The position numbers and the translations under genes are program-made. A stretch of DNA of 64,000 bases from Fulvivirga sp. M361 (GTDB lineage Bacteria; Bacteroidota; Bacteroidia; Cytophagales; Cyclobacteriaceae), in the NCBI RefSeq assembly GCF_007097395.1, contig NZ_VKDC01000028.1:1-64000 (forward strand). The letters are read 5' to 3'. The number at the start of each line of letters is the position of its first letter. Position 1 is the first letter of the stretch. Positions 1 to 64,000 of this stretch are shown in pieces. The notes under the pieces were generated by a model. That model was not told where the DNA came from, made no database searches, and saw only the letters and a program-made list of their open reading frames with translations.

Positions 1-463
1 GCTTAAAGCCATAAAACCATCCAATGGAACAAAACCCTCTTTCCGCTACTGTTTTGAAGGTTCTGTGCTGATGTATCCTTCGATTATGACATACTTTCAA
101 GTGCGTTGAATCGATAAAACTTATGCCTCTACACTTTCCTAATCCCTTGGTTTTGAGAAACATCATTAACGGAACAGCTACTTTTTTCTTAAGGGCTACG
201 AACCTTTGATAGGAGACTAGATTAGGGAAGAGGTCCTTTAGGTGATGGCAAACATACTGTGTATAAAACGCTTTGAAATTGGTGAATTGACCAAAATGGA
301 AAAGCATGAGAATGCTAATAATTTCTGAATCAGAGAGTTGCGACTTTCTTAGTCGAGCCCCTTCCTTTTTCGATGCAATGAGGTGGTGGGCAATTTCCGT
401 TTCAAAGGTGATACAAAAGTCGTCCACTTCTACGAAAAATTCAATAACTTTATCTTTAAGCAT
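1..463 (-). CDS. IS982-family transposase, N-terminal part, cut by window edge
   Basis: Read on the minus strand from the ATG at 461-463, this gives 154 codons with no stop and runs off the left edge. The product begins MLKDKVIEFFVEVDDFC and includes an IDSTHLKVCHNRR segment followed by FKTVAERGFCSIGWFYGFK, the pattern of IS982-type DDE transposases, in which the first catalytic Asp sits in the IDST segment. The rest of the catalytic domain would lie outside the window, so intactness cannot be judged. The AT-rich stretch at about 505-532 just upstream could hold the element's end, but I could not pair it with a second terminal repeat. Family assignment rests on recalled motifs. Confidence 0.8.
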   Translation of the reverse strand, partial: MLKDKVIEFFVEVDDFCITFETEIAHHLIASKKEGARLRKSQLSDSEIISILMLFHFGQFTNFKAFYTQYVCHHLKDLFPNLVSYQRFVALKKKVAVPLMMFLKTKGLGKCRGISFIDSTHLKVCHNRRIHQHRTFKTVAERGFCSIGWFYGFK

Positions 464-775
464 AAGGGTTGTTTTTGGGATTAGATATATTGAAAATCAC
501 AACTTTAATATACCCAAAAACAGCCTTTTTTCATAAACTAAATAATGCCTCACTTATCCGATATTCACGTTAAATAGAATATCAAGCTAACTCTAAGGTG
601 AATACCACTGTTGAACAATTTACGCCTGGCCCTCCCCAACTGGTCGTAGCATGAACGCAGTGGTGCTACGATCTAAAACCGGATAGGGCGTCCGCCTGGT
701 TAAACCGTGATTATTCAATAGGATTTCAGAAATTGGGATAATTCTTTGTTACAAGGAATTAAAGAGTGGTTTTGA
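464..775. other. intergenic region between two IS remnants, with a hairpin
   Basis: No credible gene is seen. A perfect 8-bp inverted repeat, TCGTAGCA at 644-651 and TGCTACGA at 664-671, could form a hairpin with a 12-nt loop. It may belong to the 5' end of the IS1380-type element that follows. Otherwise I see nothing recognisable. Confidence 0.4.
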
Positions 776-1531
776 ATGAGTTTTAAATTAACCCAAATGG
801 TTAACTTACCCATAGAATACAGTGATAAGCAAGTGACTCCTTATGGAGGCATGAGTTTAATGAAACGCTTTATAGATCAGACCGGTATGAGAAGCTTTCT
901 AAGCCAGCTTGATTTACCGAAGCCGGGATCAAATCGTGGCTATCATCCCGAACAGGTCATAGAATCTTTTTGGCTGAGTATCTGGACTGGAGCTTCTTGC
1001 TATATTCATTGTGACTGGCTAAGATATGATACGGTTTTACAATCTATTTTCAGTTGGGATCAAATGCCGTCTCAAAGTACCTACAGTCGTTTTTTCGGGA
1101 AGTTTTCCCAGAAGCGGAACACCGAAGTGTTTCCTGTTTTACAAAATTGGTTTTTTAACCAGATCGGTGTGGATAATATCACCGTTGATTTTGATAGTAC
1201 GGTCATCACTCGTTATGGTGATCAGGAAGGCAGCACTAAAGGTTATAACCCCAATAAGCGTGGCAGAAACTCTCATCACCCCTTAATGGCCTTTGTAGGC
1301 CAAACTCGTTTGGTGGCCAATGCGTGGCTCAGGCCCTACTACACAGGAAGACTTACGCCGGTTGCGACCACACCTACAAGAGCATTTGTTTCTACTGAAA
1401 CAGCACATTTGTTTCGTGTAGCAGCTTCTGCTCCTGACTCTACATTGGAAATCAAAGTTACAGATCGGTTTGCGAATGTCTATTTAGAGCAAATGGAGCG
1501 GCCAAAGGCGTTTGGGTATTTGATGAGTTGA
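776..1531 (+). pseudogene. IS1380-type transposase fragment fused to tail of another gene
   Basis: The open frame of 251 codons is a chimera. Residues 1-187 look like the N-terminal half of an IS1380-family transposase, with VDFDSTVITRYGDQEGS around the first catalytic Asp and KGYNPNKRGRNSHHPLMAF after it. From about 1337 the similarity ends after ANAWLRP. The remainder (TAHLFRVAASAP, LEIKVTDRFANVYLEQMERP) resembles the C-terminal domain of Bacteroidota calcineurin-like phosphoesterases. A complete IS1380 transposase is usually over 400 residues, so this one is truncated. Most likely the element inserted into a phosphoesterase gene and a later deletion joined the two. The frame is probably open by chance and the product non-functional. 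Confidence 0.7.
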
Positions 1532-2087
1532 TTTGTTTTTATGTACAGATCCTACCAGGGCCAACTTTGACCGTTGACGCGTTCCGTTTTTAAGGTTTCT
1601 TGGTACCCTAAGTCTTGATATTTAAAAAAAAATCTGCTATTAGATGCTGTGAACAATAACCTTTGTATTGACCTGTTTAATTAGGATGAATTCAGGAAGA
1701 AGAGGACAATCAGGCCATACACCCGGCTGTATTATGCCGGGTAGGCGCTGTAGGTGCACATGAATATGACCGATGGCCAGGTCCAACGGTATGTCCTGCG
1801 TGATGAGTTAATGGAACTCAGAGAAGCAGTAATATAAGCCGGGAGAGGAGTTTGATCGTTGGATATAAGGAAGCGTTGATCATCATGATATCCGCTATGA
1901 GTGGTCCAAAGTTTACCTGATCCTGCCGATTTTACATTGGAAAGCAAGGTGGATGAAAAGGGAGAAAAAATGCGTAGCCTCATAAAGAAATTACCTCTAA
2001 ACACATTTATCTGCACAGGTATTTGATAGTAAATGCTTACTGGTTAAAGGGATAAGGAGATAATAAAATAATCACCAAAACTTAAAC
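1532..2087. other. gene-free region, decayed sequence
   Basis: Short stretches on the plus strand look like decayed coding sequence (for example a 23-codon frame from an ATG near 1768), but frames break repeatedly and no family is recognisable. The only long frame, on the minus strand at 1732-2016, has no start signal or family likeness. Confidence 0.4.
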
Positions 2088-2100
2088 GCAACTATGTTGC
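2088..2100. promoter_or_regulatory. palindromic operator upstream of lanthipeptide precursor
   Basis: GCAAC-TAT-GTTGC is a perfect 5+5 inverted repeat. The same palindrome with a different 3-nt spacer occurs at 11314-11326, and a one-mismatch copy at 18405-18417, all in front of genes of the same locus. It lies about 100 nt before the precursor start codon. A second palindrome, GTTGCAAC, lies downstream at 2135-2142. Likely the binding site of a dimeric repressor; the Fur-family regulator at 18780-19205 is the local candidate (inference). Confidence 0.7.
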
Positions 2101-2127
2101 TTTTGGTGTGTCAATTGAGTATATATG
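2097..2127 (+). promoter_or_regulatory. predicted promoter of lanthipeptide precursor
   Basis: TTGC at 2097-2100 is the right arm of the operator and would serve as the -33 element. After a 19-nt spacer comes TATATATG at 2120-2127, one mismatch from the Bacteroidota -7 consensus TAnnTTTG. The same arrangement with the same spacing is seen at the TonB receptor promoter, which makes it more credible. Binding of a repressor here would block sigma contact. Confidence 0.55.
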
Positions 2128-2199
2128 TGATACTGTTGCAACGGTAAAGGGTATGCTGAAAACCTTCAACAGAGTAGGCATCATTTTAAATTTTTTCTT

Positions 2200-2397
2200 A
2201 TGAAAAATCTGAATAGTAAACTCAGTATCGAAGAATTAAAAGTGCAAAGCTTCGTTACAAGTATTGACGAAGAAAAAGCTCAGAAGATTCTTGGTGGAGC
2301 TGCCAGTCACCCCACTCACACTGAGGAAACCGACACACATGAAACTTGTACTTGCGATAATGGTAATCATGACCATGATCACTTCATAGCTGGTTAG
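2200..2397 (+). CDS. class I lanthipeptide precursor with His/Asp-rich core
   Basis: A 65-residue peptide. Residues 1-33 form a leader with ELKVQSFVTS, a motif of Bacteroidota class I lanthipeptide (pinensin-like) leaders, and end in a double-glycine site, KILGG. The predicted 32-residue core has one Ser and six Thr that could be dehydrated, but only two Cys, in a TCTC pair, so at most two (methyl)lanthionine rings. The core also has six His, including the run HDHDH near the C-terminus, and several Asp/Glu. Such composition is unusual for a membrane-active lantibiotic and suggests metal binding (inference). The gene faces the biosynthetic operon tail-to-tail and has its own operator and promoter. 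The C39 exporter at 9084-11264 would cut after GG. Confidence 0.88.
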   Translation: MKNLNSKLSIEELKVQSFVTSIDEEKAQKILGGAASHPTHTEETDTHETCTCDNGNHDHDHFIAG

Positions 2398-2408
2398 TCG
2401 GGCGAAAA

Positions 2409-4301
2409 TCAGCAGGCGGAGGTATTTCCGTCTGCTTTAATTATACCTGCTTTGAGGTACTCTTCGATCTGCAAAGCCAGGAATTTTTCACATTGCGTAA
2501 ATGAAAACTGATCAAAAACGCTGCTGTGGAAATCGTTGAGCAATTCCTGAAAAGTCCTGTTCTCACATTGCTCAATGGTTGTCAATAGTTTGCAGCCAAA
2601 AGGTTCCAAGGCATATTCTTCCACACCGTACCTTCTTTTGACGATGAGGCAGGGGTTTTCACTGTCCTTAGCAATAATTTTCACATAGTCATTTAAGGAA
2701 AGTGTCGAGTCGCTGTAATTCATAGAGGTAGGCATACCCATAACCTGTTGATAAGCCCTCCATAAAAATTCAAAGGAAGGTTTTTCTAATTCCAGTTTGA
2801 GCTTCTCATTCTCGATGACAAACTGGTTTTTGGCTTCATTTTGAACTTCTTCTGACGTTCCGATGTGGTCACTGATTTTTTGAATAGTTGAATGAAGGGA
2901 TTCATCCACATTATCAAAGAGCGGTAGGCCTGAACACGAGGCCAGCGTATTTGGGAAATAACGCTTGACGATCTTTCGTTTTATTGCTGAAATTGTGGGG
3001 GTGTTTTTGATTACATATTCAGGAGGTTTCGTGACGGCGGGTAATAAAGGATCATTGGGACTTTCCGGTTTCAACAAACGAAGCAAACAATATCCTATTC
3101 CCAATTGTCCCATGAATATGGACTGATCAGGTTTATTGATATCCCAACCTGAAGGCAAATACCCTAACCTTGCCCTAAGGAGCATGGCGTCCCGGATGAC
3201 CTTGAACGCCTCTAGTGTCAGTTCTTTATTGTTTAACACAGCCCCTCCGTAGGCTAATAAATAACTTAAAGAGGCATGTCCGTTCGTAACAGTGAAATTG
3301 GCTGTTTTTTTATCGGAGTATTTACGAACAGCATGTTCAATTACCTTTAAAGCTTCTTTCTTATATTCAGGTTGATGCGTCAAAACATACGCCCTTAACC
3401 TGGTCATGGCTATGCCCAGGCCACCATGGGCCCAACCATTTACTTCTTCACCCCGCATGAGGTCTTCTACGTTTGACACTAAATTAGGCTGCTCCAGTTT
3501 TTTGGGATGAATACGGAAATCCGGCCATGTCTTAAAATCTTCCGAGTAATGCTGGCTTTCATATTGGTAGGCCTGTTCACCTAACCATGACAAACCGGAA
3601 GATTGATGTGCATTTGCGAGTTCTAACAAGACAAATCCAATGCCTGCAGCTCCATGTGAAAAACCACAAAGGCTGTCAATAAAGTTGGGGCGGTACCTCC
3701 ACTTTATGCCTTGGTTGGAGAGAAAAGTATTATCAATCAGGTCGTTTACGCATTCTAAAAACAGGTCCCTGATCCATAACTCCCCACTGGCCTGGTATGC
3801 TTTATCCAGGACCAGTAAATTTCCTGCATTACCACTTAGTAGATCATCGCTGTAATGATCCTTGAAATACCTCTTATTTTGAGAGAGGAAAGATATAGCA
3901 TGTTCGCGGTACTTCTCTTCTTCTGTAATTTCATACATGCAGGCCAATACATAAATTAAACCGGATTTACCTGTATATAAAGCCGTGTGCGAGTTCAAGT
4001 CCTGGTTTACTTGCTTTATTAACCATTCTGTGGTTGTTACGGCCAGGTTTAAGTAAACCTCATCCTGATTATAGTAATACACCGCTAACAAGTAAAGAAT
4101 GATGCCGGCATTCCCCTTATAGATGGTAGTATCTGCGTTATAATAGCTTTTATTATGGTCGGCTTTATTCGGTTCCAGCGTTTTCCAGTAAGTAAGTTTA
4201 CCTTCATAAATGCATTCCTGCATCAGGTTCTCATTCAATTGTTGCAACCAATGATCAAGGTTTTTTTGCTGGCTCAGATTCAGGTGTGGATGCATCTTCA
4301 A
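2409..4301 (-). CDS. LanC-like lanthionine cyclase with C-terminal extension, zinc ligands absent
   Basis: A 630-residue protein. Residues about 50-410 show LanC-type helical repeats with the GxxG motifs KGNAG (62-66), SGNAG (156-160), GFSHGAAG (213-220) and GQLGIG (398-403). In NisC and the LanM cyclase domain, zinc is held by a Cys in WCxG and a Cys-His pair in CHG. Here the equivalents read GWAHGGLG (289-296, Ala at the Cys position) and VTNGHAS (338-344, Thr-Asn at the Cys-His position). All three ligands therefore seem to be missing, as in class III enzymes. The last ~200 residues are extra. Residues about 540-625 resemble a PqqD-like leader-binding fold (low certainty). It is the last gene of the leftward operon. 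Its start overlaps the upstream gene by 47 nt, and M27 (4223) is an alternative start. Confidence 0.8.
   Translation of the reverse strand: MKMHPHLNLSQQKNLDHWLQQLNENLMQECIYEGKLTYWKTLEPNKADHNKSYYNADTTIYKGNAGIILYLLAVYYYNQDEVYLNLAVTTTEWLIKQVNQDLNSHTALYTGKSGLIYVLACMYEITEEEKYREHAISFLSQNKRYFKDHYSDDLLSGNAGNLLVLDKAYQASGELWIRDLFLECVNDLIDNTFLSNQGIKWRYRPNFIDSLCGFSHGAAGIGFVLLELANAHQSSGLSWLGEQAYQYESQHYSEDFKTWPDFRIHPKKLEQPNLVSNVEDLMRGEEVNGWAHGGLGIAMTRLRAYVLTHQPEYKKEALKVIEHAVRKYSDKKTANFTVTNGHASLSYLLAYGGAVLNNKELTLEAFKVIRDAMLLRARLGYLPSGWDINKPDQSIFMGQLGIGYCLLRLLKPESPNDPLLPAVTKPPEYVIKNTPTISAIKRKIVKRYFPNTLASCSGLPLFDNVDESLHSTIQKISDHIGTSEEVQNEAKNQFVIENEKLKLELEKPSFEFLWRAYQQVMGMPTSMNYSDSTLSLNDYVKIIAKDSENPCLIVKRRYGVEEYALEPFGCKLLTTIEQCENRTFQELLNDFHSSVFDQFSFTQCEKFLALQIEEYLKAGIIKADGNTSAC
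2412..2442. terminator. bidirectional terminator between precursor and lanC-like gene
   Basis: GCAGGCGGA (2412-2420), a 6-nt loop and TCCGTCTGC (2427-2435) form a 9-bp stem with one G-T pair, followed by TTTAATT on the plus strand and, on the minus strand, TGATTTTC. It lies 15 nt after the precursor stop and directly abuts the minus-strand stop codon at 2409-2411, so it can end both converging transcripts. Confidence 0.65.
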
Positions 4302-5118
4302 TGGTTCGTTTTAAAAGGTAGGCTAAGAAAGCTTCATCGTAATTTTTAACACCTAAGCGATTATTGGTCATGTGGATCAGGCTCTCTAAAATGCGATGGA
4401 ACCTGGATTCGTATCCTACTGATCTAAAAAGATCTGATAATATGTTTTTATTTCCCCTTATCCAGGTGTCTAACCAGGAGATCCCGGTTTCCTCATTTGC
4501 TTCTATCCGTTTGTTAACCTCTCCGAATAAGGCTTTTTGTGGCATCCTTTGATATTCAGGCTCATAATGCTTAAAAGCCACCTCTCTGAAGTTTGTGCCT
4601 GCTTCAGATAATCCGCTATGAGGAAACCAACTTTGGACATATGAATCATACAATCTATGTATTTCCACTGTAGATAAGTTAGAAACTGCTATCATACAAA
4701 AGTGCAATAGCAATGCCCGGGACAGCACATCTTCAGGCTGTTCTGTCAGTACAGTAAGGCATACTTTTGAAGACAGCACAAAGTGTGCTTCTGCGAAAGG
4801 TAAAGCAGTGGTGCCGCCATAACGTTCCGTTTCCGGGTGGTAAGCCATTTCCCGAAGTTCAAAGTCATTGGTACCGAAATAACTCCTGCATGTAGCGTCA
4901 ATAATTTTACCTAATGTAGTTTGTTTTTTATGCGTACTTAAAATGCGGAGCCGGATATGTGGCCCTTCTTCATTGTATCGAATGTAGAAAAATTGTTGGA
5001 TACCTAATTTCGCTTTTAATTCTTCAATAAGTGGGACAATGGCTTTTTGCAGGAAAACATCCCGATCATCTTCGAAAAAGATATGATAAGAAAGCCAGTT
5101 TTCTGAATTATTCATCAT
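4255..5118 (-). CDS. LanB C-terminal (glutamate elimination) domain protein, SpaB_C type
   Basis: A 287-residue protein that matches the thiopeptide-type bacteriocin biosynthesis (SpaB C-terminal) domain. It opens with NWLSYHIFFED and continues with FFYIRYNEEGPHIRLRI (about 42-58), the signature of this domain. In class I lanthipeptide synthesis this half removes glutamate from glutamylated Ser/Thr to leave dehydro residues. In nisin-type LanB it is fused to the glutamylation domain; here it is a separate gene, as in thiopeptide clusters. Its start overlaps the end of the glutamylation-domain gene by 11 nt, so the two are probably translationally coupled and act as a complex. Product class is secure; precise catalytic residues were not checked. 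Confidence 0.85.
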   Translation of the reverse strand: MMNNSENWLSYHIFFEDDRDVFLQKAIVPLIEELKAKLGIQQFFYIRYNEEGPHIRLRILSTHKKQTTLGKIIDATCRSYFGTNDFELREMAYHPETERYGGTTALPFAEAHFVLSSKVCLTVLTEQPEDVLSRALLLHFCMIAVSNLSTVEIHRLYDSYVQSWFPHSGLSEAGTNFREVAFKHYEPEYQRMPQKALFGEVNKRIEANEETGISWLDTWIRGNKNILSDLFRSVGYESRFHRILESLIHMTNNRLGVKNYDEAFLAYLLKRTIEDASTPESEPAKKP

Positions 5119-7798
5119 ACCACTGAATTAGCGATTCAGATACTTTGTCTGATTCCATATGTTCAGGAGCAGGTAACATTTCCTCTATGCGTAAGTATTT
5201 CCCTGCTTTGCGGCAGGCCTTCCGAAAGAGTCTGACCAGAAGCGGTGATTGAAAATCTATGTATTGCGGTTTATAATCGTCCTGGGTGGATGCATTGCTT
5301 TCCGACCGATTGGAAGGATTAATAAAAAGGAAACTATGACGGGGGATCTGGTAGTACGTTCTCCAATGTTCTACTTTGATAAAATAATCAAAATCTGAAA
5401 CAGCAGGCTCATCTTCAGGTAAACATGTTAGGGGTATTTTCCAGCATTCCCTGGATAGGACCAATACTTCATCTATTGAAATTCTTGGGAACCTGACCAC
5501 TTCGTCGGGAGAATGATTCTGTTCTATAAACTCGTATACCCAGTTTTGTAATGTATATACACTAATAGGTTTTGAAGGGGAAAATAAGGTAAGGAGTTGG
5601 TATAGCTCGGAACGTGTGGAGTTAGTCTGTAAACAAAGGTCAAACGGAAGTATTTCCTTTCCGGTGGGCTGATGAATTAGTTTTAAGTCTTCACCTGCTT
5701 TTTTTACAACAATATCCGTAAGTGCAATTTGATGGGGCAAAGGTAAATCTGCATTTCCGCCTGGAATGACAATTTCATACGGCATTAAAGGGGGATGAAT
5801 GTTGGCATTGAAGCAAGAAGCATCTTTAATTTCAGCGGCAAAAAAACCTTCGAATAACTGTTCATTTATTTCACGTGTTTTTTCAGTGATTTTATCCGGA
5901 AACAAATGAAGGAAGCGACCATAACCGCGTCCATAACCATTAAAAATACCGTTGACCACGGCATGATAGGTGTCCTTATGGTGTGGTTTATAAAGCTGAA
6001 GATGAGCAGCTTTAGAATACGGTTTGTTCAGGTTGGTATCAATTCCAAAAATGTTGGAAATTTCAGATTCGCTGAAATTTAATCCGGTTGGGTGAGTAAA
6101 TTCTCTCGTACCGAGCAGCGTAAATAATTTCTGTTTACTAACTTTTTTAATCCTGTTGCCAAGGTTTTCCTGGTCTTTTAAGATTTGGCTGAACTCCGAA
6201 TTAAGTACCCCGGAAGAAACTTTCTGTCGTTTAACCTTTTTTTCATTTTTTCGGTGTTGAGAATAAAACTGCCGATAGAAATCTATCAGTGGCACCTCGT
6301 TAGTTTTTTCATAATGATGATCGAAAAAAGACAATAGCTTGTACTTTTCTTGAAGGTAGGAATTTGCAGAAAGTAAAGTTGTATATACAGTATTTAACCT
6401 TTCGACCAATGTCTTCAGATCATTGTCAGTAAAGTTTTGAGGAACGGTGGTATGGGCATCTTCGTAAAAAATATTTTCCACCGTAAAATAAAAACCATTA
6501 AAATACCTGATAACGAAAGTGCTATTTTCATCAATACGTTCAAGAAACTCTTTTTTAGCTTTTTGTCTGTCCAACCCTTCCGTAAATGGAAGGTGATGTT
6601 TCTGACAGAATTTGCGTATGCTTTCTTTGAGTTGCAGGTAGGATGCTTGTAGAACTTCATTTCGTGAAGGAATATCAGCCTCTTCCAGTTTTTTTGCTGC
6701 TACGAGAAGTTTCTGTAAACACTCTTTCAACAGAATGACATTGCTGTTTTTTTTGCTCAATTTTTCCAAAAAAACAATGAATTTACCTGCCCATAGCGGA
6801 TCTGTACCGGATATTCCAATATGAGGAGTTAGTAGTCCTATTTCTATGAGTTTCATCAAATATTTTTCAAGTTCCTCCGGTGAAGTTTCCGGGTACTTGA
6901 GAAGTAATAAGCGGATGATCTCATCAATGCTCTTAGGCGTTTCGATCAACTCAATCGTAAGGTCGGTTACGTTGCTATGCGATACATTTTGAAAGACTTC
7001 AACATTATTGAAGTTGATCAGAAAATCATAGTGTGAATCAGTTGCCTTGAATGTCGGGTTTAAGGCTAATGGAATTTGCTTTAAAATATCAGGGACCTGA
7101 AATAATAATCCTTTCAGGTAAGAGAAAATGTAGTTGTTCAGTCTTACGTGGACTTTACTCTTGTTATGGTCTCCTGTTTGGCCTGACACTGCAAGGTAAG
7201 TAAAACGGCTAAAGGGAGAAGTTTTGGCATACTGACGGGTAATATACTTTATCAAGGAATATTCTGTCTGTACTTGTGTCTTTTTTAACGTTGCTGAATG
7301 AACATTTAAATAAGGGAAAAGCTGATCAAACAGGGATTGGGAAGAGATCTGTAATGATTTTTGAAATTCTACATTCCTACGGATCATGTTCCTGAAATTG
7401 TTGCGTATCCGTTCCATGCCGGCAGTATACTGAGCAGCACTTTGTTCATAAAGCAAATGTCGCCTTGTATACTCCTCCTGGTAATTGTCAAAAAGCGGAA
7501 TTTCCTCCTCATTCAGATAGGACCCGATAAGCTTTATTTCTTTAGACTTCAATGGTCGGAGGTTGTGTATGGCCCTTTTACCGTTTAGAAGCTTGTTCCT
7601 CACTTTTGCATCCGAGCATTGATTGATCTTTTTAAACAGGACATCTGTCAATTTACTTTTTGACTGTGCTAGCTTTTCATAGGTTATACTTGTTTGCTCT
7701 ATTAGATAAAGTAACTCTTTTGGGTGAAGGGCGTCCAGTTCAGAAAAGCTGGAGGAAGAAATTCTGTGGAAAATTACGGGATACAATTTTAGCATCAT
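5108..7798 (-). CDS. lantibiotic dehydratase, glutamylation domain (split LanB)
   Basis: An 896-residue protein with the lantibiotic dehydratase N-terminal organisation. KTSPFSRFT at about 192-200 is the conserved KTSPF motif. Family members transfer glutamate from glutamyl-tRNA to Ser/Thr of the precursor. The C-terminal elimination domain found in full-length LanB of about 1000 residues is missing and is encoded by the next gene. Leader recognition normally sits within this domain. The gene follows the membrane fusion protein gene after 8 nt and overlaps the next gene by 11 nt, so it is in one operon. M2 (7795) is an alternative start. Confidence 0.88.
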   Translation of the reverse strand: MMLKLYPVIFHRISSSSFSELDALHPKELLYLIEQTSITYEKLAQSKSKLTDVLFKKINQCSDAKVRNKLLNGKRAIHNLRPLKSKEIKLIGSYLNEEEIPLFDNYQEEYTRRHLLYEQSAAQYTAGMERIRNNFRNMIRRNVEFQKSLQISSQSLFDQLFPYLNVHSATLKKTQVQTEYSLIKYITRQYAKTSPFSRFTYLAVSGQTGDHNKSKVHVRLNNYIFSYLKGLLFQVPDILKQIPLALNPTFKATDSHYDFLINFNNVEVFQNVSHSNVTDLTIELIETPKSIDEIIRLLLLKYPETSPEELEKYLMKLIEIGLLTPHIGISGTDPLWAGKFIVFLEKLSKKNSNVILLKECLQKLLVAAKKLEEADIPSRNEVLQASYLQLKESIRKFCQKHHLPFTEGLDRQKAKKEFLERIDENSTFVIRYFNGFYFTVENIFYEDAHTTVPQNFTDNDLKTLVERLNTVYTTLLSANSYLQEKYKLLSFFDHHYEKTNEVPLIDFYRQFYSQHRKNEKKVKRQKVSSGVLNSEFSQILKDQENLGNRIKKVSKQKLFTLLGTREFTHPTGLNFSESEISNIFGIDTNLNKPYSKAAHLQLYKPHHKDTYHAVVNGIFNGYGRGYGRFLHLFPDKITEKTREINEQLFEGFFAAEIKDASCFNANIHPPLMPYEIVIPGGNADLPLPHQIALTDIVVKKAGEDLKLIHQPTGKEILPFDLCLQTNSTRSELYQLLTLFSPSKPISVYTLQNWVYEFIEQNHSPDEVVRFPRISIDEVLVLSRECWKIPLTCLPEDEPAVSDFDYFIKVEHWRTYYQIPRHSFLFINPSNRSESNASTQDDYKPQYIDFQSPLLVRLFRKACRKAGKYLRIEEMLPAPEHMESDKVSESLIQWYDE

Positions 7799-7806
7799 TC
7801 AGGGGG

Positions 7807-9087
7807 TTATGAGTTTAAATTTTTATCGAATAAGCTTCTTAAGTGGCCAAAAATTCTTTGTAGCAGGCTTAGATTATCTGTAATAATTTGGGCTGACCCA
7901 CTCAGGTGTTGTTTAAACGGGATGGCACGATCATACGAAGTGATGAGACGGGCCGGTAATTCCACGGAAACGAGGTAATGCCCCTGACTGGGTACTAGTG
8001 AAACATTTTTTACAGTGCCATAAAGTGTACCGTATTCATGATAGGGGTAGTTATCTAAGCGAATGGTTACTTTCTGATCAGGTTTTATTTTTCCGGATCC
8101 GCTGACGGGTAATTCCACCCTTCCTACAAAAGACCCCGAATTGGGAACTACAGAAAGCAAAGGTTCATCAGCAGACAGATACTGATTTTCACTAAATTTT
8201 TTTAAATAGGAAACCTGGCCGGAAATAGGTGCTCTTAGAAGGTATTTCTGCTCCCATGCTGCTATTGCTGCCATCATACGCTTAATCGATCCGCTTAAAC
8301 GTAAACGTGTATTGTACAAATCATCTGAGAGTACTTGTTGCGAATTGATCTGCTCTTTAATAAGCTGCTGTTTTTGTAAATCATTACGATGGATCTCAAG
8401 AAAAATATCTTCGAGGTCTTTCTTTCTGCGCAACCATTCCAATTCAGAATCTTCAAAATCCTGGTCACTTATGATTTTTTTAGCAAACAGTTTTTTTTGC
8501 CTCTCATACGCCTTATCAACGATTACTTTTTCTTCCTCTAAAATGACTTTTTTGCTTTCCAAAACCGCGTTCAGATCTTCCAACTTATTGATTTGGAACC
8601 TTAAATTATCTTCTGTTTTCTTGGGATAGGATGTTTTTGTGAGGTACTGATACTCATAATAATTTTCTGTCATCTCGGAATGTGGTTCTTGTAATTCACC
8701 CAAAATCAGAGTGGCATTAAGCCGCTCCAGGTGATTAAATTCCTGTTCGTTCATTCCTTCGTTTAACACCTCTTTTAAGGCTAACACATCCTCTAACTTA
8801 GCAGGGTTTAATATCTGTCCCAGTAGCTCTCTTTTTTTTACAATGGCTCCTTCCGGAGCAGAAGGAACAAAAATGCCCGAATGCCTTACGGTAATATTCA
8901 CGGGAGGAAGGTCGGTAGCAATATCTATTCGTGCGCTCAACACCGTCGGGTATTTGATAAAAGCTGCAAGTAGTAAGAACAAAAGGACCACAAAGCTCAA
9001 TAAAGTGATTCCCCATCGTTCATACCAGGAAGGTATCACTTCAATCATTTCTTCTAACCGATAAAATTCTTCCGCTCTTGAGTTCAT
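7807..9087 (-). CDS. HlyD-family membrane fusion protein of lanthipeptide exporter
   Basis: A 426-residue protein with a short cytosolic N-terminus, one membrane span at about 27-45, a lipoyl-like segment, a long coiled-coil hairpin at about 160-290 rich in Glu, Lys and Gln, and a beta-barrel part near 300-400. This is the layout of HlyD-type periplasmic adaptors that work with peptidase-containing ABC exporters. It shares ATGA with the end of the exporter gene (4-nt overlap), so it is co-translated with it. It should link the inner-membrane exporter to an outer-membrane channel; no TolC-like gene is in the window. Confidence 0.88.
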   Translation of the reverse strand: MNSRAEEFYRLEEMIEVIPSWYERWGITLLSFVVLLFLLLAAFIKYPTVLSARIDIATDLPPVNITVRHSGIFVPSAPEGAIVKKRELLGQILNPAKLEDVLALKEVLNEGMNEQEFNHLERLNATLILGELQEPHSEMTENYYEYQYLTKTSYPKKTEDNLRFQINKLEDLNAVLESKKVILEEEKVIVDKAYERQKKLFAKKIISDQDFEDSELEWLRRKKDLEDIFLEIHRNDLQKQQLIKEQINSQQVLSDDLYNTRLRLSGSIKRMMAAIAAWEQKYLLRAPISGQVSYLKKFSENQYLSADEPLLSVVPNSGSFVGRVELPVSGSGKIKPDQKVTIRLDNYPYHEYGTLYGTVKNVSLVPSQGHYLVSVELPARLITSYDRAIPFKQHLSGSAQIITDNLSLLQRIFGHLRSLFDKNLNS

Positions 9088-11264
9088 ACTCCTAGCTCCA
9101 GTTGGTTTTTGATCAATTTAAAATAGCTTCCTTCCTGTGCAATGAGACTATCGTGTGTTCCCTGTTCAATGATCTTACCATGATCCAGAACAATGATCTG
9201 GTCTGCATCTCTGACTGTACTTAACCTGTGAGCAACCACTACCACTGTTTTGCCTTCAAAAAATGTATTTAAGTTGTTGGTGATTTCCCTTTCGTTATTG
9301 GCATCCAGTGCATTGGTAGCTTCATCGAAAAAAATATAGTCAGGGTTTTTATAAGCAGCCCTTGCAATTAAAATACGTTGTTTTTGACCTTCGCTCAATC
9401 CGACCCCATCAATACCAATTTTTGAATAATAGCCGGAGGGAAGCGTAGCGATAAAATCATCAATGTTTGCCAGTTTAGCAACGGACCTTAACCTTTCTTC
9501 GTCGATGTTTTGCTCGCCGGGTGCAATGTTGGCGGCTATTGAATCTGAAAAGATATATCCTCCCTGTAATACAACCCCGCAATTCTTTCTCCAATGAACG
9601 GCATGCAAGTTTTTCAGGTCCTGAATTCCAATGTTAATTTGCCCCTTATCAGGGGATAAAAATTTGAGTAAGAGCTTAAGCAAGGTGGTTTTGCCACTAC
9701 CACTGGCGCCTACTATTGCTGTTACTTTACCCCTGGGAATATTGAGCGTTATATCTTTTAGTGTCCACTGATTGCCAGGTTTGTTATACTTGTAGAATAC
9801 ATGGCGTAACGATATATCCTGATGCGCCATATCTTCAGATAAAGAATTCGTGGTATGTTGATCCTCCTCTTCAAGATTAAATATTTCATTCATGCGCTGG
9901 AAACTCATTTGAGCATCCTGCCAACTGCGAAAAAATTCAATGAACTGGGAGACCGGACTGTTTAACTGACCGGTGATATAAGAGATGGATAACATCATCC
10001 CCAAGGTCAATTCTCCTTGTAAAACTAATGTAGCGGCGGTTACTACGATTAGAATATTCTTTAGCTCACCAATTAATAATGTTCCTCCCTGGAGATACTG
10101 CTCGAGGTTTAAACTTGCAAAGTTCAGCCGGAACAGTTTTGCCTGTTTTTCCTCCCAGTCCCATCTTTTTAGCTTTTCAGCCCCATTCAACTTTATTTCG
10201 TGCATCCCCTGCACGATCTCAATCAGGGTGTTTTGATTTTCTGAAAGTTGGTTGAATTTACGATAGTCGATCTGTTTTCGTTTTTTTAGGAAAAATAATA
10301 TCCAGACGGAGCTGAATAAGGTGCCTAAAAAGAAGATCAAGGTTATTTTATAGCTGTAAATGAGCAATACCACTGAAAATACCAACAGGTTGATGACCGA
10401 AAACAACGTATTGATGACAGAATTGGTCAGAAATATCTCAATTCTTCTGTGGTCCTGCATCCTCTGCATAATGTCGGCCGTTTTTCTGGCATCGAAAAAA
10501 CGGGCAGGAAGTTTCATAAGTTTATACAGGAAATCTGAGAGAAGCGCGATACTTACCCTACTCCCGATATGCATTAACACACGTGAGCGTATGAGTTCCA
10601 CAAATGCGCGTCCTGCAAAAACCATAAGCTGCGCCATACAGATCAAATAAATAAACCCTATATCTTCGGTTTGAATACCGATGTCCACAATAGCTTGGGT
10701 GAGAAAGGGAAGTATCATTCCGAGCACGGCAGCCAGTAAGAGCCCTATAAACACCTGTAGAAATAAACTGTAGTAGCTGCGGAGATAATTCAATAATGAA
10801 CCTAACCCGTTTTTTTCAGTGGTTATCTCTTTTTCATAAAAACTATTGTTCGGTTCCAGCAGTAAGGCTATACCAGAACCATCGCCTTCTACTGACCATT
10901 TTGACAGGAAATCTTCTTTGGATAATTTAACTCTACCGGAGCCGGGGTCAGCTATAAAGTAGCTATTTCCTTTTATATTGTAAAGTACAACATAATGTAC
11001 CTGCCCCCAGTGCATAATAGCAGGCAAAGGCAATTTTATCAATTGCTTGGGATCTAGCTTGGCAGCAAAGGTCTTTAGGCCAACGCTTTCTGAGGCTTGC
11101 ATCAATCCGGCTAAGGAAGATCCATCCTTTCCTATACTGGCTTTCTGTCGTAAATGATGCAGTGGATATGTTTTTCCATAGCTCTTACACACCATGCTTA
11201 AGCAAGCAGCACCGCAATCCATGACGTCTAGTTGTCGTACAAAGGGGAATTTTTTTTTGATCAT
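9084..11264 (-). CDS. C39-peptidase ABC exporter (bacteriocin-type processing transporter)
   Basis: A 726-residue protein. Residues 1-140 form a C39 peptidase with catalytic Cys17 in MDCGAAC, His90 in VHYVVL and Asp106 in ADPGSG. Six membrane spans follow at about 155-450. The ATPase domain has Walker A GASGSGKTT near 515, the signature LSEGQKQR and Walker B IFFDEAT. Such proteins cleave leaders after a double glycine and export the core, which fits the KILGG site of the precursor at 2200-2397. It is the first gene of the leftward operon, starting about 50 nt from the palindromic operator at 11314-11326. Confidence 0.93.
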   Translation of the reverse strand: MIKKKFPFVRQLDVMDCGAACLSMVCKSYGKTYPLHHLRQKASIGKDGSSLAGLMQASESVGLKTFAAKLDPKQLIKLPLPAIMHWGQVHYVVLYNIKGNSYFIADPGSGRVKLSKEDFLSKWSVEGDGSGIALLLEPNNSFYEKEITTEKNGLGSLLNYLRSYYSLFLQVFIGLLLAAVLGMILPFLTQAIVDIGIQTEDIGFIYLICMAQLMVFAGRAFVELIRSRVLMHIGSRVSIALLSDFLYKLMKLPARFFDARKTADIMQRMQDHRRIEIFLTNSVINTLFSVINLLVFSVVLLIYSYKITLIFFLGTLFSSVWILFFLKKRKQIDYRKFNQLSENQNTLIEIVQGMHEIKLNGAEKLKRWDWEEKQAKLFRLNFASLNLEQYLQGGTLLIGELKNILIVVTAATLVLQGELTLGMMLSISYITGQLNSPVSQFIEFFRSWQDAQMSFQRMNEIFNLEEEDQHTTNSLSEDMAHQDISLRHVFYKYNKPGNQWTLKDITLNIPRGKVTAIVGASGSGKTTLLKLLLKFLSPDKGQINIGIQDLKNLHAVHWRKNCGVVLQGGYIFSDSIAANIAPGEQNIDEERLRSVAKLANIDDFIATLPSGYYSKIGIDGVGLSEGQKQRILIARAAYKNPDYIFFDEATNALDANNEREITNNLNTFFEGKTVVVVAHRLSTVRDADQIIVLDHGKIIEQGTHDSLIAQEGSYFKLIKNQLELGV

Positions 11265-11286
11265 GACTACAAACGCAAGCTAATTG

Positions 11287-11317
11287 CAATTATGGCAAAC
11301 TATTAATATTATTGCAA
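11287..11317 (-). promoter_or_regulatory. weak predicted promoter of lanthipeptide biosynthesis operon
   Basis: On the minus strand TTGC (11317-11314), one arm of the operator, is followed after 19 nt by CATAATTG (11294-11287), which matches TAnnTTTG with two mismatches. The spacing equals that at the other two operator promoters. The -7 match alone would not be convincing. Confidence 0.35.
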
Positions 11318-11326
11318 CAGTGTTGC
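11314..11326. promoter_or_regulatory. palindromic operator between divergent operons
   Basis: GCAAC-AGT-GTTGC is a perfect inverted repeat, with arms identical to those at 2088-2100. It lies in the 92-bp gap between the exporter start (11264) and the start of the rightward operon (11357), so one regulator could control both. Confidence 0.7.
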
Positions 11327-11356
11327 TTTTAAGTTACGCAATTAAAAATCATCTAC

Positions 11357-11815
11357 ATGAAAAAAGGACCTCCATTAATTGTTTCATTATTCACTTTATG
11401 GCTGTCCACCACTCGCAAAACCAAGGATAATAGTCTGAGATACGTGCCCGAACAAATACAATTACAGAAGCTTATAGGAACCTGGGGGATAGGTGCAAAC
11501 GGAACGGTTAACCGAGACGATGAGTCGTTGGATAAATGGAATGATTCTACCTGGACTTTTACAGACCTGACTATTCGCGCCATGAATACGGACCCTATTG
11601 TTTGGCTTGAAAGCGATTCACGGAGCTTTGTGTCCAGTAACCTTAACCGGATTCAACGGGCAGATGGGCCAGTCGTCAATATTTCTGTTTCGGACGACTC
11701 CCTGACAAAGGATTTTAAGCTCGAGGAAAGCACCGAAAATGGTAGAGCAGAAGGCGTATCAGGTAATGATCACAGAAACTATAGAAAACAATATAAAAAC
11801 TTTAAATATATATGA
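11357..11815 (+). CDS. small lipocalin-like protein, first gene of surface-protein operon
   Basis: A 152-residue protein with no certain family. The N-terminus is hydrophobic (PLIVSLFTLWLS) but without a convincing cleavage site or lipobox. The middle, LIGTWGIGANGTV to WTFTDLT and a later NISVSDDSLTKDF, resembles the beta-strand pattern of lipocalin-like domains common in Bacteroidota secreted proteins (weak recognition). The last ~25 residues are polar and seem disordered. Its stop overlaps the next start as ATGA (11812-11815), so the genes are translationally coupled. Placed next to the operator, it is likely controlled with the lanthipeptide genes. Confidence 0.6.
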   Translation: MKKGPPLIVSLFTLWLSTTRKTKDNSLRYVPEQIQLQKLIGTWGIGANGTVNRDDESLDKWNDSTWTFTDLTIRAMNTDPIVWLESDSRSFVSSNLNRIQRADGPVVNISVSDDSLTKDFKLEESTENGRAEGVSGNDHRNYRKQYKNFKYI

Positions 11816-13971
11816 TCGAATTTTTACTTCTAAACTGTAAAATCAAGAAACAACTTATACCAGTAACGTTTCTCTGGCTTTCAGCCATTAGCGTGCATGC
11901 CCAAGAACTTACCTGGACATGGCAAAATCCGTTCCCTTCCGGGAACAGCCATTCTGATGTAGCCTGGATAGATGATCAAACTCTATATGTTTCGGGAACC
12001 AAGGGGCAATTTTTGCGATCAGCAGATTTTGGAACGACCTGGGAAACATCCAATATTCCTACAACTGCCAGGGTAAGAGAAATTCACTTCATCAATGCGA
12101 GTAAAGGCTGGGCTGCTACGAACGAAGGTGAAATATGGCATACTACCGATAGGGGTACTACCTGGACGCTACAATTTGAAGATGCCTCAGGCCCAGAGCT
12201 ACAAGATATTCATTTTTACGATGAAAATACCGGCTATGCCGTAGGGCATGCCGGCTTTGCAGAAAATGTCCTTTTCAGAACGGCCGATGGCGGAGGAAAT
12301 TGGGAGAAGGCTGACTTGCCCATCCGGGCCGGAGCGTCATTTTACGGAATGTTCTTTGTCGAAGCTATCAACGCGGATACCGTGTTTAGTGCCGGTTATG
12401 ATAATACTTTTTTCAGTAGTTTTGATGGCGGTGTAAATTGGGATACCACCCACCTGCCGTTATCTACCGGGGGGTTCTATGAAGGCGGAGATTTTGTAAA
12501 TGATAGTACCGGTTTTCTGGTTGGCCCTGACGCTTATATCTTAAAAACTGTCGATTATGGTAAATCATGGGAAACAACGACGGTTAATGCAGATTTAGAC
12601 GAGCAAAATGAGCATTGGTTTTCGGAAGTATTTTTTCTAAACGAGAATACGGGATGGGTGAGCAGCTTCGGTTGCCTCTACAAGACTGCGGATGGTGGAG
12701 TTAATTGGAGCCGTACCTGTGAAGGAACTTATGGCACCGGTCGCAAATCATTTATACAGTTTAATGCTCAAAATCAGGGTATTGCGGTTGCCGGGATGGA
12801 GATTTATACTACCAATGATGGTACCACCTTTGACCTGGTATTACCTGTAGATCCTGTAAACACCTGGAATGCCATAGATGAGGTGGCAGGAGAGTTGTTT
12901 GTGTCAGGAAGTGGAGGAGAGGTTTTTCATTCTACCAATGACGGGCGGGATTGGGATATTATATCTACACCGACCGCTTCCACGCTGACTGACATAAGTT
13001 TTATTGACGAAAATAACGGCTGGGTAGTGGGGAGAGATAGCACCGTGCTCAAAACAAGTGATGGAGGAGCAACCTGGCAGGCTTTGGATACTGATTATAC
13101 GGGTAATTTTAACGGAATTTATGCCTGGAATAACACAGATGCCGTAGTGGTAGGAAACGCAGGAGCTGTATTTAAAACCACAAATGGTGGTACGGACTGG
13201 ACACAGGCGACGATCGATACCGAAAATAATATTAATGCTGTACATTTCGCCAGTGCAACTACGGGTTATGTGGTGGGCAGGTCAGGTCTGGTGGCTGCAA
13301 CGACCGACGGTGGTTTGACCTGGACGATTCAGGATGCCGGAGTCCTTTCCCACTTAAACGATGTGTTTTTTATTAATGAAACTACAGGTTATGCTGTAGG
13401 GAACTCCGGGCAAATCTTGTTTACCGACAATGGAGGAACCACATGGACACCACAAGTGAGTGGTCAATCTTCCAGGTTAAATTCCGGTTTCTTTTTAGAT
13501 GCCAATAATGGCTTTGTCACTGGGAGTGGTTTTGTTTTGGTTACAGAAGATGGTGGTCTTACATGGGAAGAGCAGGATACTCCTTCGGGGAATTCGCTAA
13601 ACGATATACTGTTCATTGCACCTGATAAAGGTTGGGCAGTAGGCTCCAATGGCAACGTTTTATATTTTGGTGAAGATCTTGATGCGGTTACTTCAATTTT
13701 ATTCCCGTTTGAAAAAGAAAGTTCGGTAGCCAAAGTATTTCCTAATCCTGTCTCTTATCAGACTACCTTTGCTTTACCCTCTTCTTTCAATGGAAAAGGA
13801 ACATTGCAGGTATTTCACCTCTCTGGCCAACTGATTTACACGGAAGAACTTTTCTTTGTAGCAGGGCAAGGCCAGTGGGTTGTGCACCCCAGTTTAGAGA
13901 ATGGAGTATATGCTTTTCAGCTTATGGCCGGTAGCCAGGTTAGAAGTGGTAAAGTGCTGATTCGCAAATAA
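11812..13971 (+). CDS. secreted YCF48/BNR-repeat beta-propeller protein with T9SS sorting domain
   Basis: A 719-residue protein with a signal peptide ending near SVHAQ (about residue 31). It then has many repeats of the form DGGTTW/DGGLTW, each preceded by a GYAVG- or GWAVG-like strand, typical of YCF48/BNR beta-propellers. Around residue 640 begins a T9SS type A sorting domain, marked by VFPNPV and ending GKVLIRK. The propeller suggests binding of a protein or ligand at the cell surface; no catalytic residue is apparent. The ATGA overlap with the upstream gene and a 13-nt gap to the next gene place it mid-operon. Confidence 0.88.
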   Translation: MIEFLLLNCKIKKQLIPVTFLWLSAISVHAQELTWTWQNPFPSGNSHSDVAWIDDQTLYVSGTKGQFLRSADFGTTWETSNIPTTARVREIHFINASKGWAATNEGEIWHTTDRGTTWTLQFEDASGPELQDIHFYDENTGYAVGHAGFAENVLFRTADGGGNWEKADLPIRAGASFYGMFFVEAINADTVFSAGYDNTFFSSFDGGVNWDTTHLPLSTGGFYEGGDFVNDSTGFLVGPDAYILKTVDYGKSWETTTVNADLDEQNEHWFSEVFFLNENTGWVSSFGCLYKTADGGVNWSRTCEGTYGTGRKSFIQFNAQNQGIAVAGMEIYTTNDGTTFDLVLPVDPVNTWNAIDEVAGELFVSGSGGEVFHSTNDGRDWDIISTPTASTLTDISFIDENNGWVVGRDSTVLKTSDGGATWQALDTDYTGNFNGIYAWNNTDAVVVGNAGAVFKTTNGGTDWTQATIDTENNINAVHFASATTGYVVGRSGLVAATTDGGLTWTIQDAGVLSHLNDVFFINETTGYAVGNSGQILFTDNGGTTWTPQVSGQSSRLNSGFFLDANNGFVTGSGFVLVTEDGGLTWEEQDTPSGNSLNDILFIAPDKGWAVGSNGNVLYFGEDLDAVTSILFPFEKESSVAKVFPNPVSYQTTFALPSSFNGKGTLQVFHLSGQLIYTEELFFVAGQGQWVVHPSLENGVYAFQLMAGSQVRSGKVLIRK

Positions 13972-13984
13972 AAATATTGGAGGG

Positions 13985-14926
13985 ATGATCAGACAGTTAA
14001 TTTGTGTTGGTGCAATAGTCTTGATAACACCTTTGCTATATGCTCAGGAGATCGATACTTTGTCTAACATACCAGACGGTAATACACTTTACTCCCCGGA
14101 ATATAGTGGTCCGGGGCAGTGGGGGTATGTATTAGGCCAAAATTCATCTTTCCGGCAACAATTCGCTGAAAAATATGATATAGAAGGGGAGGCAATCGTC
14201 AAAGGACTGATCGTTCATTTGAATGGTACTTATGAGAACCCCGAAAATTATGTGGAATTCAATGTATATCAGGTAGCCTCTAACGGATTACCCGGCTCAC
14301 GTATTGGAGGGAGGCAACTTTTTTATAAAGACTTGGATCTCTCCGGTAATGCGATGACCGTTACTTTCGCTTCTCCATTACCGGTAGCCAATTCTTTTTT
14401 TGTTACTTTCAACGTGCTGGATTATTTGCATGGCGGTTTTGAAGGGGATACCCTGGGGCTTATGGCCGGAGAGCCTGGTTCACGGCAAGAAAGTGATTTA
14501 AAAAACTTTGGTCGAAATGCTGTTCAGGCTCATAATCACGCTAGGGAGGATTGGAAGGACTTTCATACGCAGAACTTCACACCCATTGCCACTCATTTTG
14601 CTTTGTTTCCAATGGTTGAATTAGGCGGAACTATTACCGGAGTAGAACGACCACTGATGACGCAACAACAACTGACTTTATTTCCAACGTATCCTAACCC
14701 GGCCACAAATGAGTTCACGATAAACTATTCCTTGAGCAAGGCTTCAAATATTTCAATTCATATTCACGATCTGCAGGGAAGGCAGCTCTATTGGAAAAAC
14801 CTGGGAGTACAAACTGTGGGAGAGTATCAGCAAGGCATTAATATTCAAAATTTCCCCGGTGGGACTTATATCTATGGGGTTGAGTCAGACAATATGAAGC
14901 TTACAGGAAAGGTGTTCGTAAAGTGA
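13985..14926 (+). CDS. secreted T9SS cargo protein of unknown function
   Basis: A 313-residue protein. A signal peptide ends at about LLYAQ (residue 21), and a C-terminal sorting domain starts near residue 230 (LFPTYPNPATNEF) and ends TGKVFVK. The central region (about 25-215) has the strand-rich pattern of a jelly-roll domain but no family I can name. It includes a short His-containing stretch, QAHNHARED. It sits 13 nt after the propeller gene and 16 nt before the DUF4625 gene, so it is in the same operon and probably acts at the outer surface. Confidence 0.8.
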   Translation: MIRQLICVGAIVLITPLLYAQEIDTLSNIPDGNTLYSPEYSGPGQWGYVLGQNSSFRQQFAEKYDIEGEAIVKGLIVHLNGTYENPENYVEFNVYQVASNGLPGSRIGGRQLFYKDLDLSGNAMTVTFASPLPVANSFFVTFNVLDYLHGGFEGDTLGLMAGEPGSRQESDLKNFGRNAVQAHNHAREDWKDFHTQNFTPIATHFALFPMVELGGTITGVERPLMTQQQLTLFPTYPNPATNEFTINYSLSKASNISIHIHDLQGRQLYWKNLGVQTVGEYQQGINIQNFPGGTYIYGVESDNMKLTGKVFVK

Positions 14927-14942
14927 TGAAAAAGATAAAGCC

Positions 14943-15755
14943 ATGAAACATAGAAGACATACAACGATTCTAAAATGTATTCCGCTGTTTTTGTTGTGGG
15001 CCTGTACTGAGGATGGGTCTATGGAGGAAGGCCCCGATAAACAAGCCCCCCTTATCGAAGTGATTTCATCGACGCCACAGGCGGGGGAAGGTGTGATATG
15101 CGGATTCAAAGAATCAAGTGTTATTAGTGTTGCAACAGGTACTGAGCTCACCCTGAACCTTATATTTTCTGATGATCGCGACCTGTCCCAGTACAAAATT
15201 GATGTTCATAATAATTTTGACTGCCACGCACATGGAAGGACTACCTCTTCCTGGCAGATGCTTAAAATAGAAAATGTCTCAGGCAAAAAAGTGGTATTAG
15301 ATGAAGTACTTGCTGTACCGGAAGATGCTTTGGCCGGTGGCTATCATTTACAAATCCTGTGTATAGATGGGGCCGGAAATGAAGCTGAACCCATTATCTA
15401 CAGTATACAGGTAGAAAACTCTATTGATAACATACCACCGGAACTGATGCTTTCAGAACCATCTTCTGATAATTTTACTGTTTCAAAAGGTTCGGAAATC
15501 AATTTCCGGGGGACGATCAAAGATAACCATTCGTTGGGTACAGGAAAGATTGAAATCACTTACACAGATCCCGAAGGGGCTGAGTTTTTTCCGGTACAAC
15601 AAATTTTTCCCGATTCGCAGGGTGACGAAGCTACAGTTGATCTGACTTTCAAAGTACCGGATTTTGCCACCAGTGGAAAACATCAATTTGTTATCCTGGT
15701 CTATGACAGGTATAATAATTTAACAGAGAAAACGTATACCATTGATTTTCAATAA
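14943..15755 (+). CDS. DUF4625 lipoprotein
   Basis: A 270-residue lipoprotein with lipobox LLWAC, giving lipidated Cys21. Two Ig-like halves follow. The first holds HNNFDCHAHGR (residues 89-99), the typical DUF4625 motif, with His89, Cys94, His95 and His97 close together as possible metal ligands. As far as I recall, DUF4625 proteins often neighbour TonB receptors and Fur-family regulators in Bacteroidota, as here. It is the last gene of the rightward operon and ends 3 bp from the end of the converging receptor gene. A small inverted repeat, AATAAC/GTTATT at 15751-15767, spans both stops and may help end transcription. Confidence 0.82.
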   Translation: MKHRRHTTILKCIPLFLLWACTEDGSMEEGPDKQAPLIEVISSTPQAGEGVICGFKESSVISVATGTELTLNLIFSDDRDLSQYKIDVHNNFDCHAHGRTTSSWQMLKIENVSGKKVVLDEVLAVPEDALAGGYHLQILCIDGAGNEAEPIIYSIQVENSIDNIPPELMLSEPSSDNFTVSKGSEINFRGTIKDNHSLGTGKIEITYTDPEGAEFFPVQQIFPDSQGDEATVDLTFKVPDFATSGKHQFVILVYDRYNNLTEKTYTIDFQ

Positions 15756-15758
15756 CGG

Positions 15759-18137
15759 TTAGTTATTTTCCACCAGCGAGAAAGGAAATTTTAACGTTAT
15801 GTTAAAATTTCTTCCTTGCTCAGGAAGATTCAGGAGACGGTATCTGCTGAGGTGGTTCAAATAGTTGGTGTTGAATAAATTCTGAATAGAAAACATCAGT
15901 TCTATCCTCTGATTACTTATGTTAATGTCAATACCGGAAGAAAAATTCATCAGCGTATAGCCGGGAGTAGGTTCTTCGTTGCGGTCTACCCGCATCTGTG
16001 ACGCAAAGTACTGAGCAAGCACTCCCAAGTATAGATTGGAAAATATTCCTTGCAGAGGTAAATGATATTCGGCTTCTCCCAATATTGAAAGGGGAGGGGT
16101 GAAAGGTAACGCCAGTTGGGTGTTGAGGTTGTAATTCCATACATACTCCAGAGCGGTTTTTACGTGAAAACCTTTTAAAAAAGCATATTCAATGGTGGCT
16201 TCTGTACCGGTAAAAATGGCATCATCCTGACGGTAACGATAAATTTGCCCTCCCTCAGGTAAAGGGGAAAACTGAGATGTCGGACCCAGATAGATATATT
16301 GTTCAAAAAAATTGAAAAACGGTGTGAAGCTGGCATAGAACTTTTCTGTACGATAGGTGAGGTTCAGATCTGCCTGCCACCCTCTTTCCGTGTTTAATGT
16401 GCTGTCCCCGAATTCATGCCGAAAGGTACCATGGTGGATACCGTTAGCAGACAGCTCGGGAGCAGTGGGTATTTTGAAACTACTTCCCAGGTTTAATTTA
16501 GCGTTAAAGTGTTGGTGAGGGTAAAATGAAACACCCATCCCTCCGGAGAAATTAGAGAATTGCCTTTCAACGTTACCGCTTCTTGTAGAATATCCGGTAA
16601 TATTTTCCTGATCATCATAGACCGGTTCTGTATATTCTTCTATGTTTCTGTAACCATAATCGAACCTGATACCGCCATTCACCGAAGTTGTTGTATTGAT
16701 TTGATATTCTTCATGAACAAAGATACCGGCATTGCCAGAAGTAAAATCCGAAAGCAGGTATTCGAACCCGCTTCTTTCATTGAGCTGGTACTGTGTCTGG
16801 AAGCCATAGATCCTTTTGATCTTATCACTGACCTGGTGATTAAATTTGGCGTTGGCAGAAAATGTCTGTAACATAAGACCTAAAGCCAGTGTTCCTTCTG
16901 GCCTTGGCCCTTTTCCATGAGCGTGAGGGTTAGATTCTTCCCTGCGGTAGTTATTCTGGTAGCCCATGTCAAGCTCTAGCCAGTTTCTCTCAAAATGAAC
17001 AATACCATTGGCAATTATTTTAAAATGATCCGTCACCTGCCGGGGTAACGCTATGTTTCGGGTATCTCCGTCAGGTGTCAGCTGATATTCTCTTGGAATA
17101 CCCAAAGCCCCGGAGAAAAATCCGGCTTTTTGATGAAAATTGCTTACGGTGACGGTTGCTTGTCCCCAATGTTTTTCCAGGCCTGCCATGGCGGTAATAT
17201 TTCTTTCCCTGCCTGCAGTGTTTTTCAACGCCTGATCATAAATCGGTAAAACAAAGCGATTATAGGTAAAACTGTCCGCAGGCACCCGGTAGTCACCGAA
17301 GTCCTGGGTAGAAAACCTGAGCCGAAACAACTTTCCCTCTCTATTGCCCTGAAGCATAGTAGAGGTGCCGAACAGATGATTATTGTTTTTATAAGTCCCC
17401 AGAAAGCTGCCACTCAAAGTATTGGAAGGAGGCAGCGGTGCAGGTAATATATTGATCACGCCTCCCATGCCATCGGAGCCATACAAAAGGGAGGATGGGC
17501 CTTTAACGATTTCTACCCTTTCGGGAGCATACTGGTCAATCTCCAATCCGTGATCTGCCCCCCATTGCTGACCTTCCTGCTTCACCCCCTGGTCAGTGAC
17601 GATGACCCGATTAAAGCTCATTCCCCTGATCACCGGTTTGGCAATACCTACACCGGTATTGATAGCATTGACGCCCGGGACTTTCTGTAAAGCATTCACA
17701 AATGTATTACTACCACTCTTTTCCAGAAAGGAGCGGTCTACAGTCTGAACAGTCAGAGATTGTTCCTTCGGCCCGGATTTGAACAAATCAGCGTCAACCC
17801 GTACTTCCTTCAGTTGAAGTGAAGAAGGGACAAGCATGAAGTTTTCCACGAGGTTATTTCCGGCTAATGTGATCGTTTTGGTTTGGGGCTCATAGCCAAT
17901 ATGGGTGACTTGAAGGTTATGAATACCATCATTGAGTCCATTAATTTGGTATCTGCCATTAGCGTCTGTTATAGTGCCTATCCCTAGCCTTTTAACTTGA
18001 ATGGTCGCCCCTGGCACGGGTTCACCATCTGTATTTTTGATAGTCCCGCTTATTATATAGCTTTTTTGCTGGGCAAATGCCAGGAAACAGGTGCATGACC
18101 ATAGCAAAATGAAACAGACACTGTTTGGAAAATTCAT
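15759..18137 (-). CDS. TonB-dependent receptor with carboxypeptidase-regulatory-like domain
   Basis: A 792-residue outer-membrane receptor. A signal peptide ends at about AFAQ (22-23), a CarboxypepD_reg-like domain covers about 28-105, and the plug covers about 120-235, including QYAPERVEIVKGPSSLLYG (202-220). The beta-barrel fills the rest and ends in Phe-rich strands. An extracellular-loop-like segment NPHAHGKG (403-410) and IHHGTFRHEFGD further on are His-rich, as in some zinc receptors. There is no SusD partner, so a polysaccharide role is less likely. Promoter and operator lie far upstream (18379-18417), with a short open frame in between whose stop overlaps this start (ATGA). It may recapture the metal-loaded lanthipeptide (inference). 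Confidence 0.88.
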   Translation of the reverse strand: MNFPNSVCFILLWSCTCFLAFAQQKSYIISGTIKNTDGEPVPGATIQVKRLGIGTITDANGRYQINGLNDGIHNLQVTHIGYEPQTKTITLAGNNLVENFMLVPSSLQLKEVRVDADLFKSGPKEQSLTVQTVDRSFLEKSGSNTFVNALQKVPGVNAINTGVGIAKPVIRGMSFNRVIVTDQGVKQEGQQWGADHGLEIDQYAPERVEIVKGPSSLLYGSDGMGGVINILPAPLPPSNTLSGSFLGTYKNNNHLFGTSTMLQGNREGKLFRLRFSTQDFGDYRVPADSFTYNRFVLPIYDQALKNTAGRERNITAMAGLEKHWGQATVTVSNFHQKAGFFSGALGIPREYQLTPDGDTRNIALPRQVTDHFKIIANGIVHFERNWLELDMGYQNNYRREESNPHAHGKGPRPEGTLALGLMLQTFSANAKFNHQVSDKIKRIYGFQTQYQLNERSGFEYLLSDFTSGNAGIFVHEEYQINTTTSVNGGIRFDYGYRNIEEYTEPVYDDQENITGYSTRSGNVERQFSNFSGGMGVSFYPHQHFNAKLNLGSSFKIPTAPELSANGIHHGTFRHEFGDSTLNTERGWQADLNLTYRTEKFYASFTPFFNFFEQYIYLGPTSQFSPLPEGGQIYRYRQDDAIFTGTEATIEYAFLKGFHVKTALEYVWNYNLNTQLALPFTPPLSILGEAEYHLPLQGIFSNLYLGVLAQYFASQMRVDRNEEPTPGYTLMNFSSGIDINISNQRIELMFSIQNLFNTNYLNHLSRYRLLNLPEQGRNFNITLKFPFSLVENN

Positions 18138-18373
18138 TGCCGGGTGAAAACTTTCATATAGTGAAGAAATTTTTCTTTATTAACCATTTCTTTTTTCCTG
18201 CTTTCCATTTTTCTACTTGCATTTTTCATGAGTAGTGGGCTGGCCAGGTATGACGTAGCAGCATTATTGATGATTGTCGATCTGCCTGCAGCTTTAGCTC
18301 CCAATAGACCATGAATTTCTTCGATATACCAGAGGTTTTTATCATGATCTGGGATGAGTGTAGATCGCTTTAT
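18134..18373 (-). other. unrecognised short open frame in leader of TonB receptor gene
   Basis: On the minus strand a frame of 79 sense codons runs from an in-frame stop at 18374-18376 to a TGA at 18134-18136 that overlaps the receptor ATG. Its translation looks protein-like (for example NLWYIEEIHGLLGAKAAGRS, then a Lys/Glu-rich tail), but the only in-frame ATG sites are late. The first, at 18227-18229, would give 31 residues. It could be a coupled leader peptide or the remnant of a gene. I do not recognise it. Confidence 0.35.
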
Positions 18374-18378
18374 TTATA

Positions 18379-18408
18379 CAAATATACTTGTACATTCAAT
18401 AAGTGCAA
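18379..18408 (-). promoter_or_regulatory. predicted promoter of TonB receptor transcript
   Basis: On the minus strand TTGC (18408-18405), an arm of the operator, is followed after 18-19 nt by TATATTTG (18386-18379), a full match to the Bacteroidota -7 consensus TAnnTTTG. The operator thus covers the -33 element, a classic repression layout. Confidence 0.65.
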
Positions 18409-18417
18409 TAAGGTTGC
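18405..18417. promoter_or_regulatory. palindromic operator upstream of TonB receptor
   Basis: GCAAT-AAG-GTTGC is the third copy of the GCAAC-N3-GTTGC palindrome, with one mismatch in one arm but extended by a further T/A pair (TGCAAT...GTTGCA). It overlaps the predicted -33 element of the receptor promoter. Confidence 0.65.
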
Positions 18418-18779
18418 ATTTATAATTTAATTCAATAAAAAACTTCCTTGACCTAATTATTTTATTATCAATTACTCTTATTCGGGCATAAGGATTTTTA
18501 CGCGGTAAGCCGATAAATTCCTGCTACTGAAAGCATCGTTGGAAATCAGGGGTGCCAATACCAGGGAGGATACAAGGTAGATGGAAAGCTGACGGAAACT
18601 TCATGGCAAGATGCTCTTGAGACGTAGGGCTTTTTCCGTATAGAGAAGACTCTGGGAGATGAATACAGTGAAACTTACAGAATTTTAATGATATCCGGAT
18701 CAATGGTACCAAACAGTCGTTTAAGGAGCAGTAATTGATAGAGTAGAAGCACTTATGGTGATAGATTCCGGTGTTTCAG
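18418..18779. other. gene-free region between receptor promoter and Fur-family gene
   Basis: No intact gene. Plus-strand sequence at about 18560-18735 reads like decayed coding sequence (a fragment such as GYKVDGKLTETSWQDA) with internal stops. No family can be named. Confidence 0.4.
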
Positions 18780-19205
18780 TCATGCCTTGCACACCTTGCA
18801 TACGCCACCAATGGTATAGTTGATCCGGTGAACGGAAAACTCATTGGATACCTCTACTTCAGGTACTTCCACATCTTCCAGGCAATAGGTCTGGTGACAT
18901 TCATCGCATACGAAATGAGCGTGCTTATCAGTATGTGACTCGTTCACGCAATGGCTGCTGCACATCGCATACTTGATACCTTGTCTGTCTTCCGATGCGC
19001 GATGGACGATACCATGTTCCTCAAAAGAGCTTAAGGCCCGATAGATTGTTACACGGTCATGCCTGGCTGTCATTTTGGCTACAATATCGCTGGCGGAAAG
19101 TGCAACATCATGCTCCATGAATAGCTCCAGCATCTCTGTTCGGATGAACGTTTTCTTCAAACCATGTGTGTGTAGAAGATCGCCTATCGGTCCTTTGTTA
19201 TCCAT
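18780..19205 (-). CDS. Fur-family metal-responsive repressor (Fur/Zur type)
   Basis: A 141-residue protein with the Fur layout. The N-terminal winged helix has the recognition segment RHDRVTIYRALSSFEEHGIV (49-68), with TIYRAL typical of the family. The C-terminal dimerisation part has two CxxC pairs, Cys100/Cys103 and Cys136/Cys139, for structural zinc, and the metal-site cluster HTDKHAHF (91-98). Sequence alone does not settle Fe versus Zn versus peroxide sensing. Location beside a TonB receptor and DUF4625 protein favours zinc (inference). It is monocistronic, and a near-perfect palindrome at 19243-19258 lies 38 nt upstream and may serve autoregulation. Confidence 0.88.
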   Translation of the reverse strand: MDNKGPIGDLLHTHGLKKTFIRTEMLELFMEHDVALSASDIVAKMTARHDRVTIYRALSSFEEHGIVHRASEDRQGIKYAMCSSHCVNESHTDKHAHFVCDECHQTYCLEDVEVPEVEVSNEFSVHRINYTIGGVCKVCKA

Positions 19206-19242
19206 ACTTCTTTTATGACGATTTTAAACTTTAGACAATTTT

Positions 19243-19258
19243 AACGCTTGTAAGTGTT
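19243..19258. promoter_or_regulatory. palindrome in promoter region of Fur-family gene
   Basis: AACGCTT-GT-AAGTGTT is a 7+7 inverted repeat with one mismatch. On the minus strand TAAAATTG (19243-19236), one mismatch from TAnnTTTG, abuts it, so a bound protein would cover the promoter. A perfect relative, ACGCTTATAAGCGT, occurs at 22762-22775. Confidence 0.45.
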
Positions 19259-19799
19259 ATAATCTCAGGAATTTAACGATTTATCAGGCATCCACCCTCA
19301 TTTATTAAGAACTTTCAATTCCTTCAAAATATAGTTACACTGGAAACTGGTGTCATGTCACACCTCAAGTAGCGTTCAAACTATTTTTTCGGTCTCCTTT
19401 CCAAAGTTGGCGGTAAGCAAAGGGCAGTCGGCAATATTGTGTAATAAAACTTATACTTTTTAGTACTTCAATTTACCCTCTGCTCCACGCTCTTTGCCCT
19501 TTGTCTATTGCTAACGGGTCAAGAGTTTCCCAATATGGAAATAGAATTCATCCTCTAATATTCAACGTCAATTGCACTGTGAAACGAAACTGGCATAATG
19601 GTTTATTTTGATTGTTACTACCTGGTCTGTTCCGAAGTTGGGATGGTCAGGTCTGAATTTTAACTCCACGGCGAAATGTTGAATATAAATTAGCGTAACA
19701 ATGATAAATGAAATGCTCGGTCAGTCGCAGAAAGTGGAATGGATTATTGAATACGAAAAATTAGAAATATCCATCCGTTTTTTGTAAGCGCATAATGCG
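19259..19799. other. gene-free region upstream of the TPR kinase gene
   Basis: AT-rich, with no credible gene. A 28-codon frame at 19701-19787 precedes the hairpin at 19800-19827 but has no recognisable features. Confidence 0.35.
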
Positions 19800-19827
19800 C
19801 CGGGTCTTTTGAACCGGTTCTCTTTTT
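19800..19827 (+). terminator. terminator-like hairpin
   Basis: CCGGGTC, a TTTT loop and GAACCGG form a stem with one mismatch, followed by TTCTCTTTTT. No annotated gene ends just before it, so it may mark a lost gene or a small transcript. Confidence 0.4.
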
Positions 19828-19970
19828 ATTGAATTGGTATGTTTTAAATGTTGTGTCAGGAGATATGGCATGCTGTTAGTCTCAAATAATAATGTATTTC
19901 GTGTTGATGAATTAAGCCCTTTAAAACTTAGATTTACTCGATTTTTTTATGATTTTGTAATGCACCAAAG

Positions 19971-21908
19971 GTGAAAATGATTCAATTTATCAGGTTTTTT
20001 TTCATAACCTTTTCATTAACAGTGCTTACCCCTATACACGCGCAGGATAAGCCGGATAGTTTGAAGGGGGTGCTGTCAAAACAAACCGGTGACACTACGG
20101 AAGTGAGTGTATTGAATCTTCTTTCTCAATCTTTTTACTTATCAGGTGATGACTCCACCTTGTTTTATGCACAAAAGGCATTAAAGTTGGCAACTAAAAT
20201 TAAATATCAAAAGGGGATTGCTTATGCATGGCATCACTTTGGTACGTATTACTTCATCAGACATGAACTGGATAGTGCCCTGCTATACTTTGAGAGATCC
20301 CTTGCCATAAAGAAAGAGATAAATGATGAACGAAGCATTTCAGGTACATTAAACAATCTCGGAGGGGTTTACTACAACCTGGGCAATTATGCAAAAGCAA
20401 TGGATAATTATCAACAATCCTTGACCATAAAACTTGCTCAGGGAGACAGTATACGAGCAGCAAAGACCATCAACAACATCGGCCTTATCCATTACATTCA
20501 AAAAAACTATGATAAGGCGTTGGATAGGTTTAGCCAGGCCTTGGAAATCAAAAGATTAAAAGATCTGGGTATCGTAGCTTCCACCTTATCAAATATTGGA
20601 ATGACTCACATGCAACGGGAGGATTATACCCAGGCGTTACGGTTTTGTAAGAGGTCCTATGAGATCTACGATTCATTGGATATAAAATGCAAGCGGAAGC
20701 AGTCGGCATATAATATAGGATATAGCTATCTGCAGCTGAATCGGTTAGATAGCTCACTTATGTATCTGCGAAGTAGCTACAATGATGCAATAGCTTGCGA
20801 AGACCAATCAACGTTAAGCATGGCGTTATCAGGACTGGGACAGGCATACATGAAAAAGGGGCTAAAGAAGCAAGCGGAAGAGGCTTTGTTAAAGGGCTTT
20901 CAGACGGCCAGTCAGCATCAATTAAAGGAAAAAACCCAGGAAGTAGCTAATAAGCTCTATGATTTTTATAAAGCCGTGGGAAATGAGAAAAAGGCCCTGG
21001 AATTTCTCGAAATCAGCACCGATATGAAAGAAGAATTATTCAATGAAGACCTTACCGAAAGGCTGACTACGATGGAGCTTAATTTTGCTTTTGAGCAGGA
21101 GCGGGATTCATTGGAATATCAAAAACAGGCAGAGCTGCTGGCCATTAACGTCAACCTCAAAAGGCAACGAAACCTCAGATACCTTACCATACTTGGATTG
21201 GTGATCACAGTGATCTTTTCCGTGGTAATTTATCGTTACTATGAGCTGGGAAAAAAAGCTCGAGGCATTTTAGAGCATAAGAATAAAACCATTTCAGAAA
21301 CATTGAATGAACGCGAGGTCCTTTTACAGGAAATCCATCATCGTGTAAAGAATAACCTTCAGATTGTCAGTAGCTTATTAAATATTCAATCCAAGTATCT
21401 AAATGATGAGTCAGCCAGGAAGGCTGTATTGGAGGGAAGGGACCGGATACAGTCCATGGCTTTGGTACATGAGAAATTGTACCAATCCGAAAACCTATCC
21501 AAAATAGATGTGAAAGAATATTTGGAAGAGCTTGTAAACACATTGTTTCAATCGTATGATGTATCCGAAGATCGGATTAAGCTTGCCAGCAACATAGAGT
21601 CCATCGACCTTTCCATTGATACGACGCTACAGGTAGGCCTCCTTATCAATGAGCTTGTCTCCAATGCATTGAAACATGCGTTTCCAGCGGAAAAGCATGG
21701 AACCATCAGCTTGTCACTGATCAAAAAAGACGATGTTCATGAAGTGGAAGTTTCAGACGATGGCATTGGGATTAATTCTCCGGATGATTTGGAAAAATCG
21801 TATGGTTACCGGATCATACGGTCCATTTCCCGTGGATTAAATGGAACGATCCTTATGTCTGATCAAGCTGAAAAAGGTACCACCTTTAAACTAATGTTCC
21901 CCCAATGA
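19971..21908 (+). CDS. TPR-domain sensor histidine kinase (HisKA_2 type)
   Basis: A 645-residue protein. A signal peptide ends at about PIHAQ (residue 25), TPR repeats cover about 60-345 (for example LNNLGGVYYNLGNYAKA), a membrane span sits at about 403-422, and a HisKA_2 phospho-acceptor helix reads LLQEIHHRVKNNLQ (451-464, with His456/His457). The HATPase domain has NELVSNALKHAF and DDGIG. This family usually acts with a LytTR response regulator. The next gene starts inside its stop (ATGA overlap), giving a two-gene operon. The periplasmic TPR part is the likely sensor; its ligand is unknown. Confidence 0.9.
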   Translation: MKMIQFIRFFFITFSLTVLTPIHAQDKPDSLKGVLSKQTGDTTEVSVLNLLSQSFYLSGDDSTLFYAQKALKLATKIKYQKGIAYAWHHFGTYYFIRHELDSALLYFERSLAIKKEINDERSISGTLNNLGGVYYNLGNYAKAMDNYQQSLTIKLAQGDSIRAAKTINNIGLIHYIQKNYDKALDRFSQALEIKRLKDLGIVASTLSNIGMTHMQREDYTQALRFCKRSYEIYDSLDIKCKRKQSAYNIGYSYLQLNRLDSSLMYLRSSYNDAIACEDQSTLSMALSGLGQAYMKKGLKKQAEEALLKGFQTASQHQLKEKTQEVANKLYDFYKAVGNEKKALEFLEISTDMKEELFNEDLTERLTTMELNFAFEQERDSLEYQKQAELLAINVNLKRQRNLRYLTILGLVITVIFSVVIYRYYELGKKARGILEHKNKTISETLNEREVLLQEIHHRVKNNLQIVSSLLNIQSKYLNDESARKAVLEGRDRIQSMALVHEKLYQSENLSKIDVKEYLEELVNTLFQSYDVSEDRIKLASNIESIDLSIDTTLQVGLLINELVSNALKHAFPAEKHGTISLSLIKKDDVHEVEVSDDGIGINSPDDLEKSYGYRIIRSISRGLNGTILMSDQAEKGTTFKLMFPQ

Positions 21909-22621
21909 GTAAAAAAATGCAGGTTTTAATTGTGGAAGATGAGCCTATTATTGCAGATGATATTGCGATCTGCATCGGTCAGATGGGACATGAGGTTACA
22001 AGTATCTGTAATACAGCCGATCAAGCGCTGGCTGTATTGGATCAGAGCACGATCGATTTAGCACTGCTGGATATTAAAATAAAAGGAGGTAGGGATGGAG
22101 TCCAGCTCGCGCAGTGCATTAAACAAAAAACAAATATTCCATTTATTTATATTTCATCTTTGTACGACAAGACAACAATCTCACGTGCGAAGAATACCCG
22201 CCCTTCGGGCTATATAGTAAAACCTTTCAAAGACGAAGATATCAAGGTGGCGGTAGATATGGCCCTGGTCAAAACAAAGATCAAACCTGTAAATCAGTCG
22301 GATACTGATCAATTAGAGCTGTTTATTCGGGAAAGAAATGCGATCGTTCCGCTTGATTTCAATGAAGTATTTTACATCGAAGCGTCAGACAATTATTCAA
22401 TATTCCATTTTGAAGGAAAGCATCATGTGGTTTCTCAAACCCTGAAGCTCATAGAGCAAACACTGGCAAGTCAGGGGTACTGTCGCATTCATAAAACTTT
22501 TCTCGTCAATCTAAGAAAAATAGATCGCATTGAACACAGCGTTGTTTTTATTAATGGTCGGCCCCTGCCCATCGGAAAAGCCTACAAAAAAACTTTTATG
22601 AGTCGTTTGACGATCTTTTAA
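21905..22621 (+). CDS. LytTR-type response regulator
   Basis: A 238-residue protein. The receiver domain (5-120) has acidic Glu11/Asp12, phospho-acceptor Asp56 in LALLDIKIKGGRDG and the Lys of YIVKPF. The LytTR DNA-binding domain covers about 135-235, with VFYIEASDNYSIFH and RIHKTFLVNLRKI. It shares ATGA with the upstream kinase gene and is its cognate partner. Targets are unknown. Confidence 0.93.
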   Translation: MSKKMQVLIVEDEPIIADDIAICIGQMGHEVTSICNTADQALAVLDQSTIDLALLDIKIKGGRDGVQLAQCIKQKTNIPFIYISSLYDKTTISRAKNTRPSGYIVKPFKDEDIKVAVDMALVKTKIKPVNQSDTDQLELFIRERNAIVPLDFNEVFYIEASDNYSIFHFEGKHHVVSQTLKLIEQTLASQGYCRIHKTFLVNLRKIDRIEHSVVFINGRPLPIGKAYKKTFMSRLTIF

Positions 22622-23198
22622 AGGCCTTTACTCACTCAGTTGTCTGTTTCACCAATAAACCCACCATTACTTATGCAATGAAGATGGTGAACCCACCTTG
22701 CACACTTCCGTTCTCTATGCTGACCACATAGTATTAGTAAACAACCAAGATTTATCATTTAACGCTTATAAGCGTATATAGTAAAATTAAATTTTTATTC
22801 CCTCAACAAGTGCCTAAAGAAAGCCTTGTCATTAATGTGCTCATGCTACAATTGATGATAAAAGCATAAGATTTAGTAGCAGTCTACCTCATCATGTTGT
22901 GTGTTTACTCATCAGATATTCCGTTCACCCGGCAAAACTGGATGTAGTCTCTGAATACGGATAAGTTTACAAGTGATTTTTTGTATTGATTAACTTTTTG
23001 TTGTTCTATTCAATCAGCAGTTAACTGCCAAGGCCTGTACATAAAGGTGTCAATCTGTAAGGACAGATAAATGGTAAGTTGAATGCATCTACTCAAACAT
23101 TACGTGTGTGGTCCACAAGGTCAAAACAATACCAATGAAATAGACGAATGTAATGGCGGAAATGAATTGAAGAAGATCAACCAGTAAACAGACACATT
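22622..23198. other. gene-free region before metalloprotease gene
   Basis: No gene is seen. Apart from the perfect palindrome at 22762-22775, I find nothing recognisable. It presumably holds the promoter of the protease gene at 23199. Confidence 0.4.
22762..22775. promoter_or_regulatory. perfect 14-bp palindrome related to that before the Fur-family gene
   Basis: ACGCTTATAAGCGT is a perfect palindrome. Together with its flanks (TTAACGCTT...) it matches the palindrome at 19243-19258 in most positions. It lies about 140 nt after the LytTR gene and 420 nt before the protease gene, so its target is unclear. Confidence 0.4.
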
Positions 23199-25733
23199 AT
23201 GAAAAGGATTGTTATCGTCTTTACAATATTTTTTGCCTTTTTGATTTCCCAAAAGTTGGAAGCCCAGAGTAATCTCTGGCAAGAACAACGAACCAATGCC
23301 AGGGTCTCCGATCAGTGGAGTGCGATCAAAGCCAATAGAAAAACGCTCAATAAAGAGGCACTTTCATTTGTTCTAAGTGAACTTAAATCGAAAGGTGCTA
23401 CAAACATCTCGATTCCCCATCCCTCGGGAGGAGAGCAGATGTTTGAAGTAGTACCTAGTAATGTCATGGCTCCCGGGCTCCAGGCAAAATACCCTAACAT
23501 ACAGACCTTTAAAGGCGTCAACACACAAGGAGAACTCGTAAGGGGTAATGTTGGGGCAAATGGATTAAACCTGGCCGTATTTAGCAGGCATGAAACTTAT
23601 CTTGTGAAACCGCAAAGCAAGGCTGGTAACCGCTACGTGAGCTATTTCGAAAAGGATTATTTAAGCACTTTCGATAGCGAAGAGCCGCATTTCTTTTGCG
23701 AGCATGAAGAGCACTTTTCATCGGATGCCATACAAATCCCATCATCGGATCGTACACCGCGAGCGAGGCAGATGGAGGCAGATTTTACACCCTTTTCCAC
23801 CGGCGAGGTGTTAAGAAAATACCGTATTGCGATTGTTGCTTATCATGAATACTCAGAATACATCGGGGGAACCAGGGAGGAAGTGCTCAGCAATATCGTA
23901 TCCCTGCTGGATGTCGTGATCGGTATATTTGAACGAGATGCAAGTATTACTTTTGAATTGGTGGAAAACAACGACCAGCTCATTTTCCTTACGGAAGAAG
24001 AAGATCCTACACCTACCAGTGGAAGTACATTTATTGAAGCAAGTCACAACGTAATTACCGATATCATCGGTAGTGAAAATTTTGATATCGGACATTTACT
24101 GGCAATAGGTGTCGGAGGGAAGGCAACTGTGTTATCTATTTGTCGAGATGATGTTAAAGGACAGGGGGTCTCATTTCAAAGGGACAATGGTCGAGAGGGA
24201 GACCTTTCCTTCGTTTTACCGCATGAACTAGGCCATCAATTCGGTACCAATCATTCTTCTGCAAGAGGTGCTCTTGAACGTGATACTCGTTTTGAGTTTG
24301 CTCTAGGGCAAACTATTATGAAACCCAGTGCACCGACTCCGGTTCCTTATTTTCATGTGGGTTCTATCATTGAAATCATAGACGGCGCCGAGCGTACGGG
24401 TTGTGCTGAGCTTATTGAGACAGGGAATACACCTCCCGTGGTGAGCGTTCCCGAGGGAGGGTTTGTCATCCCTGTCAATACGCCATTTGTGTTGGAGGCC
24501 GAAGGAAACGATGCAGATGGAGACCCACTTACGTACAGTTGGGAACAATATGACCAGAGTACCAATCCTGACGAAGTTGTACCTGGACATTCTTTCGCTC
24601 CATGGGAAGGGGATGGCCCCTTGTTTAAGAGTTTTGAGCCTACCACTGATAACCGAAGGTTTTTCCCTCAGCTTAATAGCGTACTTGATAATACGCTGTT
24701 GTCCGTTCCGAATGGAGATCTGCCCATTCTTGTCAATCAAATTGGAAGCAGTAGTGACTTCTCAAGGAATGAGGTAATACCCCATAAGACACGGGATCTT
24801 AATTTTGTGGTTACTGTGCGGGATAATAGCCCCTTGGGACCGGGTATTGCGACGGATATTATTTCTTTTTCTTCAACAGACCAAGCGGGGCCTTTTGTAG
24901 TAACGACTGTCTTGGATGATCCGTCTTATAACGGATTCAGCAACGTGAATGTGCAATGGGAGGTAGCCAATACGAACGCCGCTCCTGTAAACTGCGAAAA
25001 CGTAACGATCCTTTACGCTACGGATGGTGGTAAACAGTTCGATATTGTGCTGGCAGAAAGTACTGCCAACGACGGAGAGGCTACAGTCAAGCTACCGAAT
25101 ATTGCCACATCAGAGGCCAGGATCATGGTGAAGGCTGTAAACAATGTATTCTTTAATGTAAATGACCGTAATTTTACTGTAATAGCATCTGAAGTAGACG
25201 TTCCTGAAGCTCCGACCAATTTGGCAGGCAACCGGGTAAACCCATTCAGCATAGAATTGTCATGGACAGATAATGGTGACCTCGAAGACGGATTTGTTAT
25301 TGAGAGAAAATCAGGATCTGATAATTTTGAAGAGATAGCCAGGACGCCTGTCAATAACACCAGTTATACAGATCAAACTGCCCAGGATAATGAATCATAT
25401 TCCTATCGAGTAGCTGCATTTAATGCTACGGGTAACTCCGGCTATACCAATGAGGTTTCCTTCGTTTCGGGAGAGACTATTCTGTCCGTAAATGATCATC
25501 AACCCCCCGCTCCCGATATCCTGTTGTTTCCCAACCCGGTTACCAGTGGGCTAAGAGTGATTACTCCAAAGGAATCGAAAAATTACCTGACAGATTTCTC
25601 CGGGAAGGTTTTGGTCGGTGAAAAAAGGGGAGAGGAAGTCGTACTTGATCTGGAAGACCTGGCCTCCGGCATTTACCTGCTCATCTCCGAGAGCGCAGAT
25701 GGTATAACATACAAAAGAGTAATCAAAATTTAA
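23199..25733 (+). CDS. secreted metzincin-like metalloprotease with T9SS sorting domain
   Basis: An 844-residue protein. A signal peptide ends near KLEAQ (residue 23), and a propeptide-like region follows. The reprolysin-like catalytic domain is at about 205-400, with zinc motif HELGHQFGTNH (342-352: His342, Glu343, His346, His352) and a likely Met-turn in TIMKPS. After it come an Ig-like segment, a fibronectin type III domain (about 665-755, APTNLAGNR to YRVAAFNATG), and a T9SS sorting domain from LLFPNPV to the end. It probably digests extracellular protein. Monocistronic, with a long upstream region. Confidence 0.9.
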   Translation: MKRIVIVFTIFFAFLISQKLEAQSNLWQEQRTNARVSDQWSAIKANRKTLNKEALSFVLSELKSKGATNISIPHPSGGEQMFEVVPSNVMAPGLQAKYPNIQTFKGVNTQGELVRGNVGANGLNLAVFSRHETYLVKPQSKAGNRYVSYFEKDYLSTFDSEEPHFFCEHEEHFSSDAIQIPSSDRTPRARQMEADFTPFSTGEVLRKYRIAIVAYHEYSEYIGGTREEVLSNIVSLLDVVIGIFERDASITFELVENNDQLIFLTEEEDPTPTSGSTFIEASHNVITDIIGSENFDIGHLLAIGVGGKATVLSICRDDVKGQGVSFQRDNGREGDLSFVLPHELGHQFGTNHSSARGALERDTRFEFALGQTIMKPSAPTPVPYFHVGSIIEIIDGAERTGCAELIETGNTPPVVSVPEGGFVIPVNTPFVLEAEGNDADGDPLTYSWEQYDQSTNPDEVVPGHSFAPWEGDGPLFKSFEPTTDNRRFFPQLNSVLDNTLLSVPNGDLPILVNQIGSSSDFSRNEVIPHKTRDLNFVVTVRDNSPLGPGIATDIISFSSTDQAGPFVVTTVLDDPSYNGFSNVNVQWEVANTNAAPVNCENVTILYATDGGKQFDIVLAESTANDGEATVKLPNIATSEARIMVKAVNNVFFNVNDRNFTVIASEVDVPEAPTNLAGNRVNPFSIELSWTDNGDLEDGFVIERKSGSDNFEEIARTPVNNTSYTDQTAQDNESYSYRVAAFNATGNSGYTNEVSFVSGETILSVNDHQPPAPDILLFPNPVTSGLRVITPKESKNYLTDFSGKVLVGEKRGEEVVLDLEDLASGIYLLISESADGITYKRVIKI

Positions 25734-26083
25734 TGCCTAGTGCACCTGTTACCTTTGATCAGAAAGTAAGTTAAGCTCGTTTACGCCAAACTCACTAAAA
25801 ACGAAAACTTTAATTCGTAGTCTGTTTTAAAAGAAATAGAAAAGACAGCTGTTTTAGTGATGGCTGTCTGATTTTCAGAATAGCGCCGAGGGCACTTCTC
25901 TGAAAGAGATTTAAAATAGTGTTTTGAATACAGATTCATGGTAGAATGTGAAGTTGGAGACCTCACCTCATATACTGATTGAAGATTTCAAACATGCCTT
26001 TGTAACCTTCCAAACAATAAGAGCTACTGAAATAGCCTTTGCCATTACAAACAACAGGTTCGCTGGGTGTCCATGGAAAAACT
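25734..26083. other. gene-free region between convergent secreted-enzyme genes
   Basis: Contains a hairpin at 25843-25869 followed by a 12-bp sequence, TAGCGCCGAGGG (25881-25892), also found at 29612-29623. No gene is seen. Confidence 0.4.
25843..25875. terminator. hairpin, possible terminator
   Basis: AGACAGC (25843-25849) pairs with GCTGTCT (25863-25869), followed by GATTTTC on the plus strand and, on the minus strand, TTTTCTATTTC. It lies about 110 nt after the protease stop, so it may end that transcript, though the T-run is short. Confidence 0.45.
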
Positions 26084-26119
26084 AAAAAAGAGAGCCATCT
26101 CTTCGTAGAGACGGCCCTC
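26084..26119 (-). terminator. rho-independent terminator of GH16 gene
   Basis: On the minus strand a 13-bp stem (GAGGGCCGTCTCT, loop ACGA, AGAGATGGCTCTC, two G-T pairs) is followed by six T. It lies about 85 nt after the minus-strand stop at 26205. Confidence 0.75.
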
Positions 26120-26204
26120 AGATTAAAAGTATCTGGTATATAATTACAGTCGCTCAGGCCATATAGGTCAACACTTTCTTTGTCAATAAAGAAAGTTCAC
26201 CTAT

Positions 26205-29000
26205 CTATTTGACTATTTTACGGACTATTCTCTGCGCTGCACCGGACAGTTCTACCATATAAATACCTTCGGGCAATTGACGCGTGTTGATCTTGATCGT
26301 GCGCTGTCCTATAATAGCTCTTTCGATGACTACCCGACCCTGCATATCTATGATTGCCAATTTTTCAAAATGCTCAGTAGCAGGCATATCAATAGTCAGT
26401 TCTGATCCTATCGGGTTAGGATAAACGCTCACCCATGTCATCTGGTTGGTGATATCATTATCGGAACTTCCGTCAGAGGCCCTCCTCGCAGTGGTGTTAG
26501 TATTACAACTGCCTACTACAAAACTGTGCCTGTTGGCTGAGGTATTCCTTTCTCCACCTTCAGGTACAGAATAGGTGTAATAGAGATACACCGTCTCCCC
26601 ATTTTGCGCATTAATTGTGAAAGGTGTATCAGGCGACACCGGATAGCCAGGGAAGGTAGCACCAGGATTAGTGCTGTAGTATAGAATACATGTGGGCGTG
26701 CCCATTCCTGATGCAGAAGGAACAAATGTGACCGTAGGGTTATTTGAATCACTGGAGAATACTACAGTGTAATCGCCATTCGCTGCCAATTGACTGCATG
26801 CATTCGGCGTTGATGGCCCTGTAGCCTCCGTGAAGCTGATATAATTGATATTAAGCCCGGCGTTTTCAAAGAAGATGCGCAGATCATGTTGTCCCTGACC
26901 TATCGTTATATCTTCTACAATTACATCCACATAATTCTGCCATCCCCCGGTATTGGGAGAAGCTAACGTGCCGGTTATGTTGTTACCATCTATTTCCATG
27001 CGGAAACGTCCGTTGCCATTCGATGAAGCCACTCTGAAAATGATATCGTAATTACCTGAACCGGCTGTGGCATTAAGCGTATAACGCAGCCATTCGTTCC
27101 TGGCAATCCAACCTACATTGTAACTTCCTGTAGCATCACCGGTGATTTCTATGTCCACATCATCCGACCGATATGCTCCGCCGGTATTTCCATTCGTCGT
27201 ATCGAAATAATCTTCATAGTCTTCTGCTTCTACCACACCAGGTATGGTGAAGCCACTGGTTGCGGCATTGACCGTTATCGAGGCACTTCCACTGACAGTA
27301 TTGCTGGAAGCCGTTACCGTAAAACTGCCGGGCGATGTAGCGGTGTATAAGCCCGTATTAGAAACATTACCACCGGTAGTACTCCAGTTGAAAGTGGTAT
27401 TGATAGGCGCACCGTACTGATCAAAAGCACTGGCCTGCAACTGTGCGGTCTGTCCTTCTCCTATAGTAGCACTGGCTGGGGAAACAGTTATACTACTCAC
27501 TATGGGAGGACCCGTACTCTTTCCATCATCCCATATGATATCATCGATAGCGAACTCGAATATAGACGAAGGTAAGGCCCCATCAAGACTGGTAATGGCA
27601 AACATATACCCGATGTCTTGAAAAGCCAGTAGTCCGCTAAAATCTGCCAAAGGGATCTCTACCAAGCCCCATTCGCCGTTCCTTACCAATCCATATTTAG
27701 TCTGACCGGCGGGAAACTCTATGTATTTTTCATTGGTAAAATTATCAGTAAGTCCGATCCTGAAAGAAACATTGCCGGGGATCTTGATACGGAACTTTAA
27801 TGATCCTTCCTCTACAAAACCCGACATATCCTTTCCACTCAGCGAAACGATACCTCCACCAAACCAGCTATTGGCAGCGGTAGTCTTCCAGGATATTACG
27901 TTGCTTCCTTCGTAAGGTGGGATAATCCCGTCTTCCAACGTGCCTCCCCACGCGTATATCTGAGCGTCAGCGCCAAATGTCAGTTCATTATTGGTAGGCG
28001 TTTGATCCGTATACACTCCGAAAGTACCGACTTCAGCTGTCAGTTCATCATAATTGAATGCTACACTGCCATGGCCATTCCATTGGTAAACTCGAACATA
28101 ATCCACATACATTTTGCCTGGTAGCGGGGCTGTCACTTCATTGTTAATAAGTACATCTGGCAAAGTGCCTCCTACCGCAAGATTAAGTAGCATATAGAAA
28201 GGTCTGGAAAATACGCCGGTCACACCATCAGGGTCTATTGGTAACGGATTAGTATAAAGATCGCGTTCTATAGAATTGTCAACCACAGTAAATCGCAATT
28301 GTGTAGGTTCCCAATAAATCCTGTAGGTAACGAATCGGTCGTTTAATGGGGTGGCTGCAACATACGGCTGATTGTAGTCGACATCGAAGGCTATATTTCC
28401 CACGCCACCATCTTCAGTGGCAAAAAAGGCATTGGCACCGACATAATTGTTTACGGTAGAATTGGGCTCTTGCTGATAATCCCGTCCGGCTTGAGAGAAA
28501 CCCATTTCCATCATATCGATCTCTCCTTTGGCCGGCCAGGTGAGATTGTTTGCTCCCAGTAGCCAGACTGCTGGCCATAACCCCATGTTTAGATCAGGTA
28601 CGCGCACCCTCACTTCTATCAGGCCGTAATGAACCGAAAGATTACCCTGTGTAGTAACTTTACCAGAAGTAAAAGCGCGCGATCCTGCCTGCTGATTACG
28701 AGCCTCCAGCACTAGAGCTTTATTTTCAGGTTCGCCAGGAACATCGGCTATGTATACGTTATCTGCCTGATAAGACTGTAACTCGGCATTTCCCCAGCCA
28801 CATAGGCCAATATCACAACCGTCACCAATGTCAGGGAGCCAGATGTTATTGTCTAAAGTGTTAAAATTATCTTCCCAGATAAGTGGACCTATCTGAGCAT
28901 ACATAGTAGCATGAAATGAGATGAGGGCTAAGATCAATATGAGTCTCTTTATTTGACTGCATGGGTGAAGCCATTTGGAATATATACTTGGAGGTATCAT
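26205..29000 (-). CDS. secreted GH16 beta-glucanase with CBM6-like module and T9SS sorting domain
   Basis: A 931-residue protein. A signal peptide ends near MYAQ (residue 36). The GH16 catalytic domain covers about 40-312, with the active-site motif EIDMME (Glu160 nucleophile, Asp162, Glu165 acid/base), as in laminarinases. A second jelly-roll region (about 320-490), a bacterial Ig-like domain (about 500-580, SSITVSPASATIGEGQTAQL), a CBM6-like module (about 585-720, VEAEDYEDYFDT) and a T9SS sorting domain (from VYPNPIGSE) follow. It likely cleaves beta-1,3-glucans outside the cell. No SusCD pair is adjacent, so it is not in a classic utilisation locus. Own terminator at 26084-26119. Confidence 0.92.
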   Translation of the reverse strand: MIPPSIYSKWLHPCSQIKRLILILALISFHATMYAQIGPLIWEDNFNTLDNNIWLPDIGDGCDIGLCGWGNAELQSYQADNVYIADVPGEPENKALVLEARNQQAGSRAFTSGKVTTQGNLSVHYGLIEVRVRVPDLNMGLWPAVWLLGANNLTWPAKGEIDMMEMGFSQAGRDYQQEPNSTVNNYVGANAFFATEDGGVGNIAFDVDYNQPYVAATPLNDRFVTYRIYWEPTQLRFTVVDNSIERDLYTNPLPIDPDGVTGVFSRPFYMLLNLAVGGTLPDVLINNEVTAPLPGKMYVDYVRVYQWNGHGSVAFNYDELTAEVGTFGVYTDQTPTNNELTFGADAQIYAWGGTLEDGIIPPYEGSNVISWKTTAANSWFGGGIVSLSGKDMSGFVEEGSLKFRIKIPGNVSFRIGLTDNFTNEKYIEFPAGQTKYGLVRNGEWGLVEIPLADFSGLLAFQDIGYMFAITSLDGALPSSIFEFAIDDIIWDDGKSTGPPIVSSITVSPASATIGEGQTAQLQASAFDQYGAPINTTFNWSTTGGNVSNTGLYTATSPGSFTVTASSNTVSGSASITVNAATSGFTIPGVVEAEDYEDYFDTTNGNTGGAYRSDDVDIEITGDATGSYNVGWIARNEWLRYTLNATAGSGNYDIIFRVASSNGNGRFRMEIDGNNITGTLASPNTGGWQNYVDVIVEDITIGQGQHDLRIFFENAGLNINYISFTEATGPSTPNACSQLAANGDYTVVFSSDSNNPTVTFVPSASGMGTPTCILYYSTNPGATFPGYPVSPDTPFTINAQNGETVYLYYTYSVPEGGERNTSANRHSFVVGSCNTNTTARRASDGSSDNDITNQMTWVSVYPNPIGSELTIDMPATEHFEKLAIIDMQGRVVIERAIIGQRTIKINTRQLPEGIYMVELSGAAQRIVRKIVK

Positions 29001-29357
29001 AAGTTAGAAGTTTAGGTGAAACATTCCGCAATCGGTTGCGAAACTTAAATGTAATTTTATCACAGTTTATTTTGAAGATATCAGGTACATCAATACTACA
29101 TCAGGGGTAGAAAATAGCTTAGATCAAATGGACAGAAATAGTGCTTTGAGTCGAATGGCAAATGATTGTATACATCAATCATACATCATTGCAATGATGT
29201 ATGATCCCTATGGAATATTTTAAAATAATATGACACTTTGATTAATGCCACTTGTTGAATAGGCATTATTTTGACATCTGTCTCATTAAATGTGTTTCCC
29301 TGTAGTGCTTTTTATAAAGCGCACTATTGTATATGCCATTAGTGATACAATTTTCAA
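29001..29357. other. gene-free region
   Basis: AT-rich upstream region of the GH16 gene with no gene or clear motif. The region similar to the XRE gene at 34404-34763 begins at about 29358. Confidence 0.4.
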
Positions 29358-29552
29358 GGAAGCCCGTCAGCCTTTCATTTGTATTGTTGGGCGGATGCGC
29401 TCAAAAGTCAACTCGCTATTATACTCAAAGAATATTCACCAGGACTAATTTGTCAAATTACAGTGAATGATAATACTAGTGAATCGAAAAGCGCAACGAA
29501 CGATAATAATGATCCAATAATATATAAGAAGCGCGTCAATCCGGAAGGTTAA
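29358..29552 (+). pseudogene. truncated copy of the XRE regulator gene
   Basis: A 64-codon frame without a start reads GSPSAFHLYCWADALKSQ and on to a TAA at 29550-29552. It aligns residue by residue with positions about 56-119 of the XRE protein encoded at 34404-34763, including the unusual CQIT.NDNT and ATNDN segments. The helix-turn-helix part is absent. The frame is undamaged, so decay is recent or the fragment was kept by chance. It is followed by a copy of the tRNA terminator, so it is part of a larger duplication. Confidence 0.75.
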
Positions 29553-29630
29553 CACGTCGCATATAAAATAAAAAAGCAGTTACAAATAAATGTAACTGCC
29601 TGATGTACAAGTAGCGCCGAGGGGCGAGTG
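29358..29630. repeat. left copy of flanking duplication (XRE tail, tRNA terminator, tRNA-end-like)
   Basis: This stretch matches 34575-34935 in order: XRE-gene tail, then the hairpin GCAGTTACA/TGTAACTGC (29576-29599), then TGATGTACAAGTAGCG. About 120 nt between the XRE stop and the hairpin are missing here. After TAGCG the sequence no longer follows the intact tRNA, though a GATCGAACC-like T-arm remnant is seen. With the right copy it brackets the accessory genes at 29.9-34.2 kb. Confidence 0.7.
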
Positions 29631-29848
29631 ATCGAACCTTTTCTTTTTAGGCTTGAATGAAATGCTAATATTTTCCAAGGTATCTTGAAAATTTTTCAAC
29701 TATATGATTAATTATTTATAATATTCATAATGGAGGTTGTTGCTCATTACTTGGGTGAAACAGCCATAAAATTAATTAACGACAAACGAAGCGGTTGTGC
29801 TTACCTAATCGTAAGTTATTCAGGAGCCGATTAAAAATACCTGTCCAA

Positions 29849-29867
29849 AATAACAATAGTTGTTATT
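29849..29867. promoter_or_regulatory. palindromic operator of parD-parE genes
   Basis: AATAACAA-TAG-TTGTTATT is a perfect 8+8 inverted repeat about 40 nt before the antitoxin start. A third half-site, TTGTTATT, follows at 29870-29877 and runs into the -7 box. This layout suits autorepression by the ribbon-helix-helix antitoxin. Confidence 0.6.
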
Positions 29868-29873
29868 TGTTGT

Positions 29874-29881
29874 TATTTTTG
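29874..29881 (+). promoter_or_regulatory. -7 promoter element of parD
   Basis: TATTTTTG is a full match to TAnnTTTG, 27 nt before the chosen ATG. No good -33 TTG lies at the usual distance. Confidence 0.45.
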
Positions 29882-29908
29882 TTTTTAGTAAAAAGGGAAT
29901 CTTTAAAT

Positions 29909-30154
29909 ATGAATGTGTCCTTAAATGATCATTTAGAAAAATTCATTAGCCGGCAGCTTAAATTTGGCAGGTATAGTAACGCCAGTGAAGTTGTAAGGGC
30001 AGGCCTTCGGTTGCTTGAAGAAAAAGAACTGAAAATCACAGAAATGGAAAAAGAGATTAAGCGGGGGGTAGAAAGCGGCGCTTCCGAAACCTGGGATAAA
30101 GACGAGTTTTTGAGAAAGGCGCATAAACGGGCCGATGATTTAGGTTTAGACTAA
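29909..30154 (+). CDS. ParD-like type II antitoxin
   Basis: An 81-residue protein starting MNVSLNDHLEKFISRQLKFGRYSNASEVVRAGLRLL in overlapping short motifs. The ribbon-helix-helix pattern (VSLNDHLEKFI, then GRYSNASEVVRAGLRLLEE) is typical of ParD/CC2985-family antitoxins. The acidic C-terminal half would wrap the toxin. An upstream in-frame ATG at 29795 would add 38 residues unlike the family and would place the promoter inside the gene, so 29909 is preferred. The toxin gene follows with no gap but is frameshifted. Confidence 0.88.
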   Translation: MNVSLNDHLEKFISRQLKFGRYSNASEVVRAGLRLLEEKELKITEMEKEIKRGVESGASETWDKDEFLRKAHKRADDLGLD

Positions 30155-30453
30155 ATGGCGATTGTTAAGCGCACGCCACTTGTTGAAGAAGACCTTTTCG
30201 AAATCTGGTATTATATCGCAGTCGAAAAAAGAAGCCGTCTTAACGCCGACGTTTTATTGATAAAATAGACACAGAGTTTTCCAAACTGGCAGAAACTCCC
30301 GGTATGGGTACAGAGAGAGGCATTTATGTGCCAAGTTTGAGAGGTTGGCCATTCGGTGAATATGTAATATATTACCGCCCTATTTCCAAGGGAATTGAAG
30401 TTATCCGGGTAATTCATGCCGGTAGAGAAACAGAGTTACAAAAGTATCAATGA
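30155..30453 (+). pseudogene. ParE/RelE-superfamily toxin with frameshift
   Basis: The ATG at 30155 directly follows the ParD stop. Reading gives MAIVKRTPLVEEDLFEIWYY and on to LNAD, then shifts. From about 30260 another frame continues with IDTEFSKLAETPGMG, GWPFGEYVIYYRPI and VIRVIHAGRE to a TGA at 30451-30453. The total of 299 nt is one short of a multiple of three, consistent with loss of one base near 30248-30252 (GAC-GTTTTATT where GAC-CGTTTTATT is expected). The C-terminal part carries the catalytic residues, so the toxin should be inactive unless the frame is corrected. A sequencing error cannot be excluded. Confidence 0.8.
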
Positions 30454-30559
30454 GCCAAAGCTAACCAAGCTGTGTCCGCCAATCGGCGGATACGAGCCCG
30501 ACGCGCTCATTTGTAATTTCTTTTGATGAACTCCCAAAGAAATGCTCTCTCCTTAGATT

Positions 30560-30733
30560 TCAATTCCTTTTCCCGAGTGTTTGATAGATTGAGTTTGTAC
30601 GAAGAATATCGTTAGCGCAAACTGAGCATGAGTGAGGAAAGAAAAACATATTCTGCATAAGTGCGGCAACGACCTTAGGTTCCTCTTCCGGGTCGATGAG
30701 AATAACCGAATTATTTTCGATTGTTTGTACCAT
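30560..30733 (-). CDS. doubtful small protein, 57 residues
   Basis: A minus-strand frame from ATG at 30731-30733, beginning MVQTIENNSVILIDPEEEPK and containing a CSVC pair near the middle. An AAAGGA stretch precedes the start by about 7 nt. No family is recognised. It may be a small cargo gene of the island or chance. Confidence 0.3.
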   Translation of the reverse strand: MVQTIENNSVILIDPEEEPKVVAALMQNMFFFPHSCSVCANDILRTNSIYQTLGKRN

Positions 30734-30811
30734 GTGATTTCCTTTTCAAAGTTTTCGATGAAAAAGAATTAACCTAGACGTTTGAAGTTACTTACTGACA
30801 TAGTAATGACA

Positions 30812-30843
30812 TTAAAAAATACCCAACCTTGGGTATTTTTTAA
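30812..30843. terminator. bidirectional terminator
   Basis: TTAAAAAATACCCAA and TTGGGTATTTTTTAA form a perfect 15-bp inverted repeat around a 2-nt loop, giving a stem with a T-run in both directions. It insulates the membrane-protein gene at 31002 from upstream transcription. Confidence 0.7.
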
Positions 30844-31001
30844 TCTAGGTAATAGTTTGTTCTTTGAATACTAAAATTTAACGTACGATTTGAATTCAGG
30901 GGCTTTACAAGTGAGTTTGAAAGGCGGACAATGGGAGTCCAATTATTCAATAGTTAGAGTTCGTTTCTGAATTTTGGTCAAAAATATTAGATGTTAAGTA
31001 T

Positions 31002-31913
31002 ATGTCTAGTTCATTGATACTTCTAATTTTAACTCTATCTGCATTTATTGGTGGAATAGTTGGATTTGCCTTGTTCAACTGGTTATTTCTAAAGAATCGA
31101 GAGGCATATGTTATTCTGTCTGACGAAAAACTTTCGGAGGAAATTGTTAACATAAGATCCAGAATTCAAGTCATCTATGTTATAGGACCCTTAATTGGAC
31201 TTGGTTTAGGAATTTTTGGACTAAATAGCTTTGATAAATTTGATAAGAAAATTGAAACCCAAGTATCTGATTTATTGAAAAAACATGAGGGTAAAATTAA
31301 TGAGATTGACAGTGCTTATAAAAAAAGTCAGAGCATTAATAACATTGTCTCTTTTGATGATCTGGAAACTCTTTCTTTAGCCTCTAAAAATGACCTGAAC
31401 GATATAAAGACTAATTTTGAAAAGTATGTTAGAAACAATTTCGTTAGTGACCTAACTTTTAATGATAGAGTAATCAAGAAGGTTCGTTCGAATGGTTATA
31501 TGGAAGAACAAGAAATCGAGAAGAATATTGTGGGACCTAAGATTCAATCTTTTTACACTGACAGAATTGAAAATACATTTTCAACTTTAACTCAATTAAG
31601 AGACGGGCTGAAAGAGAAACTGGATAATACCTATTCAAGCAGAATTAAACTAATGGAGCAGAATATAGAATCTTTCAAGTCTGAGAGGAGTGATTATTTG
31701 AAAAGCAGTAATTTATCAGATTATTCCATAGTTACAGAAAGTTATTTAGGATCTTACCTAAAAATCGGTGAATTTGACAACCAATTGAAAGTTTCTGCAA
31801 AGACGGTTGCTATTGAAAAGAAATTAGATGCCTTGGCAAAAGAGAACCAAGAACTTGAAGAGAAACTTTTGAAGTTAATAGAGGCTCTTCCTGATAGTTT
31901 GACGAAAGAATAA
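31002..31913 (+). CDS. membrane-anchored coiled-coil protein, partner candidate of OLD ATPase
   Basis: A 303-residue protein of no recognised family. Two membrane spans at about 3-27 (LILLILTLSAFIGGIVGFAL) and 57-74 (VIYVIGPLIGLGLGIFGL) are followed by a long cytosolic helical part (about 80-300) rich in Lys, Glu and Ser, with coiled-coil character strongest at the end (AIEKKLDALAKENQELEEKL). Low GC compared with neighbours and location between repeats suggest acquired DNA. The OLD-family gene follows on the same strand after 134 nt. A membrane effector or sensor paired with an ATPase-nuclease is a plausible defence arrangement (inference). Confidence 0.7.
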   Translation: MSSSLILLILTLSAFIGGIVGFALFNWLFLKNREAYVILSDEKLSEEIVNIRSRIQVIYVIGPLIGLGLGIFGLNSFDKFDKKIETQVSDLLKKHEGKINEIDSAYKKSQSINNIVSFDDLETLSLASKNDLNDIKTNFEKYVRNNFVSDLTFNDRVIKKVRSNGYMEEQEIEKNIVGPKIQSFYTDRIENTFSTLTQLRDGLKEKLDNTYSSRIKLMEQNIESFKSERSDYLKSSNLSDYSIVTESYLGSYLKIGEFDNQLKVSAKTVAIEKKLDALAKENQELEEKLLKLIEALPDSLTKE

Positions 31914-32047
31914 TGAGTTCTAATAATCACTATCATCTATAACTAATTGAGCTATTTGCAAAGGAAACTTCCTGTCCGATACTTTTGTGAGAATTTGAAA
32001 AGTCCAGTTTATGGATGATGGTTAGATTCTAACTACAACTGACTTGT

Positions 32048-34180
32048 ATGAATATTTCTAGAGTAAGAATAGACAATTATCGAGGAATTAAAGAGGCTCA
32101 TTTTTTTCCATCTCCATTAACTTGCGTTATTGGAGAAAACAATGCTGGCAAATCAACTATCTTAGTTGCTGTAAGTTTGTTTTTCTCAGGAAGTACAATA
32201 TCCAAATCTGATTATTACAATATAGAGAATGAGGTATATATAGAACTCGAGTTTACCGATATTTCAGATGAAGATCTTCTAAGGTTATCCCCAGAACATA
32301 AGCCGAGAATTGAGGAAATTATTATTGATGGCAGATTGACATTGGTCAGATTGTACGACCAAGATGGAAAATCAAAATTATATTGTAAGAAGCTAGGTCC
32401 AAAAGACTCAAGGCTATCTGAGGACAACATAAATAACTTGTTGAAGGGAAAAAAGGGGGCAGACATTTCAAGCAACTTAATCACATTGCTGCCAGAATAT
32501 GAATCCCAGCTTAATGATTTAAAAACTCAAAAAGCAGCGAAAGAAAAAATCGAGTCTATCGTAAATAACCTGACTTCTGATGATCTGGAAATGCAGATCA
32601 CAAATCTCCCGACCGGGATCGAAAATAGCATAACAAATTTTCTACCTGAACCAATTTATATTGCCGCTGTCAAAGATTTAAAAGATGATGTTAAAACTAA
32701 AGAGTCTACGACTTTTGGAAAGCTTCTTGGTATCCTGCTGAGATTTCTAGAGAATACTAAAGAATTTGAAGAAATTTCTAATTCATTTGAAAGGTTGCAT
32801 GGACTTTTAAATATTGTTGAAACGGATGAAGGTATATCAGATGATAGAATTCAACAAATCATTACAATTGAACGCCAAATGGAAAATTATCTCAAGGAAA
32901 ACTTCCCTAAAGTTCAAGTTGAAATAAGCGTACCCAAACCGGAGTTAAAGCAAGTATTTAGTAATTCTAAAATTTTCATAGATGACGGAGTAAAGGATAC
33001 AATTGATACAAAAGGTGATGGCATAAAGAGAGCTCTCACCTTTTCATTGTTAAGAACATATGTAGATCAACTTAAGGAGCATAAGAAACAGAAGTTCGAA
33101 GAAAAGAATGAGGGAGAAACTCTTGAAGTCAATTCTCAGCCTTATATATTTCTTTTTGAAGAACCTGAACTTTACCTTCATCCAAACGCTCAAAAAATAT
33201 TGTTTGAAGCGCTTGAAAGCCTTTCCAACGAACAAAACCAAGTTTTTGTTACTACACATTCTCCACTTTTTTTCTCGGCAAATTCAACCGGCTCATTTAT
33301 AAAGGTTAAGAAAGAATATCCAATTGACGGTAAACCTTACGGTAAATTAATTGCCGTTAACTTGGAAAGAGATTTGGCCTATAAAGATGCTTTTCAAATA
33401 CTTTGCTATGAAAATTGTACTCCTGCGTTCTTTGCTAATAAAGTTCTACTTGTAGAGGGAGATTCAGATTTAATCTATTTGAAGGAATTGGCAAGCACCC
33501 TGAATCCAAACTGGAATTTTGACAATCATAATATTCCAATTATTCGTATGAGTGGTAAGTCAAATCTCAAACGGTATACTAATTTTTACGAACATTTTGA
33601 AGTCCAGGTGTATTCATTGGTGGACTTAGATATGCTAATTGATGGTTTTGATAAATACTCAGTTGCTGAAGAAATATTACTAAAGCGAGAAGAACTACTT
33701 TCAAAATTAGACCATATAGCTGAATCTAATGAATTTGAAGCAGACCTAAAAAAATCTAAAATAAAGGAATTAACGAGGCGATATACTTGGAAGGAAAAAT
33801 ATGAGCGTTTAAAACAACTCGCAGAATGTGTTAAAGAAGGGCATACTTTATCTGAAAATGATAAATCGGATATTGATTATTTGTTTGCTGAAGAATCTAA
33901 TAATTTGAGAAGGCAAGTTCTTGGGTATTCCGAAGGGGATCTGGACTTAAAACATGAACTATTAAGAGATTTGAGAGAAATCAATATTTTCATTTTGAGT
34001 AAGGGAGTAATAGAAGATTACTACCCCTCGGAAGTGACAGGAGATGATAAACCAACAAAGGCGTTAAGTGCTGTAAATCTCATTAAGGAAATGGATGACT
34101 TAACATTCCTTCCTAAAACTCGAATCGATAATAATGAAGTTTGTGAACTAAGTGAGATATTTAGGCAAATCTTTAAATAA
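32048..34180 (+). CDS. OLD-family ATPase with TOPRIM nuclease domain
   Basis: A 710-residue protein. The N-terminal ABC/SMC-like ATPase has Walker A GENNAGKST (29-37), the signature-like and Walker B region FLFEEPELYLHP near 370, and an H-loop in VFVTTHSPLFFS. The TOPRIM domain from about 465 has LLVEGDSD (metal-binding Glu) and the DxD-type motif SLVDLDML near 525. OLD-family proteins are ATP-dependent nucleases that often act in phage defence (P2 Old, GajA of Gabija). There is no UvrD-like partner (as in Gabija) nearby; the neighbour is a membrane coiled-coil protein. Low GC content and the island position suggest transfer. Confidence 0.88.
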   Translation: MNISRVRIDNYRGIKEAHFFPSPLTCVIGENNAGKSTILVAVSLFFSGSTISKSDYYNIENEVYIELEFTDISDEDLLRLSPEHKPRIEEIIIDGRLTLVRLYDQDGKSKLYCKKLGPKDSRLSEDNINNLLKGKKGADISSNLITLLPEYESQLNDLKTQKAAKEKIESIVNNLTSDDLEMQITNLPTGIENSITNFLPEPIYIAAVKDLKDDVKTKESTTFGKLLGILLRFLENTKEFEEISNSFERLHGLLNIVETDEGISDDRIQQIITIERQMENYLKENFPKVQVEISVPKPELKQVFSNSKIFIDDGVKDTIDTKGDGIKRALTFSLLRTYVDQLKEHKKQKFEEKNEGETLEVNSQPYIFLFEEPELYLHPNAQKILFEALESLSNEQNQVFVTTHSPLFFSANSTGSFIKVKKEYPIDGKPYGKLIAVNLERDLAYKDAFQILCYENCTPAFFANKVLLVEGDSDLIYLKELASTLNPNWNFDNHNIPIIRMSGKSNLKRYTNFYEHFEVQVYSLVDLDMLIDGFDKYSVAEEILLKREELLSKLDHIAESNEFEADLKKSKIKELTRRYTWKEKYERLKQLAECVKEGHTLSENDKSDIDYLFAEESNNLRRQVLGYSEGDLDLKHELLRDLREINIFILSKGVIEDYYPSEVTGDDKPTKALSAVNLIKEMDDLTFLPKTRIDNNEVCELSEIFRQIFK

Positions 34181-34403
34181 AAACATCAGACACATGTATT
34201 TACAGTGGCTTTTAACTCGCTAACACCTATTTGGAAATCATACTCATAGGATAGACCACAAGTTGATAATTGGGTAACTACACCCAATCGTATTTATTAG
34301 CCCATCTACTTCATTTTAATATGGAAACCTTCTATCTGTCAGTATAAATTCCCCGCCTTTCAACTTATGGATATATGCCAGTAAAAAACGGAAAGGAATA
34401 TAC

Positions 34404-34763
34404 ATGCATATAAAATTTGATTATCCACATAAGGTAAGGACTGACTTCCTTGGGGATGTTGTGAAACAATTGATTGAGCGTAGAAAGAGGCTTGGCATCA
34501 CCCAAGATCAGCTTAATCATGCGCTTGGTGTTGCCGATAGGCTGGTCAGTCATTGGGAGTGCGGTGTGAGAAGTCCGACAGCTTTTCATCTCTATTGCTG
34601 GGCGGATGCGCTCAAAAGTCAACTTATGATTATACCCAAAGAACCCTCACCAGAACCAATCTGTCAAATTACAGCGAATGATAATACTCGTACGATTAAA
34701 ACAGCCACTAATGATAATCATGAGCCCATCGCGTATAAGGAGCTTGTCAATCAGACTGGCTAA
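34404..34763 (+). CDS. XRE-family helix-turn-helix protein
   Basis: A 119-residue protein with an XRE-type helix-turn-helix at about 19-70 (GITQDQLNHALGVADRLVSHWE, in which the turn and recognition helix are clear). The tail is unusual, with repeated NDN motifs (ANDNTRT, ATNDNHE). A truncated paralogue lies at 29358-29552. It may regulate the island or be a fixed gene beside the tRNA. Terminator at 34786-34830. Confidence 0.8.
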   Translation: MHIKFDYPHKVRTDFLGDVVKQLIERRKRLGITQDQLNHALGVADRLVSHWECGVRSPTAFHLYCWADALKSQLMIIPKEPSPEPICQITANDNTRTIKTATNDNHEPIAYKELVNQTG

Positions 34764-34785
34764 CCCGTGATTTTACCAGATACAG

Positions 34786-34830
34786 AAAAGAGGGAAGCAG
34801 AGCCATAAACAGCTCAAGCGGCCCTCTTTT
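34786..34830 (+). terminator. terminator of XRE gene
   Basis: AAAAGAGGG (34786-34794) pairs with CCCTCTTTT (34822-34830), with a T-rich end, 22 nt after the XRE stop. The loop is long (27 nt), and a T-run is present on either strand. Confidence 0.6.
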
Positions 34831-34881
34831 CTTTCGTTCTAATAAAAATGCCAATTGTTGTACATATGTTGTACATAAAAT

Positions 34882-34911
34882 AAAAAAGCAGTTACAAATA
34901 AATGTAACTGC
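34882..34911 (-). terminator. terminator of tRNA gene
   Basis: On the minus strand GCAGTTACA, a 6-nt loop and TGTAACTGC form a 9-bp stem followed by TTTTTTA, 13 nt after the tRNA 3' end. An identical hairpin is at 29576-29599. Confidence 0.75.
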
Positions 34912-34923
34912 TTGATGTACAAG

Positions 34924-34997
34924 TAGCGAGGGGGGGACTTGAACCCCCGACCTCCGGGTTATGAATCCGACGCTCTAACCAGCTGAGCTACCTCGCC
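34924..34997 (-). tRNA. tRNA with CAT anticodon (Met, or lysidine-modified Ile)
   Basis: The minus strand folds as a tRNA of 74 nt. The acceptor strand GGCGAGG at 34997-34991 pairs with CCTCGCT, the D-arm reads GCTCAGCTGGTTAGAGC, the anticodon loop contains CAT, and the T-arm is GGGGGTTCAAGTCCCCC. CCA is not encoded. Whether it is elongator Met, initiator or Ile(CAU) is not decided. Confidence 0.93.
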
Positions 34998-35141
34998 AAA
35001 TCTTTTCCTCTGCGTATTTCTGCCTGCAAATGGAGCGCAAACTTACTAAGTTTGTTTTAGAGATTCCAAAAGCTTTTAATTTTTTATTTATTTTGTAACC
35101 TGATAAAAATACTCTATCTTAAAATACCTAATATTTAATAC

Positions 35142-35537
35142 ATGAGTAAGCATTTATTCACCACTGATTTTGAAATTAACGCCTCTAAGAAGATGCTGTA
35201 TCCTTATTTGCACAGCGCGAGTGGGTTGTCGCAGTGGATGGCAGACGATGTTACGATTGATGAAGATAAGGTTTTTAATTTTATCTGGGATGATGAAGAT
35301 CACCGGGCACGACTGGTAGCGCATAGAACGAACAACTATGTGAAATTTGAGTTTGTGCCGGAAAACGATGAAGATGCAGAGGATCCGGCTTACTTTGAGT
35401 TAAGACTGGATATGAACGAACTTACTCAATCCGTTTTTATCAAAATTACCGACTATTCTGAAATGGATGACACCGATGAGTTGCACGATTTGTGGAGCGG
35501 GTTGGTAGATAATCTGAAAGAAACCGTTGGAGGGTGA
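35142..35537 (+). CDS. START-like (AHSA1-type) domain protein
   Basis: A 131-residue protein with the START-like fold pattern of a small Bacteroidota family: DFEINASKKMLYPYLHSASGLSQWM near the N-terminus, FNFIWDDEDHRARLV in the middle, and LHDLWSGLVDNLKE at the C-terminal helix. Function unknown; related domains bind lipids or act on Hsp90. It precedes the LptF/G-like gene on the same strand by 55 nt, so they may be co-transcribed. Confidence 0.82.
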   Translation: MSKHLFTTDFEINASKKMLYPYLHSASGLSQWMADDVTIDEDKVFNFIWDDEDHRARLVAHRTNNYVKFEFVPENDEDAEDPAYFELRLDMNELTQSVFIKITDYSEMDDTDELHDLWSGLVDNLKETVGG

Positions 35538-35592
35538 GTATTTCTTTCAAATTGTGATAATTTTGGCCGGTTTTTTGATGTGATGCTTCGCA

Positions 35593-37404
35593 ATGAAGAA
35601 GATAGATAAACTGATCCTGTCCTCGTTCCTGGGGCCATTTTTCCTGACTTTCCTGGTAGTGGTGTTCATACTGCTGACCCAACACATGTTGAAGTATTTT
35701 GACGACATCGTGGGGAAAGACCTTGGATGGGATGTGCTCGCACAGCTCTTCTTCCACTTTGCAGTGTTCATGACACCTATTTCCATCCCATTGGCCATAT
35801 TACTGTCTTCTCTGATGACTTTTGGAAATCTTGGAGAGCATTTTGAACTGACCGCGATTAAAAGTGCGGGCATATCGCTATTGCGGGCCTTACTACCTAT
35901 ATTTATTTTTGTGCTTGCCCTCACGGTACTTGCTTTCTACTCCAACAACTATTTTGTGCCCAAGTCCGCTCTTGAAGCTTATAGCCTTCTGTATGACATC
36001 AAACAAAAGAAACCGGCGCTGGACCTAAAACCAGGAGCTTTTTACAATGGTATCCCTGACTTCAGCATTAAGGTAAACAAGCGTAATGAAGATGGTAAGC
36101 GCCTGGAAGATATCATTATCTATGATCATCGTAATGAAAACGGCAATAAAAAAGTGACACTGGCAGATTCCGGAGCCATGTATACCATTCTAAATGACAG
36201 GTACTTAAAATTAGAACTTTTTAGTGGTAATTTCTACTTTGAAAATAGTTCGGAAGCAGGCTCGAATCGAAGGAAAAGCAAAAAAGAAACACTTTCGCGT
36301 AGTAGTTTTAGTCGTAGTGAATATGTCCTTGACTTGTCCTCTTTTGGACTGGACAGGACCGACCAGAGTCTTTTTGAAGGAAACCGCATCATGCGAAATG
36401 TCTCACAGCTTACCACGGACATAGATTCTATGAAAGGCCGCATACTCGATAGACGTGCGAAGGTGTTCTCAGAAGCTCCCTATGCTTTTTATTTCCATAT
36501 GAGGGACGATACCATAGAGCTTCCGGAATACCTGCGTATGCATCAGGAACAAAAGGATTCATTGGAATTGGAGAAACTCAGGGCTGAAATCCGCAAGTAC
36601 GAAGAGAAGGATTCACTGATGAAACTTGAGGAAGAAGCATCGTCAGAAAAGCTAACGAAATACAGCTCAGATGAGCAGGATAAAATAGCAGAAAATAAAG
36701 CGCGAATTGAAGAGCTTGAGGCAAGAAAGAAACTGCGATTGTCCAAAGCAGCTAAGTTAAACGCTAGTCCTGATTTAGTCTTAAAGGGTAATAGCCCTGA
36801 TAACCCAAAAATAGTAGCGCCCCTGGTAGATGTTGAAATGTTGGAATCCATGGCAAAAAAGGATTCATTGGCGAATGATTCCTCCAAAACAGCACTTGAG
36901 GTTGTAGAAGAGCTGATAATAATGGAACCGGATCTGAAAACAGTTCAATCGGCACTTAGCTTATCACGTCAGGCGAAAAGTAAGTTGCAGACGTCAAACA
37001 CCACCATTAAAAAAATGAAATATGAGCAAAACGTTTTCGCTGTTCAATTCCATAAGATCCTGGCGAATTCTGTGGCGTGTATCATTATGTTCCTGATAGG
37101 CGCTCCATTAGGTGCTATTATCAAAAGGGGTGGACTTGGAGTGCCAGTGTTAATGTCTATTATATTTTTCATCATCTTTTATGTGATCAGCATGACAGGT
37201 GAAAAATGGGCCAAACAAGATGTTATTGACCCGTTAATAGGTATGTGGGCGGCCAATGGCATTTTATTTCCTATCGGGTTGCTGTTTTTGAGACAGGCGC
37301 GGAACGACGCACGTTTGTTTGATGCGGATTTTTACAATGTGATCATAGAACGTGTAAAAAGTTGGTACAACCGTAAAAAAAGTAAAGCATCCTCAGAGTT
37401 ATGA
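35593..37404 (+). CDS. LptF/LptG-family (YjgP/YjgQ) permease
   Basis: A 603-residue inner-membrane protein with N-terminal spans (FLTFLVVVFILLTQHML, IPLAILLSSLMTFGNLGE) and C-terminal spans (CIIMFLIGAPLGAIIKRGG, LMSIIFFIIFYVISM), as in LptF/LptG, which move lipopolysaccharide out of the inner membrane. Proteobacterial members have about 360 residues. Here a charged, coiled-coil-like insertion of about 200 residues (around 270-470, rich in Lys, Glu and Ser) extends the periplasmic part, as I recall for Bacteroidota homologues. Only one such gene is in the window. Confidence 0.88.
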   Translation: MKKIDKLILSSFLGPFFLTFLVVVFILLTQHMLKYFDDIVGKDLGWDVLAQLFFHFAVFMTPISIPLAILLSSLMTFGNLGEHFELTAIKSAGISLLRALLPIFIFVLALTVLAFYSNNYFVPKSALEAYSLLYDIKQKKPALDLKPGAFYNGIPDFSIKVNKRNEDGKRLEDIIIYDHRNENGNKKVTLADSGAMYTILNDRYLKLELFSGNFYFENSSEAGSNRRKSKKETLSRSSFSRSEYVLDLSSFGLDRTDQSLFEGNRIMRNVSQLTTDIDSMKGRILDRRAKVFSEAPYAFYFHMRDDTIELPEYLRMHQEQKDSLELEKLRAEIRKYEEKDSLMKLEEEASSEKLTKYSSDEQDKIAENKARIEELEARKKLRLSKAAKLNASPDLVLKGNSPDNPKIVAPLVDVEMLESMAKKDSLANDSSKTALEVVEELIIMEPDLKTVQSALSLSRQAKSKLQTSNTTIKKMKYEQNVFAVQFHKILANSVACIIMFLIGAPLGAIIKRGGLGVPVLMSIIFFIIFYVISMTGEKWAKQDVIDPLIGMWAANGILFPIGLLFLRQARNDARLFDADFYNVIIERVKSWYNRKKSKASSEL

Positions 37405-37513
37405 TTGATGCCGGTTAGTAGTGATCGTTTCTATTTTCACTGATCTTATTTTCAAAGCATTAAAAGACAGTTTTATTCTATTCACTATGCTTGGTTATTG
37501 GTTATGACATTCC

Positions 37514-37521
37514 TAAATTTG
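37514..37521 (+). promoter_or_regulatory. -7 promoter element of rpsO
   Basis: TAAATTTG fits TAnnTTTG, with a TTGG around 37491-37500 at roughly the right distance for -33. It would give a leader of about 30 nt before the S15 ATG at 37557. Confidence 0.45.
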
Positions 37522-37556
37522 CACCTTATTTTATTTATCATTTAGTTGAACTAAGC

Positions 37557-37832
37557 ATGTATTTACAAAAAGAGAGAAAGCAAGAGCTGTTTGAAAATCA
37601 TGGTCGGTCAAAAGCAAAAAGCGATACAGGTTCTGCCGAGTCGCAAATAGCACTTTTTACTTACCGCATTAAGCGCCTCACAGAGCACATGAAGCAGAAC
37701 AAAAAAGACTACTCTACTCAGCAGGGTCTTTTGAGATTAGTAGGTAAGAGAAGAAAGTTGCTGAATTACTTACAAAAAATAGATATCGAGAGATATAGAG
37801 CTATCATAGCTGAATTAAAAATTAGAAAATAA
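37557..37832 (+). CDS. rpsO: 30S ribosomal protein S15
   Basis: 91 residues beginning [19 protein letters not shown], the right length and sequence for S15 ([33 protein letters not shown]). S15 binds 16S rRNA in the platform of the small subunit. An in-frame ATG at 37491 would add 22 residues absent from the family and lie before the predicted promoter, so 37557 is chosen. It precedes pnp, as in many bacteria, with a terminator in between. Confidence 0.96.
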
Positions 37833-37836
37833 ACTT

Positions 37837-37864
37837 AAAAGGGAATCGCTAAGATTCCCTTTTT
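37837..37864 (+). terminator. terminator or attenuator between rpsO and pnp
   Basis: AAAGGGAATC, a CTAA loop region and GATTCCCTTTTT form a strong stem with a T-run 5 nt after the S15 stop. Some read-through into pnp is likely, as in other bacteria. Confidence 0.8.
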
Positions 37865-37911
37865 GCCTTTCACAGAGCATCATATCAGGCTCTAATACAA
37901 AATATATTTTT

Positions 37912-40050
37912 ATGCAATTGAATATTATCAATAAAACTTTTAACCTACCTGACGGAAGAACAGTATCCATTGAAACGGGTAAACTAGCGAAACAAGCGGA
38001 TGGATCTGTTGTAGTGAAAATGGGCAATACCATGTTGCTTGCTACAGTGGTGTCTAAGAAAGAGGCCAAAGAAGATGTGGATTTCCTTCCCCTTTCTGTC
38101 GACTACCAGGAAAAATTTGCATCGTCCGGTAAGATACCTGGCGGATTCCTGAAAAGAGAAGGACGCCTGTCTGATTACGAAATTCTTATCAGTAGATTGG
38201 TTGACCGTGCGGTACGACCCATGTTTCCGGATGACTACCATGCGGATACCCAAATTGCTTTGTCTTTGATCTCAGGAGATGAAGACGCACTGCCTGATGC
38301 ATTGGCCGCCCTGGCTGCTTCATCTGCATTAGCAGTATCTGATATACCCTTTAACGGGCCTATCTCTGAAGTGCGTGTAGGACGAGTGAATGGCGAATTC
38401 ATCGTAAACCCTACCAAAGAACAAAAAGAAGAAGCTGACCTGGACATAATCGTGGCAGCTACCATTGAGAACATCCTGATGGTGGAAGGAGAGATGAAAC
38501 AGGTGTCTGAAGATGATATGCTGGAAGCCATTAAAGTGGCACACGAAGCGATCAAGGTCCAATGTCAGGTACAGCTTGAACTTCAGGAAGAAGCGGGAAA
38601 AACAGAAAAACGTGAATACTCGCATGAGGTACATGATGAAGAATTGAAAAGCCGCATGCACGCAGAACTTTATGATAAAGTGTATGCAGTGGCACAACAA
38701 CAAATTGCTGATAAAACGATAAGATCAGAGTCTTTTAGTAAGATCAAGGAAGAGTTTGTTGAAAGTTTTGACGAAGAGGAAGAGGTAAATGCCCTACTGA
38801 TAGGCGCGTACTTTAAAGGCATCCAAAAAGAAGCATGCCGTAACCTCGTGTTGAACGAACGTAAGAGGCTGGACGGAAGGGAAATGAATGAAATACGCCC
38901 TATATGGTCTGAGGTAAATTATCTTCCTTCTACACACGGTTCTGCTGTATTCACCCGGGGGGAGACCCAGTCATTGAGCACGGTTACGTTAGGGACAAAA
39001 CTGGACGAACAACTCATTGATGGTGCAATGTACTCCGGTTCCAATAAATTTATGCTTCATTATAATTTCCCTGGTTTTTCTACAGGTGAAGTGAAGCCTA
39101 ACAGAGGTCCGGCGAGAAGAGAAGTAGGGCATGGAAACCTGGCATGGAGAGCTTTAAAAGAAGTTTTACCTGCAGAAAGCCCTTACACCATACGTATAGT
39201 ATCTGATATCCTGGAGTCAAATGGTTCATCGTCCATGGCAACGGTCTGTGCCGGTTCACTGGCCATGATGGATGCCGGGATCAAGATAGAAAGACCGGTT
39301 TCAGGTATAGCTATGGGAATGATCTCAGATGCCGAAACAGGTAAATTTGCCATCCTTTCTGATATTCTTGGAGATGAAGATCATCTGGGTGACATGGATT
39401 TTAAAGTGACAGGTACTGAAAAAGGAATTACGGCCACTCAAATGGACATTAAAGTCGATGGCCTTTCGTATGATGTGTTGAAAGAAGCATTGGAACAGGC
39501 CCGTGAAGGAAGACTTCATATTCTTAATGAAATGAAGAAAACGATCGAAGAGCCTGCGGCGGATCTAAAACCTAGCGCACCGCGCTCAGAGATTGTCAAA
39601 ATCGATAAAGACATGATCGGTGCCGTTATAGGACCTGGCGGTAAGGTAGTACAGGAAATACAAAAAGAAACCGGTGCTACAGTGGTGATAGAGGAAGATG
39701 ATAAAAACGGTATCGTAAGCATTTTCGCAGTGAACAAGGATGCCATGGATGAAGCTTTGAAAAGAGTGAAAGCCATTGTAGCCATACCTGAAGTGGGGGA
39801 AGTATATGACGGTAAGGTGAAGTCCATTATGCCATTTGGGGCGTTCGTAGAGTTTATGCCTGGTAAAGATGGCCTATTGCATATCTCTGAGATAAAATGG
39901 GAGAGAGTAGAGAAAATGGAAGGTATAATGGAAGTAGGAGAACAAGTAAAGGTAAAACTTGTGGAGGTAGATAAGAAAACCGGCAAATTCAGATTATCTC
40001 GTAAAGTTTTGTTACCTAAGCCAGAAAAAAAGGAAGAAAAAGCTAGCTAA
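37912..40050 (+). CDS. pnp: polynucleotide phosphorylase
   Basis: A 712-residue protein with two RNase PH domains (about 5-230 and 310-540), the second with the phosphate-binding region [21 protein letters not shown] and catalytic [14 protein letters not shown], followed by a KH domain (about 555-615, [15 protein letters not shown]) and an S1 domain (about 625-695, [20 protein letters not shown]). It degrades RNA from the 3' end in the cytosol. Length is normal for the family. Lies 62 nt upstream of no further cistron overlap; rpoD begins 87 nt later. Confidence 0.97.
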
Positions 40051-40137
40051 TTTTCCCGTGAATTATTGCCATTTGATCTGTAATTCGTTAAAATCGTTAT
40101 GAACTTGGGTTCTATAACTAATAATGGACAGGATTGA

Positions 40138-41001
40138 ATGAGACAGCTTAAGATTAGTAAACAGATCACGAACAGGGAAAGTCAATCACTTGACAAGTAC
40201 CTGCAGGAAATAGGAAAAGTAGATCTGTTAACTCCTGATGAGGAAGTGGAACTTGCTCAGCGCATTAAGGAGGGAGATCAGCTGGCCCTCGAAAAGCTTA
40301 CAAAAGCGAATCTTAGGTTTGTTGTTTCGGTAGCTAAGCAATATCAAAATCAGGGACTGTCATTAGGAGACCTGATCAATGAGGGAAACCTCGGGCTTAT
40401 CAAGGCTGCACAACGTTTTGATGAGACCAGGGGATTTAAATTTATCTCCTACGCCGTATGGTGGATAAGACAGTCCATTCTACAGGCACTTGCTGAACAG
40501 TCTCGTATTGTAAGGTTACCCCTGAATAGGGTAGGTTCTTTAAATAAGATCTCGAAGACATTCTCCGAATTGGAACAAAAGTACGAGCGAGAACCTTCTC
40601 CTGACGAATTAGCCGAAGTATTAGAGGTGACCACTTCTGAAGTAGTGGACACGATGAAAATATCTGGCAGGCACGTTTCCATGGATGCTCCGTTCATTCA
40701 GGGGGAAGAGAACAGCCTGTTGGATGTACTGGAAAATGACCTGGAAGAGAAGCCGGATAGTGAGTTGATGAATGACTCACTACGCAGGGAAGTTCAAAGA
40801 GCGCTGTCTACATTGACGCAACGAGAGGCGGATGTAATAACACTGTACTTTGGGCTGAACGGAGAACATTCTATGACCCTGGAAGAAATAGGAGAGAAAT
40901 TTAACCTTACACGTGAGAGAGTCCGCCAGATCAAGGAAAAGGCAATAAGAAGACTTAGGCACACCTCCAGGAGTAAAGCGCTCAAACCTTATTTAGGTTG
41001 A
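40138..41001 (+). CDS. rpoD: primary RNA polymerase sigma factor, short Bacteroidota type
   Basis: A 287-residue sigma-70 factor starting [15 protein letters not shown]. Regions 1.2 ([19 protein letters not shown]), 2 ([33 protein letters not shown]), 3 and 4 ([24 protein letters not shown]) are intact, and the long acidic N-terminal region of proteobacterial sigma-70 is absent, as is usual in Bacteroidota. This sigma recognises TAnnTTTG promoters. Own terminator at 41028-41057. Confidence 0.95.
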
Positions 41002-41027
41002 TGATAAGACTATAAGTAATAAGATCG

Positions 41028-41057
41028 AGGTCTCGTGAACTAACGAGACCTTTTTTT
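41028..41057 (+). terminator. terminator of rpoD
   Basis: AGGTCTCGT and ACGAGACCT form a 9-bp stem followed by seven T, 27 nt after the sigma-factor stop. Confidence 0.85.
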
Positions 41058-41157
41058 AGTATTTGCTAAATGACTGACATTTTGAAGAATAGATTGGTTT
41101 TATTAAAACCAATTCTCTTAAATGCAGGTTAAGAAGAATAAGCATTAAGTTACTGTT

Positions 41158-42114
41158 ATGACAGAGGAAAAAGTTAAAGTACTAATTATAGGTTCAGGTC
41201 CGGCAGGTTACACTGCGGCTGTTTATGCTGCCAGGGCGGGTTTGAAACCTGTTATGATTACCGGCGGACAGCCCGGCGGACAACTCACTACGACGAATGA
41301 TGTGGAGAACTACCCTGGATACCCTGAAGGTGTCAACGGGCCACAAATGATGATGGATTTCCAAAAACAAGCTGAAAGATTTGGTACTGATATTCGATTT
41401 GGTCAGGTCACGTCAGTGGATTTCTCAGGCTATCCTCACAAAGCTGTTGTAGATGACAAGCATGAGATCACGGCGGAGTCAGTCATTATCTCTACGGGAG
41501 CAAGTGCAAAACACTTGGGTATCCCTTCTGAAAAGGAATATTATAATAAAGGCGTATCCGCCTGTGCCATATGCGATGGCTTTTTTTATAAGGATAAAGT
41601 AGTGGCAGTGGTAGGAGGAGGGGATACTGCTGCAGAGGAGGCTACTTATCTGGCCAACTTATGTCCTAAAGTATATTTACTGGTGAGACGTGATGAAATG
41701 CGTGCTTCTAAGATCATGCAAAGTCGTGTGTTGAATACACCAAATATAGAAGTGTTATGGAATACGCAGACCGATGAGATCTTAGGGGATGGAGAATCTG
41801 TGAATGCCATGCGCGTGGTAGACACTCAGACAGGTGAAAAAAGAGAGATAGCCCTGGAAGGCTTTTTTGTAGCCATAGGCCATACGCCTAATACAGGTAT
41901 ATTTAAAGACTACCTGGATATGGATGAGACAGGATACTTAAAAACGATACCTGGTAGCTCTAAAACCAATATTGAAGGAGTTTTTGCCACAGGCGATGCT
42001 GCTGACAAAGTTTATCGGCAAGCTGTGACAGCAGCAGGTACCGGATGTATGGGGGCTTTAGATGCAGAAAGATTTCTCCAGGCAAAAGAAATGGAATTGG
42101 TTTCTGAAAACTAA
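41158..42114 (+). CDS. trxB: thioredoxin reductase
   Basis: A 318-residue flavoenzyme with FAD motif IIGSGPAGYTA (10-20), redox-active CAIC (Cys136, Cys139), NADPH motif VVGGGDTAAEEA and C-terminal FAD motif VFATGDAAD. It reduces thioredoxin with NADPH in the cytosol. Length is typical. Monocistronic, with terminator at 42149-42179. Confidence 0.95.
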   Translation: MTEEKVKVLIIGSGPAGYTAAVYAARAGLKPVMITGGQPGGQLTTTNDVENYPGYPEGVNGPQMMMDFQKQAERFGTDIRFGQVTSVDFSGYPHKAVVDDKHEITAESVIISTGASAKHLGIPSEKEYYNKGVSACAICDGFFYKDKVVAVVGGGDTAAEEATYLANLCPKVYLLVRRDEMRASKIMQSRVLNTPNIEVLWNTQTDEILGDGESVNAMRVVDTQTGEKREIALEGFFVAIGHTPNTGIFKDYLDMDETGYLKTIPGSSKTNIEGVFATGDAADKVYRQAVTAAGTGCMGALDAERFLQAKEMELVSEN

Positions 42115-42148
42115 ACCAGTTTCAGAATTGTAATAAAGAATAAATGTG

Positions 42149-42179
42149 AAGACCGGAGCTATTCCGGTCTTATTTTTTG
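42149..42179 (+). terminator. terminator of trxB
   Basis: GACCGGA and TTCCGGTC stem with a short loop, followed by TTATTTTTT, 37 nt after the stop. Confidence 0.85.
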
Positions 42180-42231
42180 TCCCGGAAATATTACCTGGAC
42201 ACCATAACTTTTGCCGGAAAGATATAAAACG

Positions 42232-42954
42232 ATGACAAAACTAGATATTTTAGCCTTTGCCGCTCACCCTGATGATACAGAATTGAGTTGTGCGGGTACA
42301 TTGGCATCACATATTGCTAAAGGGTATAAGGTAGGCGTGGTAGATCTTACCCGGGGTGAACTAGGGACACGTGGAACGCCTGAAATAAGGGATAAAGAGG
42401 CCAAAGCATCAGCTGAGATACTCGGATTAGCCGTTCGTAGTAATTTGGAAATGGAAGATGGTTTTTTTGAAGCAGACCGGACTAACCAGTTAAAATTAGT
42501 CAGAGCCATTCGAACATACCGCCCTACGATACTATTTGCAAATGCCATAAAAGACAGACACCCGGACCATGGAAGAGGTGCTAAGCTTGCCGTTGAGGCT
42601 ACATTTTTATCTGGTTTGGTAAAAATTGAGGTGAAGGATGACGATGGACAATTGCTAGCCCCATGGCGCCCGCAAGTAGTCTATCACTATATTCAGAGTC
42701 AATTCATTTCACCGGACCTGATCGTAGACGTAAGTGCGCATTGGGATAAGAAAATGGAGGCCATACGCGCTTTTAAATCCCAGTTCCATGACCCGGATAA
42801 TGATGAGCCTGATACGTATATATCATCTCCTCAATTTATGGAAATGATAGAAGGCCGTGGGAAAGAACTGGGTCATTCAATAGGAGTGGCCTATGGTGAG
42901 GGGTTTACCGTTAACCGCAACATAGGAGTTACGGACCTTTTCAATTTGAAGTAA
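42232..42954 (+). CDS. bshB1: bacillithiol biosynthesis deacetylase BshB1
   Basis: A 240-residue protein of the PIG-L/LmbE family. The zinc motif AAHPDDTE lies at about 8-15 and a further HPDHGRGAK follows near 112. It removes acetate from GlcNAc-malate in bacillithiol synthesis, the low-molecular-weight thiol of many Bacteroidota. The start at 42232 (MTKLDILAFAAHPDD) is chosen over an ATG 21 nt earlier because homologues begin just before the zinc motif. Confidence 0.9.
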   Translation: MTKLDILAFAAHPDDTELSCAGTLASHIAKGYKVGVVDLTRGELGTRGTPEIRDKEAKASAEILGLAVRSNLEMEDGFFEADRTNQLKLVRAIRTYRPTILFANAIKDRHPDHGRGAKLAVEATFLSGLVKIEVKDDDGQLLAPWRPQVVYHYIQSQFISPDLIVDVSAHWDKKMEAIRAFKSQFHDPDNDEPDTYISSPQFMEMIEGRGKELGHSIGVAYGEGFTVNRNIGVTDLFNLK

Positions 42955-42970
42955 CTTCAAAGATATTCCG

Positions 42971-43864
42971 TTACTTTGAAGGTAAGGGCTTTACATCATA
43001 CCCTTGATCAGCCAATAACTTAAGTACGCTGATATCATCGGCCAGGTGTGAGGCACCTATAGCGAAAAAGGTGGGAGCCCGATTCATGTAACCTATCATT
43101 TTTGGCAACCACTCTTTATTTCGTTCTTCAATAAAATACTTTTTGAAATTTCGATTTCCTTCCACCGGGTGTAATGTATATTCCAAAGTATTATGCAAAT
43201 CCCCCTGCTTGTAGTATTCCACTACTTTTTCATAGTCCTCTACTTGTTCTTCAAAGTTGTTGATCGTATGTTTCAAAGAATGGATCTGATCTTCGAGCGC
43301 GAATTTTTCCAGCGCTGCTACTTCTCGCTCCACGGTTTCCAGTCCTAAGGAGATCAATCCGTTTGTTTCTGCCAGTTGCAGTAACTCTAATTCGTAGTAT
43401 CTGACCTTTTCCTTTTGGGCCAGACGTGTGATGGTAGTGGATAACATTACCGGCTTAAATTTGCTGTATACCATCTCAAATTTTAGCTTACCAACGCCCA
43501 ACTTGTCATGAAACAGTTTTTCAAGCTGTTTAAATTCTTCTTTGGTCAGGTAATCCTTTAAAGACTCATGGTGTTCCAGATGGGCAGCCTTGTTTAATTC
43601 GTGCTTGGCATGGTGGTCCAACAGTGTTTCTGTAGATAAAATTTTGCATGCTTTTAACTTTTCCAGGCCTTCCTGTGGGATGCTGTACTTACTTTCAGGT
43701 ACAAACTTGAGTATAGCCATTATATAGGAGGGAGTCTCTAATCCGTTACCGCTTACTTCCCATAGAATGGCGTTCTTCTTGTAGTTTTGAGCACTTACAT
43801 TTGAAGAGATGACAAAAATTAAGATCAATGACAGCATTGAAGTGAACCGTACAGCTTTATTCAT
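42971..43864 (-). CDS. TraB/GumN-family protein
   Basis: A 297-residue exported protein whose signal peptide ends near NVSAQ (residue 26). The TraB/GumN pattern includes ILWEVSGNGLETPSYIMA near the start, ETVEREVAALE in the middle and FFAIGASHLADD near the end. The first motif usually reads G(T/S)xH; here the His appears replaced (YIMAILKF), so catalytic capacity is uncertain. Some members of this superfamily are metalloproteases, but this subfamily is undefined. Divergent from the DUF2721 gene. Confidence 0.82.
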   Translation of the reverse strand: MNKAVRFTSMLSLILIFVISSNVSAQNYKKNAILWEVSGNGLETPSYIMAILKFVPESKYSIPQEGLEKLKACKILSTETLLDHHAKHELNKAAHLEHHESLKDYLTKEEFKQLEKLFHDKLGVGKLKFEMVYSKFKPVMLSTTITRLAQKEKVRYYELELLQLAETNGLISLGLETVEREVAALEKFALEDQIHSLKHTINNFEEQVEDYEKVVEYYKQGDLHNTLEYTLHPVEGNRNFKKYFIEERNKEWLPKMIGYMNRAPTFFAIGASHLADDISVLKLLADQGYDVKPLPSK

Positions 43865-43926
43865 AAGTAATTTTGATTACAAGGTACAACTGGTATTATT
43901 GCGAATCTATAAAAATATTTTCTATA

Positions 43927-44316
43927 ATGTCTATTAATATTACTACACCTGCTTTACTGTTTCCTGCAATATCGTTGCTTTTATTAGCCTATACAAATCG
44001 TTTTTTGGCTATAGCAACGTTGATCAGGGGACTTCATAAAAAACATAAAGAATATCCGGACCATGGGGTTATATCAGGTCAGATCCGAAACCTTAAAACG
44101 AGGTTGAGCCTGATAAAAAATATGCAGATTTTCGGTATTTCAAGCTTCTTCCTGTGTGTACTGAGCATGTTCATGCTATTCAGCGAGAACGAAAAATGGG
44201 GGAATTATATTTTTGGCGCCAGCATATTGTTCTTACTGGTATCATTAGGCATATCACTTAGGGAGATTCAAATAAGTACAAAAGCATTAAACCTCGAACT
44301 AAGTGATATGCAATAA
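43927..44316 (+). CDS. DUF2721 membrane protein
   Basis: 129 residues with three membrane spans (LLFPAISLLLLAYTNRFLAI, IFGISSFFLCVLSMFMLF, YIFGASILFLLVSLGISL) and the pattern of DUF2721 proteins (ITTPALLFPAISLL at the N-terminus, RNLKTRLSLIKNMQ in the loop, a final helix LREIQISTKALNLEL). The start at 43927 is chosen since the 18 extra residues from 43873 do not fit the family. Function unknown. Confidence 0.8.
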   Translation: MSINITTPALLFPAISLLLLAYTNRFLAIATLIRGLHKKHKEYPDHGVISGQIRNLKTRLSLIKNMQIFGISSFFLCVLSMFMLFSENEKWGNYIFGASILFLLVSLGISLREIQISTKALNLELSDMQ

Positions 44317-44319
44317 AAA

Positions 44320-45150
44320 CTAATGCACGATTAAAGAGTCAATTTCTGCACCCTCCGGCATAGTGAATAGAGAGGGTTCAGGTCGTTTTGCGGAAAATTT
44401 AACATCAGTGAAATTTACTTTATAACGCAGGTCTCCGATCTTGCCATCTTTAAAAAAGTGACCTTCGATATAAGCCGGTACTAACAGGCCGTCAGCGGTT
44501 TGCCATTCTTTGTACAGAAGTACGTTGTATTCCTCTGTTTCCAGATCAGTAAAGTAGGTGACTGTATACAAAAGCAGCTCCAGTTGAAATGTTTCAGGAT
44601 TGAAATGTGCAATGTAATAGTCTTTACTTGCGTCACCAATGCCTTCGCCATAAACCACTTTTAGGGCACGGTATGTTTTATCTTCTATCGTTCGTTCTCC
44701 CAGATCTTCATAGATAGCACCGTCATCTGCCAGTACAGGAGGGATGGTAAAGAAGTAAAATAAGAGATTGTGATAAAAACGTGGAGGCAATGGACCAAAG
44801 GCTTCTTTTGAAGGTGTTACCCAGGTTTCTTTTCCATCCATACCCAATACATATTGTTCGCTTTCAATACGGACGTTACGGTTCCACAGGTCCACTGTAT
44901 GCGTCTCAACCTTATCACCTCCAAGGGTAGAATTAACGGCATAGGTCAAACTTACATAACCTTTCCAGGTGTCTAAGCCTCCATGCGCTTTCAATACGTT
45001 TTGGAACAACGCAGGATAAGCGCTCATATCTATTGGAGTATCAGTAGATGCAACTTCTTTTTCGACGGTTGTATTCTCTGAGTCAGGTGTGCTGGAAGTA
45101 CAAGCAGCCAAAATAGATACTAATAATATAGCTGTCAGGGATCTTTTCAT
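44320..45150 (-). CDS. DUF6503-like lipoprotein
   Basis: A 276-residue lipoprotein with lipobox ILAAC at about 14-18, followed by an acidic linker. The body (NVLKAHGGLDTWKGYVSLTY, WVTPSKEAFGPLPPRF, DYYIAHFNPETFQLELLLYTV) resembles DUF6503 / LolA-like open beta-barrels in Bacteroidota. Likely anchored in a membrane and binding a lipid or lipoprotein (inference). It shares orientation and overall type with the next gene, 45274-46002, which starts with the same kind of HxxxGGxxxWxxV pattern. Confidence 0.75.
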   Translation of the reverse strand: MKRSLTAILLVSILAACTSSTPDSENTTVEKEVASTDTPIDMSAYPALFQNVLKAHGGLDTWKGYVSLTYAVNSTLGGDKVETHTVDLWNRNVRIESEQYVLGMDGKETWVTPSKEAFGPLPPRFYHNLLFYFFTIPPVLADDGAIYEDLGERTIEDKTYRALKVVYGEGIGDASKDYYIAHFNPETFQLELLLYTVTYFTDLETEEYNVLLYKEWQTADGLLVPAYIEGHFFKDGKIGDLRYKVNFTDVKFSAKRPEPSLFTMPEGAEIDSLIVH

Positions 45151-45273
45151 AATTCTATATTTGCTAATGTTGAAAGTTTACTTAAAACTACACAGGTATT
45201 AAGGATTAGGCGTGTCTTTGAGTTGACAACTGCATGAACACACTAAAATTATTTGAGAGCAGGGAAAGAAACG

Positions 45274-46002
45274 TTATTCCGAAGGCCTCTTGAATATGTT
45301 TTTGTCGATGGATTCATTCATAACTACTTCGTCGAAAATGATCACAGAATTTTGCCCCATGATACTTGTTTCATATCGATGAGGCATGAGAATTCCCAGG
45401 TTCGTCTCTTTGTAATCACTTAATTTAGTTTGTATTGAAGTGCTGGTACCAGTCTCGCTTGCCATAGTTAAACTAGTAGAGACAGGCATGTAGTTTTCTT
45501 TATCGAAGTAGAAATAGACCTTTTCTGCGCTGTCTTTATCTTTTATGATCTGCAATTTATAGGTTTCCACACCGTCTACTTCTTCTGTACCTTTCAGAAT
45601 TACTTCATAACCTTTTTCCTTATAATAGATCCAATCCGGTTCCAGGCTTTGCTGGCTTTGAAGTAATTGCTTTGTCATAGGTTCCGGCATGGATTGAACG
45701 GCATTACTTCCTGTCATGGGGTTGATCATCCAGGCGTCAGTCCCATCATAACCTTGTACTATTTTATGGCCCATAGCGTCTGTTTCCGTATAAATAAAGT
45801 TAGGTTTCATTTGTACGATTTTGGTTTTAAGCTCGCCCATGGGTAGGCTCATTTTGGTCATGATCCTGATGCTTTTTACCTTATTCCATGCTTCTTTTCC
45901 TCCACTATTTTCAATATGTTTCCTGAGAATAGTTTCAGCAGTTTGAGCTTGTACAAAACCTATAGTTAAAAGTAGTGTGACCAGGTAAGGAGAAAATTTC
46001 AT
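45274..46002 (-). CDS. LolA-like outer-membrane lipoprotein-sorting family protein
   Basis: A 242-residue secreted protein; the signal peptide ends near FVQAQ (residue 20). The mature part begins ETILRKHIENSGGKEAWNKV and has the alternating strands of LolA-like half barrels (MKPNFIYTETDAMGHKIVQG, YDGTDAWMINP). Such proteins are often annotated as outer membrane lipoprotein-sorting proteins. True Lol function is not shown. Confidence 0.8.
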   Translation of the reverse strand: MKFSPYLVTLLLTIGFVQAQTAETILRKHIENSGGKEAWNKVKSIRIMTKMSLPMGELKTKIVQMKPNFIYTETDAMGHKIVQGYDGTDAWMINPMTGSNAVQSMPEPMTKQLLQSQQSLEPDWIYYKEKGYEVILKGTEEVDGVETYKLQIIKDKDSAEKVYFYFDKENYMPVSTSLTMASETGTSTSIQTKLSDYKETNLGILMPHRYETSIMGQNSVIIFDEVVMNESIDKNIFKRPSE

Positions 46003-46135
46003 GATATCGATTTGTAGATTAACCTATTTACTGAATGTAAACATACAATGATAGGTGACTTGGAAGAACTAACCCAGTAAAAATAGATTTTAGCTGAATT
46101 ATTAAACAATAGCAACGGGCAGCGGTTCAATGTTC

Positions 46136-46828
46136 ATGAAACAATATGTAATAGTAGGCGGGAGTTCAGGGATCGGTTTGAGTATTGCCAACTCTCTTTC
46201 AGCAGCAGGTAATAAAGTGCGTGTTCTGTCAAGAAGTTCCAATGACGTATGGGATGAAAACATCGAATACAGACAGGTAGATGTGCTCAATGAAATGCCT
46301 GAAAATGATCTTGAAGAATTAAATGGGTTGGTCTATTGTCCCGGATCGATCAATTTAAGGCCCTTTCAAAGCCTTTCCGAAAATGATTATCTTAATGATT
46401 TTCAGATCAACGTGATCGGCGCTGTAAAAACAATAAAGACTTTTTTAAAAGCGTTGAAAAAGACGGAAGGATCTTCCATCATCTTATTCAGTACAGTGGC
46501 TGTTGCGCAGGGTATGCCATTCCATGCATCAGTTGCCAGTTCAAAAGGTGCCGTAGAGGGTCTGACACGTTCACTTGCTGCTGAACTGGCTCCAAAGGTA
46601 CGTGTAAATTGCATTGCTCCTTCTATCACGGACACACCTTTGGCGGCTAAGCTTTTATCTAATGACGAAAAGAAAGAAAAATCAGGAGAACGACATCCTC
46701 TGAAAAGGGTTGGGAGGCCTGAAGATGTAGCTTCCGTAGCTTCTTTCTTACTGTCTGAACAGGCTTCATGGATCTCTGGTCAGGTACTGGGAGTGGATGG
46801 AGGGATGTCTGCACTACGCCCACTATAG
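46136..46828 (+). CDS. SDR-family oxidoreductase, catalytic Tyr apparently replaced
   Basis: 230 residues from the Met before KQYVIVGG. The Rossmann motif GGSSGIG (about 7-13) and NLNG-type features are clear. The catalytic Ser is likely in LFSTVAV, but the YxxxK motif reads VASSK (in FHASVASSKGAVEG), so Tyr is replaced by Val while Lys is kept. A C-terminal QVLGVDGGMSA is typical of SDRs. It may use another residue or be a non-classical reductase. The ATG at 46130 is an alternative start. No operon partner is evident. Confidence 0.88.
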   Translation: MKQYVIVGGSSGIGLSIANSLSAAGNKVRVLSRSSNDVWDENIEYRQVDVLNEMPENDLEELNGLVYCPGSINLRPFQSLSENDYLNDFQINVIGAVKTIKTFLKALKKTEGSSIILFSTVAVAQGMPFHASVASSKGAVEGLTRSLAAELAPKVRVNCIAPSITDTPLAAKLLSNDEKKEKSGERHPLKRVGRPEDVASVASFLLSEQASWISGQVLGVDGGMSALRPL

Positions 46829-46863
46829 TATATTCTTCCTACGCGTTAGCAGTTAATTGATTT

Positions 46864-49503
46864 ATGTGTATGTTTAAAGGTATGACCTTTAGACGTTTAT
46901 TTATCTGCGCTTATTTGGCCATCAATTACCTCTCCTCGTGTACAGAAAATACAGAAGAATTGACTCCTGGTATTTCACTGGAATTAGCAGAATACCGTAA
47001 TTCTGTTATTTCTGATGTTGTTTATGACCTCAACTTTAACTTACCAGAGGATCCGGATGTTGCCATAAATGCTGAGTTGAAATTGTCTTTCACATTATCA
47101 TCAACAGACCGTGATTTGGTGTTGGATTTTAATGCCGGAGATGAGTTGGTCCAAGAGGTACAGGATGAAAACGGGCCTGTGCCTTTTAGTGTACAGAATG
47201 AACATCTTGTAATAAAAAGAGAGGCGCTGGCATCGCATAATCATTTTTATATCAAGTTCATTGCGGGTGATCGATCGCTTAACAGAAAAGAGAATTTTTT
47301 ATATTCTTTATTTGTACCGGCGAAGGCTTCCAGCTGTTTCCCCGTATTTGACCAGCCCGATATAAAAGCTAAATATCGCTTGACGTTGCAGGTCCCGGCT
47401 GCTTGGAGCGCTATATCTAATGGACCTTCCCACGTAAGTGACAGCTCATCCAACCGCAAAAAAATCACTTTTCAGGAAACATTACCTATCAGTAGTTATC
47501 TTTTTGCTTTTGCAGCAGGTGAATTTCAAGCCATTACAAAAGAAATCAATGGAAGGGAACTCACCATGTATCATAGGGAAACGGATCAGGATAGGGTAGA
47601 ACGTAATTCAGGAGCTATTTTTGACTGGCATATTAAGTCATTGGAGTGGTTGGAAGAGTATACCGGCATCCCATACCCTTTTGGGAAATTTCATTTCGTA
47701 CTGTTGCCTTCTTTCCAATTCGGAGGTATGGAGCACCCCGGAGCGATATTTTATAAGTCCTCCAGTCTGTTTTTGGATGAATCACATACGTTGACAGAAG
47801 AGTTGAGGCGCGCACGGCTCATAGCACATGAAACGGCGCATATGTGGTTTGGAGATCTTGTGACTATGAAGTGGTTTGACGACGTATGGCTGAAAGAGGT
47901 ATTTGCCAATTTTATGGCTGCAAAAATTGTTCAACCCAACTATCCGCAGATTAATCATGACTTGCAGTTTATAATGTCTCATTATCCGGGCGCCTATGCG
48001 GTAGACAGGACCCAGGGCTCACACCCTATCCAGCAGCCTCTTGATAATTTAAAGGCGGCGGGATCACTTTATGGAGCCATTATTTACCAAAAAGCCCCTA
48101 TAGTGATGCGTATGCTGGAGGATAATATGGGGGAGCAAGCTTTTCAGACAGGAATAAGAACTTACCTGGAAAAATACCAGTTTGCCAATGCGTCCTGGGA
48201 CGATCTCATTGGAATATTATCTCAAAATACAGACTATAAACTGGATAGGTGGAATAATCATTGGGTAAAAAGTCCTGAGATGCCTCATATAAGATATAAC
48301 ATGAGGCAAAAGAGAGACACCATAAATAAATTCGATCTTTTCACCTACCGCAAGGATGAACAGTCCAATATTTGGTGGCCTCAGAAATTGGAGTTGCTCC
48401 TAGGGTGGGCTGATAGTGCGCATCATATTGAAGTTAATAAAACGTCCAGACGACTCAATGTAGCTGAGGGGATAGGGCTTCCTTTTCCTGAATATGTATT
48501 TACCAACTCAGATGGCGCCGGGTATGGATATTTTAGCATGAAATCCGCTAGCATTGAATACTACCTGGAAAATATCCATGAAGAAACGGATGAGGTGATC
48601 CGTGGGGCAGTCTGGATGAGTTTGTACGAAAACATGTTGTATGGTAAGGTAGACCCTGAGCGATTTGCCATGGCATTGATGAATAATATAGTGACAGAAC
48701 AAGAGCCGTTGATAGTTTCTTATTTGATGGACGTACTTAAGCAAACCTTTTGGATTTATCTTAATGATAATCAGCGTGATATGATAATTCCGAGGTTGGA
48801 AGGGGTACTTTTGAACCGACTTTTGAGCACTGAAAATGATAATTTAAGGACCACCTATTTTCGAGCGCTGACAACGTTTACATTTACCGCAAAAGGCACC
48901 CAACTTCTGCATTCCATATACCTGGATAAAATGGAAATACCGGACCTTTTGTTTTCTGAGAACGATAAAATAAAACTGGCTTATGAACTTGCTGTGAGGG
49001 AGGTGGAAGGATGTCAAAGACTTATGGAAGATCGATTTCAAAAAATAGAAAACCCGGACAGGAGAGACCGGATGCGGTTTGTAATGCAGGCCCTGTCTGC
49101 TGATGAACAGGATAGAGATACATTTTTTAATAGCTTGAAAGACGTGGTCAACAGATCAAATGAAGAATGGGTATTGGAAGCATTGTATTATTTGCATCAT
49201 CCCCTTAGGACTTCGGAATCTGCAAAATACATTAAGGAGAGCCTGGAATTATTGGAAGAAATAGCTGAGACTGGAGACATCTTTTTTCCTAAAAGATGGC
49301 TCGACCGAACGTTAGAAAACCATCAGTCCGAAGAAGCTGAAGATGCAGTCAGGCAGTTTCTCTATGACCATAATAAGTATCGTTCCGATTTGAAAAATAA
49401 GCTATTGCAATCTTCTGACCACCTTTTTAGATCAGAGAATGTACGACAAAGTTGGGGTGAGTTAAAGCGTAAAGAAAGCCTTGAAGATGATAAAGGTGAA
49501 TAA
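46864..49503 (+). CDS. M1-family aminopeptidase, lipoprotein
   Basis: An 879-residue M1 metallopeptidase with substrate motif GGMEH (287-291) and zinc motif HETAHMWFGD (His322, Glu323, His326) with third ligand Glu345 in LKEVFAN. The N-terminus carries a lipobox, YLSSC, at about 22-26, so the enzyme is probably a membrane-anchored periplasmic or surface peptidase. The C-terminal half is helical, as in ERAP-like M1 enzymes. M7 (46882) is an alternative start that shortens the signal peptide. Confidence 0.92.
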   Translation: MCMFKGMTFRRLFICAYLAINYLSSCTENTEELTPGISLELAEYRNSVISDVVYDLNFNLPEDPDVAINAELKLSFTLSSTDRDLVLDFNAGDELVQEVQDENGPVPFSVQNEHLVIKREALASHNHFYIKFIAGDRSLNRKENFLYSLFVPAKASSCFPVFDQPDIKAKYRLTLQVPAAWSAISNGPSHVSDSSSNRKKITFQETLPISSYLFAFAAGEFQAITKEINGRELTMYHRETDQDRVERNSGAIFDWHIKSLEWLEEYTGIPYPFGKFHFVLLPSFQFGGMEHPGAIFYKSSSLFLDESHTLTEELRRARLIAHETAHMWFGDLVTMKWFDDVWLKEVFANFMAAKIVQPNYPQINHDLQFIMSHYPGAYAVDRTQGSHPIQQPLDNLKAAGSLYGAIIYQKAPIVMRMLEDNMGEQAFQTGIRTYLEKYQFANASWDDLIGILSQNTDYKLDRWNNHWVKSPEMPHIRYNMRQKRDTINKFDLFTYRKDEQSNIWWPQKLELLLGWADSAHHIEVNKTSRRLNVAEGIGLPFPEYVFTNSDGAGYGYFSMKSASIEYYLENIHEETDEVIRGAVWMSLYENMLYGKVDPERFAMALMNNIVTEQEPLIVSYLMDVLKQTFWIYLNDNQRDMIIPRLEGVLLNRLLSTENDNLRTTYFRALTTFTFTAKGTQLLHSIYLDKMEIPDLLFSENDKIKLAYELAVREVEGCQRLMEDRFQKIENPDRRDRMRFVMQALSADEQDRDTFFNSLKDVVNRSNEEWVLEALYYLHHPLRTSESAKYIKESLELLEEIAETGDIFFPKRWLDRTLENHQSEEAEDAVRQFLYDHNKYRSDLKNKLLQSSDHLFRSENVRQSWGELKRKESLEDDKGE

Positions 49504-49579
49504 TTTTTTGTGTGGTTGTTGGATACCACAGTAACCTTTTATTAATTCATGTTGTCAATTAGAATAGTCCGCGTAGTGT

Positions 49580-52500
49580 ATGAGTGAGGAGCTTTTAAAG
49601 GCTGTTATCCAAATGTTTGCCATTGTAGCCAAAGAACGGGTGACAGAGGATGAACGTGCTAATATTAAAGATTTTCTATTAGTCCACCTTAACCAGGAAG
49701 CGATTGGTTATTACCTGAAACTATTCGATGACTATTGCTGTGAATATGAAGTAGAAGCTGCGAAGGACCTTGAAAACCTGGATTCTGAGACACTGGCTTT
49801 CGTTGACGACTGGGCAAAGATCATGGCCATTGCCAAACAGGTGAATGAGGCCTTAACCATGCAGCAGAAAGTAGTAATGATCGTTAAGATCGTTGAACTC
49901 CTTTATGCGGATGGTGATATTTCAGAACGCCAGGAAAATCTTATCTTTTATATCAGCGAAGCGTTAAAGATCGGAAGACGGGATATTATGACGATCAAGT
50001 CATTTATTATTGGTCAGGATCCAGATGAACTATCATCTCGCAATATCCTTATTATCGATGAAGGATCTGGTGATTTGGAAATCGAGGGGCCTAGTATGGT
50101 GGCAAAGAACCTGACGGGACTAATTGCTATTCTCAGACTTCCTGATATTGAGACCTACTTTATTAAGTACTTGGGTATCTCTACTTTATACTTGAATAGC
50201 ATCCAGTTAAAAAGCCGGAAAATAGACATATTCCCTACGGGTAGTACGATACGTGGCTCTAAGATCAACACAATTTATTACAGCGACATCGTTAGCCGGT
50301 TTTTGATAGGGCAGGTGGAAACGAATCTTACTCTTTCTGCAGAGCATATTTTCTACCACTTTAAAAGTGGAAGGGCGGGCTTGCAAAATGTTGGCCTGAC
50401 CGTTGAAGGTGGTAAGCTAATAGGTATCATGGGGTCCAGCGGGTCGGGTAAATCTACCTTTTTGAATGTGTTGAATGGTTCGGAACGTCCATCGAGTGGG
50501 CGTGTACTTATCAATGGGGTCAACATTCATGAATATCCTGAAAAAGTGGAAGGAGTGATTGGTTATATTCCTCAGGATGACCTGCTTATTGAAGAGCTTA
50601 CCGTATTTGAGAACCTTTACTACGCTGCGCGCCTTTGTTTTGAACAATATTCGGCTAAGACTACCGAACGGTTAGTTGAAAAAGTGCTTCTGAACCTTGG
50701 ACTGTCAGAGATAAGAAACCTCAAAGTAGGGTCTCCTCTTGAAAAAACCATTAGTGGTGGCCAGCGCAAGCGGGTGAACATCGGATTGGAATTATTGAGA
50801 GAACCTAGTGTATTGTTTGTAGATGAACCTACCTCCGGGTTATCATCTCAGGACTCTGAGAATATCATGGATTTGCTCAAGGAGCTATCACTGCGTGGTA
50901 AAATGGTGTTTGTCGTCATACATCAGCCATCGTCAGACATCTTTAAAATGTTTGATAACTTACTCATTCTTGATATTGGAGGCCTGCAGATCTATTATGG
51001 AAATCCCATTGAAGCCGTTACTTACTTCAAGGAAATAGTCAATGCTGCCAATAAAAATCAGAGCGCCTGCCCCGAATGTGGTAATGTAAATGCAGAGCAA
51101 ATTTTCAGCATCATAGAAACCAGGGTGGTCAATGAATTCGGACGTCTCACGAATGTGCGTAAAATTTCACCCGGTCAGTGGTATCAATTTTTCAGAGATT
51201 CGATCAAGATCCCGAAGGTCAGACACTCGGAAGAAAAGATCAAAACCAGGCAACATATTCCCGGCTGGTTCAGCCAGCTGAAAGTGTTTATAACACGAGA
51301 TATACTCGCTAAAATGTCCAACAGACAGTACCTGGCTATCAACTTGTTGGAGGCCCCACTGCTGGCTATGTTCATGTCTTTTCTGGTTCGCTATTATTCC
51401 ACCATTGGTGATTCAGAAAGGACCTATTCATTTTATCAAAACGAGAATATCCCAATATACTTTTTCATGAGTATCATAGTGGCGCTTTTTATGGGCTTGA
51501 CAGTGAGTGCTGAAGAAATATTTCGAGATCGGCGTATATTGAAAAGAGAGCGGTTTCTTAACCTAAGCAAGAGCGGTTACCTGGTTTCTAAAATACTGGT
51601 CTTATTCATGATCTCAGCCGTACAAACGATCAGTTTTGTGATGATTGGGGATATGATCTTACAAATAGAAGGAATGGGACTACGTTATTGGATGATCCTT
51701 TTTAGCTGTTCGGCTTGTGCTAACTTACTTGGGCTGAACATATCTGCTACTTTCAATTCCGCTGTTACCATCTATATTCTGATCCCGTTATTATTGATCC
51801 CACAGCTCTTGTTAAGTGGGGTGGTGATCAATTTTGATAAGTTTAACCCATCAGTGACTACACTGGATGGCGTACCATTGGTAGGGGAGTTTATGGCATC
51901 CAGGTGGGCTTTTGAGGCGGCTATGGTCACACAGTTTAAAGACAATGCTTTCGAATCTCAGTTTTATCATTTGGACCGTCAGGCTGCACTTGCAGAATAT
52001 AAGAAGCTCTATCATATTCCAACGGTACAGAGTAAACTGGTCTATGCTTTTAATAATTTAAAAGAACGACTTACACCAAAAAGAGAACGAATTAGTAAGT
52101 CGCTCAGTATCGTAAGAAATGAAATAGAAGATGAATTGGAGATAGTAGGCGCTGATAAATTTACCCAAATGGACCGACTTTACATTGATAAGTTTGATTC
52201 CCTTGGTTATATGGAGGCCAACCGGTTCTTAACTACCATGGAGCGTTTTTATAGTCAACGATATGCAAACACCGTTAGACAGAAGGACCATATCATCGAC
52301 TCTTTGACTGCTACGCCTCAGACGAAGAAGTCCTTTGATTCAATGAGGTTCGTTTATCAAAACGAAGCTATTTATACCACACTTACCAACCGCACTTCAG
52401 TCCATCGTGTTATTGAGGTGGAAGATCGTTTGATTCAGAAGATCTATCCTATCTATTTTGAAGACCATGACCCCGGGCATTTACTGGATGTAAGGTCTAA

Positions 52501-52675
52501 ATTTTTCGTGCCGGAAAAACATTTGGCAGGGAAGTACTTTGATACGCTTGCATTCAATATTACAGTGATATGGTGCATGACCTTATTGCTTTATGTATCC
52601 CTTTACTATGATGGATTAAAACGCATTATGAGGATATTTGACTCGGATAAAAGAAGACGTCGGGCGAAGAATTAA
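49580..52675 (+). CDS. ABCG-type ABC transporter fused to TerB-like N-terminal domain
   Basis: A 1031-residue half-transporter. Residues 1-150 are helical and TerB-like (LLYADGDISERQENLIFYI). An ATPase domain follows with Walker A GSSGSGKST near 286-294, signature ISGGQRKRV, Walker B LFVDEPTSGL and H-loop VIHQPSSD, typical of ABCG/White proteins. Membrane spans lie at about 590-770. A charged, partly coiled region (about 790-1000) and one last span (LAFNITVIWCMTLLLYVSLYY) end the protein. Between ATPase and membrane parts sits CPECGNVNAEQ, a possible zinc-binding loop. The substrate is unknown. Confidence 0.85.
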   Translation: MSEELLKAVIQMFAIVAKERVTEDERANIKDFLLVHLNQEAIGYYLKLFDDYCCEYEVEAAKDLENLDSETLAFVDDWAKIMAIAKQVNEALTMQQKVVMIVKIVELLYADGDISERQENLIFYISEALKIGRRDIMTIKSFIIGQDPDELSSRNILIIDEGSGDLEIEGPSMVAKNLTGLIAILRLPDIETYFIKYLGISTLYLNSIQLKSRKIDIFPTGSTIRGSKINTIYYSDIVSRFLIGQVETNLTLSAEHIFYHFKSGRAGLQNVGLTVEGGKLIGIMGSSGSGKSTFLNVLNGSERPSSGRVLINGVNIHEYPEKVEGVIGYIPQDDLLIEELTVFENLYYAARLCFEQYSAKTTERLVEKVLLNLGLSEIRNLKVGSPLEKTISGGQRKRVNIGLELLREPSVLFVDEPTSGLSSQDSENIMDLLKELSLRGKMVFVVIHQPSSDIFKMFDNLLILDIGGLQIYYGNPIEAVTYFKEIVNAANKNQSACPECGNVNAEQIFSIIETRVVNEFGRLTNVRKISPGQWYQFFRDSIKIPKVRHSEEKIKTRQHIPGWFSQLKVFITRDILAKMSNRQYLAINLLEAPLLAMFMSFLVRYYSTIGDSERTYSFYQNENIPIYFFMSIIVALFMGLTVSAEEIFRDRRILKRERFLNLSKSGYLVSKILVLFMISAVQTISFVMIGDMILQIEGMGLRYWMILFSCSACANLLGLNISATFNSAVTIYILIPLLLIPQLLLSGVVINFDKFNPSVTTLDGVPLVGEFMASRWAFEAAMVTQFKDNAFESQFYHLDRQAALAEYKKLYHIPTVQSKLVYAFNNLKERLTPKRERISKSLSIVRNEIEDELEIVGADKFTQMDRLYIDKFDSLGYMEANRFLTTMERFYSQRYANTVRQKDHIIDSLTATPQTKKSFDSMRFVYQNEAIYTTLTNRTSVHRVIEVEDRLIQKIYPIYFEDHDPGHLLDVRSKFFVPEKHLAGKYFDTLAFNITVIWCMTLLLYVSLYYDGLKRIMRIFDSDKRRRRAKN

Positions 52676-52725
52676 TAGAACCAGGTCTCTTAAAGATTGT
52701 TGTTTTTTAATTGATATACTTTTCA

Positions 52726-53628
52726 ATGCTCAAAATAGCCTGGTCTGATATCTATGCACATCCTTTACCGGAAAACCATCGTTTTCCGATGAGCAAATAT
52801 GAGTTGCTGCCCATGCAATTACTGCATGAAGGTACCATAGAGCGTGCTAACTTATTTCCTCCTTCACCTATTGCTGAAAAACATATAACAAAGGTCCATG
52901 ATCCGGAATACTGGCAAAAATTGAATACCTTATCACTTTCCAGGTCTGAAATAAGAAAAACAGGTTTCCCGCTTTCAAGGCAACTCATAGACCGGGAGAT
53001 CAACATCATGCACGGGACGTTGCTTTGTGCCGACTATGCCATGGAGTATGGTATAGCCATGAATATAGCCGGAGGTACCCATCATGCCTTTACGGATCGT
53101 GGCGAAGGGTTTTGCCTCTTAAATGATATCGCAATTGCTTCTCAATATTTGCTTGATACCCATCAGGCAGAACAAATTCTGGTGGTAGACCTTGATGTAC
53201 ACCAGGGTAACGGCACTGCACAGATATTTCAACACGAACCAGGAGTTTTTACCTTTAGTATGCATGGAGCAAAAAATTACCCCGGACATAAAGAAAAGAG
53301 TGATCTTGACATAGACTTGCCGGATGGTACAGAAGATAAAGAATATCTGGACCTTTTAGATAAAACACTGTCTGAATTAATGGTTCGTTTAAAACCTGAC
53401 TTTATCTTTTTTCAGTCAGGTGTAGATGTTTTGGAAACAGATAAGCTCGGTCGCCTGTCACTTACTATTGAAGGGTGTAAACAAAGAGACAGGTTGGTTT
53501 TGGAAACAGCCAGAATATGCCAAATACCACTGGTAGCCTCAATGGGTGGAGGGTATTCAGAGGATATTCGCCTGATCATAGAGGCTCATGCCAATACCTA
53601 TCGGCTGGCTCAGTCCATTTTCTTTTGA
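52726..53628 (+). CDS. histone deacetylase-family (acetoin utilisation AcuC-like) hydrolase
   Basis: 300 residues from MLKIAWSDIYAHPLP, the usual start of this family; the ATG 15 nt earlier is less likely. It has the conserved AGGTHHAFTDRGEGFCLLND (active-site His-His and the following Phe/Asn), VVDLDVHQGNGTA (zinc-binding Asp and His) and a later GGGYSED. Bacterial members deacetylate small amines or proteins; the substrate here is unknown. Confidence 0.9.
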   Translation: MLKIAWSDIYAHPLPENHRFPMSKYELLPMQLLHEGTIERANLFPPSPIAEKHITKVHDPEYWQKLNTLSLSRSEIRKTGFPLSRQLIDREINIMHGTLLCADYAMEYGIAMNIAGGTHHAFTDRGEGFCLLNDIAIASQYLLDTHQAEQILVVDLDVHQGNGTAQIFQHEPGVFTFSMHGAKNYPGHKEKSDLDIDLPDGTEDKEYLDLLDKTLSELMVRLKPDFIFFQSGVDVLETDKLGRLSLTIEGCKQRDRLVLETARICQIPLVASMGGGYSEDIRLIIEAHANTYRLAQSIFF

Positions 53629-53919
53629 AGAAAAATTATTTGCAGTCGATAGATTTCATCAACAGGCCTTAGTACCAGTTACCGAAATTCGGAGTCATAC
53701 CATTTTCACCACACTTATTCGCAGTTTATCTCGTTAGTCCCAACATCCGGTATCCGGCCCTTCGTCCTGTGTGCTTCCCTTAAGATCTCAAAATGCAATT
53801 TTCAATAAGGTCCTGATAAAGAGTGACTGAAAACTTTATATTTTATTAATATGTAATACTCTATTTCCTTTTTAAATCATCGTAATTTCAATAATTAAAT
53901 TATTAACCTATCTAATCAA

Positions 53920-56900
53920 ATGAAAAAAAAATACCCTAAACCAATTCATTTTACCCTTTTGCTGCTTTTGTTCGGACTTACCCGGCTACCGGCACAAAGT
54001 GTTTTTATTAATGAGATACATTACGATAATATAAGCGGAGATGCTAACGAAGGTATAGAAATAGCAGGACCTGCCGGTACAGATCTTACAGGATGGTCAT
54101 TGGTGCTTTACAACGGCAGTGGTGGTACTACCTACAATACCATTGCGTTATCAGGTGTGTTAAATAATCAACAAGGTGGCATAGGTACACGCTTTTTCAA
54201 TGCAACCGGTCTTCAGAATGGGTCTCCTGACGGAATCGTCCTTGTAAACCCTTCTGATGTCATCATCCAGTTCCTGAGCTACGAAGGTGTCGTCACAGCG
54301 ACTAACGGGATTGCTTCCGGCCTCATGAGTGAAGATATCGGTGTTGAAGAAAGTAACAGTACCACGTTGTCGAGTGAGTCTTTACAGTTAGCAGGAACCG
54401 GATCTGTTTATACGGATTTTACCTGGCAGACTCCTGCCCCTAGCACATATAATGCCGTAAATAACGGACAAACTTTCGGCACGGGTACACTACAGACCCC
54501 GCTGATTAACGAATTTGTCTTTAATCATGATGGGACGGACAGCAACGAGTTTATAGAAATATTTGGAGCTGGTAGTACAGACTATAGTACTTTTTCTATC
54601 TTAGAAATTGAAGGAGATGGTGCAGCAGCCGGCCTGATAGATGAAGTAATAACAATAGGCAGCACGGACAGTCAGGGTTTCTGGACTACCCCTTTTCTTT
54701 CCAATGCCATTGAAAATGGCACCGTTTCTTTATTATTGGTTGAAAATTTCACAGGCGCTGAGGGAGATGATCTGGACACAGACAATGATGGTGTTCTGGA
54801 TAGCCAACCCTGGGATACACTGGTAGATGACATATCTGTCAATGACGGAGGCAGCGGTGATATTACCTATGCCGGAACAGTGCTTAGTTCTGGATACGAT
54901 GGGATTTCGTTTACGGTGGGTGGCGCGTCAAGAATTCCTGACGGCGCTGATACAAACAATGCCACCGACTGGGTAAGAAATGACTTTAGTGGAGCTGGAT
55001 TGCCTTTATTTCCTGGAGTAATAGCCGATGCGGGTGAAGCCGTTAATACACCGGCATTGCCCAATAAAGTAGCTACAGAACCATTGGCTGATCTGTTCAT
55101 TAATGAAATAGATTCTGATACAGATGGGCTTGATTCGGCAGAGTTCATTGAGTTGTTTGACGGAGGTGTTGGAAATACTGCACTGGATGGACTGGTAGTA
55201 GTACTTTATAATGGTAGCGATGATCAAAGCTATGGGGCATATGACCTGGATGGATTTACCACTAATGCCGAAGGGTATTTTGTTCTTGGGAATGCCGGGG
55301 TTGCCAATGTTGATTTTGAAACAAACCCGAATTCACTTCAAAATGGCCCTGATGCTGTAGTTGTTTACCAGGGGGACGCGATTGATTTCCCGAATGATAC
55401 GCCAATATCCCTGGACAACATACTGGATGCTGTGGTGTATGGAACAGGTGACCCGGAAGATGCCGGTTTGCTTCCTTTGCTTAATGCAGGTCAGGTTCAG
55501 GTAGATGAAAATGCTAATAATGTAAAAGATACTGAGTCATTAGCACGTATTCCCAATGGAGCAGGTGGAGCAAGGAACACAGCTTCATTTGAGGCTGTGT
55601 TCCCCACGCCCGGGGTGGCTAACGATGTTATTGTTACCCCGGAGCTGGTTACTATAGCTGAGGCCCGGGCTGCCATGTTGAACGAAACAGTTACTGTACG
55701 AGGAGTGCTGACTGTAGCAGGAGAGCTGGGTGGACCCGCTTATGTTCAGGATGCTACAGGAGGGATAGCCGTATTTGACTCGCAGGTGCAGGGAAATGTA
55801 GCGTTTCAGATAGGTGATTCTGTTGAGATCACTGCTGTAAGAGATGAATTCAGACAGCAGGCACAACTTGAAAATGTGACCAATTTGATAGATTTTGGTA
55901 CCGCAAACCAACCCATTGTACCCAGGGTAATAACGTTAAGCCAGTTGCCGGATTATCCCGGTGAATTGGTGACTGTTTTAAATCCTTCATTCCCTTTACC
56001 CGGAGACTTACTTTTTGGTAATGCCAATTTCGAACTAAGCGATGCCAGTGGTACCGGCCAGTTGAGAATTGACAATGATGTAGAAGATTTAGTAGGTAAA
56101 GCGCAGCCGGAAACCTGCGCCAGTGTAACAGGTGTGGTAGGGCGCTTTGAGACATTTATCCAACTGTTGCCAAGATTAAAGGCAGACCTGCCGTGTGCCG
56201 AAGAATTTGTTCCTACTGGCGATGACCTTAACATACCCAAGTCTGAAACTTTTGACGTGGTTACCTGGAATATCGAATGGTTTGGTGATGAAAGTAATTC
56301 ACCCGCAGCCGGAGACCCTGACAGTGACCAGATCCAAAAAGACAGCGTAAAAACAGTTATCCTGGGTTTGGATGCTGATGTAATCGCCGTGCAGGAAATT
56401 ACGGACGATGTGCTTTTTGCCCAAATGGTGAGTGAGCTGCCCGGATATGATTACATACTTTCCGATTTTGTTTCAAGGCCGAATGACCCCGGGGCCAAAC
56501 AGCGTGTAGGGTTTGTATACAAAACAAGTACGGTTACACCTGATACTACAGAAACAAAAGCGTTATTGACCGCCGTCCATCCGCTTTACAACGGAGGTGA
56601 TGCGTCCGCATTAATAGGTTATCCAAGTGAGCCGGACCGCTTTTGGGCCAGTGGGAGAATGCCTTTCCTGATGGTGGCCGATGTGGAGATAGCAGGTATC
56701 ACCAAAAAGATCCACCTGGTAGCTATACACGCCAGAGCTAACAGCGGCAGGGATGCCCAAAATCGTTACGACATGCGGAAGTTTGATGTTGAAGTACTAA
56801 AAGATACCTTAGATGCCTTTTACAGTGACGTGAACCTTGTTTTGCTGGGAGACTATAATGACGATGTAGATTTTACGGTAGCTGACATACCTTCTACGCT

Positions 56901-57951
56901 CACTTCATACGAAGTATATGTAAACGACACTGCAAATTACAATCCGGTGACCGAAATATTGAGCGAAAGAGGGTTCCGTTCTTTTGTGTCCAGAGAAAAT
57001 GTAATTGATCACATTAGCTTGTCCGATGAATTGTTTGATGAGTTTTTAGAAGGTTCTGCCAGGGCAGGGTACGAGTTTTATGATAATGACTATAGCTTCA
57101 CCACATCAGACCATTTGCCTATCTCCATACGTTTAAGCTTTGTTCCTGAAGTAACCTTCAACACAGCTCAGGCGGTAGAGGTTGTTTCTTTCAAACAGGG
57201 GAAACGAAGAAACGGAAGACCTGTAGTATGGTGGAGAAGCAATCCGGCCAAAGCACTGGGAAGACCTTTGGAAAACTATTATTTTAACTTTGTAAGCCTT
57301 GGGTTTGGCGGTGAGATCGTATTACGCCTGGATGAAAAGCTGTACGACCTGGAAGGCAATGATTTCAGGATATATGAAAGTACCTTTGGCAGGTTAGACA
57401 TACCTTGTTATTTCTACCCGGAAAAAGCAGAGGTATTTGTTTCCGAAGATGGTGAGGAGTTTACTTCATTAGGTACTACCTGCCTCGATGGAAAATTTGA
57501 TCTTGCATCTGCAGGGTTAGATTTTTCCCGGTTCATAAAAGTGAAAGACATTTCTGACCCCCGCCAGTTTTTTGGTAATGCGGACGGTTTTGATCTGGAC
57601 GGTATATGGCCTGTTAATCCTCCTTCTGCACATAATGGACGATTGTCAGGTGACCTTGAGGACCATGAGAATTTTGCCCCGAACGAAGAAGGTGAGCTGG
57701 AAGTTGTTGCTTTCCCCAATCCTTTTGTAGATAAAGTAAAACTAAATTTACTTTCCGAAGATGATAATATTAAAAAACTGCTGTTCTACAACGCTGTGGG
57801 TAGGGTAGTTTTTGAACAGGAAGTGGACTCTTCCGCAGGGTATCAAACCATCGAAGTGGACCTGGCGGATTTGCCATCCGGAATTTACCTTATGAAAGTG
57901 CAAGGCGTCGGGAAGCAAATAGAGAAGACATTTAAGCTAATAAAGCGTTAG
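53920..57951 (+). CDS. large secreted nuclease: lamin-tail domains, EEP domain, T9SS sorting domain
   Basis: A 1343-residue protein. A signal peptide ends near LPAQ (residue 26), and three lamin-tail-like domains follow (SVFINEIHYDN, PLINEFVFNHDG, LFINEIDSDTDG). An OB-fold segment sits at about 575-740 (VTVRGVLTVAGELGGPAYV). The endonuclease/exonuclease/phosphatase domain (about 775-1070) has TWNIEWFGDE, a Glu in AVQEIT, GDYNDD near 977 and SDHLP near 1063. A T9SS sorting domain ends the protein. This matches ExeM/NucH-like extracellular DNases. It probably scavenges extracellular DNA. Confidence 0.9.
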   Translation: MKKKYPKPIHFTLLLLLFGLTRLPAQSVFINEIHYDNISGDANEGIEIAGPAGTDLTGWSLVLYNGSGGTTYNTIALSGVLNNQQGGIGTRFFNATGLQNGSPDGIVLVNPSDVIIQFLSYEGVVTATNGIASGLMSEDIGVEESNSTTLSSESLQLAGTGSVYTDFTWQTPAPSTYNAVNNGQTFGTGTLQTPLINEFVFNHDGTDSNEFIEIFGAGSTDYSTFSILEIEGDGAAAGLIDEVITIGSTDSQGFWTTPFLSNAIENGTVSLLLVENFTGAEGDDLDTDNDGVLDSQPWDTLVDDISVNDGGSGDITYAGTVLSSGYDGISFTVGGASRIPDGADTNNATDWVRNDFSGAGLPLFPGVIADAGEAVNTPALPNKVATEPLADLFINEIDSDTDGLDSAEFIELFDGGVGNTALDGLVVVLYNGSDDQSYGAYDLDGFTTNAEGYFVLGNAGVANVDFETNPNSLQNGPDAVVVYQGDAIDFPNDTPISLDNILDAVVYGTGDPEDAGLLPLLNAGQVQVDENANNVKDTESLARIPNGAGGARNTASFEAVFPTPGVANDVIVTPELVTIAEARAAMLNETVTVRGVLTVAGELGGPAYVQDATGGIAVFDSQVQGNVAFQIGDSVEITAVRDEFRQQAQLENVTNLIDFGTANQPIVPRVITLSQLPDYPGELVTVLNPSFPLPGDLLFGNANFELSDASGTGQLRIDNDVEDLVGKAQPETCASVTGVVGRFETFIQLLPRLKADLPCAEEFVPTGDDLNIPKSETFDVVTWNIEWFGDESNSPAAGDPDSDQIQKDSVKTVILGLDADVIAVQEITDDVLFAQMVSELPGYDYILSDFVSRPNDPGAKQRVGFVYKTSTVTPDTTETKALLTAVHPLYNGGDASALIGYPSEPDRFWASGRMPFLMVADVEIAGITKKIHLVAIHARANSGRDAQNRYDMRKFDVEVLKDTLDAFYSDVNLVLLGDYNDDVDFTVADIPSTLTSYEVYVNDTANYNPVTEILSERGFRSFVSRENVIDHISLSDELFDEFLEGSARAGYEFYDNDYSFTTSDHLPISIRLSFVPEVTFNTAQAVEVVSFKQGKRRNGRPVVWWRSNPAKALGRPLENYYFNFVSLGFGGEIVLRLDEKLYDLEGNDFRIYESTFGRLDIPCYFYPEKAEVFVSEDGEEFTSLGTTCLDGKFDLASAGLDFSRFIKVKDISDPRQFFGNADGFDLDGIWPVNPPSAHNGRLSGDLEDHENFAPNEEGELEVVAFPNPFVDKVKLNLLSEDDNIKKLLFYNAVGRVVFEQEVDSSAGYQTIEVDLADLPSGIYLMKVQGVGKQIEKTFKLIKR

Positions 57952-57981
57952 TAACGGAGTTTAGTACTTTAGTCACTCAAT

Positions 57982-58022
57982 AAAAGAAAACAGGCTACTT
58001 TTTAAGTGACCTGTTTTCTTTT
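57982..58022. terminator. bidirectional terminator after secreted nuclease gene
   Basis: AAAAGAAAACAGG and CCTGTTTTCTTTT form a perfect 13-bp inverted repeat around a 15-nt loop, 31 nt after the nuclease stop, with T-rich ends on both strands. Confidence 0.8.
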
Positions 58023-58172
58023 ATTCCCGTAGTTTTTAAGACGAGGTTAGTTGGCTAAACCCTGAGACTTTGACAAGTTATAATGCATCAGAAGCTAAAA
58101 TGTTATGTAGTTAAATTAAATGCTCTTTATTTGTAAACTGTCAGAACCGAACCGCATTAACCACCGATACCT

Positions 58173-59096
58173 ATGAAATACGGTAAAGTCTTTTCTCATG
58201 AACTTGAGCACCTTGATCTATCACTTCCGCCAGACCACTCCGATACCATTAAAGCCTTTAAGAGCAAAAAAAACAACCCGGTAAAAGTACACGTCGGGTG
58301 TGCTAAATGGGGGATCAAAGAATGGGTGGGGCTTATTTACCCACGAAATACAAAAGATAAGTTCTTTCTTGATCAATATGTGAAGAATTTCAATGGTATT
58401 GAGATGAATACTACTTTCTACAGTATCAAAAAAGAAAATGTTGAAAATTGGGCAAGTCGTGCACCGGATGGGTTCAGGTTCAGCCCCAAATTTTTAAGAA
58501 GCATAAGTCATTTGAAACGCCTTAATGATGCAGGGTATTTTACGGATCAGTTTCTGGATGCTGCCGAGGCTTTTGGAGAAAAATTAGGCCCTTCATTTCT
58601 TCAATTGCCTGATAATTTTGCCGGTAGACAGCTGGAATCTCTACGAAAGTATGTACAGGACATTCCGGATGACTTTCCCATGTTCGTTGAACTAAGACAT
58701 ACGGACTGGTTTACCGATCCTGCTATTTTCGACGAAACATTTACTATGATGGCTGAGCAAAAAAGGGGGGTGGTCCTCACGGACGTGGGAGGACGACGAG
58801 ATGTACTCCATATGCGTCTGACCGTACCTAAGGTCTTCATACGTTTTAATGGATACAACCTTCACCCATCAGATTATCAGCGCCTGGACGAATGGGTACA
58901 GCGGATAAAATATTGGATTCAAAATGGGTTGGAAGAATTATACTTTTACGCACACCAGGAAGATGAAACGCATACACCGGTCACGTGTGATTATTTCATC
59001 AAAAAGATCAACGAAGCATGTAACTTAAACATTGCACGTCCTGATTTTGTGACAGACAATGCTGGCATGCCGGGTACACTTTTCCCAGACATATAG
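58173..59096 (+). CDS. DUF72 family protein
   Basis: A 307-residue protein of the DUF72 (YecE) family, a TIM-barrel fold. HVGCAKWGIKEWVGLIYP near 46-63, NGIEMNTTFYSIKKENVENW and FRFSPKFLRSISHLKRL are characteristic. A later segment, FVELRHTDWFTDP, and FYAHQEDETHTPV near the end are also typical. Biochemical function is unknown to me. It faces the abortive-infection-like gene tail-to-tail. Confidence 0.9.
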   Translation: MKYGKVFSHELEHLDLSLPPDHSDTIKAFKSKKNNPVKVHVGCAKWGIKEWVGLIYPRNTKDKFFLDQYVKNFNGIEMNTTFYSIKKENVENWASRAPDGFRFSPKFLRSISHLKRLNDAGYFTDQFLDAAEAFGEKLGPSFLQLPDNFAGRQLESLRKYVQDIPDDFPMFVELRHTDWFTDPAIFDETFTMMAEQKRGVVLTDVGGRRDVLHMRLTVPKVFIRFNGYNLHPSDYQRLDEWVQRIKYWIQNGLEELYFYAHQEDETHTPVTCDYFIKKINEACNLNIARPDFVTDNAGMPGTLFPDI

Positions 59097-59113
59097 TGTG
59101 TTTTAGCTATAGA

Positions 59114-59974
59114 TCACTCAACGGTCTGATCTTCAGCATAAGCTCTTTTTTTAACCTTATCCAGGTGATAAGCGTCAATTTCTGCAATTGCTCTGAGATT
59201 TAGCTTATGGAAAAGAGAATACTTTTCAGAGACCGTCAGCAGCGTTTTGTCTCTTGCAAATAAGATGACATAATAAAATTGTATGAGTACTTCCTGTTCA
59301 GTAAAATGAGACTTTAGAATATTGAAGTAAAACTCAGGGTCGTGACTTTTATTTTCTATCAGGAAGATAAGCGTACGGTAGTTTTCCAGGTAGTGTTGAA
59401 AAGTGTTTTTATACCCTTCGTACACTGTTTTGAAACATATTTCAAAGGATTCATCATCTGGTGATACGTTTCCTGTATCTTGTTTTTTTCTTCTTTTTAG
59501 TGTATTTACCTCTTTTTTAAAATCATTGTATAGGGCGTCAAAAGGATTATGGCTTTTGCCGTTGGAGCCTAAAGTAGTGCTACGGATGGTATTTGAGGCA
59601 TTTATGTGAAAATTCAGTAGTTGAAAGAAGGTGTTTTCAAATTGCTGTATAGCAATGGTCGCAGACTGATTTTCCATGATCTTCCTGCTTTCTTTTAGTT
59701 CTTCGCGTTGCAAAACCAGTTCGCGTTTTTGGTATATCAAGGCTAAAAAGAACAAAATTACACCGGCCAATGCCCAAATGGAACCTACCGTTCCCCCCAG
59801 AAACTCACCTGCCGTTCCGAGTGTTTGTATGTTCTGCCAAAATGTGGGATCATTTTTATTGAGTGCATAAAAGAACAGATAGACCACTGCAATTCCTGAT
59901 GCTACCGCTACTATAGCGAAAATTCCCAGGATGTTGGCTACTAAAGCACTAAAACTTAGACGACGCAATTTCAT
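59114..59974 (-). CDS. putative phage abortive infection membrane protein (putAbiC type)
   Basis: A 286-residue protein with two membrane spans (about 11-36 and 62-84) and a coiled segment (YQKRELVLQREELKESRKIM). A cytosolic part then starts FENTFFQLLNFHINASNTI, the signature of the putative abortive infection family (PF16872). Lactococcal AbiC relatives block phage growth by an unknown mechanism. It is a single gene without island signs. Assignment to defence is by family name only. Confidence 0.75.
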   Translation of the reverse strand: MKLRRLSFSALVANILGIFAIVAVASGIAVVYLFFYALNKNDPTFWQNIQTLGTAGEFLGGTVGSIWALAGVILFFLALIYQKRELVLQREELKESRKIMENQSATIAIQQFENTFFQLLNFHINASNTIRSTTLGSNGKSHNPFDALYNDFKKEVNTLKRRKKQDTGNVSPDDESFEICFKTVYEGYKNTFQHYLENYRTLIFLIENKSHDPEFYFNILKSHFTEQEVLIQFYYVILFARDKTLLTVSEKYSLFHKLNLRAIAEIDAYHLDKVKKRAYAEDQTVE

Positions 59975-60120
59975 AATTAATCAAGGGAAGATAAAAAGTC
60001 CGGTGAGTACTTATTGTTTGACTTTCGAAAGTCTGCTTATTCCTTCGGTAAATTTACTTATTTTCAGGTAAATAAATGACAGCCTGATAGTGATTACTGC
60101 CCTGCATCGGATGTATCCGA

Positions 60121-62313
60121 CTAATGATCAGGCAGGCGTATGCTGAACTTACTGCCTTTTCTGATCTCGGATTCAACACGAATGGAGCCTTTTATCTTTG
60201 CTAATGTGTCTTTCACAATATACAAACCGAGACCAGAACCTTCTGCTATGTCTGACGCCCTGTAAAACATACTGAATATATGGTCGATATATTGGGGATC
60301 TATGCCTTTACCGTTGTCTATTACATCAATTTCTGCAAACCCGGACTCCTTAAAAGCCTCAACCCTTACATAGGGATCGTTCTGACTATAATTGTGATAT
60401 TTAATACTGTTGGTGATCAGGTTGCTCAAGACTATTTTAAGCCTGTACGGGTCAGTAGTTACAGCAAAGTCCAGCGGGTAAGCTTTTACAAAGGTTACCT
60501 TATTCGCATTATCAAAAAATTTAAGCTCACCGATGATATCTTCCAGTATATTATCGAGGAAGATAGGAGTGTGCTCAATTTCTTTTTTGACATTCATAGA
60601 ATATTCCATGATACTCTTGATGAAGTTTTCCAGTTTCACAATACTGGAATTCATCATATTCAGGTAAGTAACCTGGCTTTCACCTGGATCATCGTGCCGT
60701 GCAAGGTTTACCAGTCCTTTCAGTGATTTGAGGGGGGCAATCAGGTCGTGTGATGATCGATAGACAAAATTATCCAGTTCCGCGTTGATCACCCTAAGAT
60801 CTTCGTTGGTCGTCTTGAGTTGCTCTTTTTGCATGATCAGTTCCCGGGTACGGTTATCTATGATTACTTCTAACTTCCGGTTGAGCATTTTTAGCCGGGT
60901 AGTACGATATCTTACGCCTAAAAAGATGGATATTGAAAGTATGGAAAAGCCAAACAGATATGTCCATACATTTTTATACCAGGGGGTAGGCACAACGAAA
61001 GAATAACTAACTTCGCTACTAACTAGGCCTTTATTGGTTTTTGATTTCACGTGAAAGGCATAAGCACCTCCATCCAGGTTGGTGTATTCCTTAGCTACGG
61101 CAGCAGTCCAGGGAAGCCAGGCATCCTCAAAGCCTTCCAGGTAAAAGCTATACTCCAGGTCAGACTTATCATATCCCGGGGTTGAAAAACGAAACTCCAG
61201 GGTGCGTTTGGACTTGGGAACATCTTTTGAGATCTGTTTTAAAATAACTCTAGGAACAAAGCTGGTATCATAGTTATCATTCCATTTTAAGTAGGAAATA
61301 CCATACAGCGAACTGATCCAAAGATTGCCTCTTTGGTCCTGGAATAAGGACCGAAGTTGATTGGTAGGTAAGCCATTTTCCTCATTGATCAACCCTTCAA
61401 TTTTAGGGTTGATCTGGTCGAACAGCGTTTTGATTTGATTATCCGGTCTGGATAGTCCATTATCTTCCCCAAGGGCCTTTTGAACATATCCATTTTCATC
61501 TAAAAAGACAAGTCCGGATGTCAAAGTACTAATGGCATAGAGACTGTCTCTCCATATAATGACCTCAGCAATCCCTGCATTTTTCAGTAGCTCGTCTATC
61601 TCGGTAGGCCATTTTTCAATTTTCTGCGAGGTGGGATTAAATTTATATAGTCCGTTAAATGCTGTGGTAAGAAGATAAGAAGTGGTCGAATCTTGATGAT
61701 GATCTAACATGGCATGCGCATGGAAAGCACCGTCGTTAGGAAAATTAAAATCTTCATTGATCAGTTCATAACCATCCTTCGTAATTAGTGCTAAACCCTG
61801 GTTATAAATCGAAGCGAATAGCTCGTTTCCTATCTGGAACAGGTAACCATCTTGAATACCTATCTCATAAGCCCTTTTTCCATCATAACGAATGATCTTT
61901 TCTCTACATTCAAAGTAAATATTATCCGCTACTTCAATGATGTTCCATATTTCTGATATTGCTGTAGAAGTATCTATTAAACCACGTAAGGATACGTACT
62001 TAAATTCACCGGTCAGGTATCCAAACTCATTATTGCCTCCTACATAAATCCGTCCGCTATCTTGATGATAAAGTGCATGGACGGAAGAGTAATCCCTGAT
62101 CGTTGTCAGTCGCCAGGTACTCCCATTGTAAGTCAATACACCATTTTCATTGGCGAAATACCATACTCCCTTGCTGTCTTCCAGGCCGTCATAATTATCC
62201 GATGCCGCCCTGTAATTATTCGGTCCGAAATTATTGATCTCAAACTCCTGGGCAACGAGATGGATGCCCTGTAACAATAATAAGATCATTATAATTACAG
62301 CCTTTATCGACAT
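60121..62313 (-). CDS. sensor histidine kinase with periplasmic beta-propeller and Y_Y_Y domain
   Basis: A 730-residue protein. A signal peptide ends near HLVAQ (residue 22). A two-component-regulator propeller (about 25-345, with GVWYFANENGVLTYN and NLWISSLYGISYLKW) is shorter than usual. A Y_Y_Y domain (about 360-440, YSFYLEGFEDAW) and a membrane span (about 450-470) follow. HisKA has phospho-acceptor SSHDLIAPLKSLKG near 520, and HATPase has NLITNSIKYHN, DNGKGI and GSGLGLYIVKD. No response regulator gene is adjacent. Signal unknown. Confidence 0.9.
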   Translation of the reverse strand: MSIKAVIIMILLLLQGIHLVAQEFEINNFGPNNYRAASDNYDGLEDSKGVWYFANENGVLTYNGSTWRLTTIRDYSSVHALYHQDSGRIYVGGNNEFGYLTGEFKYVSLRGLIDTSTAISEIWNIIEVADNIYFECREKIIRYDGKRAYEIGIQDGYLFQIGNELFASIYNQGLALITKDGYELINEDFNFPNDGAFHAHAMLDHHQDSTTSYLLTTAFNGLYKFNPTSQKIEKWPTEIDELLKNAGIAEVIIWRDSLYAISTLTSGLVFLDENGYVQKALGEDNGLSRPDNQIKTLFDQINPKIEGLINEENGLPTNQLRSLFQDQRGNLWISSLYGISYLKWNDNYDTSFVPRVILKQISKDVPKSKRTLEFRFSTPGYDKSDLEYSFYLEGFEDAWLPWTAAVAKEYTNLDGGAYAFHVKSKTNKGLVSSEVSYSFVVPTPWYKNVWTYLFGFSILSISIFLGVRYRTTRLKMLNRKLEVIIDNRTRELIMQKEQLKTTNEDLRVINAELDNFVYRSSHDLIAPLKSLKGLVNLARHDDPGESQVTYLNMMNSSIVKLENFIKSIMEYSMNVKKEIEHTPIFLDNILEDIIGELKFFDNANKVTFVKAYPLDFAVTTDPYRLKIVLSNLITNSIKYHNYSQNDPYVRVEAFKESGFAEIDVIDNGKGIDPQYIDHIFSMFYRASDIAEGSGLGLYIVKDTLAKIKGSIRVESEIRKGSKFSIRLPDH

Positions 62314-62580
62314 ACGTTTCGTTTCGCCATTATGTAAAAATAAAATAAGCAGTGAACGTAGGAAAAAATATGGACAGTAGTCTAAGTAATTCGTACAAGA
62401 GTTAAAGATAAAAGTCTTGTGGTAAATGATTTATATCTTTTTGATAATGAGATGATTAACTTTAAAGAAAATCAAAATACACACTTTTTTTGGAGTTATA
62501 CTCATTTTGACAAAGTTACTGACTTACATCATAAGCTTTGACATAATCGTCTGTAACCGTTTTATTGTCTTAAGTGTGAT

Positions 62581-63939
62581 TTAAAAAATGAGATCAAATG
62601 TGGTGCCTTTACCGGGTTGGGAATGAACTTTTAATTTGCCCTTATGAGCGCGCATAATTTGGAGGGAAAGGCTTAATCCGATACCAGACCCTTCTTTTTT
62701 TGTAGTATAAAACGGGATAAATATCTGTTCGAGGGTTTCATGATCGATACCCGGACCGTTGTCTTTAACGCTTATGATCGTTTGATGACTCTTTAAGTAG
62801 CTTTGTACTGTTACTTCTCCCGACCTATTATCATGTAATGCCTCACGTGCATTTTTTAATAAGTTGATCAATACCTGTTCAATCATTTCTGCATCCACAT
62901 GAATAAACAATGATTCATTAGAGGAAGCATTCAACTTTATATGGTTCTTTTGATAATCGTGTTGTAGTAAAGCTGTAACCTCCTTTATCAGGTTGGATAC
63001 ATTAACTTTTTTAATACTTGGCTCCGGTATTTTTGCCAACTGGCCGTAAGCGTTTACAAAACTCACCAGCCCCTTGCTTCGTTTTTGGACAGTTCGAATA
63101 CCTATCTTCAAATCTTCCAGGTCCTCAGGGTCCAGTTTAGACAGGTCTCTGAGCTCACCGGTTTCATCAGTGATCATCTGGTTGATCACCTCGGTTAACG
63201 TGGAAATAGGAATGGCTGAATTTTTAATTTCATGAGTTAAAACCCTGATAAGTTTTTGCCATGATTCAATTTCTTTTTCATCCAGTTCGGTTTTAATGTT
63301 TTGAAAAGAAATGAGTTTATACCAACCTTCATCCAGTTTTATTTCCTTGGCAATGACCGAAAGGTTTAAAAGCTCATTGTCGATAACCACTTTTACAAGT
63401 TCTTTTTGTCCGCTTTCCAGGCGTGATACCACTTGCCCTAGAGTGGGGTCTATTCTTGATATGGCTTTAACGGATGTAAGGTGAGGCTTTTTAAAGAGCT
63501 CTTTGGCCGCACCATTCATGAGGGTAATCTCCAAATTGCCTTCACTGTAGCCAATTAACGGGATACCCGAATGTTCTACCACTGCCTGTAAAAAATGATA
63601 ATTCGATTCTTTCTCTCGTCTGAGTTTTTGAAATTCATTTATGATAGTGGTATAAGCGTGGTTAAGCTCGAAGTCCAGCTTATTCGCCCGTTTTAGCGAA
63701 TAGGTATTAGAAAAATCATTTTGCTGTATACCTAATAAAAAATTGCTTAAATCTCGCTTTGATCTTTCTATGTAACGAATGAGATCATAAAATGTGATGC
63801 TCATAAATAAGAATAACCAGATAGATACCAGCCAGAAATAGGTTTGTGTTAGTACATAAATACCGCTAAACCCAAAAATAATAACCAGGCTAATGCGTAC
63901 TCCTATTTTTATGCGAAATGAATTCAACGAAACCCCCAT
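62581..63939 (-). CDS. membrane sensor histidine kinase (NtrY-like layout)
   Basis: 452 residues from the ATG at 63937-63939 (MGVSLNSFRIKIG); a TTG at 63978 would add 13 residues. Two membrane spans near the N-terminus (ISLVIIFGFSGIYVLTQ, LVSIWLFLFMSITFYDL) are followed by a PAS-like region, HisKA with LTHEIKNSAIPISTL near residue 235, and HATPase with NLLKNAREAL, DNGPGI and GSGIGLSLSLQIM. Bacteroidota kinases of this type are usually preceded by a sigma-54-dependent response regulator; if so here, that gene would lie beyond the right edge. Confidence 0.88.
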   Translation of the reverse strand: MGVSLNSFRIKIGVRISLVIIFGFSGIYVLTQTYFWLVSIWLFLFMSITFYDLIRYIERSKRDLSNFLLGIQQNDFSNTYSLKRANKLDFELNHAYTTIINEFQKLRREKESNYHFLQAVVEHSGIPLIGYSEGNLEITLMNGAAKELFKKPHLTSVKAISRIDPTLGQVVSRLESGQKELVKVVIDNELLNLSVIAKEIKLDEGWYKLISFQNIKTELDEKEIESWQKLIRVLTHEIKNSAIPISTLTEVINQMITDETGELRDLSKLDPEDLEDLKIGIRTVQKRSKGLVSFVNAYGQLAKIPEPSIKKVNVSNLIKEVTALLQHDYQKNHIKLNASSNESLFIHVDAEMIEQVLINLLKNAREALHDNRSGEVTVQSYLKSHQTIISVKDNGPGIDHETLEQIFIPFYTTKKEGSGIGLSLSLQIMRAHKGKLKVHSQPGKGTTFDLIF

Positions 63940-64000
63940 CAAACAAGTAAAAATGATCAATAAAAGCTTGTGTCGCAAATAGTAATGGAACTACGTCATT

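Follow-up and report, generated by a model that had tools for sequence, protein, structure and literature searches.

A pinensin-family lanthipeptide cluster with Zur-type boxes and a ZnuD-like TonB receptor: a candidate zincophore locus in Fulvivirga sp. M361

Why does a lanthipeptide cluster of Fulvivirga sp. M361 lie directly beside surface proteins, a TonB-dependent receptor and a Fur-family gene, and could these genes serve a common response to metal? We addressed this question in a 64,000-nucleotide stretch of contig NZ_VKDC01000028.1 (the window) and, by comparison, in related genomes and loci, which are given by our own handles (G006, L100 and so on).

Gene content of the locus

The window holds, side by side, a pinensin-family class I lanthipeptide cluster, a divergent surface-protein operon, a ZnuD-like TonB receptor and a Fur-family gene. 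An earlier note on this DNA had claimed that the lanthipeptide genes, a surface operon ending in DUF4625, the receptor and the Fur gene are contiguous, and the profile matches bear this out. The precursor (2200–2397, + strand) comprises a pinensin-type leader (NF038180, E 1.3e-12, 47.4 bits against a cut-off of 24), a GG site and the core AASHPTHTEETDTHETCTCDNGNHDHDHFIAG. A Zur-type palindrome, GCAACTATGTTGC (2088–2100, no strand), lies ∼100 bp 5′ of its ATG, and the 5′ leader of its mRNA contains a DUF805b RNA motif (RF02914; 2146–2180, + strand; 43.3 bits against a gathering score of 35.6). This conserved leader element was rejected as zinc-specific, as the G049 cluster, which is boxless, has it before four precursors; a literature search on the DUF805b RNA found nothing. 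To the left of the precursor is a transposase remnant (776–1531).

The synthesis and export genes follow on the − strand: a LanC-like cyclase without zinc ligands (2409–4301; PF05147, E 4.9e-42), the elimination part of LanB (Lant_dehydr_C, 4255–5118; PF14028, E 2.8e-43), the LanB glutamylation part (Lant_dehydr_N, 5108–7798; PF04738, E 1.7e-30), a HlyD-type secretion adaptor (7807–9087; PF13437, with TIGR01843 under its cut-off) and a C39 peptidase-ABC exporter (9084–11264; PF03412, PF00664, PF00005), predicted to cleave at the GG site and export the product. The divergent promoter between this operon and the next carries a second Zur-type palindrome, GCAACAGTGTTGC (11314–11326, no strand), with a possible degenerate copy 39 bp away at 11275–11287. 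On the + strand, the surface operon encodes a 152-aa protein with no Pfam match (ORF at 11357–11815), which has same-place relatives in G006, G010 and Dawidia soli; a secreted Ycf48/BNR-repeat protein with a T9SS sorting domain (11812–13971; PF14870, TIGR04183); a 313-aa T9SS-sorted protein (13985–14926; TIGR04183); and a DUF4625 protein with a lipoprotein-like start (14943–15755; PF15418, E 1e-31). In the 313-aa protein, H149, H183, H185 and H204 are invariant in six relatives; its predicted structure has a mean pLDDT of 59.

The receptor (15759–18137, − strand) bears a CarboxypepD domain. Its top PDB match is ZnuD (4rdr), and ZnuD (NF038289) is also its best NCBIfam relative by E-value, at 127.7 bits, below the model cut-off of 950. 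With ZnuD as its nearest characterised relative, the receptor may work in the same way, and His196, 371, 407, 568 and 569 are conserved in 26–31 of 31 receptors. An imperfect palindrome, GCAATAAGGTTGC (18405–18417, no strand), precedes the receptor ATG by 268 bp.

Beyond it lies the Fur-family repressor (18780–19205, − strand; PF01475), a candidate Zur. Its best NCBIfam model is the Zur model PRK11639, which we take to be built on enterobacterial Zur and against which it scores 34.5 bits, below the equivalog cut-off of 167; its top PDB match is a Fur and the second a Zur. Three other Fur proteins of the same genome have its motif. The gene adjoins the locus in the window, and in G075 it is close to the precursor. 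No Fur relative turned up in the regions read for the clusters of G006, G010, G298 and G416, and the adjacency of the gene is therefore not general.

The palindromic box and the genes behind it

Three promoter regions of the locus carry GCAAC-N3-GTTGC-like palindromes. The same 13-bp palindrome had been described at three transcription starts; two copies are good, but that at 18405–18417 is imperfect, and the starts themselves are presumed positions. A palindrome search of the window with up to three mismatches gave 16 matches against 15.4 expected. This count is at chance level, so the window alone proves nothing, and the palindrome was rejected as stand-alone evidence on these numbers; it is the comparison across genomes that makes it real. 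Over the whole Fulvivirga genome, GCAAYNNNRTTGC occurs at 30 places and the reversed control at 17. Of the 30, 21 fall within ORFs (minimum 90 aa). The nine outside comprise three at this locus, three and two at a further pair of TonB-receptor loci (one of these counting as outside only with the gene start taken at the first ATG) and one at an ABC-transporter locus. Eighteen related genomes, chosen by us because they hold receptor or LanB hits, have 113 sites against 21 for the reversed control, with enrichment weak or absent in some (G092, 3 versus 3; G007, 3 versus 2). From these we picked 52 perfect boxes and added three from the Fulvivirga genome; 47 of the 55 lie outside ORFs, when the 60 bases next to an ORF end are counted as outside.

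Among 20 proteins encoded behind boxes, a Pfam scan identified three CobW/COG0523, three MerC and three thioredoxin-reductase-like proteins; one boxed MerC gene is next to CobW and another next to GTP cyclohydrolase I, of the PF01227 type rather than folE2. Six of the 20 matched no Pfam family, and other neighbours (subtilase, MoCF, FtsX) are not connected with zinc. At L100 and L164 a box accompanies a ZnuD-like receptor with DUF4625. Two zinc-regulon classes, CobW/COG0523 and ZnuD-like receptors, stand behind the same box in relatives; behind the box in the Fulvivirga genome we saw only receptors, this locus and one ABC locus. Zur-regulon classes named in an excerpt of PMC6103462 include COG0523, TonB receptors, GTP cyclohydrolases (folE2, ribA) and metallophore clusters. 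Taken from these comparisons, Zur-type (zinc) control of the locus is well supported. Zinc had been the first guess of the earlier note: the box neighbours and the likeness to ZnuD favour it for the control and for the receptor, but the metallophore role goes a step further and is argued below.

Related clusters, core peptide and enzymes

The box recurs in five further lanthipeptide clusters (G006, G010, G075, G298 and G416). In G006, G075, G416 and G298 the precursor has a box upstream, and in G010 one with a single mismatch; the corresponding divergent genes are separated by a box in G006, G075, G010 and G416. By unit, the window and G416 have boxes at all three (that of the window receptor imperfect); G010 has them at LanC/surface and receptor beside its one-mismatch precursor box; and G006 and G075 have them before the precursor and in the divergent promoter that starts the receptor's operon. 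Synthesis, export and receptor genes are thus found under one operator. A TonB receptor lies within ∼14 kb of LanB in all six box-bearing clusters, that of G298 being instead of siderophore type and over its curated cut-off (TIGR01783, 316.7 versus 223.5). The presence of palindrome and receptor in homologous clusters had been set beforehand as a test of the metal reading, and both are present in all five.

In 17 boxless class I clusters no TonB receptor was found within 20 kb, as far as the contigs reach; 29–50 kb were read in 13 of them and 8–20 kb in four (G001, G036, G033, G076), where absence consequently says little. TonB-like ORFs begin at the far edge, ∼22–23 kb from LanB, in G184 and G014, and in boxless G004 and G384 a box-like sequence lies within an ORF. 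Larger regions were read for eight LanC hits; in four of these (G501, G596, G487 and G092) no relative of LanB was seen, and they are left out of the cluster count. As the 17 have the same LanB type, the clusters with box and receptor form a subset.

The receptor module can also exist alone. The G055 receptor, 81% identical to that of the window, is part of a boxed BNR-T9SS-DUF4625-TonB locus whose surrounding 59 kb contain neither LanB nor LanC, and in Dawidia soli the surface/receptor module is present, with no lanthipeptide genes found in 21 kb. Moreover, the topologies of the LanB and TonB trees disagree (the latter without duplicates L009, L010, L024 and L028 and without L035–L037, and with the longer piece of the split G006 gene), which indicates that peptide and receptor were not kept as a pair.

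The cores of the window, G006 and G075 are nearly identical and align on (S/G)HPTHTE(E/D)TD(T/K)HETCTCD, of which (S/G)HPTHTE is kept in four of the six box-bearing clusters (these three and G010). The HDHDH tail of the window core is absent from G006, G075 and G010 and was rejected as a metal site; what window, G006 and G075 have in common is the motif just given. The six box-bearing cores are short, acidic and His-rich relative to 22 other pinensin-type precursors, which represent 12 of the 17 boxless clusters (the other five yielded no precursor). Their His fraction is higher (p 9.6e-5) and C-x(0,1)-C is present in 6/6 against 4/22, in statistics that count related clusters although these are not independent. 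Phylum-wide, the precursor profile matched in 2 of 395 genomes, its own and a second whose weak matches concern the leader part; this suggests a rare cluster.

The LanC of the window has WAHG and TNGH in place of WCHG and LCHG and so lacks the Cys-Cys-His zinc site, with His216 of the SHG motif retained. The zinc triad is lost in the window, G006, G075 and G010, the same four clusters that keep (S/G)HPTHTE, and is intact in G416 and G298. Besides G075, 9 of 28 other loci from the LanC search, mostly distant relatives, are also without part of the triad, with no box shown to govern them. Independent losses in two lineages were rejected, since in the LanC tree G010 groups with the window clade (100/99, with a long-branch warning), and one loss therefore suffices; the LanBn tree places G010 apart from the window. 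The LanB glutamylation and elimination domains keep conserved residues, with 105/126 and 32/42 of the columns invariant in 12 boxless clusters retained; the G014 LanC was omitted from this conserved-column comparison and from the LanC tree. Of 20 genomes, the LanB comparison set aside G050, a fragment, and G123, a weak hit. The earlier identification as a lanthipeptide stands for the leader, LanB and LanC genes, but a cyclised product is doubtful given the missing triad: either LanC would work without zinc, or the cysteines would be left as free thiols. LanC-like domains free of zinc ligands are described for the class III LanKC enzymes, in the excerpted part of PMC7296275; unlike these, the window LanC is a stand-alone protein of a class I cluster in a setting of probable zinc starvation.

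A candidate zincophore and its alternatives

We put at about 0.55 the probability that the whole locus is a Zur-type zinc-starvation unit that makes a lanthipeptide-type zincophore, re-imported by the TonB receptor; among the functions considered for the peptide, zincophore is the best candidate. As zinc falls, the Fur-family repressor would leave the GCAAC-N3-GTTGC boxes and derepress three units: the pinensin-family precursor with dehydratase, LanC-like protein and exporter; the T9SS-exported surface proteins with the DUF4625 lipoprotein; and the ZnuD-like receptor. The split LanB would dehydrate the precursor, and C39-ABC/HlyD would cut at GG and export it. Outside the cell, the mature peptide, with its conserved His (SHPTHTE..D..H) and C-x-C, would most likely bind Zn(II), and the metal or complex would be caught at the surface and imported by the receptor. 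More tentatively, one may envisage a RiPP zincophore family on lanthipeptide machinery, in which the cyclase would be a zinc-sparing LanC and the mature peptide, with dehydrated residues and with His and CxC ligands either free or in a new arrangement, would feed ZnuD-like or siderophore-type TonB receptors.

Known Zur-controlled zincophores are non-ribosomal or opine-type. In an excerpt of PMC6103462, coelibactin, EDDS and pseudopaline likewise bring small-molecule synthesis under zinc-starvation control, and pseudopaline synthesis does so together with a TonB receptor, as here; unlike all three, the molecule of this locus would be ribosomal and lanthipeptide-like. The cluster shares leader, GG site, split LanB, LanC, C39-ABC and HlyD with pinensin-family class I lanthipeptides (NF038180) and differs from them in its Zur-type boxes, TonB receptor and surface proteins, its short His/Cys/acidic core and its LanC without zinc ligands. 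Relative to ZnuD, a zinc-piracy receptor, the window receptor adds the CarboxypepD domain and the DUF4625 and T9SS flanks. Methanobactins are RiPP metal chelators; they and bufferins are copper-linked and made by MNIO enzymes, not by LanB/LanC. Bufferins, as presented in part of PMC12452194, are ribosomal peptides that bind metal, as would be the case here. If true, the zincophore reading would give lanthipeptides, known mostly as antibiotics, a nutritional role, provide Bacteroidota with a ribosomal zincophore and this branch of the phylum with a candidate Zur operator, connect one group of unexplored class I clusters with the supply of metal, and offer a natural example of a LanC having to work without zinc.

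An antimicrobial or lytic role, with the lanthipeptide released on zinc starvation against competitors or to free their zinc and with surface proteins and receptor only taking zinc up, is unlikely. Unlike pore formers, which are cationic, the six box-bearing cores are acidic, and next to other pinensin-type precursors they are also short and His-rich. The pinensin-type leader speaks for such a role, as do the separable receptor module and the statement, in part of PMC7268733, that antifungal pinensins were by 2020 the only lanthipeptides isolated from this phylum; the pairing of the G298 peptide with a siderophore-type receptor speaks against it. FtsX/MacB-type transporters, which might confer immunity, occur in three boxless clusters, in a scan that covered boxless clusters only. 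Exporter and surface operons diverge from a boxed promoter in the window, G006, G075 and G416, as do LanC and surface operon in G010, and this, like the discordant enzyme and receptor trees, would suit a zinc-responsive signal or a metal buffer kept at the surface, which T9SS proteins or DUF4625 would bind and which would never enter the cell. G298 makes this improbable: no surface-module relatives were found in 20 kb (receptors and boxes were sought in 50 kb), yet its siderophore-type receptor is box-controlled.

The box could instead answer to iron, copper or manganese, the peptide chelating that metal, given that the Fur protein best matches a ferric uptake regulator in the PDB, that the G298 receptor is of a siderophore family and that His plus CxC might equally suit copper. 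With CobW/COG0523 and ZnuD-like receptors among the box neighbours, and ZnuD nearest to the window receptor, we regard this as quite improbable. That an ordinary lanthipeptide cluster merely came to lie beside a zinc-uptake locus, as the transposase remnant (776–1531) might suggest, is very improbable and largely refuted by conservation, since the like boxed arrangement in G006, G010, G075 and G416 spans, with the window, three families of the order and brings together LanB and TonB genes of differing histories.

Gene content of the locus and its palindromes

The window opens contig C70 of an 8.1 Mb draft genome. Its lanthipeptide precursor (2200–2397) combines a leader of the pinensin type with a GG site, and beyond it, on the opposite strand, are encoded LanC, two LanB halves, an HlyD protein and a C39-ABC exporter. 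The genes divergent from the exporter encode a protein of 152 aa, two proteins sorted by T9SS, of which the first is of the Ycf48/BNR type, and a DUF4625 protein; they are followed on the minus strand by a TonB-dependent receptor and then a Fur-family protein. The closest solved structure to the receptor is ZnuD, and ZnuD is also the top NCBIfam model by E-value, with a score far under its cut-off. A short ORF without a Pfam match (18134–18304) overlaps the receptor start and lies between box and receptor. Left of the precursor, a transposase part (776–1531) has a C-terminal end weakly matching, below cut-off, the calcineurin-like phosphoesterase C-terminal domain, possibly a fusion by insertion.

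Three sites in the locus (2088, 11314 and 18405) fit the palindrome GCAAY-N3-RTTGC; matches with up to three mismatches show no excess over chance expectation in the window. Across the whole genome, GCAAYNNNRTTGC occurs at 30 places versus 17 for the reversed control, and 21 of the 30 fall within ORFs that are 90 aa or longer. The nine others comprise three at this locus, three at a second ZnuD-like receptor locus that includes DUF4625 (contig C59), two at a third TonB receptor (contig C83; one counts as outside a gene only with the gene start at the first ATG) and one on contig C127, before a small His/Cys-containing protein and ABC-transporter genes. The C127 box (C127:278338; L122 3839–6835) is followed by this 103-aa protein, an ABC ATPase, a permease and an apparent truncated TonB receptor, called by reading the sequence alone, and these genes are possibly a decayed zinc-uptake operon. 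Summed over 18 relatives, chosen for having receptor or LanB matches, the perfect box has 113 forward places versus 21 control places, the excess being absent in a few (e.g., G092, 3 versus 3). Of 55 perfect boxes examined (52 from these relatives and three from the own genome), 47 are located either outside any ORF or no more than 60 bases from the end of one. Boxes frequently occur in pairs: among 26 distinct pairs no wider than 120 bp, 20 have a spacing of 37–39 bp, which may reflect paired repressor dimers. Such tandem boxes are found in the relatives G298, G006 and G075, on C59 and elsewhere; the window pair is 11275/11314.

A Pfam scan of 20 proteins near boxes identified three CobW/COG0523 GTPases, three MerC proteins, three thioredoxin-reductase-like flavoproteins, one each of GTP cyclohydrolase I, FtsX permease, MoCF and subtilase, and one GreA-like match below cut-off; six matched no Pfam family. 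In PMC6103462, a text in which the word Bacteroidetes is absent, Zur-regulon members include COG0523 proteins, GTP cyclohydrolases (folE2, ribA), TonB receptors and metallophore clusters; the cyclohydrolase near a box belongs to the PF01227 type rather than to folE2. With one mismatch allowed, a box lies within 200 bp upstream of the receptor at 11 of 30 receptor loci, and a box lies directly beyond the receptor end at 12 of 30, both raw counts. The palindrome is taken to be a Zur-type operator, and zinc-type control of the lanthipeptide cluster together with its TonB receptor is well supported (probability about 0.85).

The own genome encodes six Fur-family proteins, four of which have the motif HxHFxCxxC in common, each a candidate Zur. 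A relative of the window Fur protein adjoins the precursor in G075 (42% identical, the top value among the six); the regions read at the clusters of G006, G010, G298 and G416 contained none.

Clusters with and without the box

A LanB search gave matches in 20 of the 295 genomes searched in the family, and a LanC search in 32 of 390 genomes of the order, many of them weak. With the window counted, the regions read contain 23 class I clusters whose LanB is of this type, some truncated at contig ends. Six, all of which came from the LanB or LanC search, carry boxes either at the precursor or in the divergent promoter of the exporter or LanC: the window and clusters in G006, G010, G075, G416 and G298, with G416 and G075 from other families of the same order. 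A TonB receptor lies within about 14 kb of LanB in all six boxed clusters. In none of the 17 boxless clusters does a receptor relative lie closer than 20 kb to LanB, as far as the regions reach (29–50 kb for 13 clusters, 8–20 kb for four). In two boxless clusters (G184 and G014), a TonB-like ORF begins at the region's far edge, 22–23 kb from LanB. Ten large neighbors scanned in boxless clusters are FtsX/MacB transporters, kinases and other proteins. The earlier note would have been refuted by absence of palindrome and receptor from homologous clusters; both are present in five further clusters, and the 17 boxless clusters, which show neither in the regions read, make the boxed ones a subset.

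The surface proteins (BNR, the 313-aa T9SS-sorted protein and DUF4625) and a ZnuD-like receptor are common to five boxed clusters. The G298 receptor exceeds the cut-off of a siderophore-receptor model (316.7 versus 223.5 bits), an ABC transporter is also present, and two boxes upstream are common to the receptor gene and a methyltransferase gene. The feature common to boxed clusters is a box-controlled peptide with a metal- or metallophore-type receptor. The methyltransferase gene (L106 13135–14571), of CARME type (carnosine N-methyltransferase family), runs divergently from the siderophore-type receptor gene out of this two-box promoter, beside a His-containing lanthipeptide; its product is a candidate histidine-methylating tailoring enzyme. 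In G006, HlyD (L097 1194–2473) and the TonB receptor (L096 10253–12644) are each in pieces, through either real decay or sequencing error. The G010 cluster contains a carbamoyltransferase (L098 16199–17881) and a class V aminotransferase (L099 13463–14734), possible extra tailoring genes.

Peptide cores, receptor pairing and function

The boxed cores are AASHPTHTEETDTHETCTCDNGNHDHDHFIAG (window), AASHPTHTEDTDTHETCTCDASKTSLEINP (G006), AAGHPTHTEETDKHETCTCDPGKKEALQSFRAL (G075), LHIDPSHPTHTEPSDPLHPKQCGCATTIEF (G010), LLCDTEDDAHCRKHSETHYATNADCCGAQIQ (G416) and LADDTHTTIHTKKSVDTAHCCASEIGVKLG (G298, which has no GG and a guessed cut point). Compared with 22 other pinensin-type precursors, they are richer in His (Mann-Whitney p = 9.6e-5; p = 3.9e-4 on per-genome means) and in acidic residues (p = 8.6e-4), p values that are optimistic given related sequences in both groups. 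C-x(0,1)-C occurs in 6/6 boxed cores versus 4/22 of the others, and the HDHDH tail is unique to the window core among the six.

The LanB tree places the window, G006 and G075 together (100/100) and G010 with boxless clusters (95/92), weakly rejecting a single clade of the six boxed clusters (p-AU 0.029). The LanC tree unites the window, G006, G075 and G010 (100/99). In the receptor tree, the window groups with G010 and another relative, G055, and G006 with G075 separately, a single clade for the five being strongly rejected (p = 1e-58). The cluster parts have been reassorted, the combination nonetheless being kept.

For a peptide under such control, a zincophore is the likeliest function, predicted at slightly better than even odds; the main rival is an antimicrobial released under zinc starvation. 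G055 encodes a receptor 81% identical to that of the window within a boxed surface-receptor module, with no LanB or LanC within 59 kb, and Dawidia soli has the surface-receptor module with no lanthipeptide genes within 21 kb. These peptide-free modules speak against tight peptide-receptor pairing; their receptors may take up foreign complexes, or the peptide may be dispensable for the receptor. Among the literature matches listed, with subscription papers mostly outside their scope, none describes a lanthipeptide system of this kind, with control by zinc starvation or Zur or with a zincophore or other metallophore role.

LanC zinc site and precursor leader

The window LanB retains most invariant columns. 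The Cys-Cys-His zinc site of LanC, with the motifs WCHG and (L/V)CHG, is intact in each of the 11 boxless LanC proteins of the first comparison and in G416 and G298; in the window, G006, G075 and G010, these motifs are lost and the SHG-motif His is retained. In pairwise alignments, the first change coincides with a zinc ligand in both LicM2 and LANCL2; the second falls on the CH pair of LANCL2 and is shifted against LicM2. A wider LanC search found part of the site missing at nine of 28 other loci besides G075, mostly distant relatives; the loss is thus not confined to boxed clusters, and not every boxed cluster shows it. According to PMC7296275, mutating zinc-site residues of NisC gives inactive nisin, and class III LanKC domains naturally lack zinc ligands. 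Two readings present themselves: the ligand-less LanC could be a zinc-sparing cyclase, in keeping with the zinc-free alternatives of other Zur regulons (PMC6103462), or there may be no enzymatic cyclization, leaving free thiols next to imidazoles.

The precursor mRNA leader contains a DUF805b RNA motif (RF02914; 2146–2180). Copies that score below cut-off lie ahead of the precursors in G006, G075, G010 and G298; in a boxless cluster (G049), four precursors have copies scoring above it. DUF805b, a cis-regulatory RNA, seems to serve certain lanthipeptide precursors in Bacteroidota as well as other genes.
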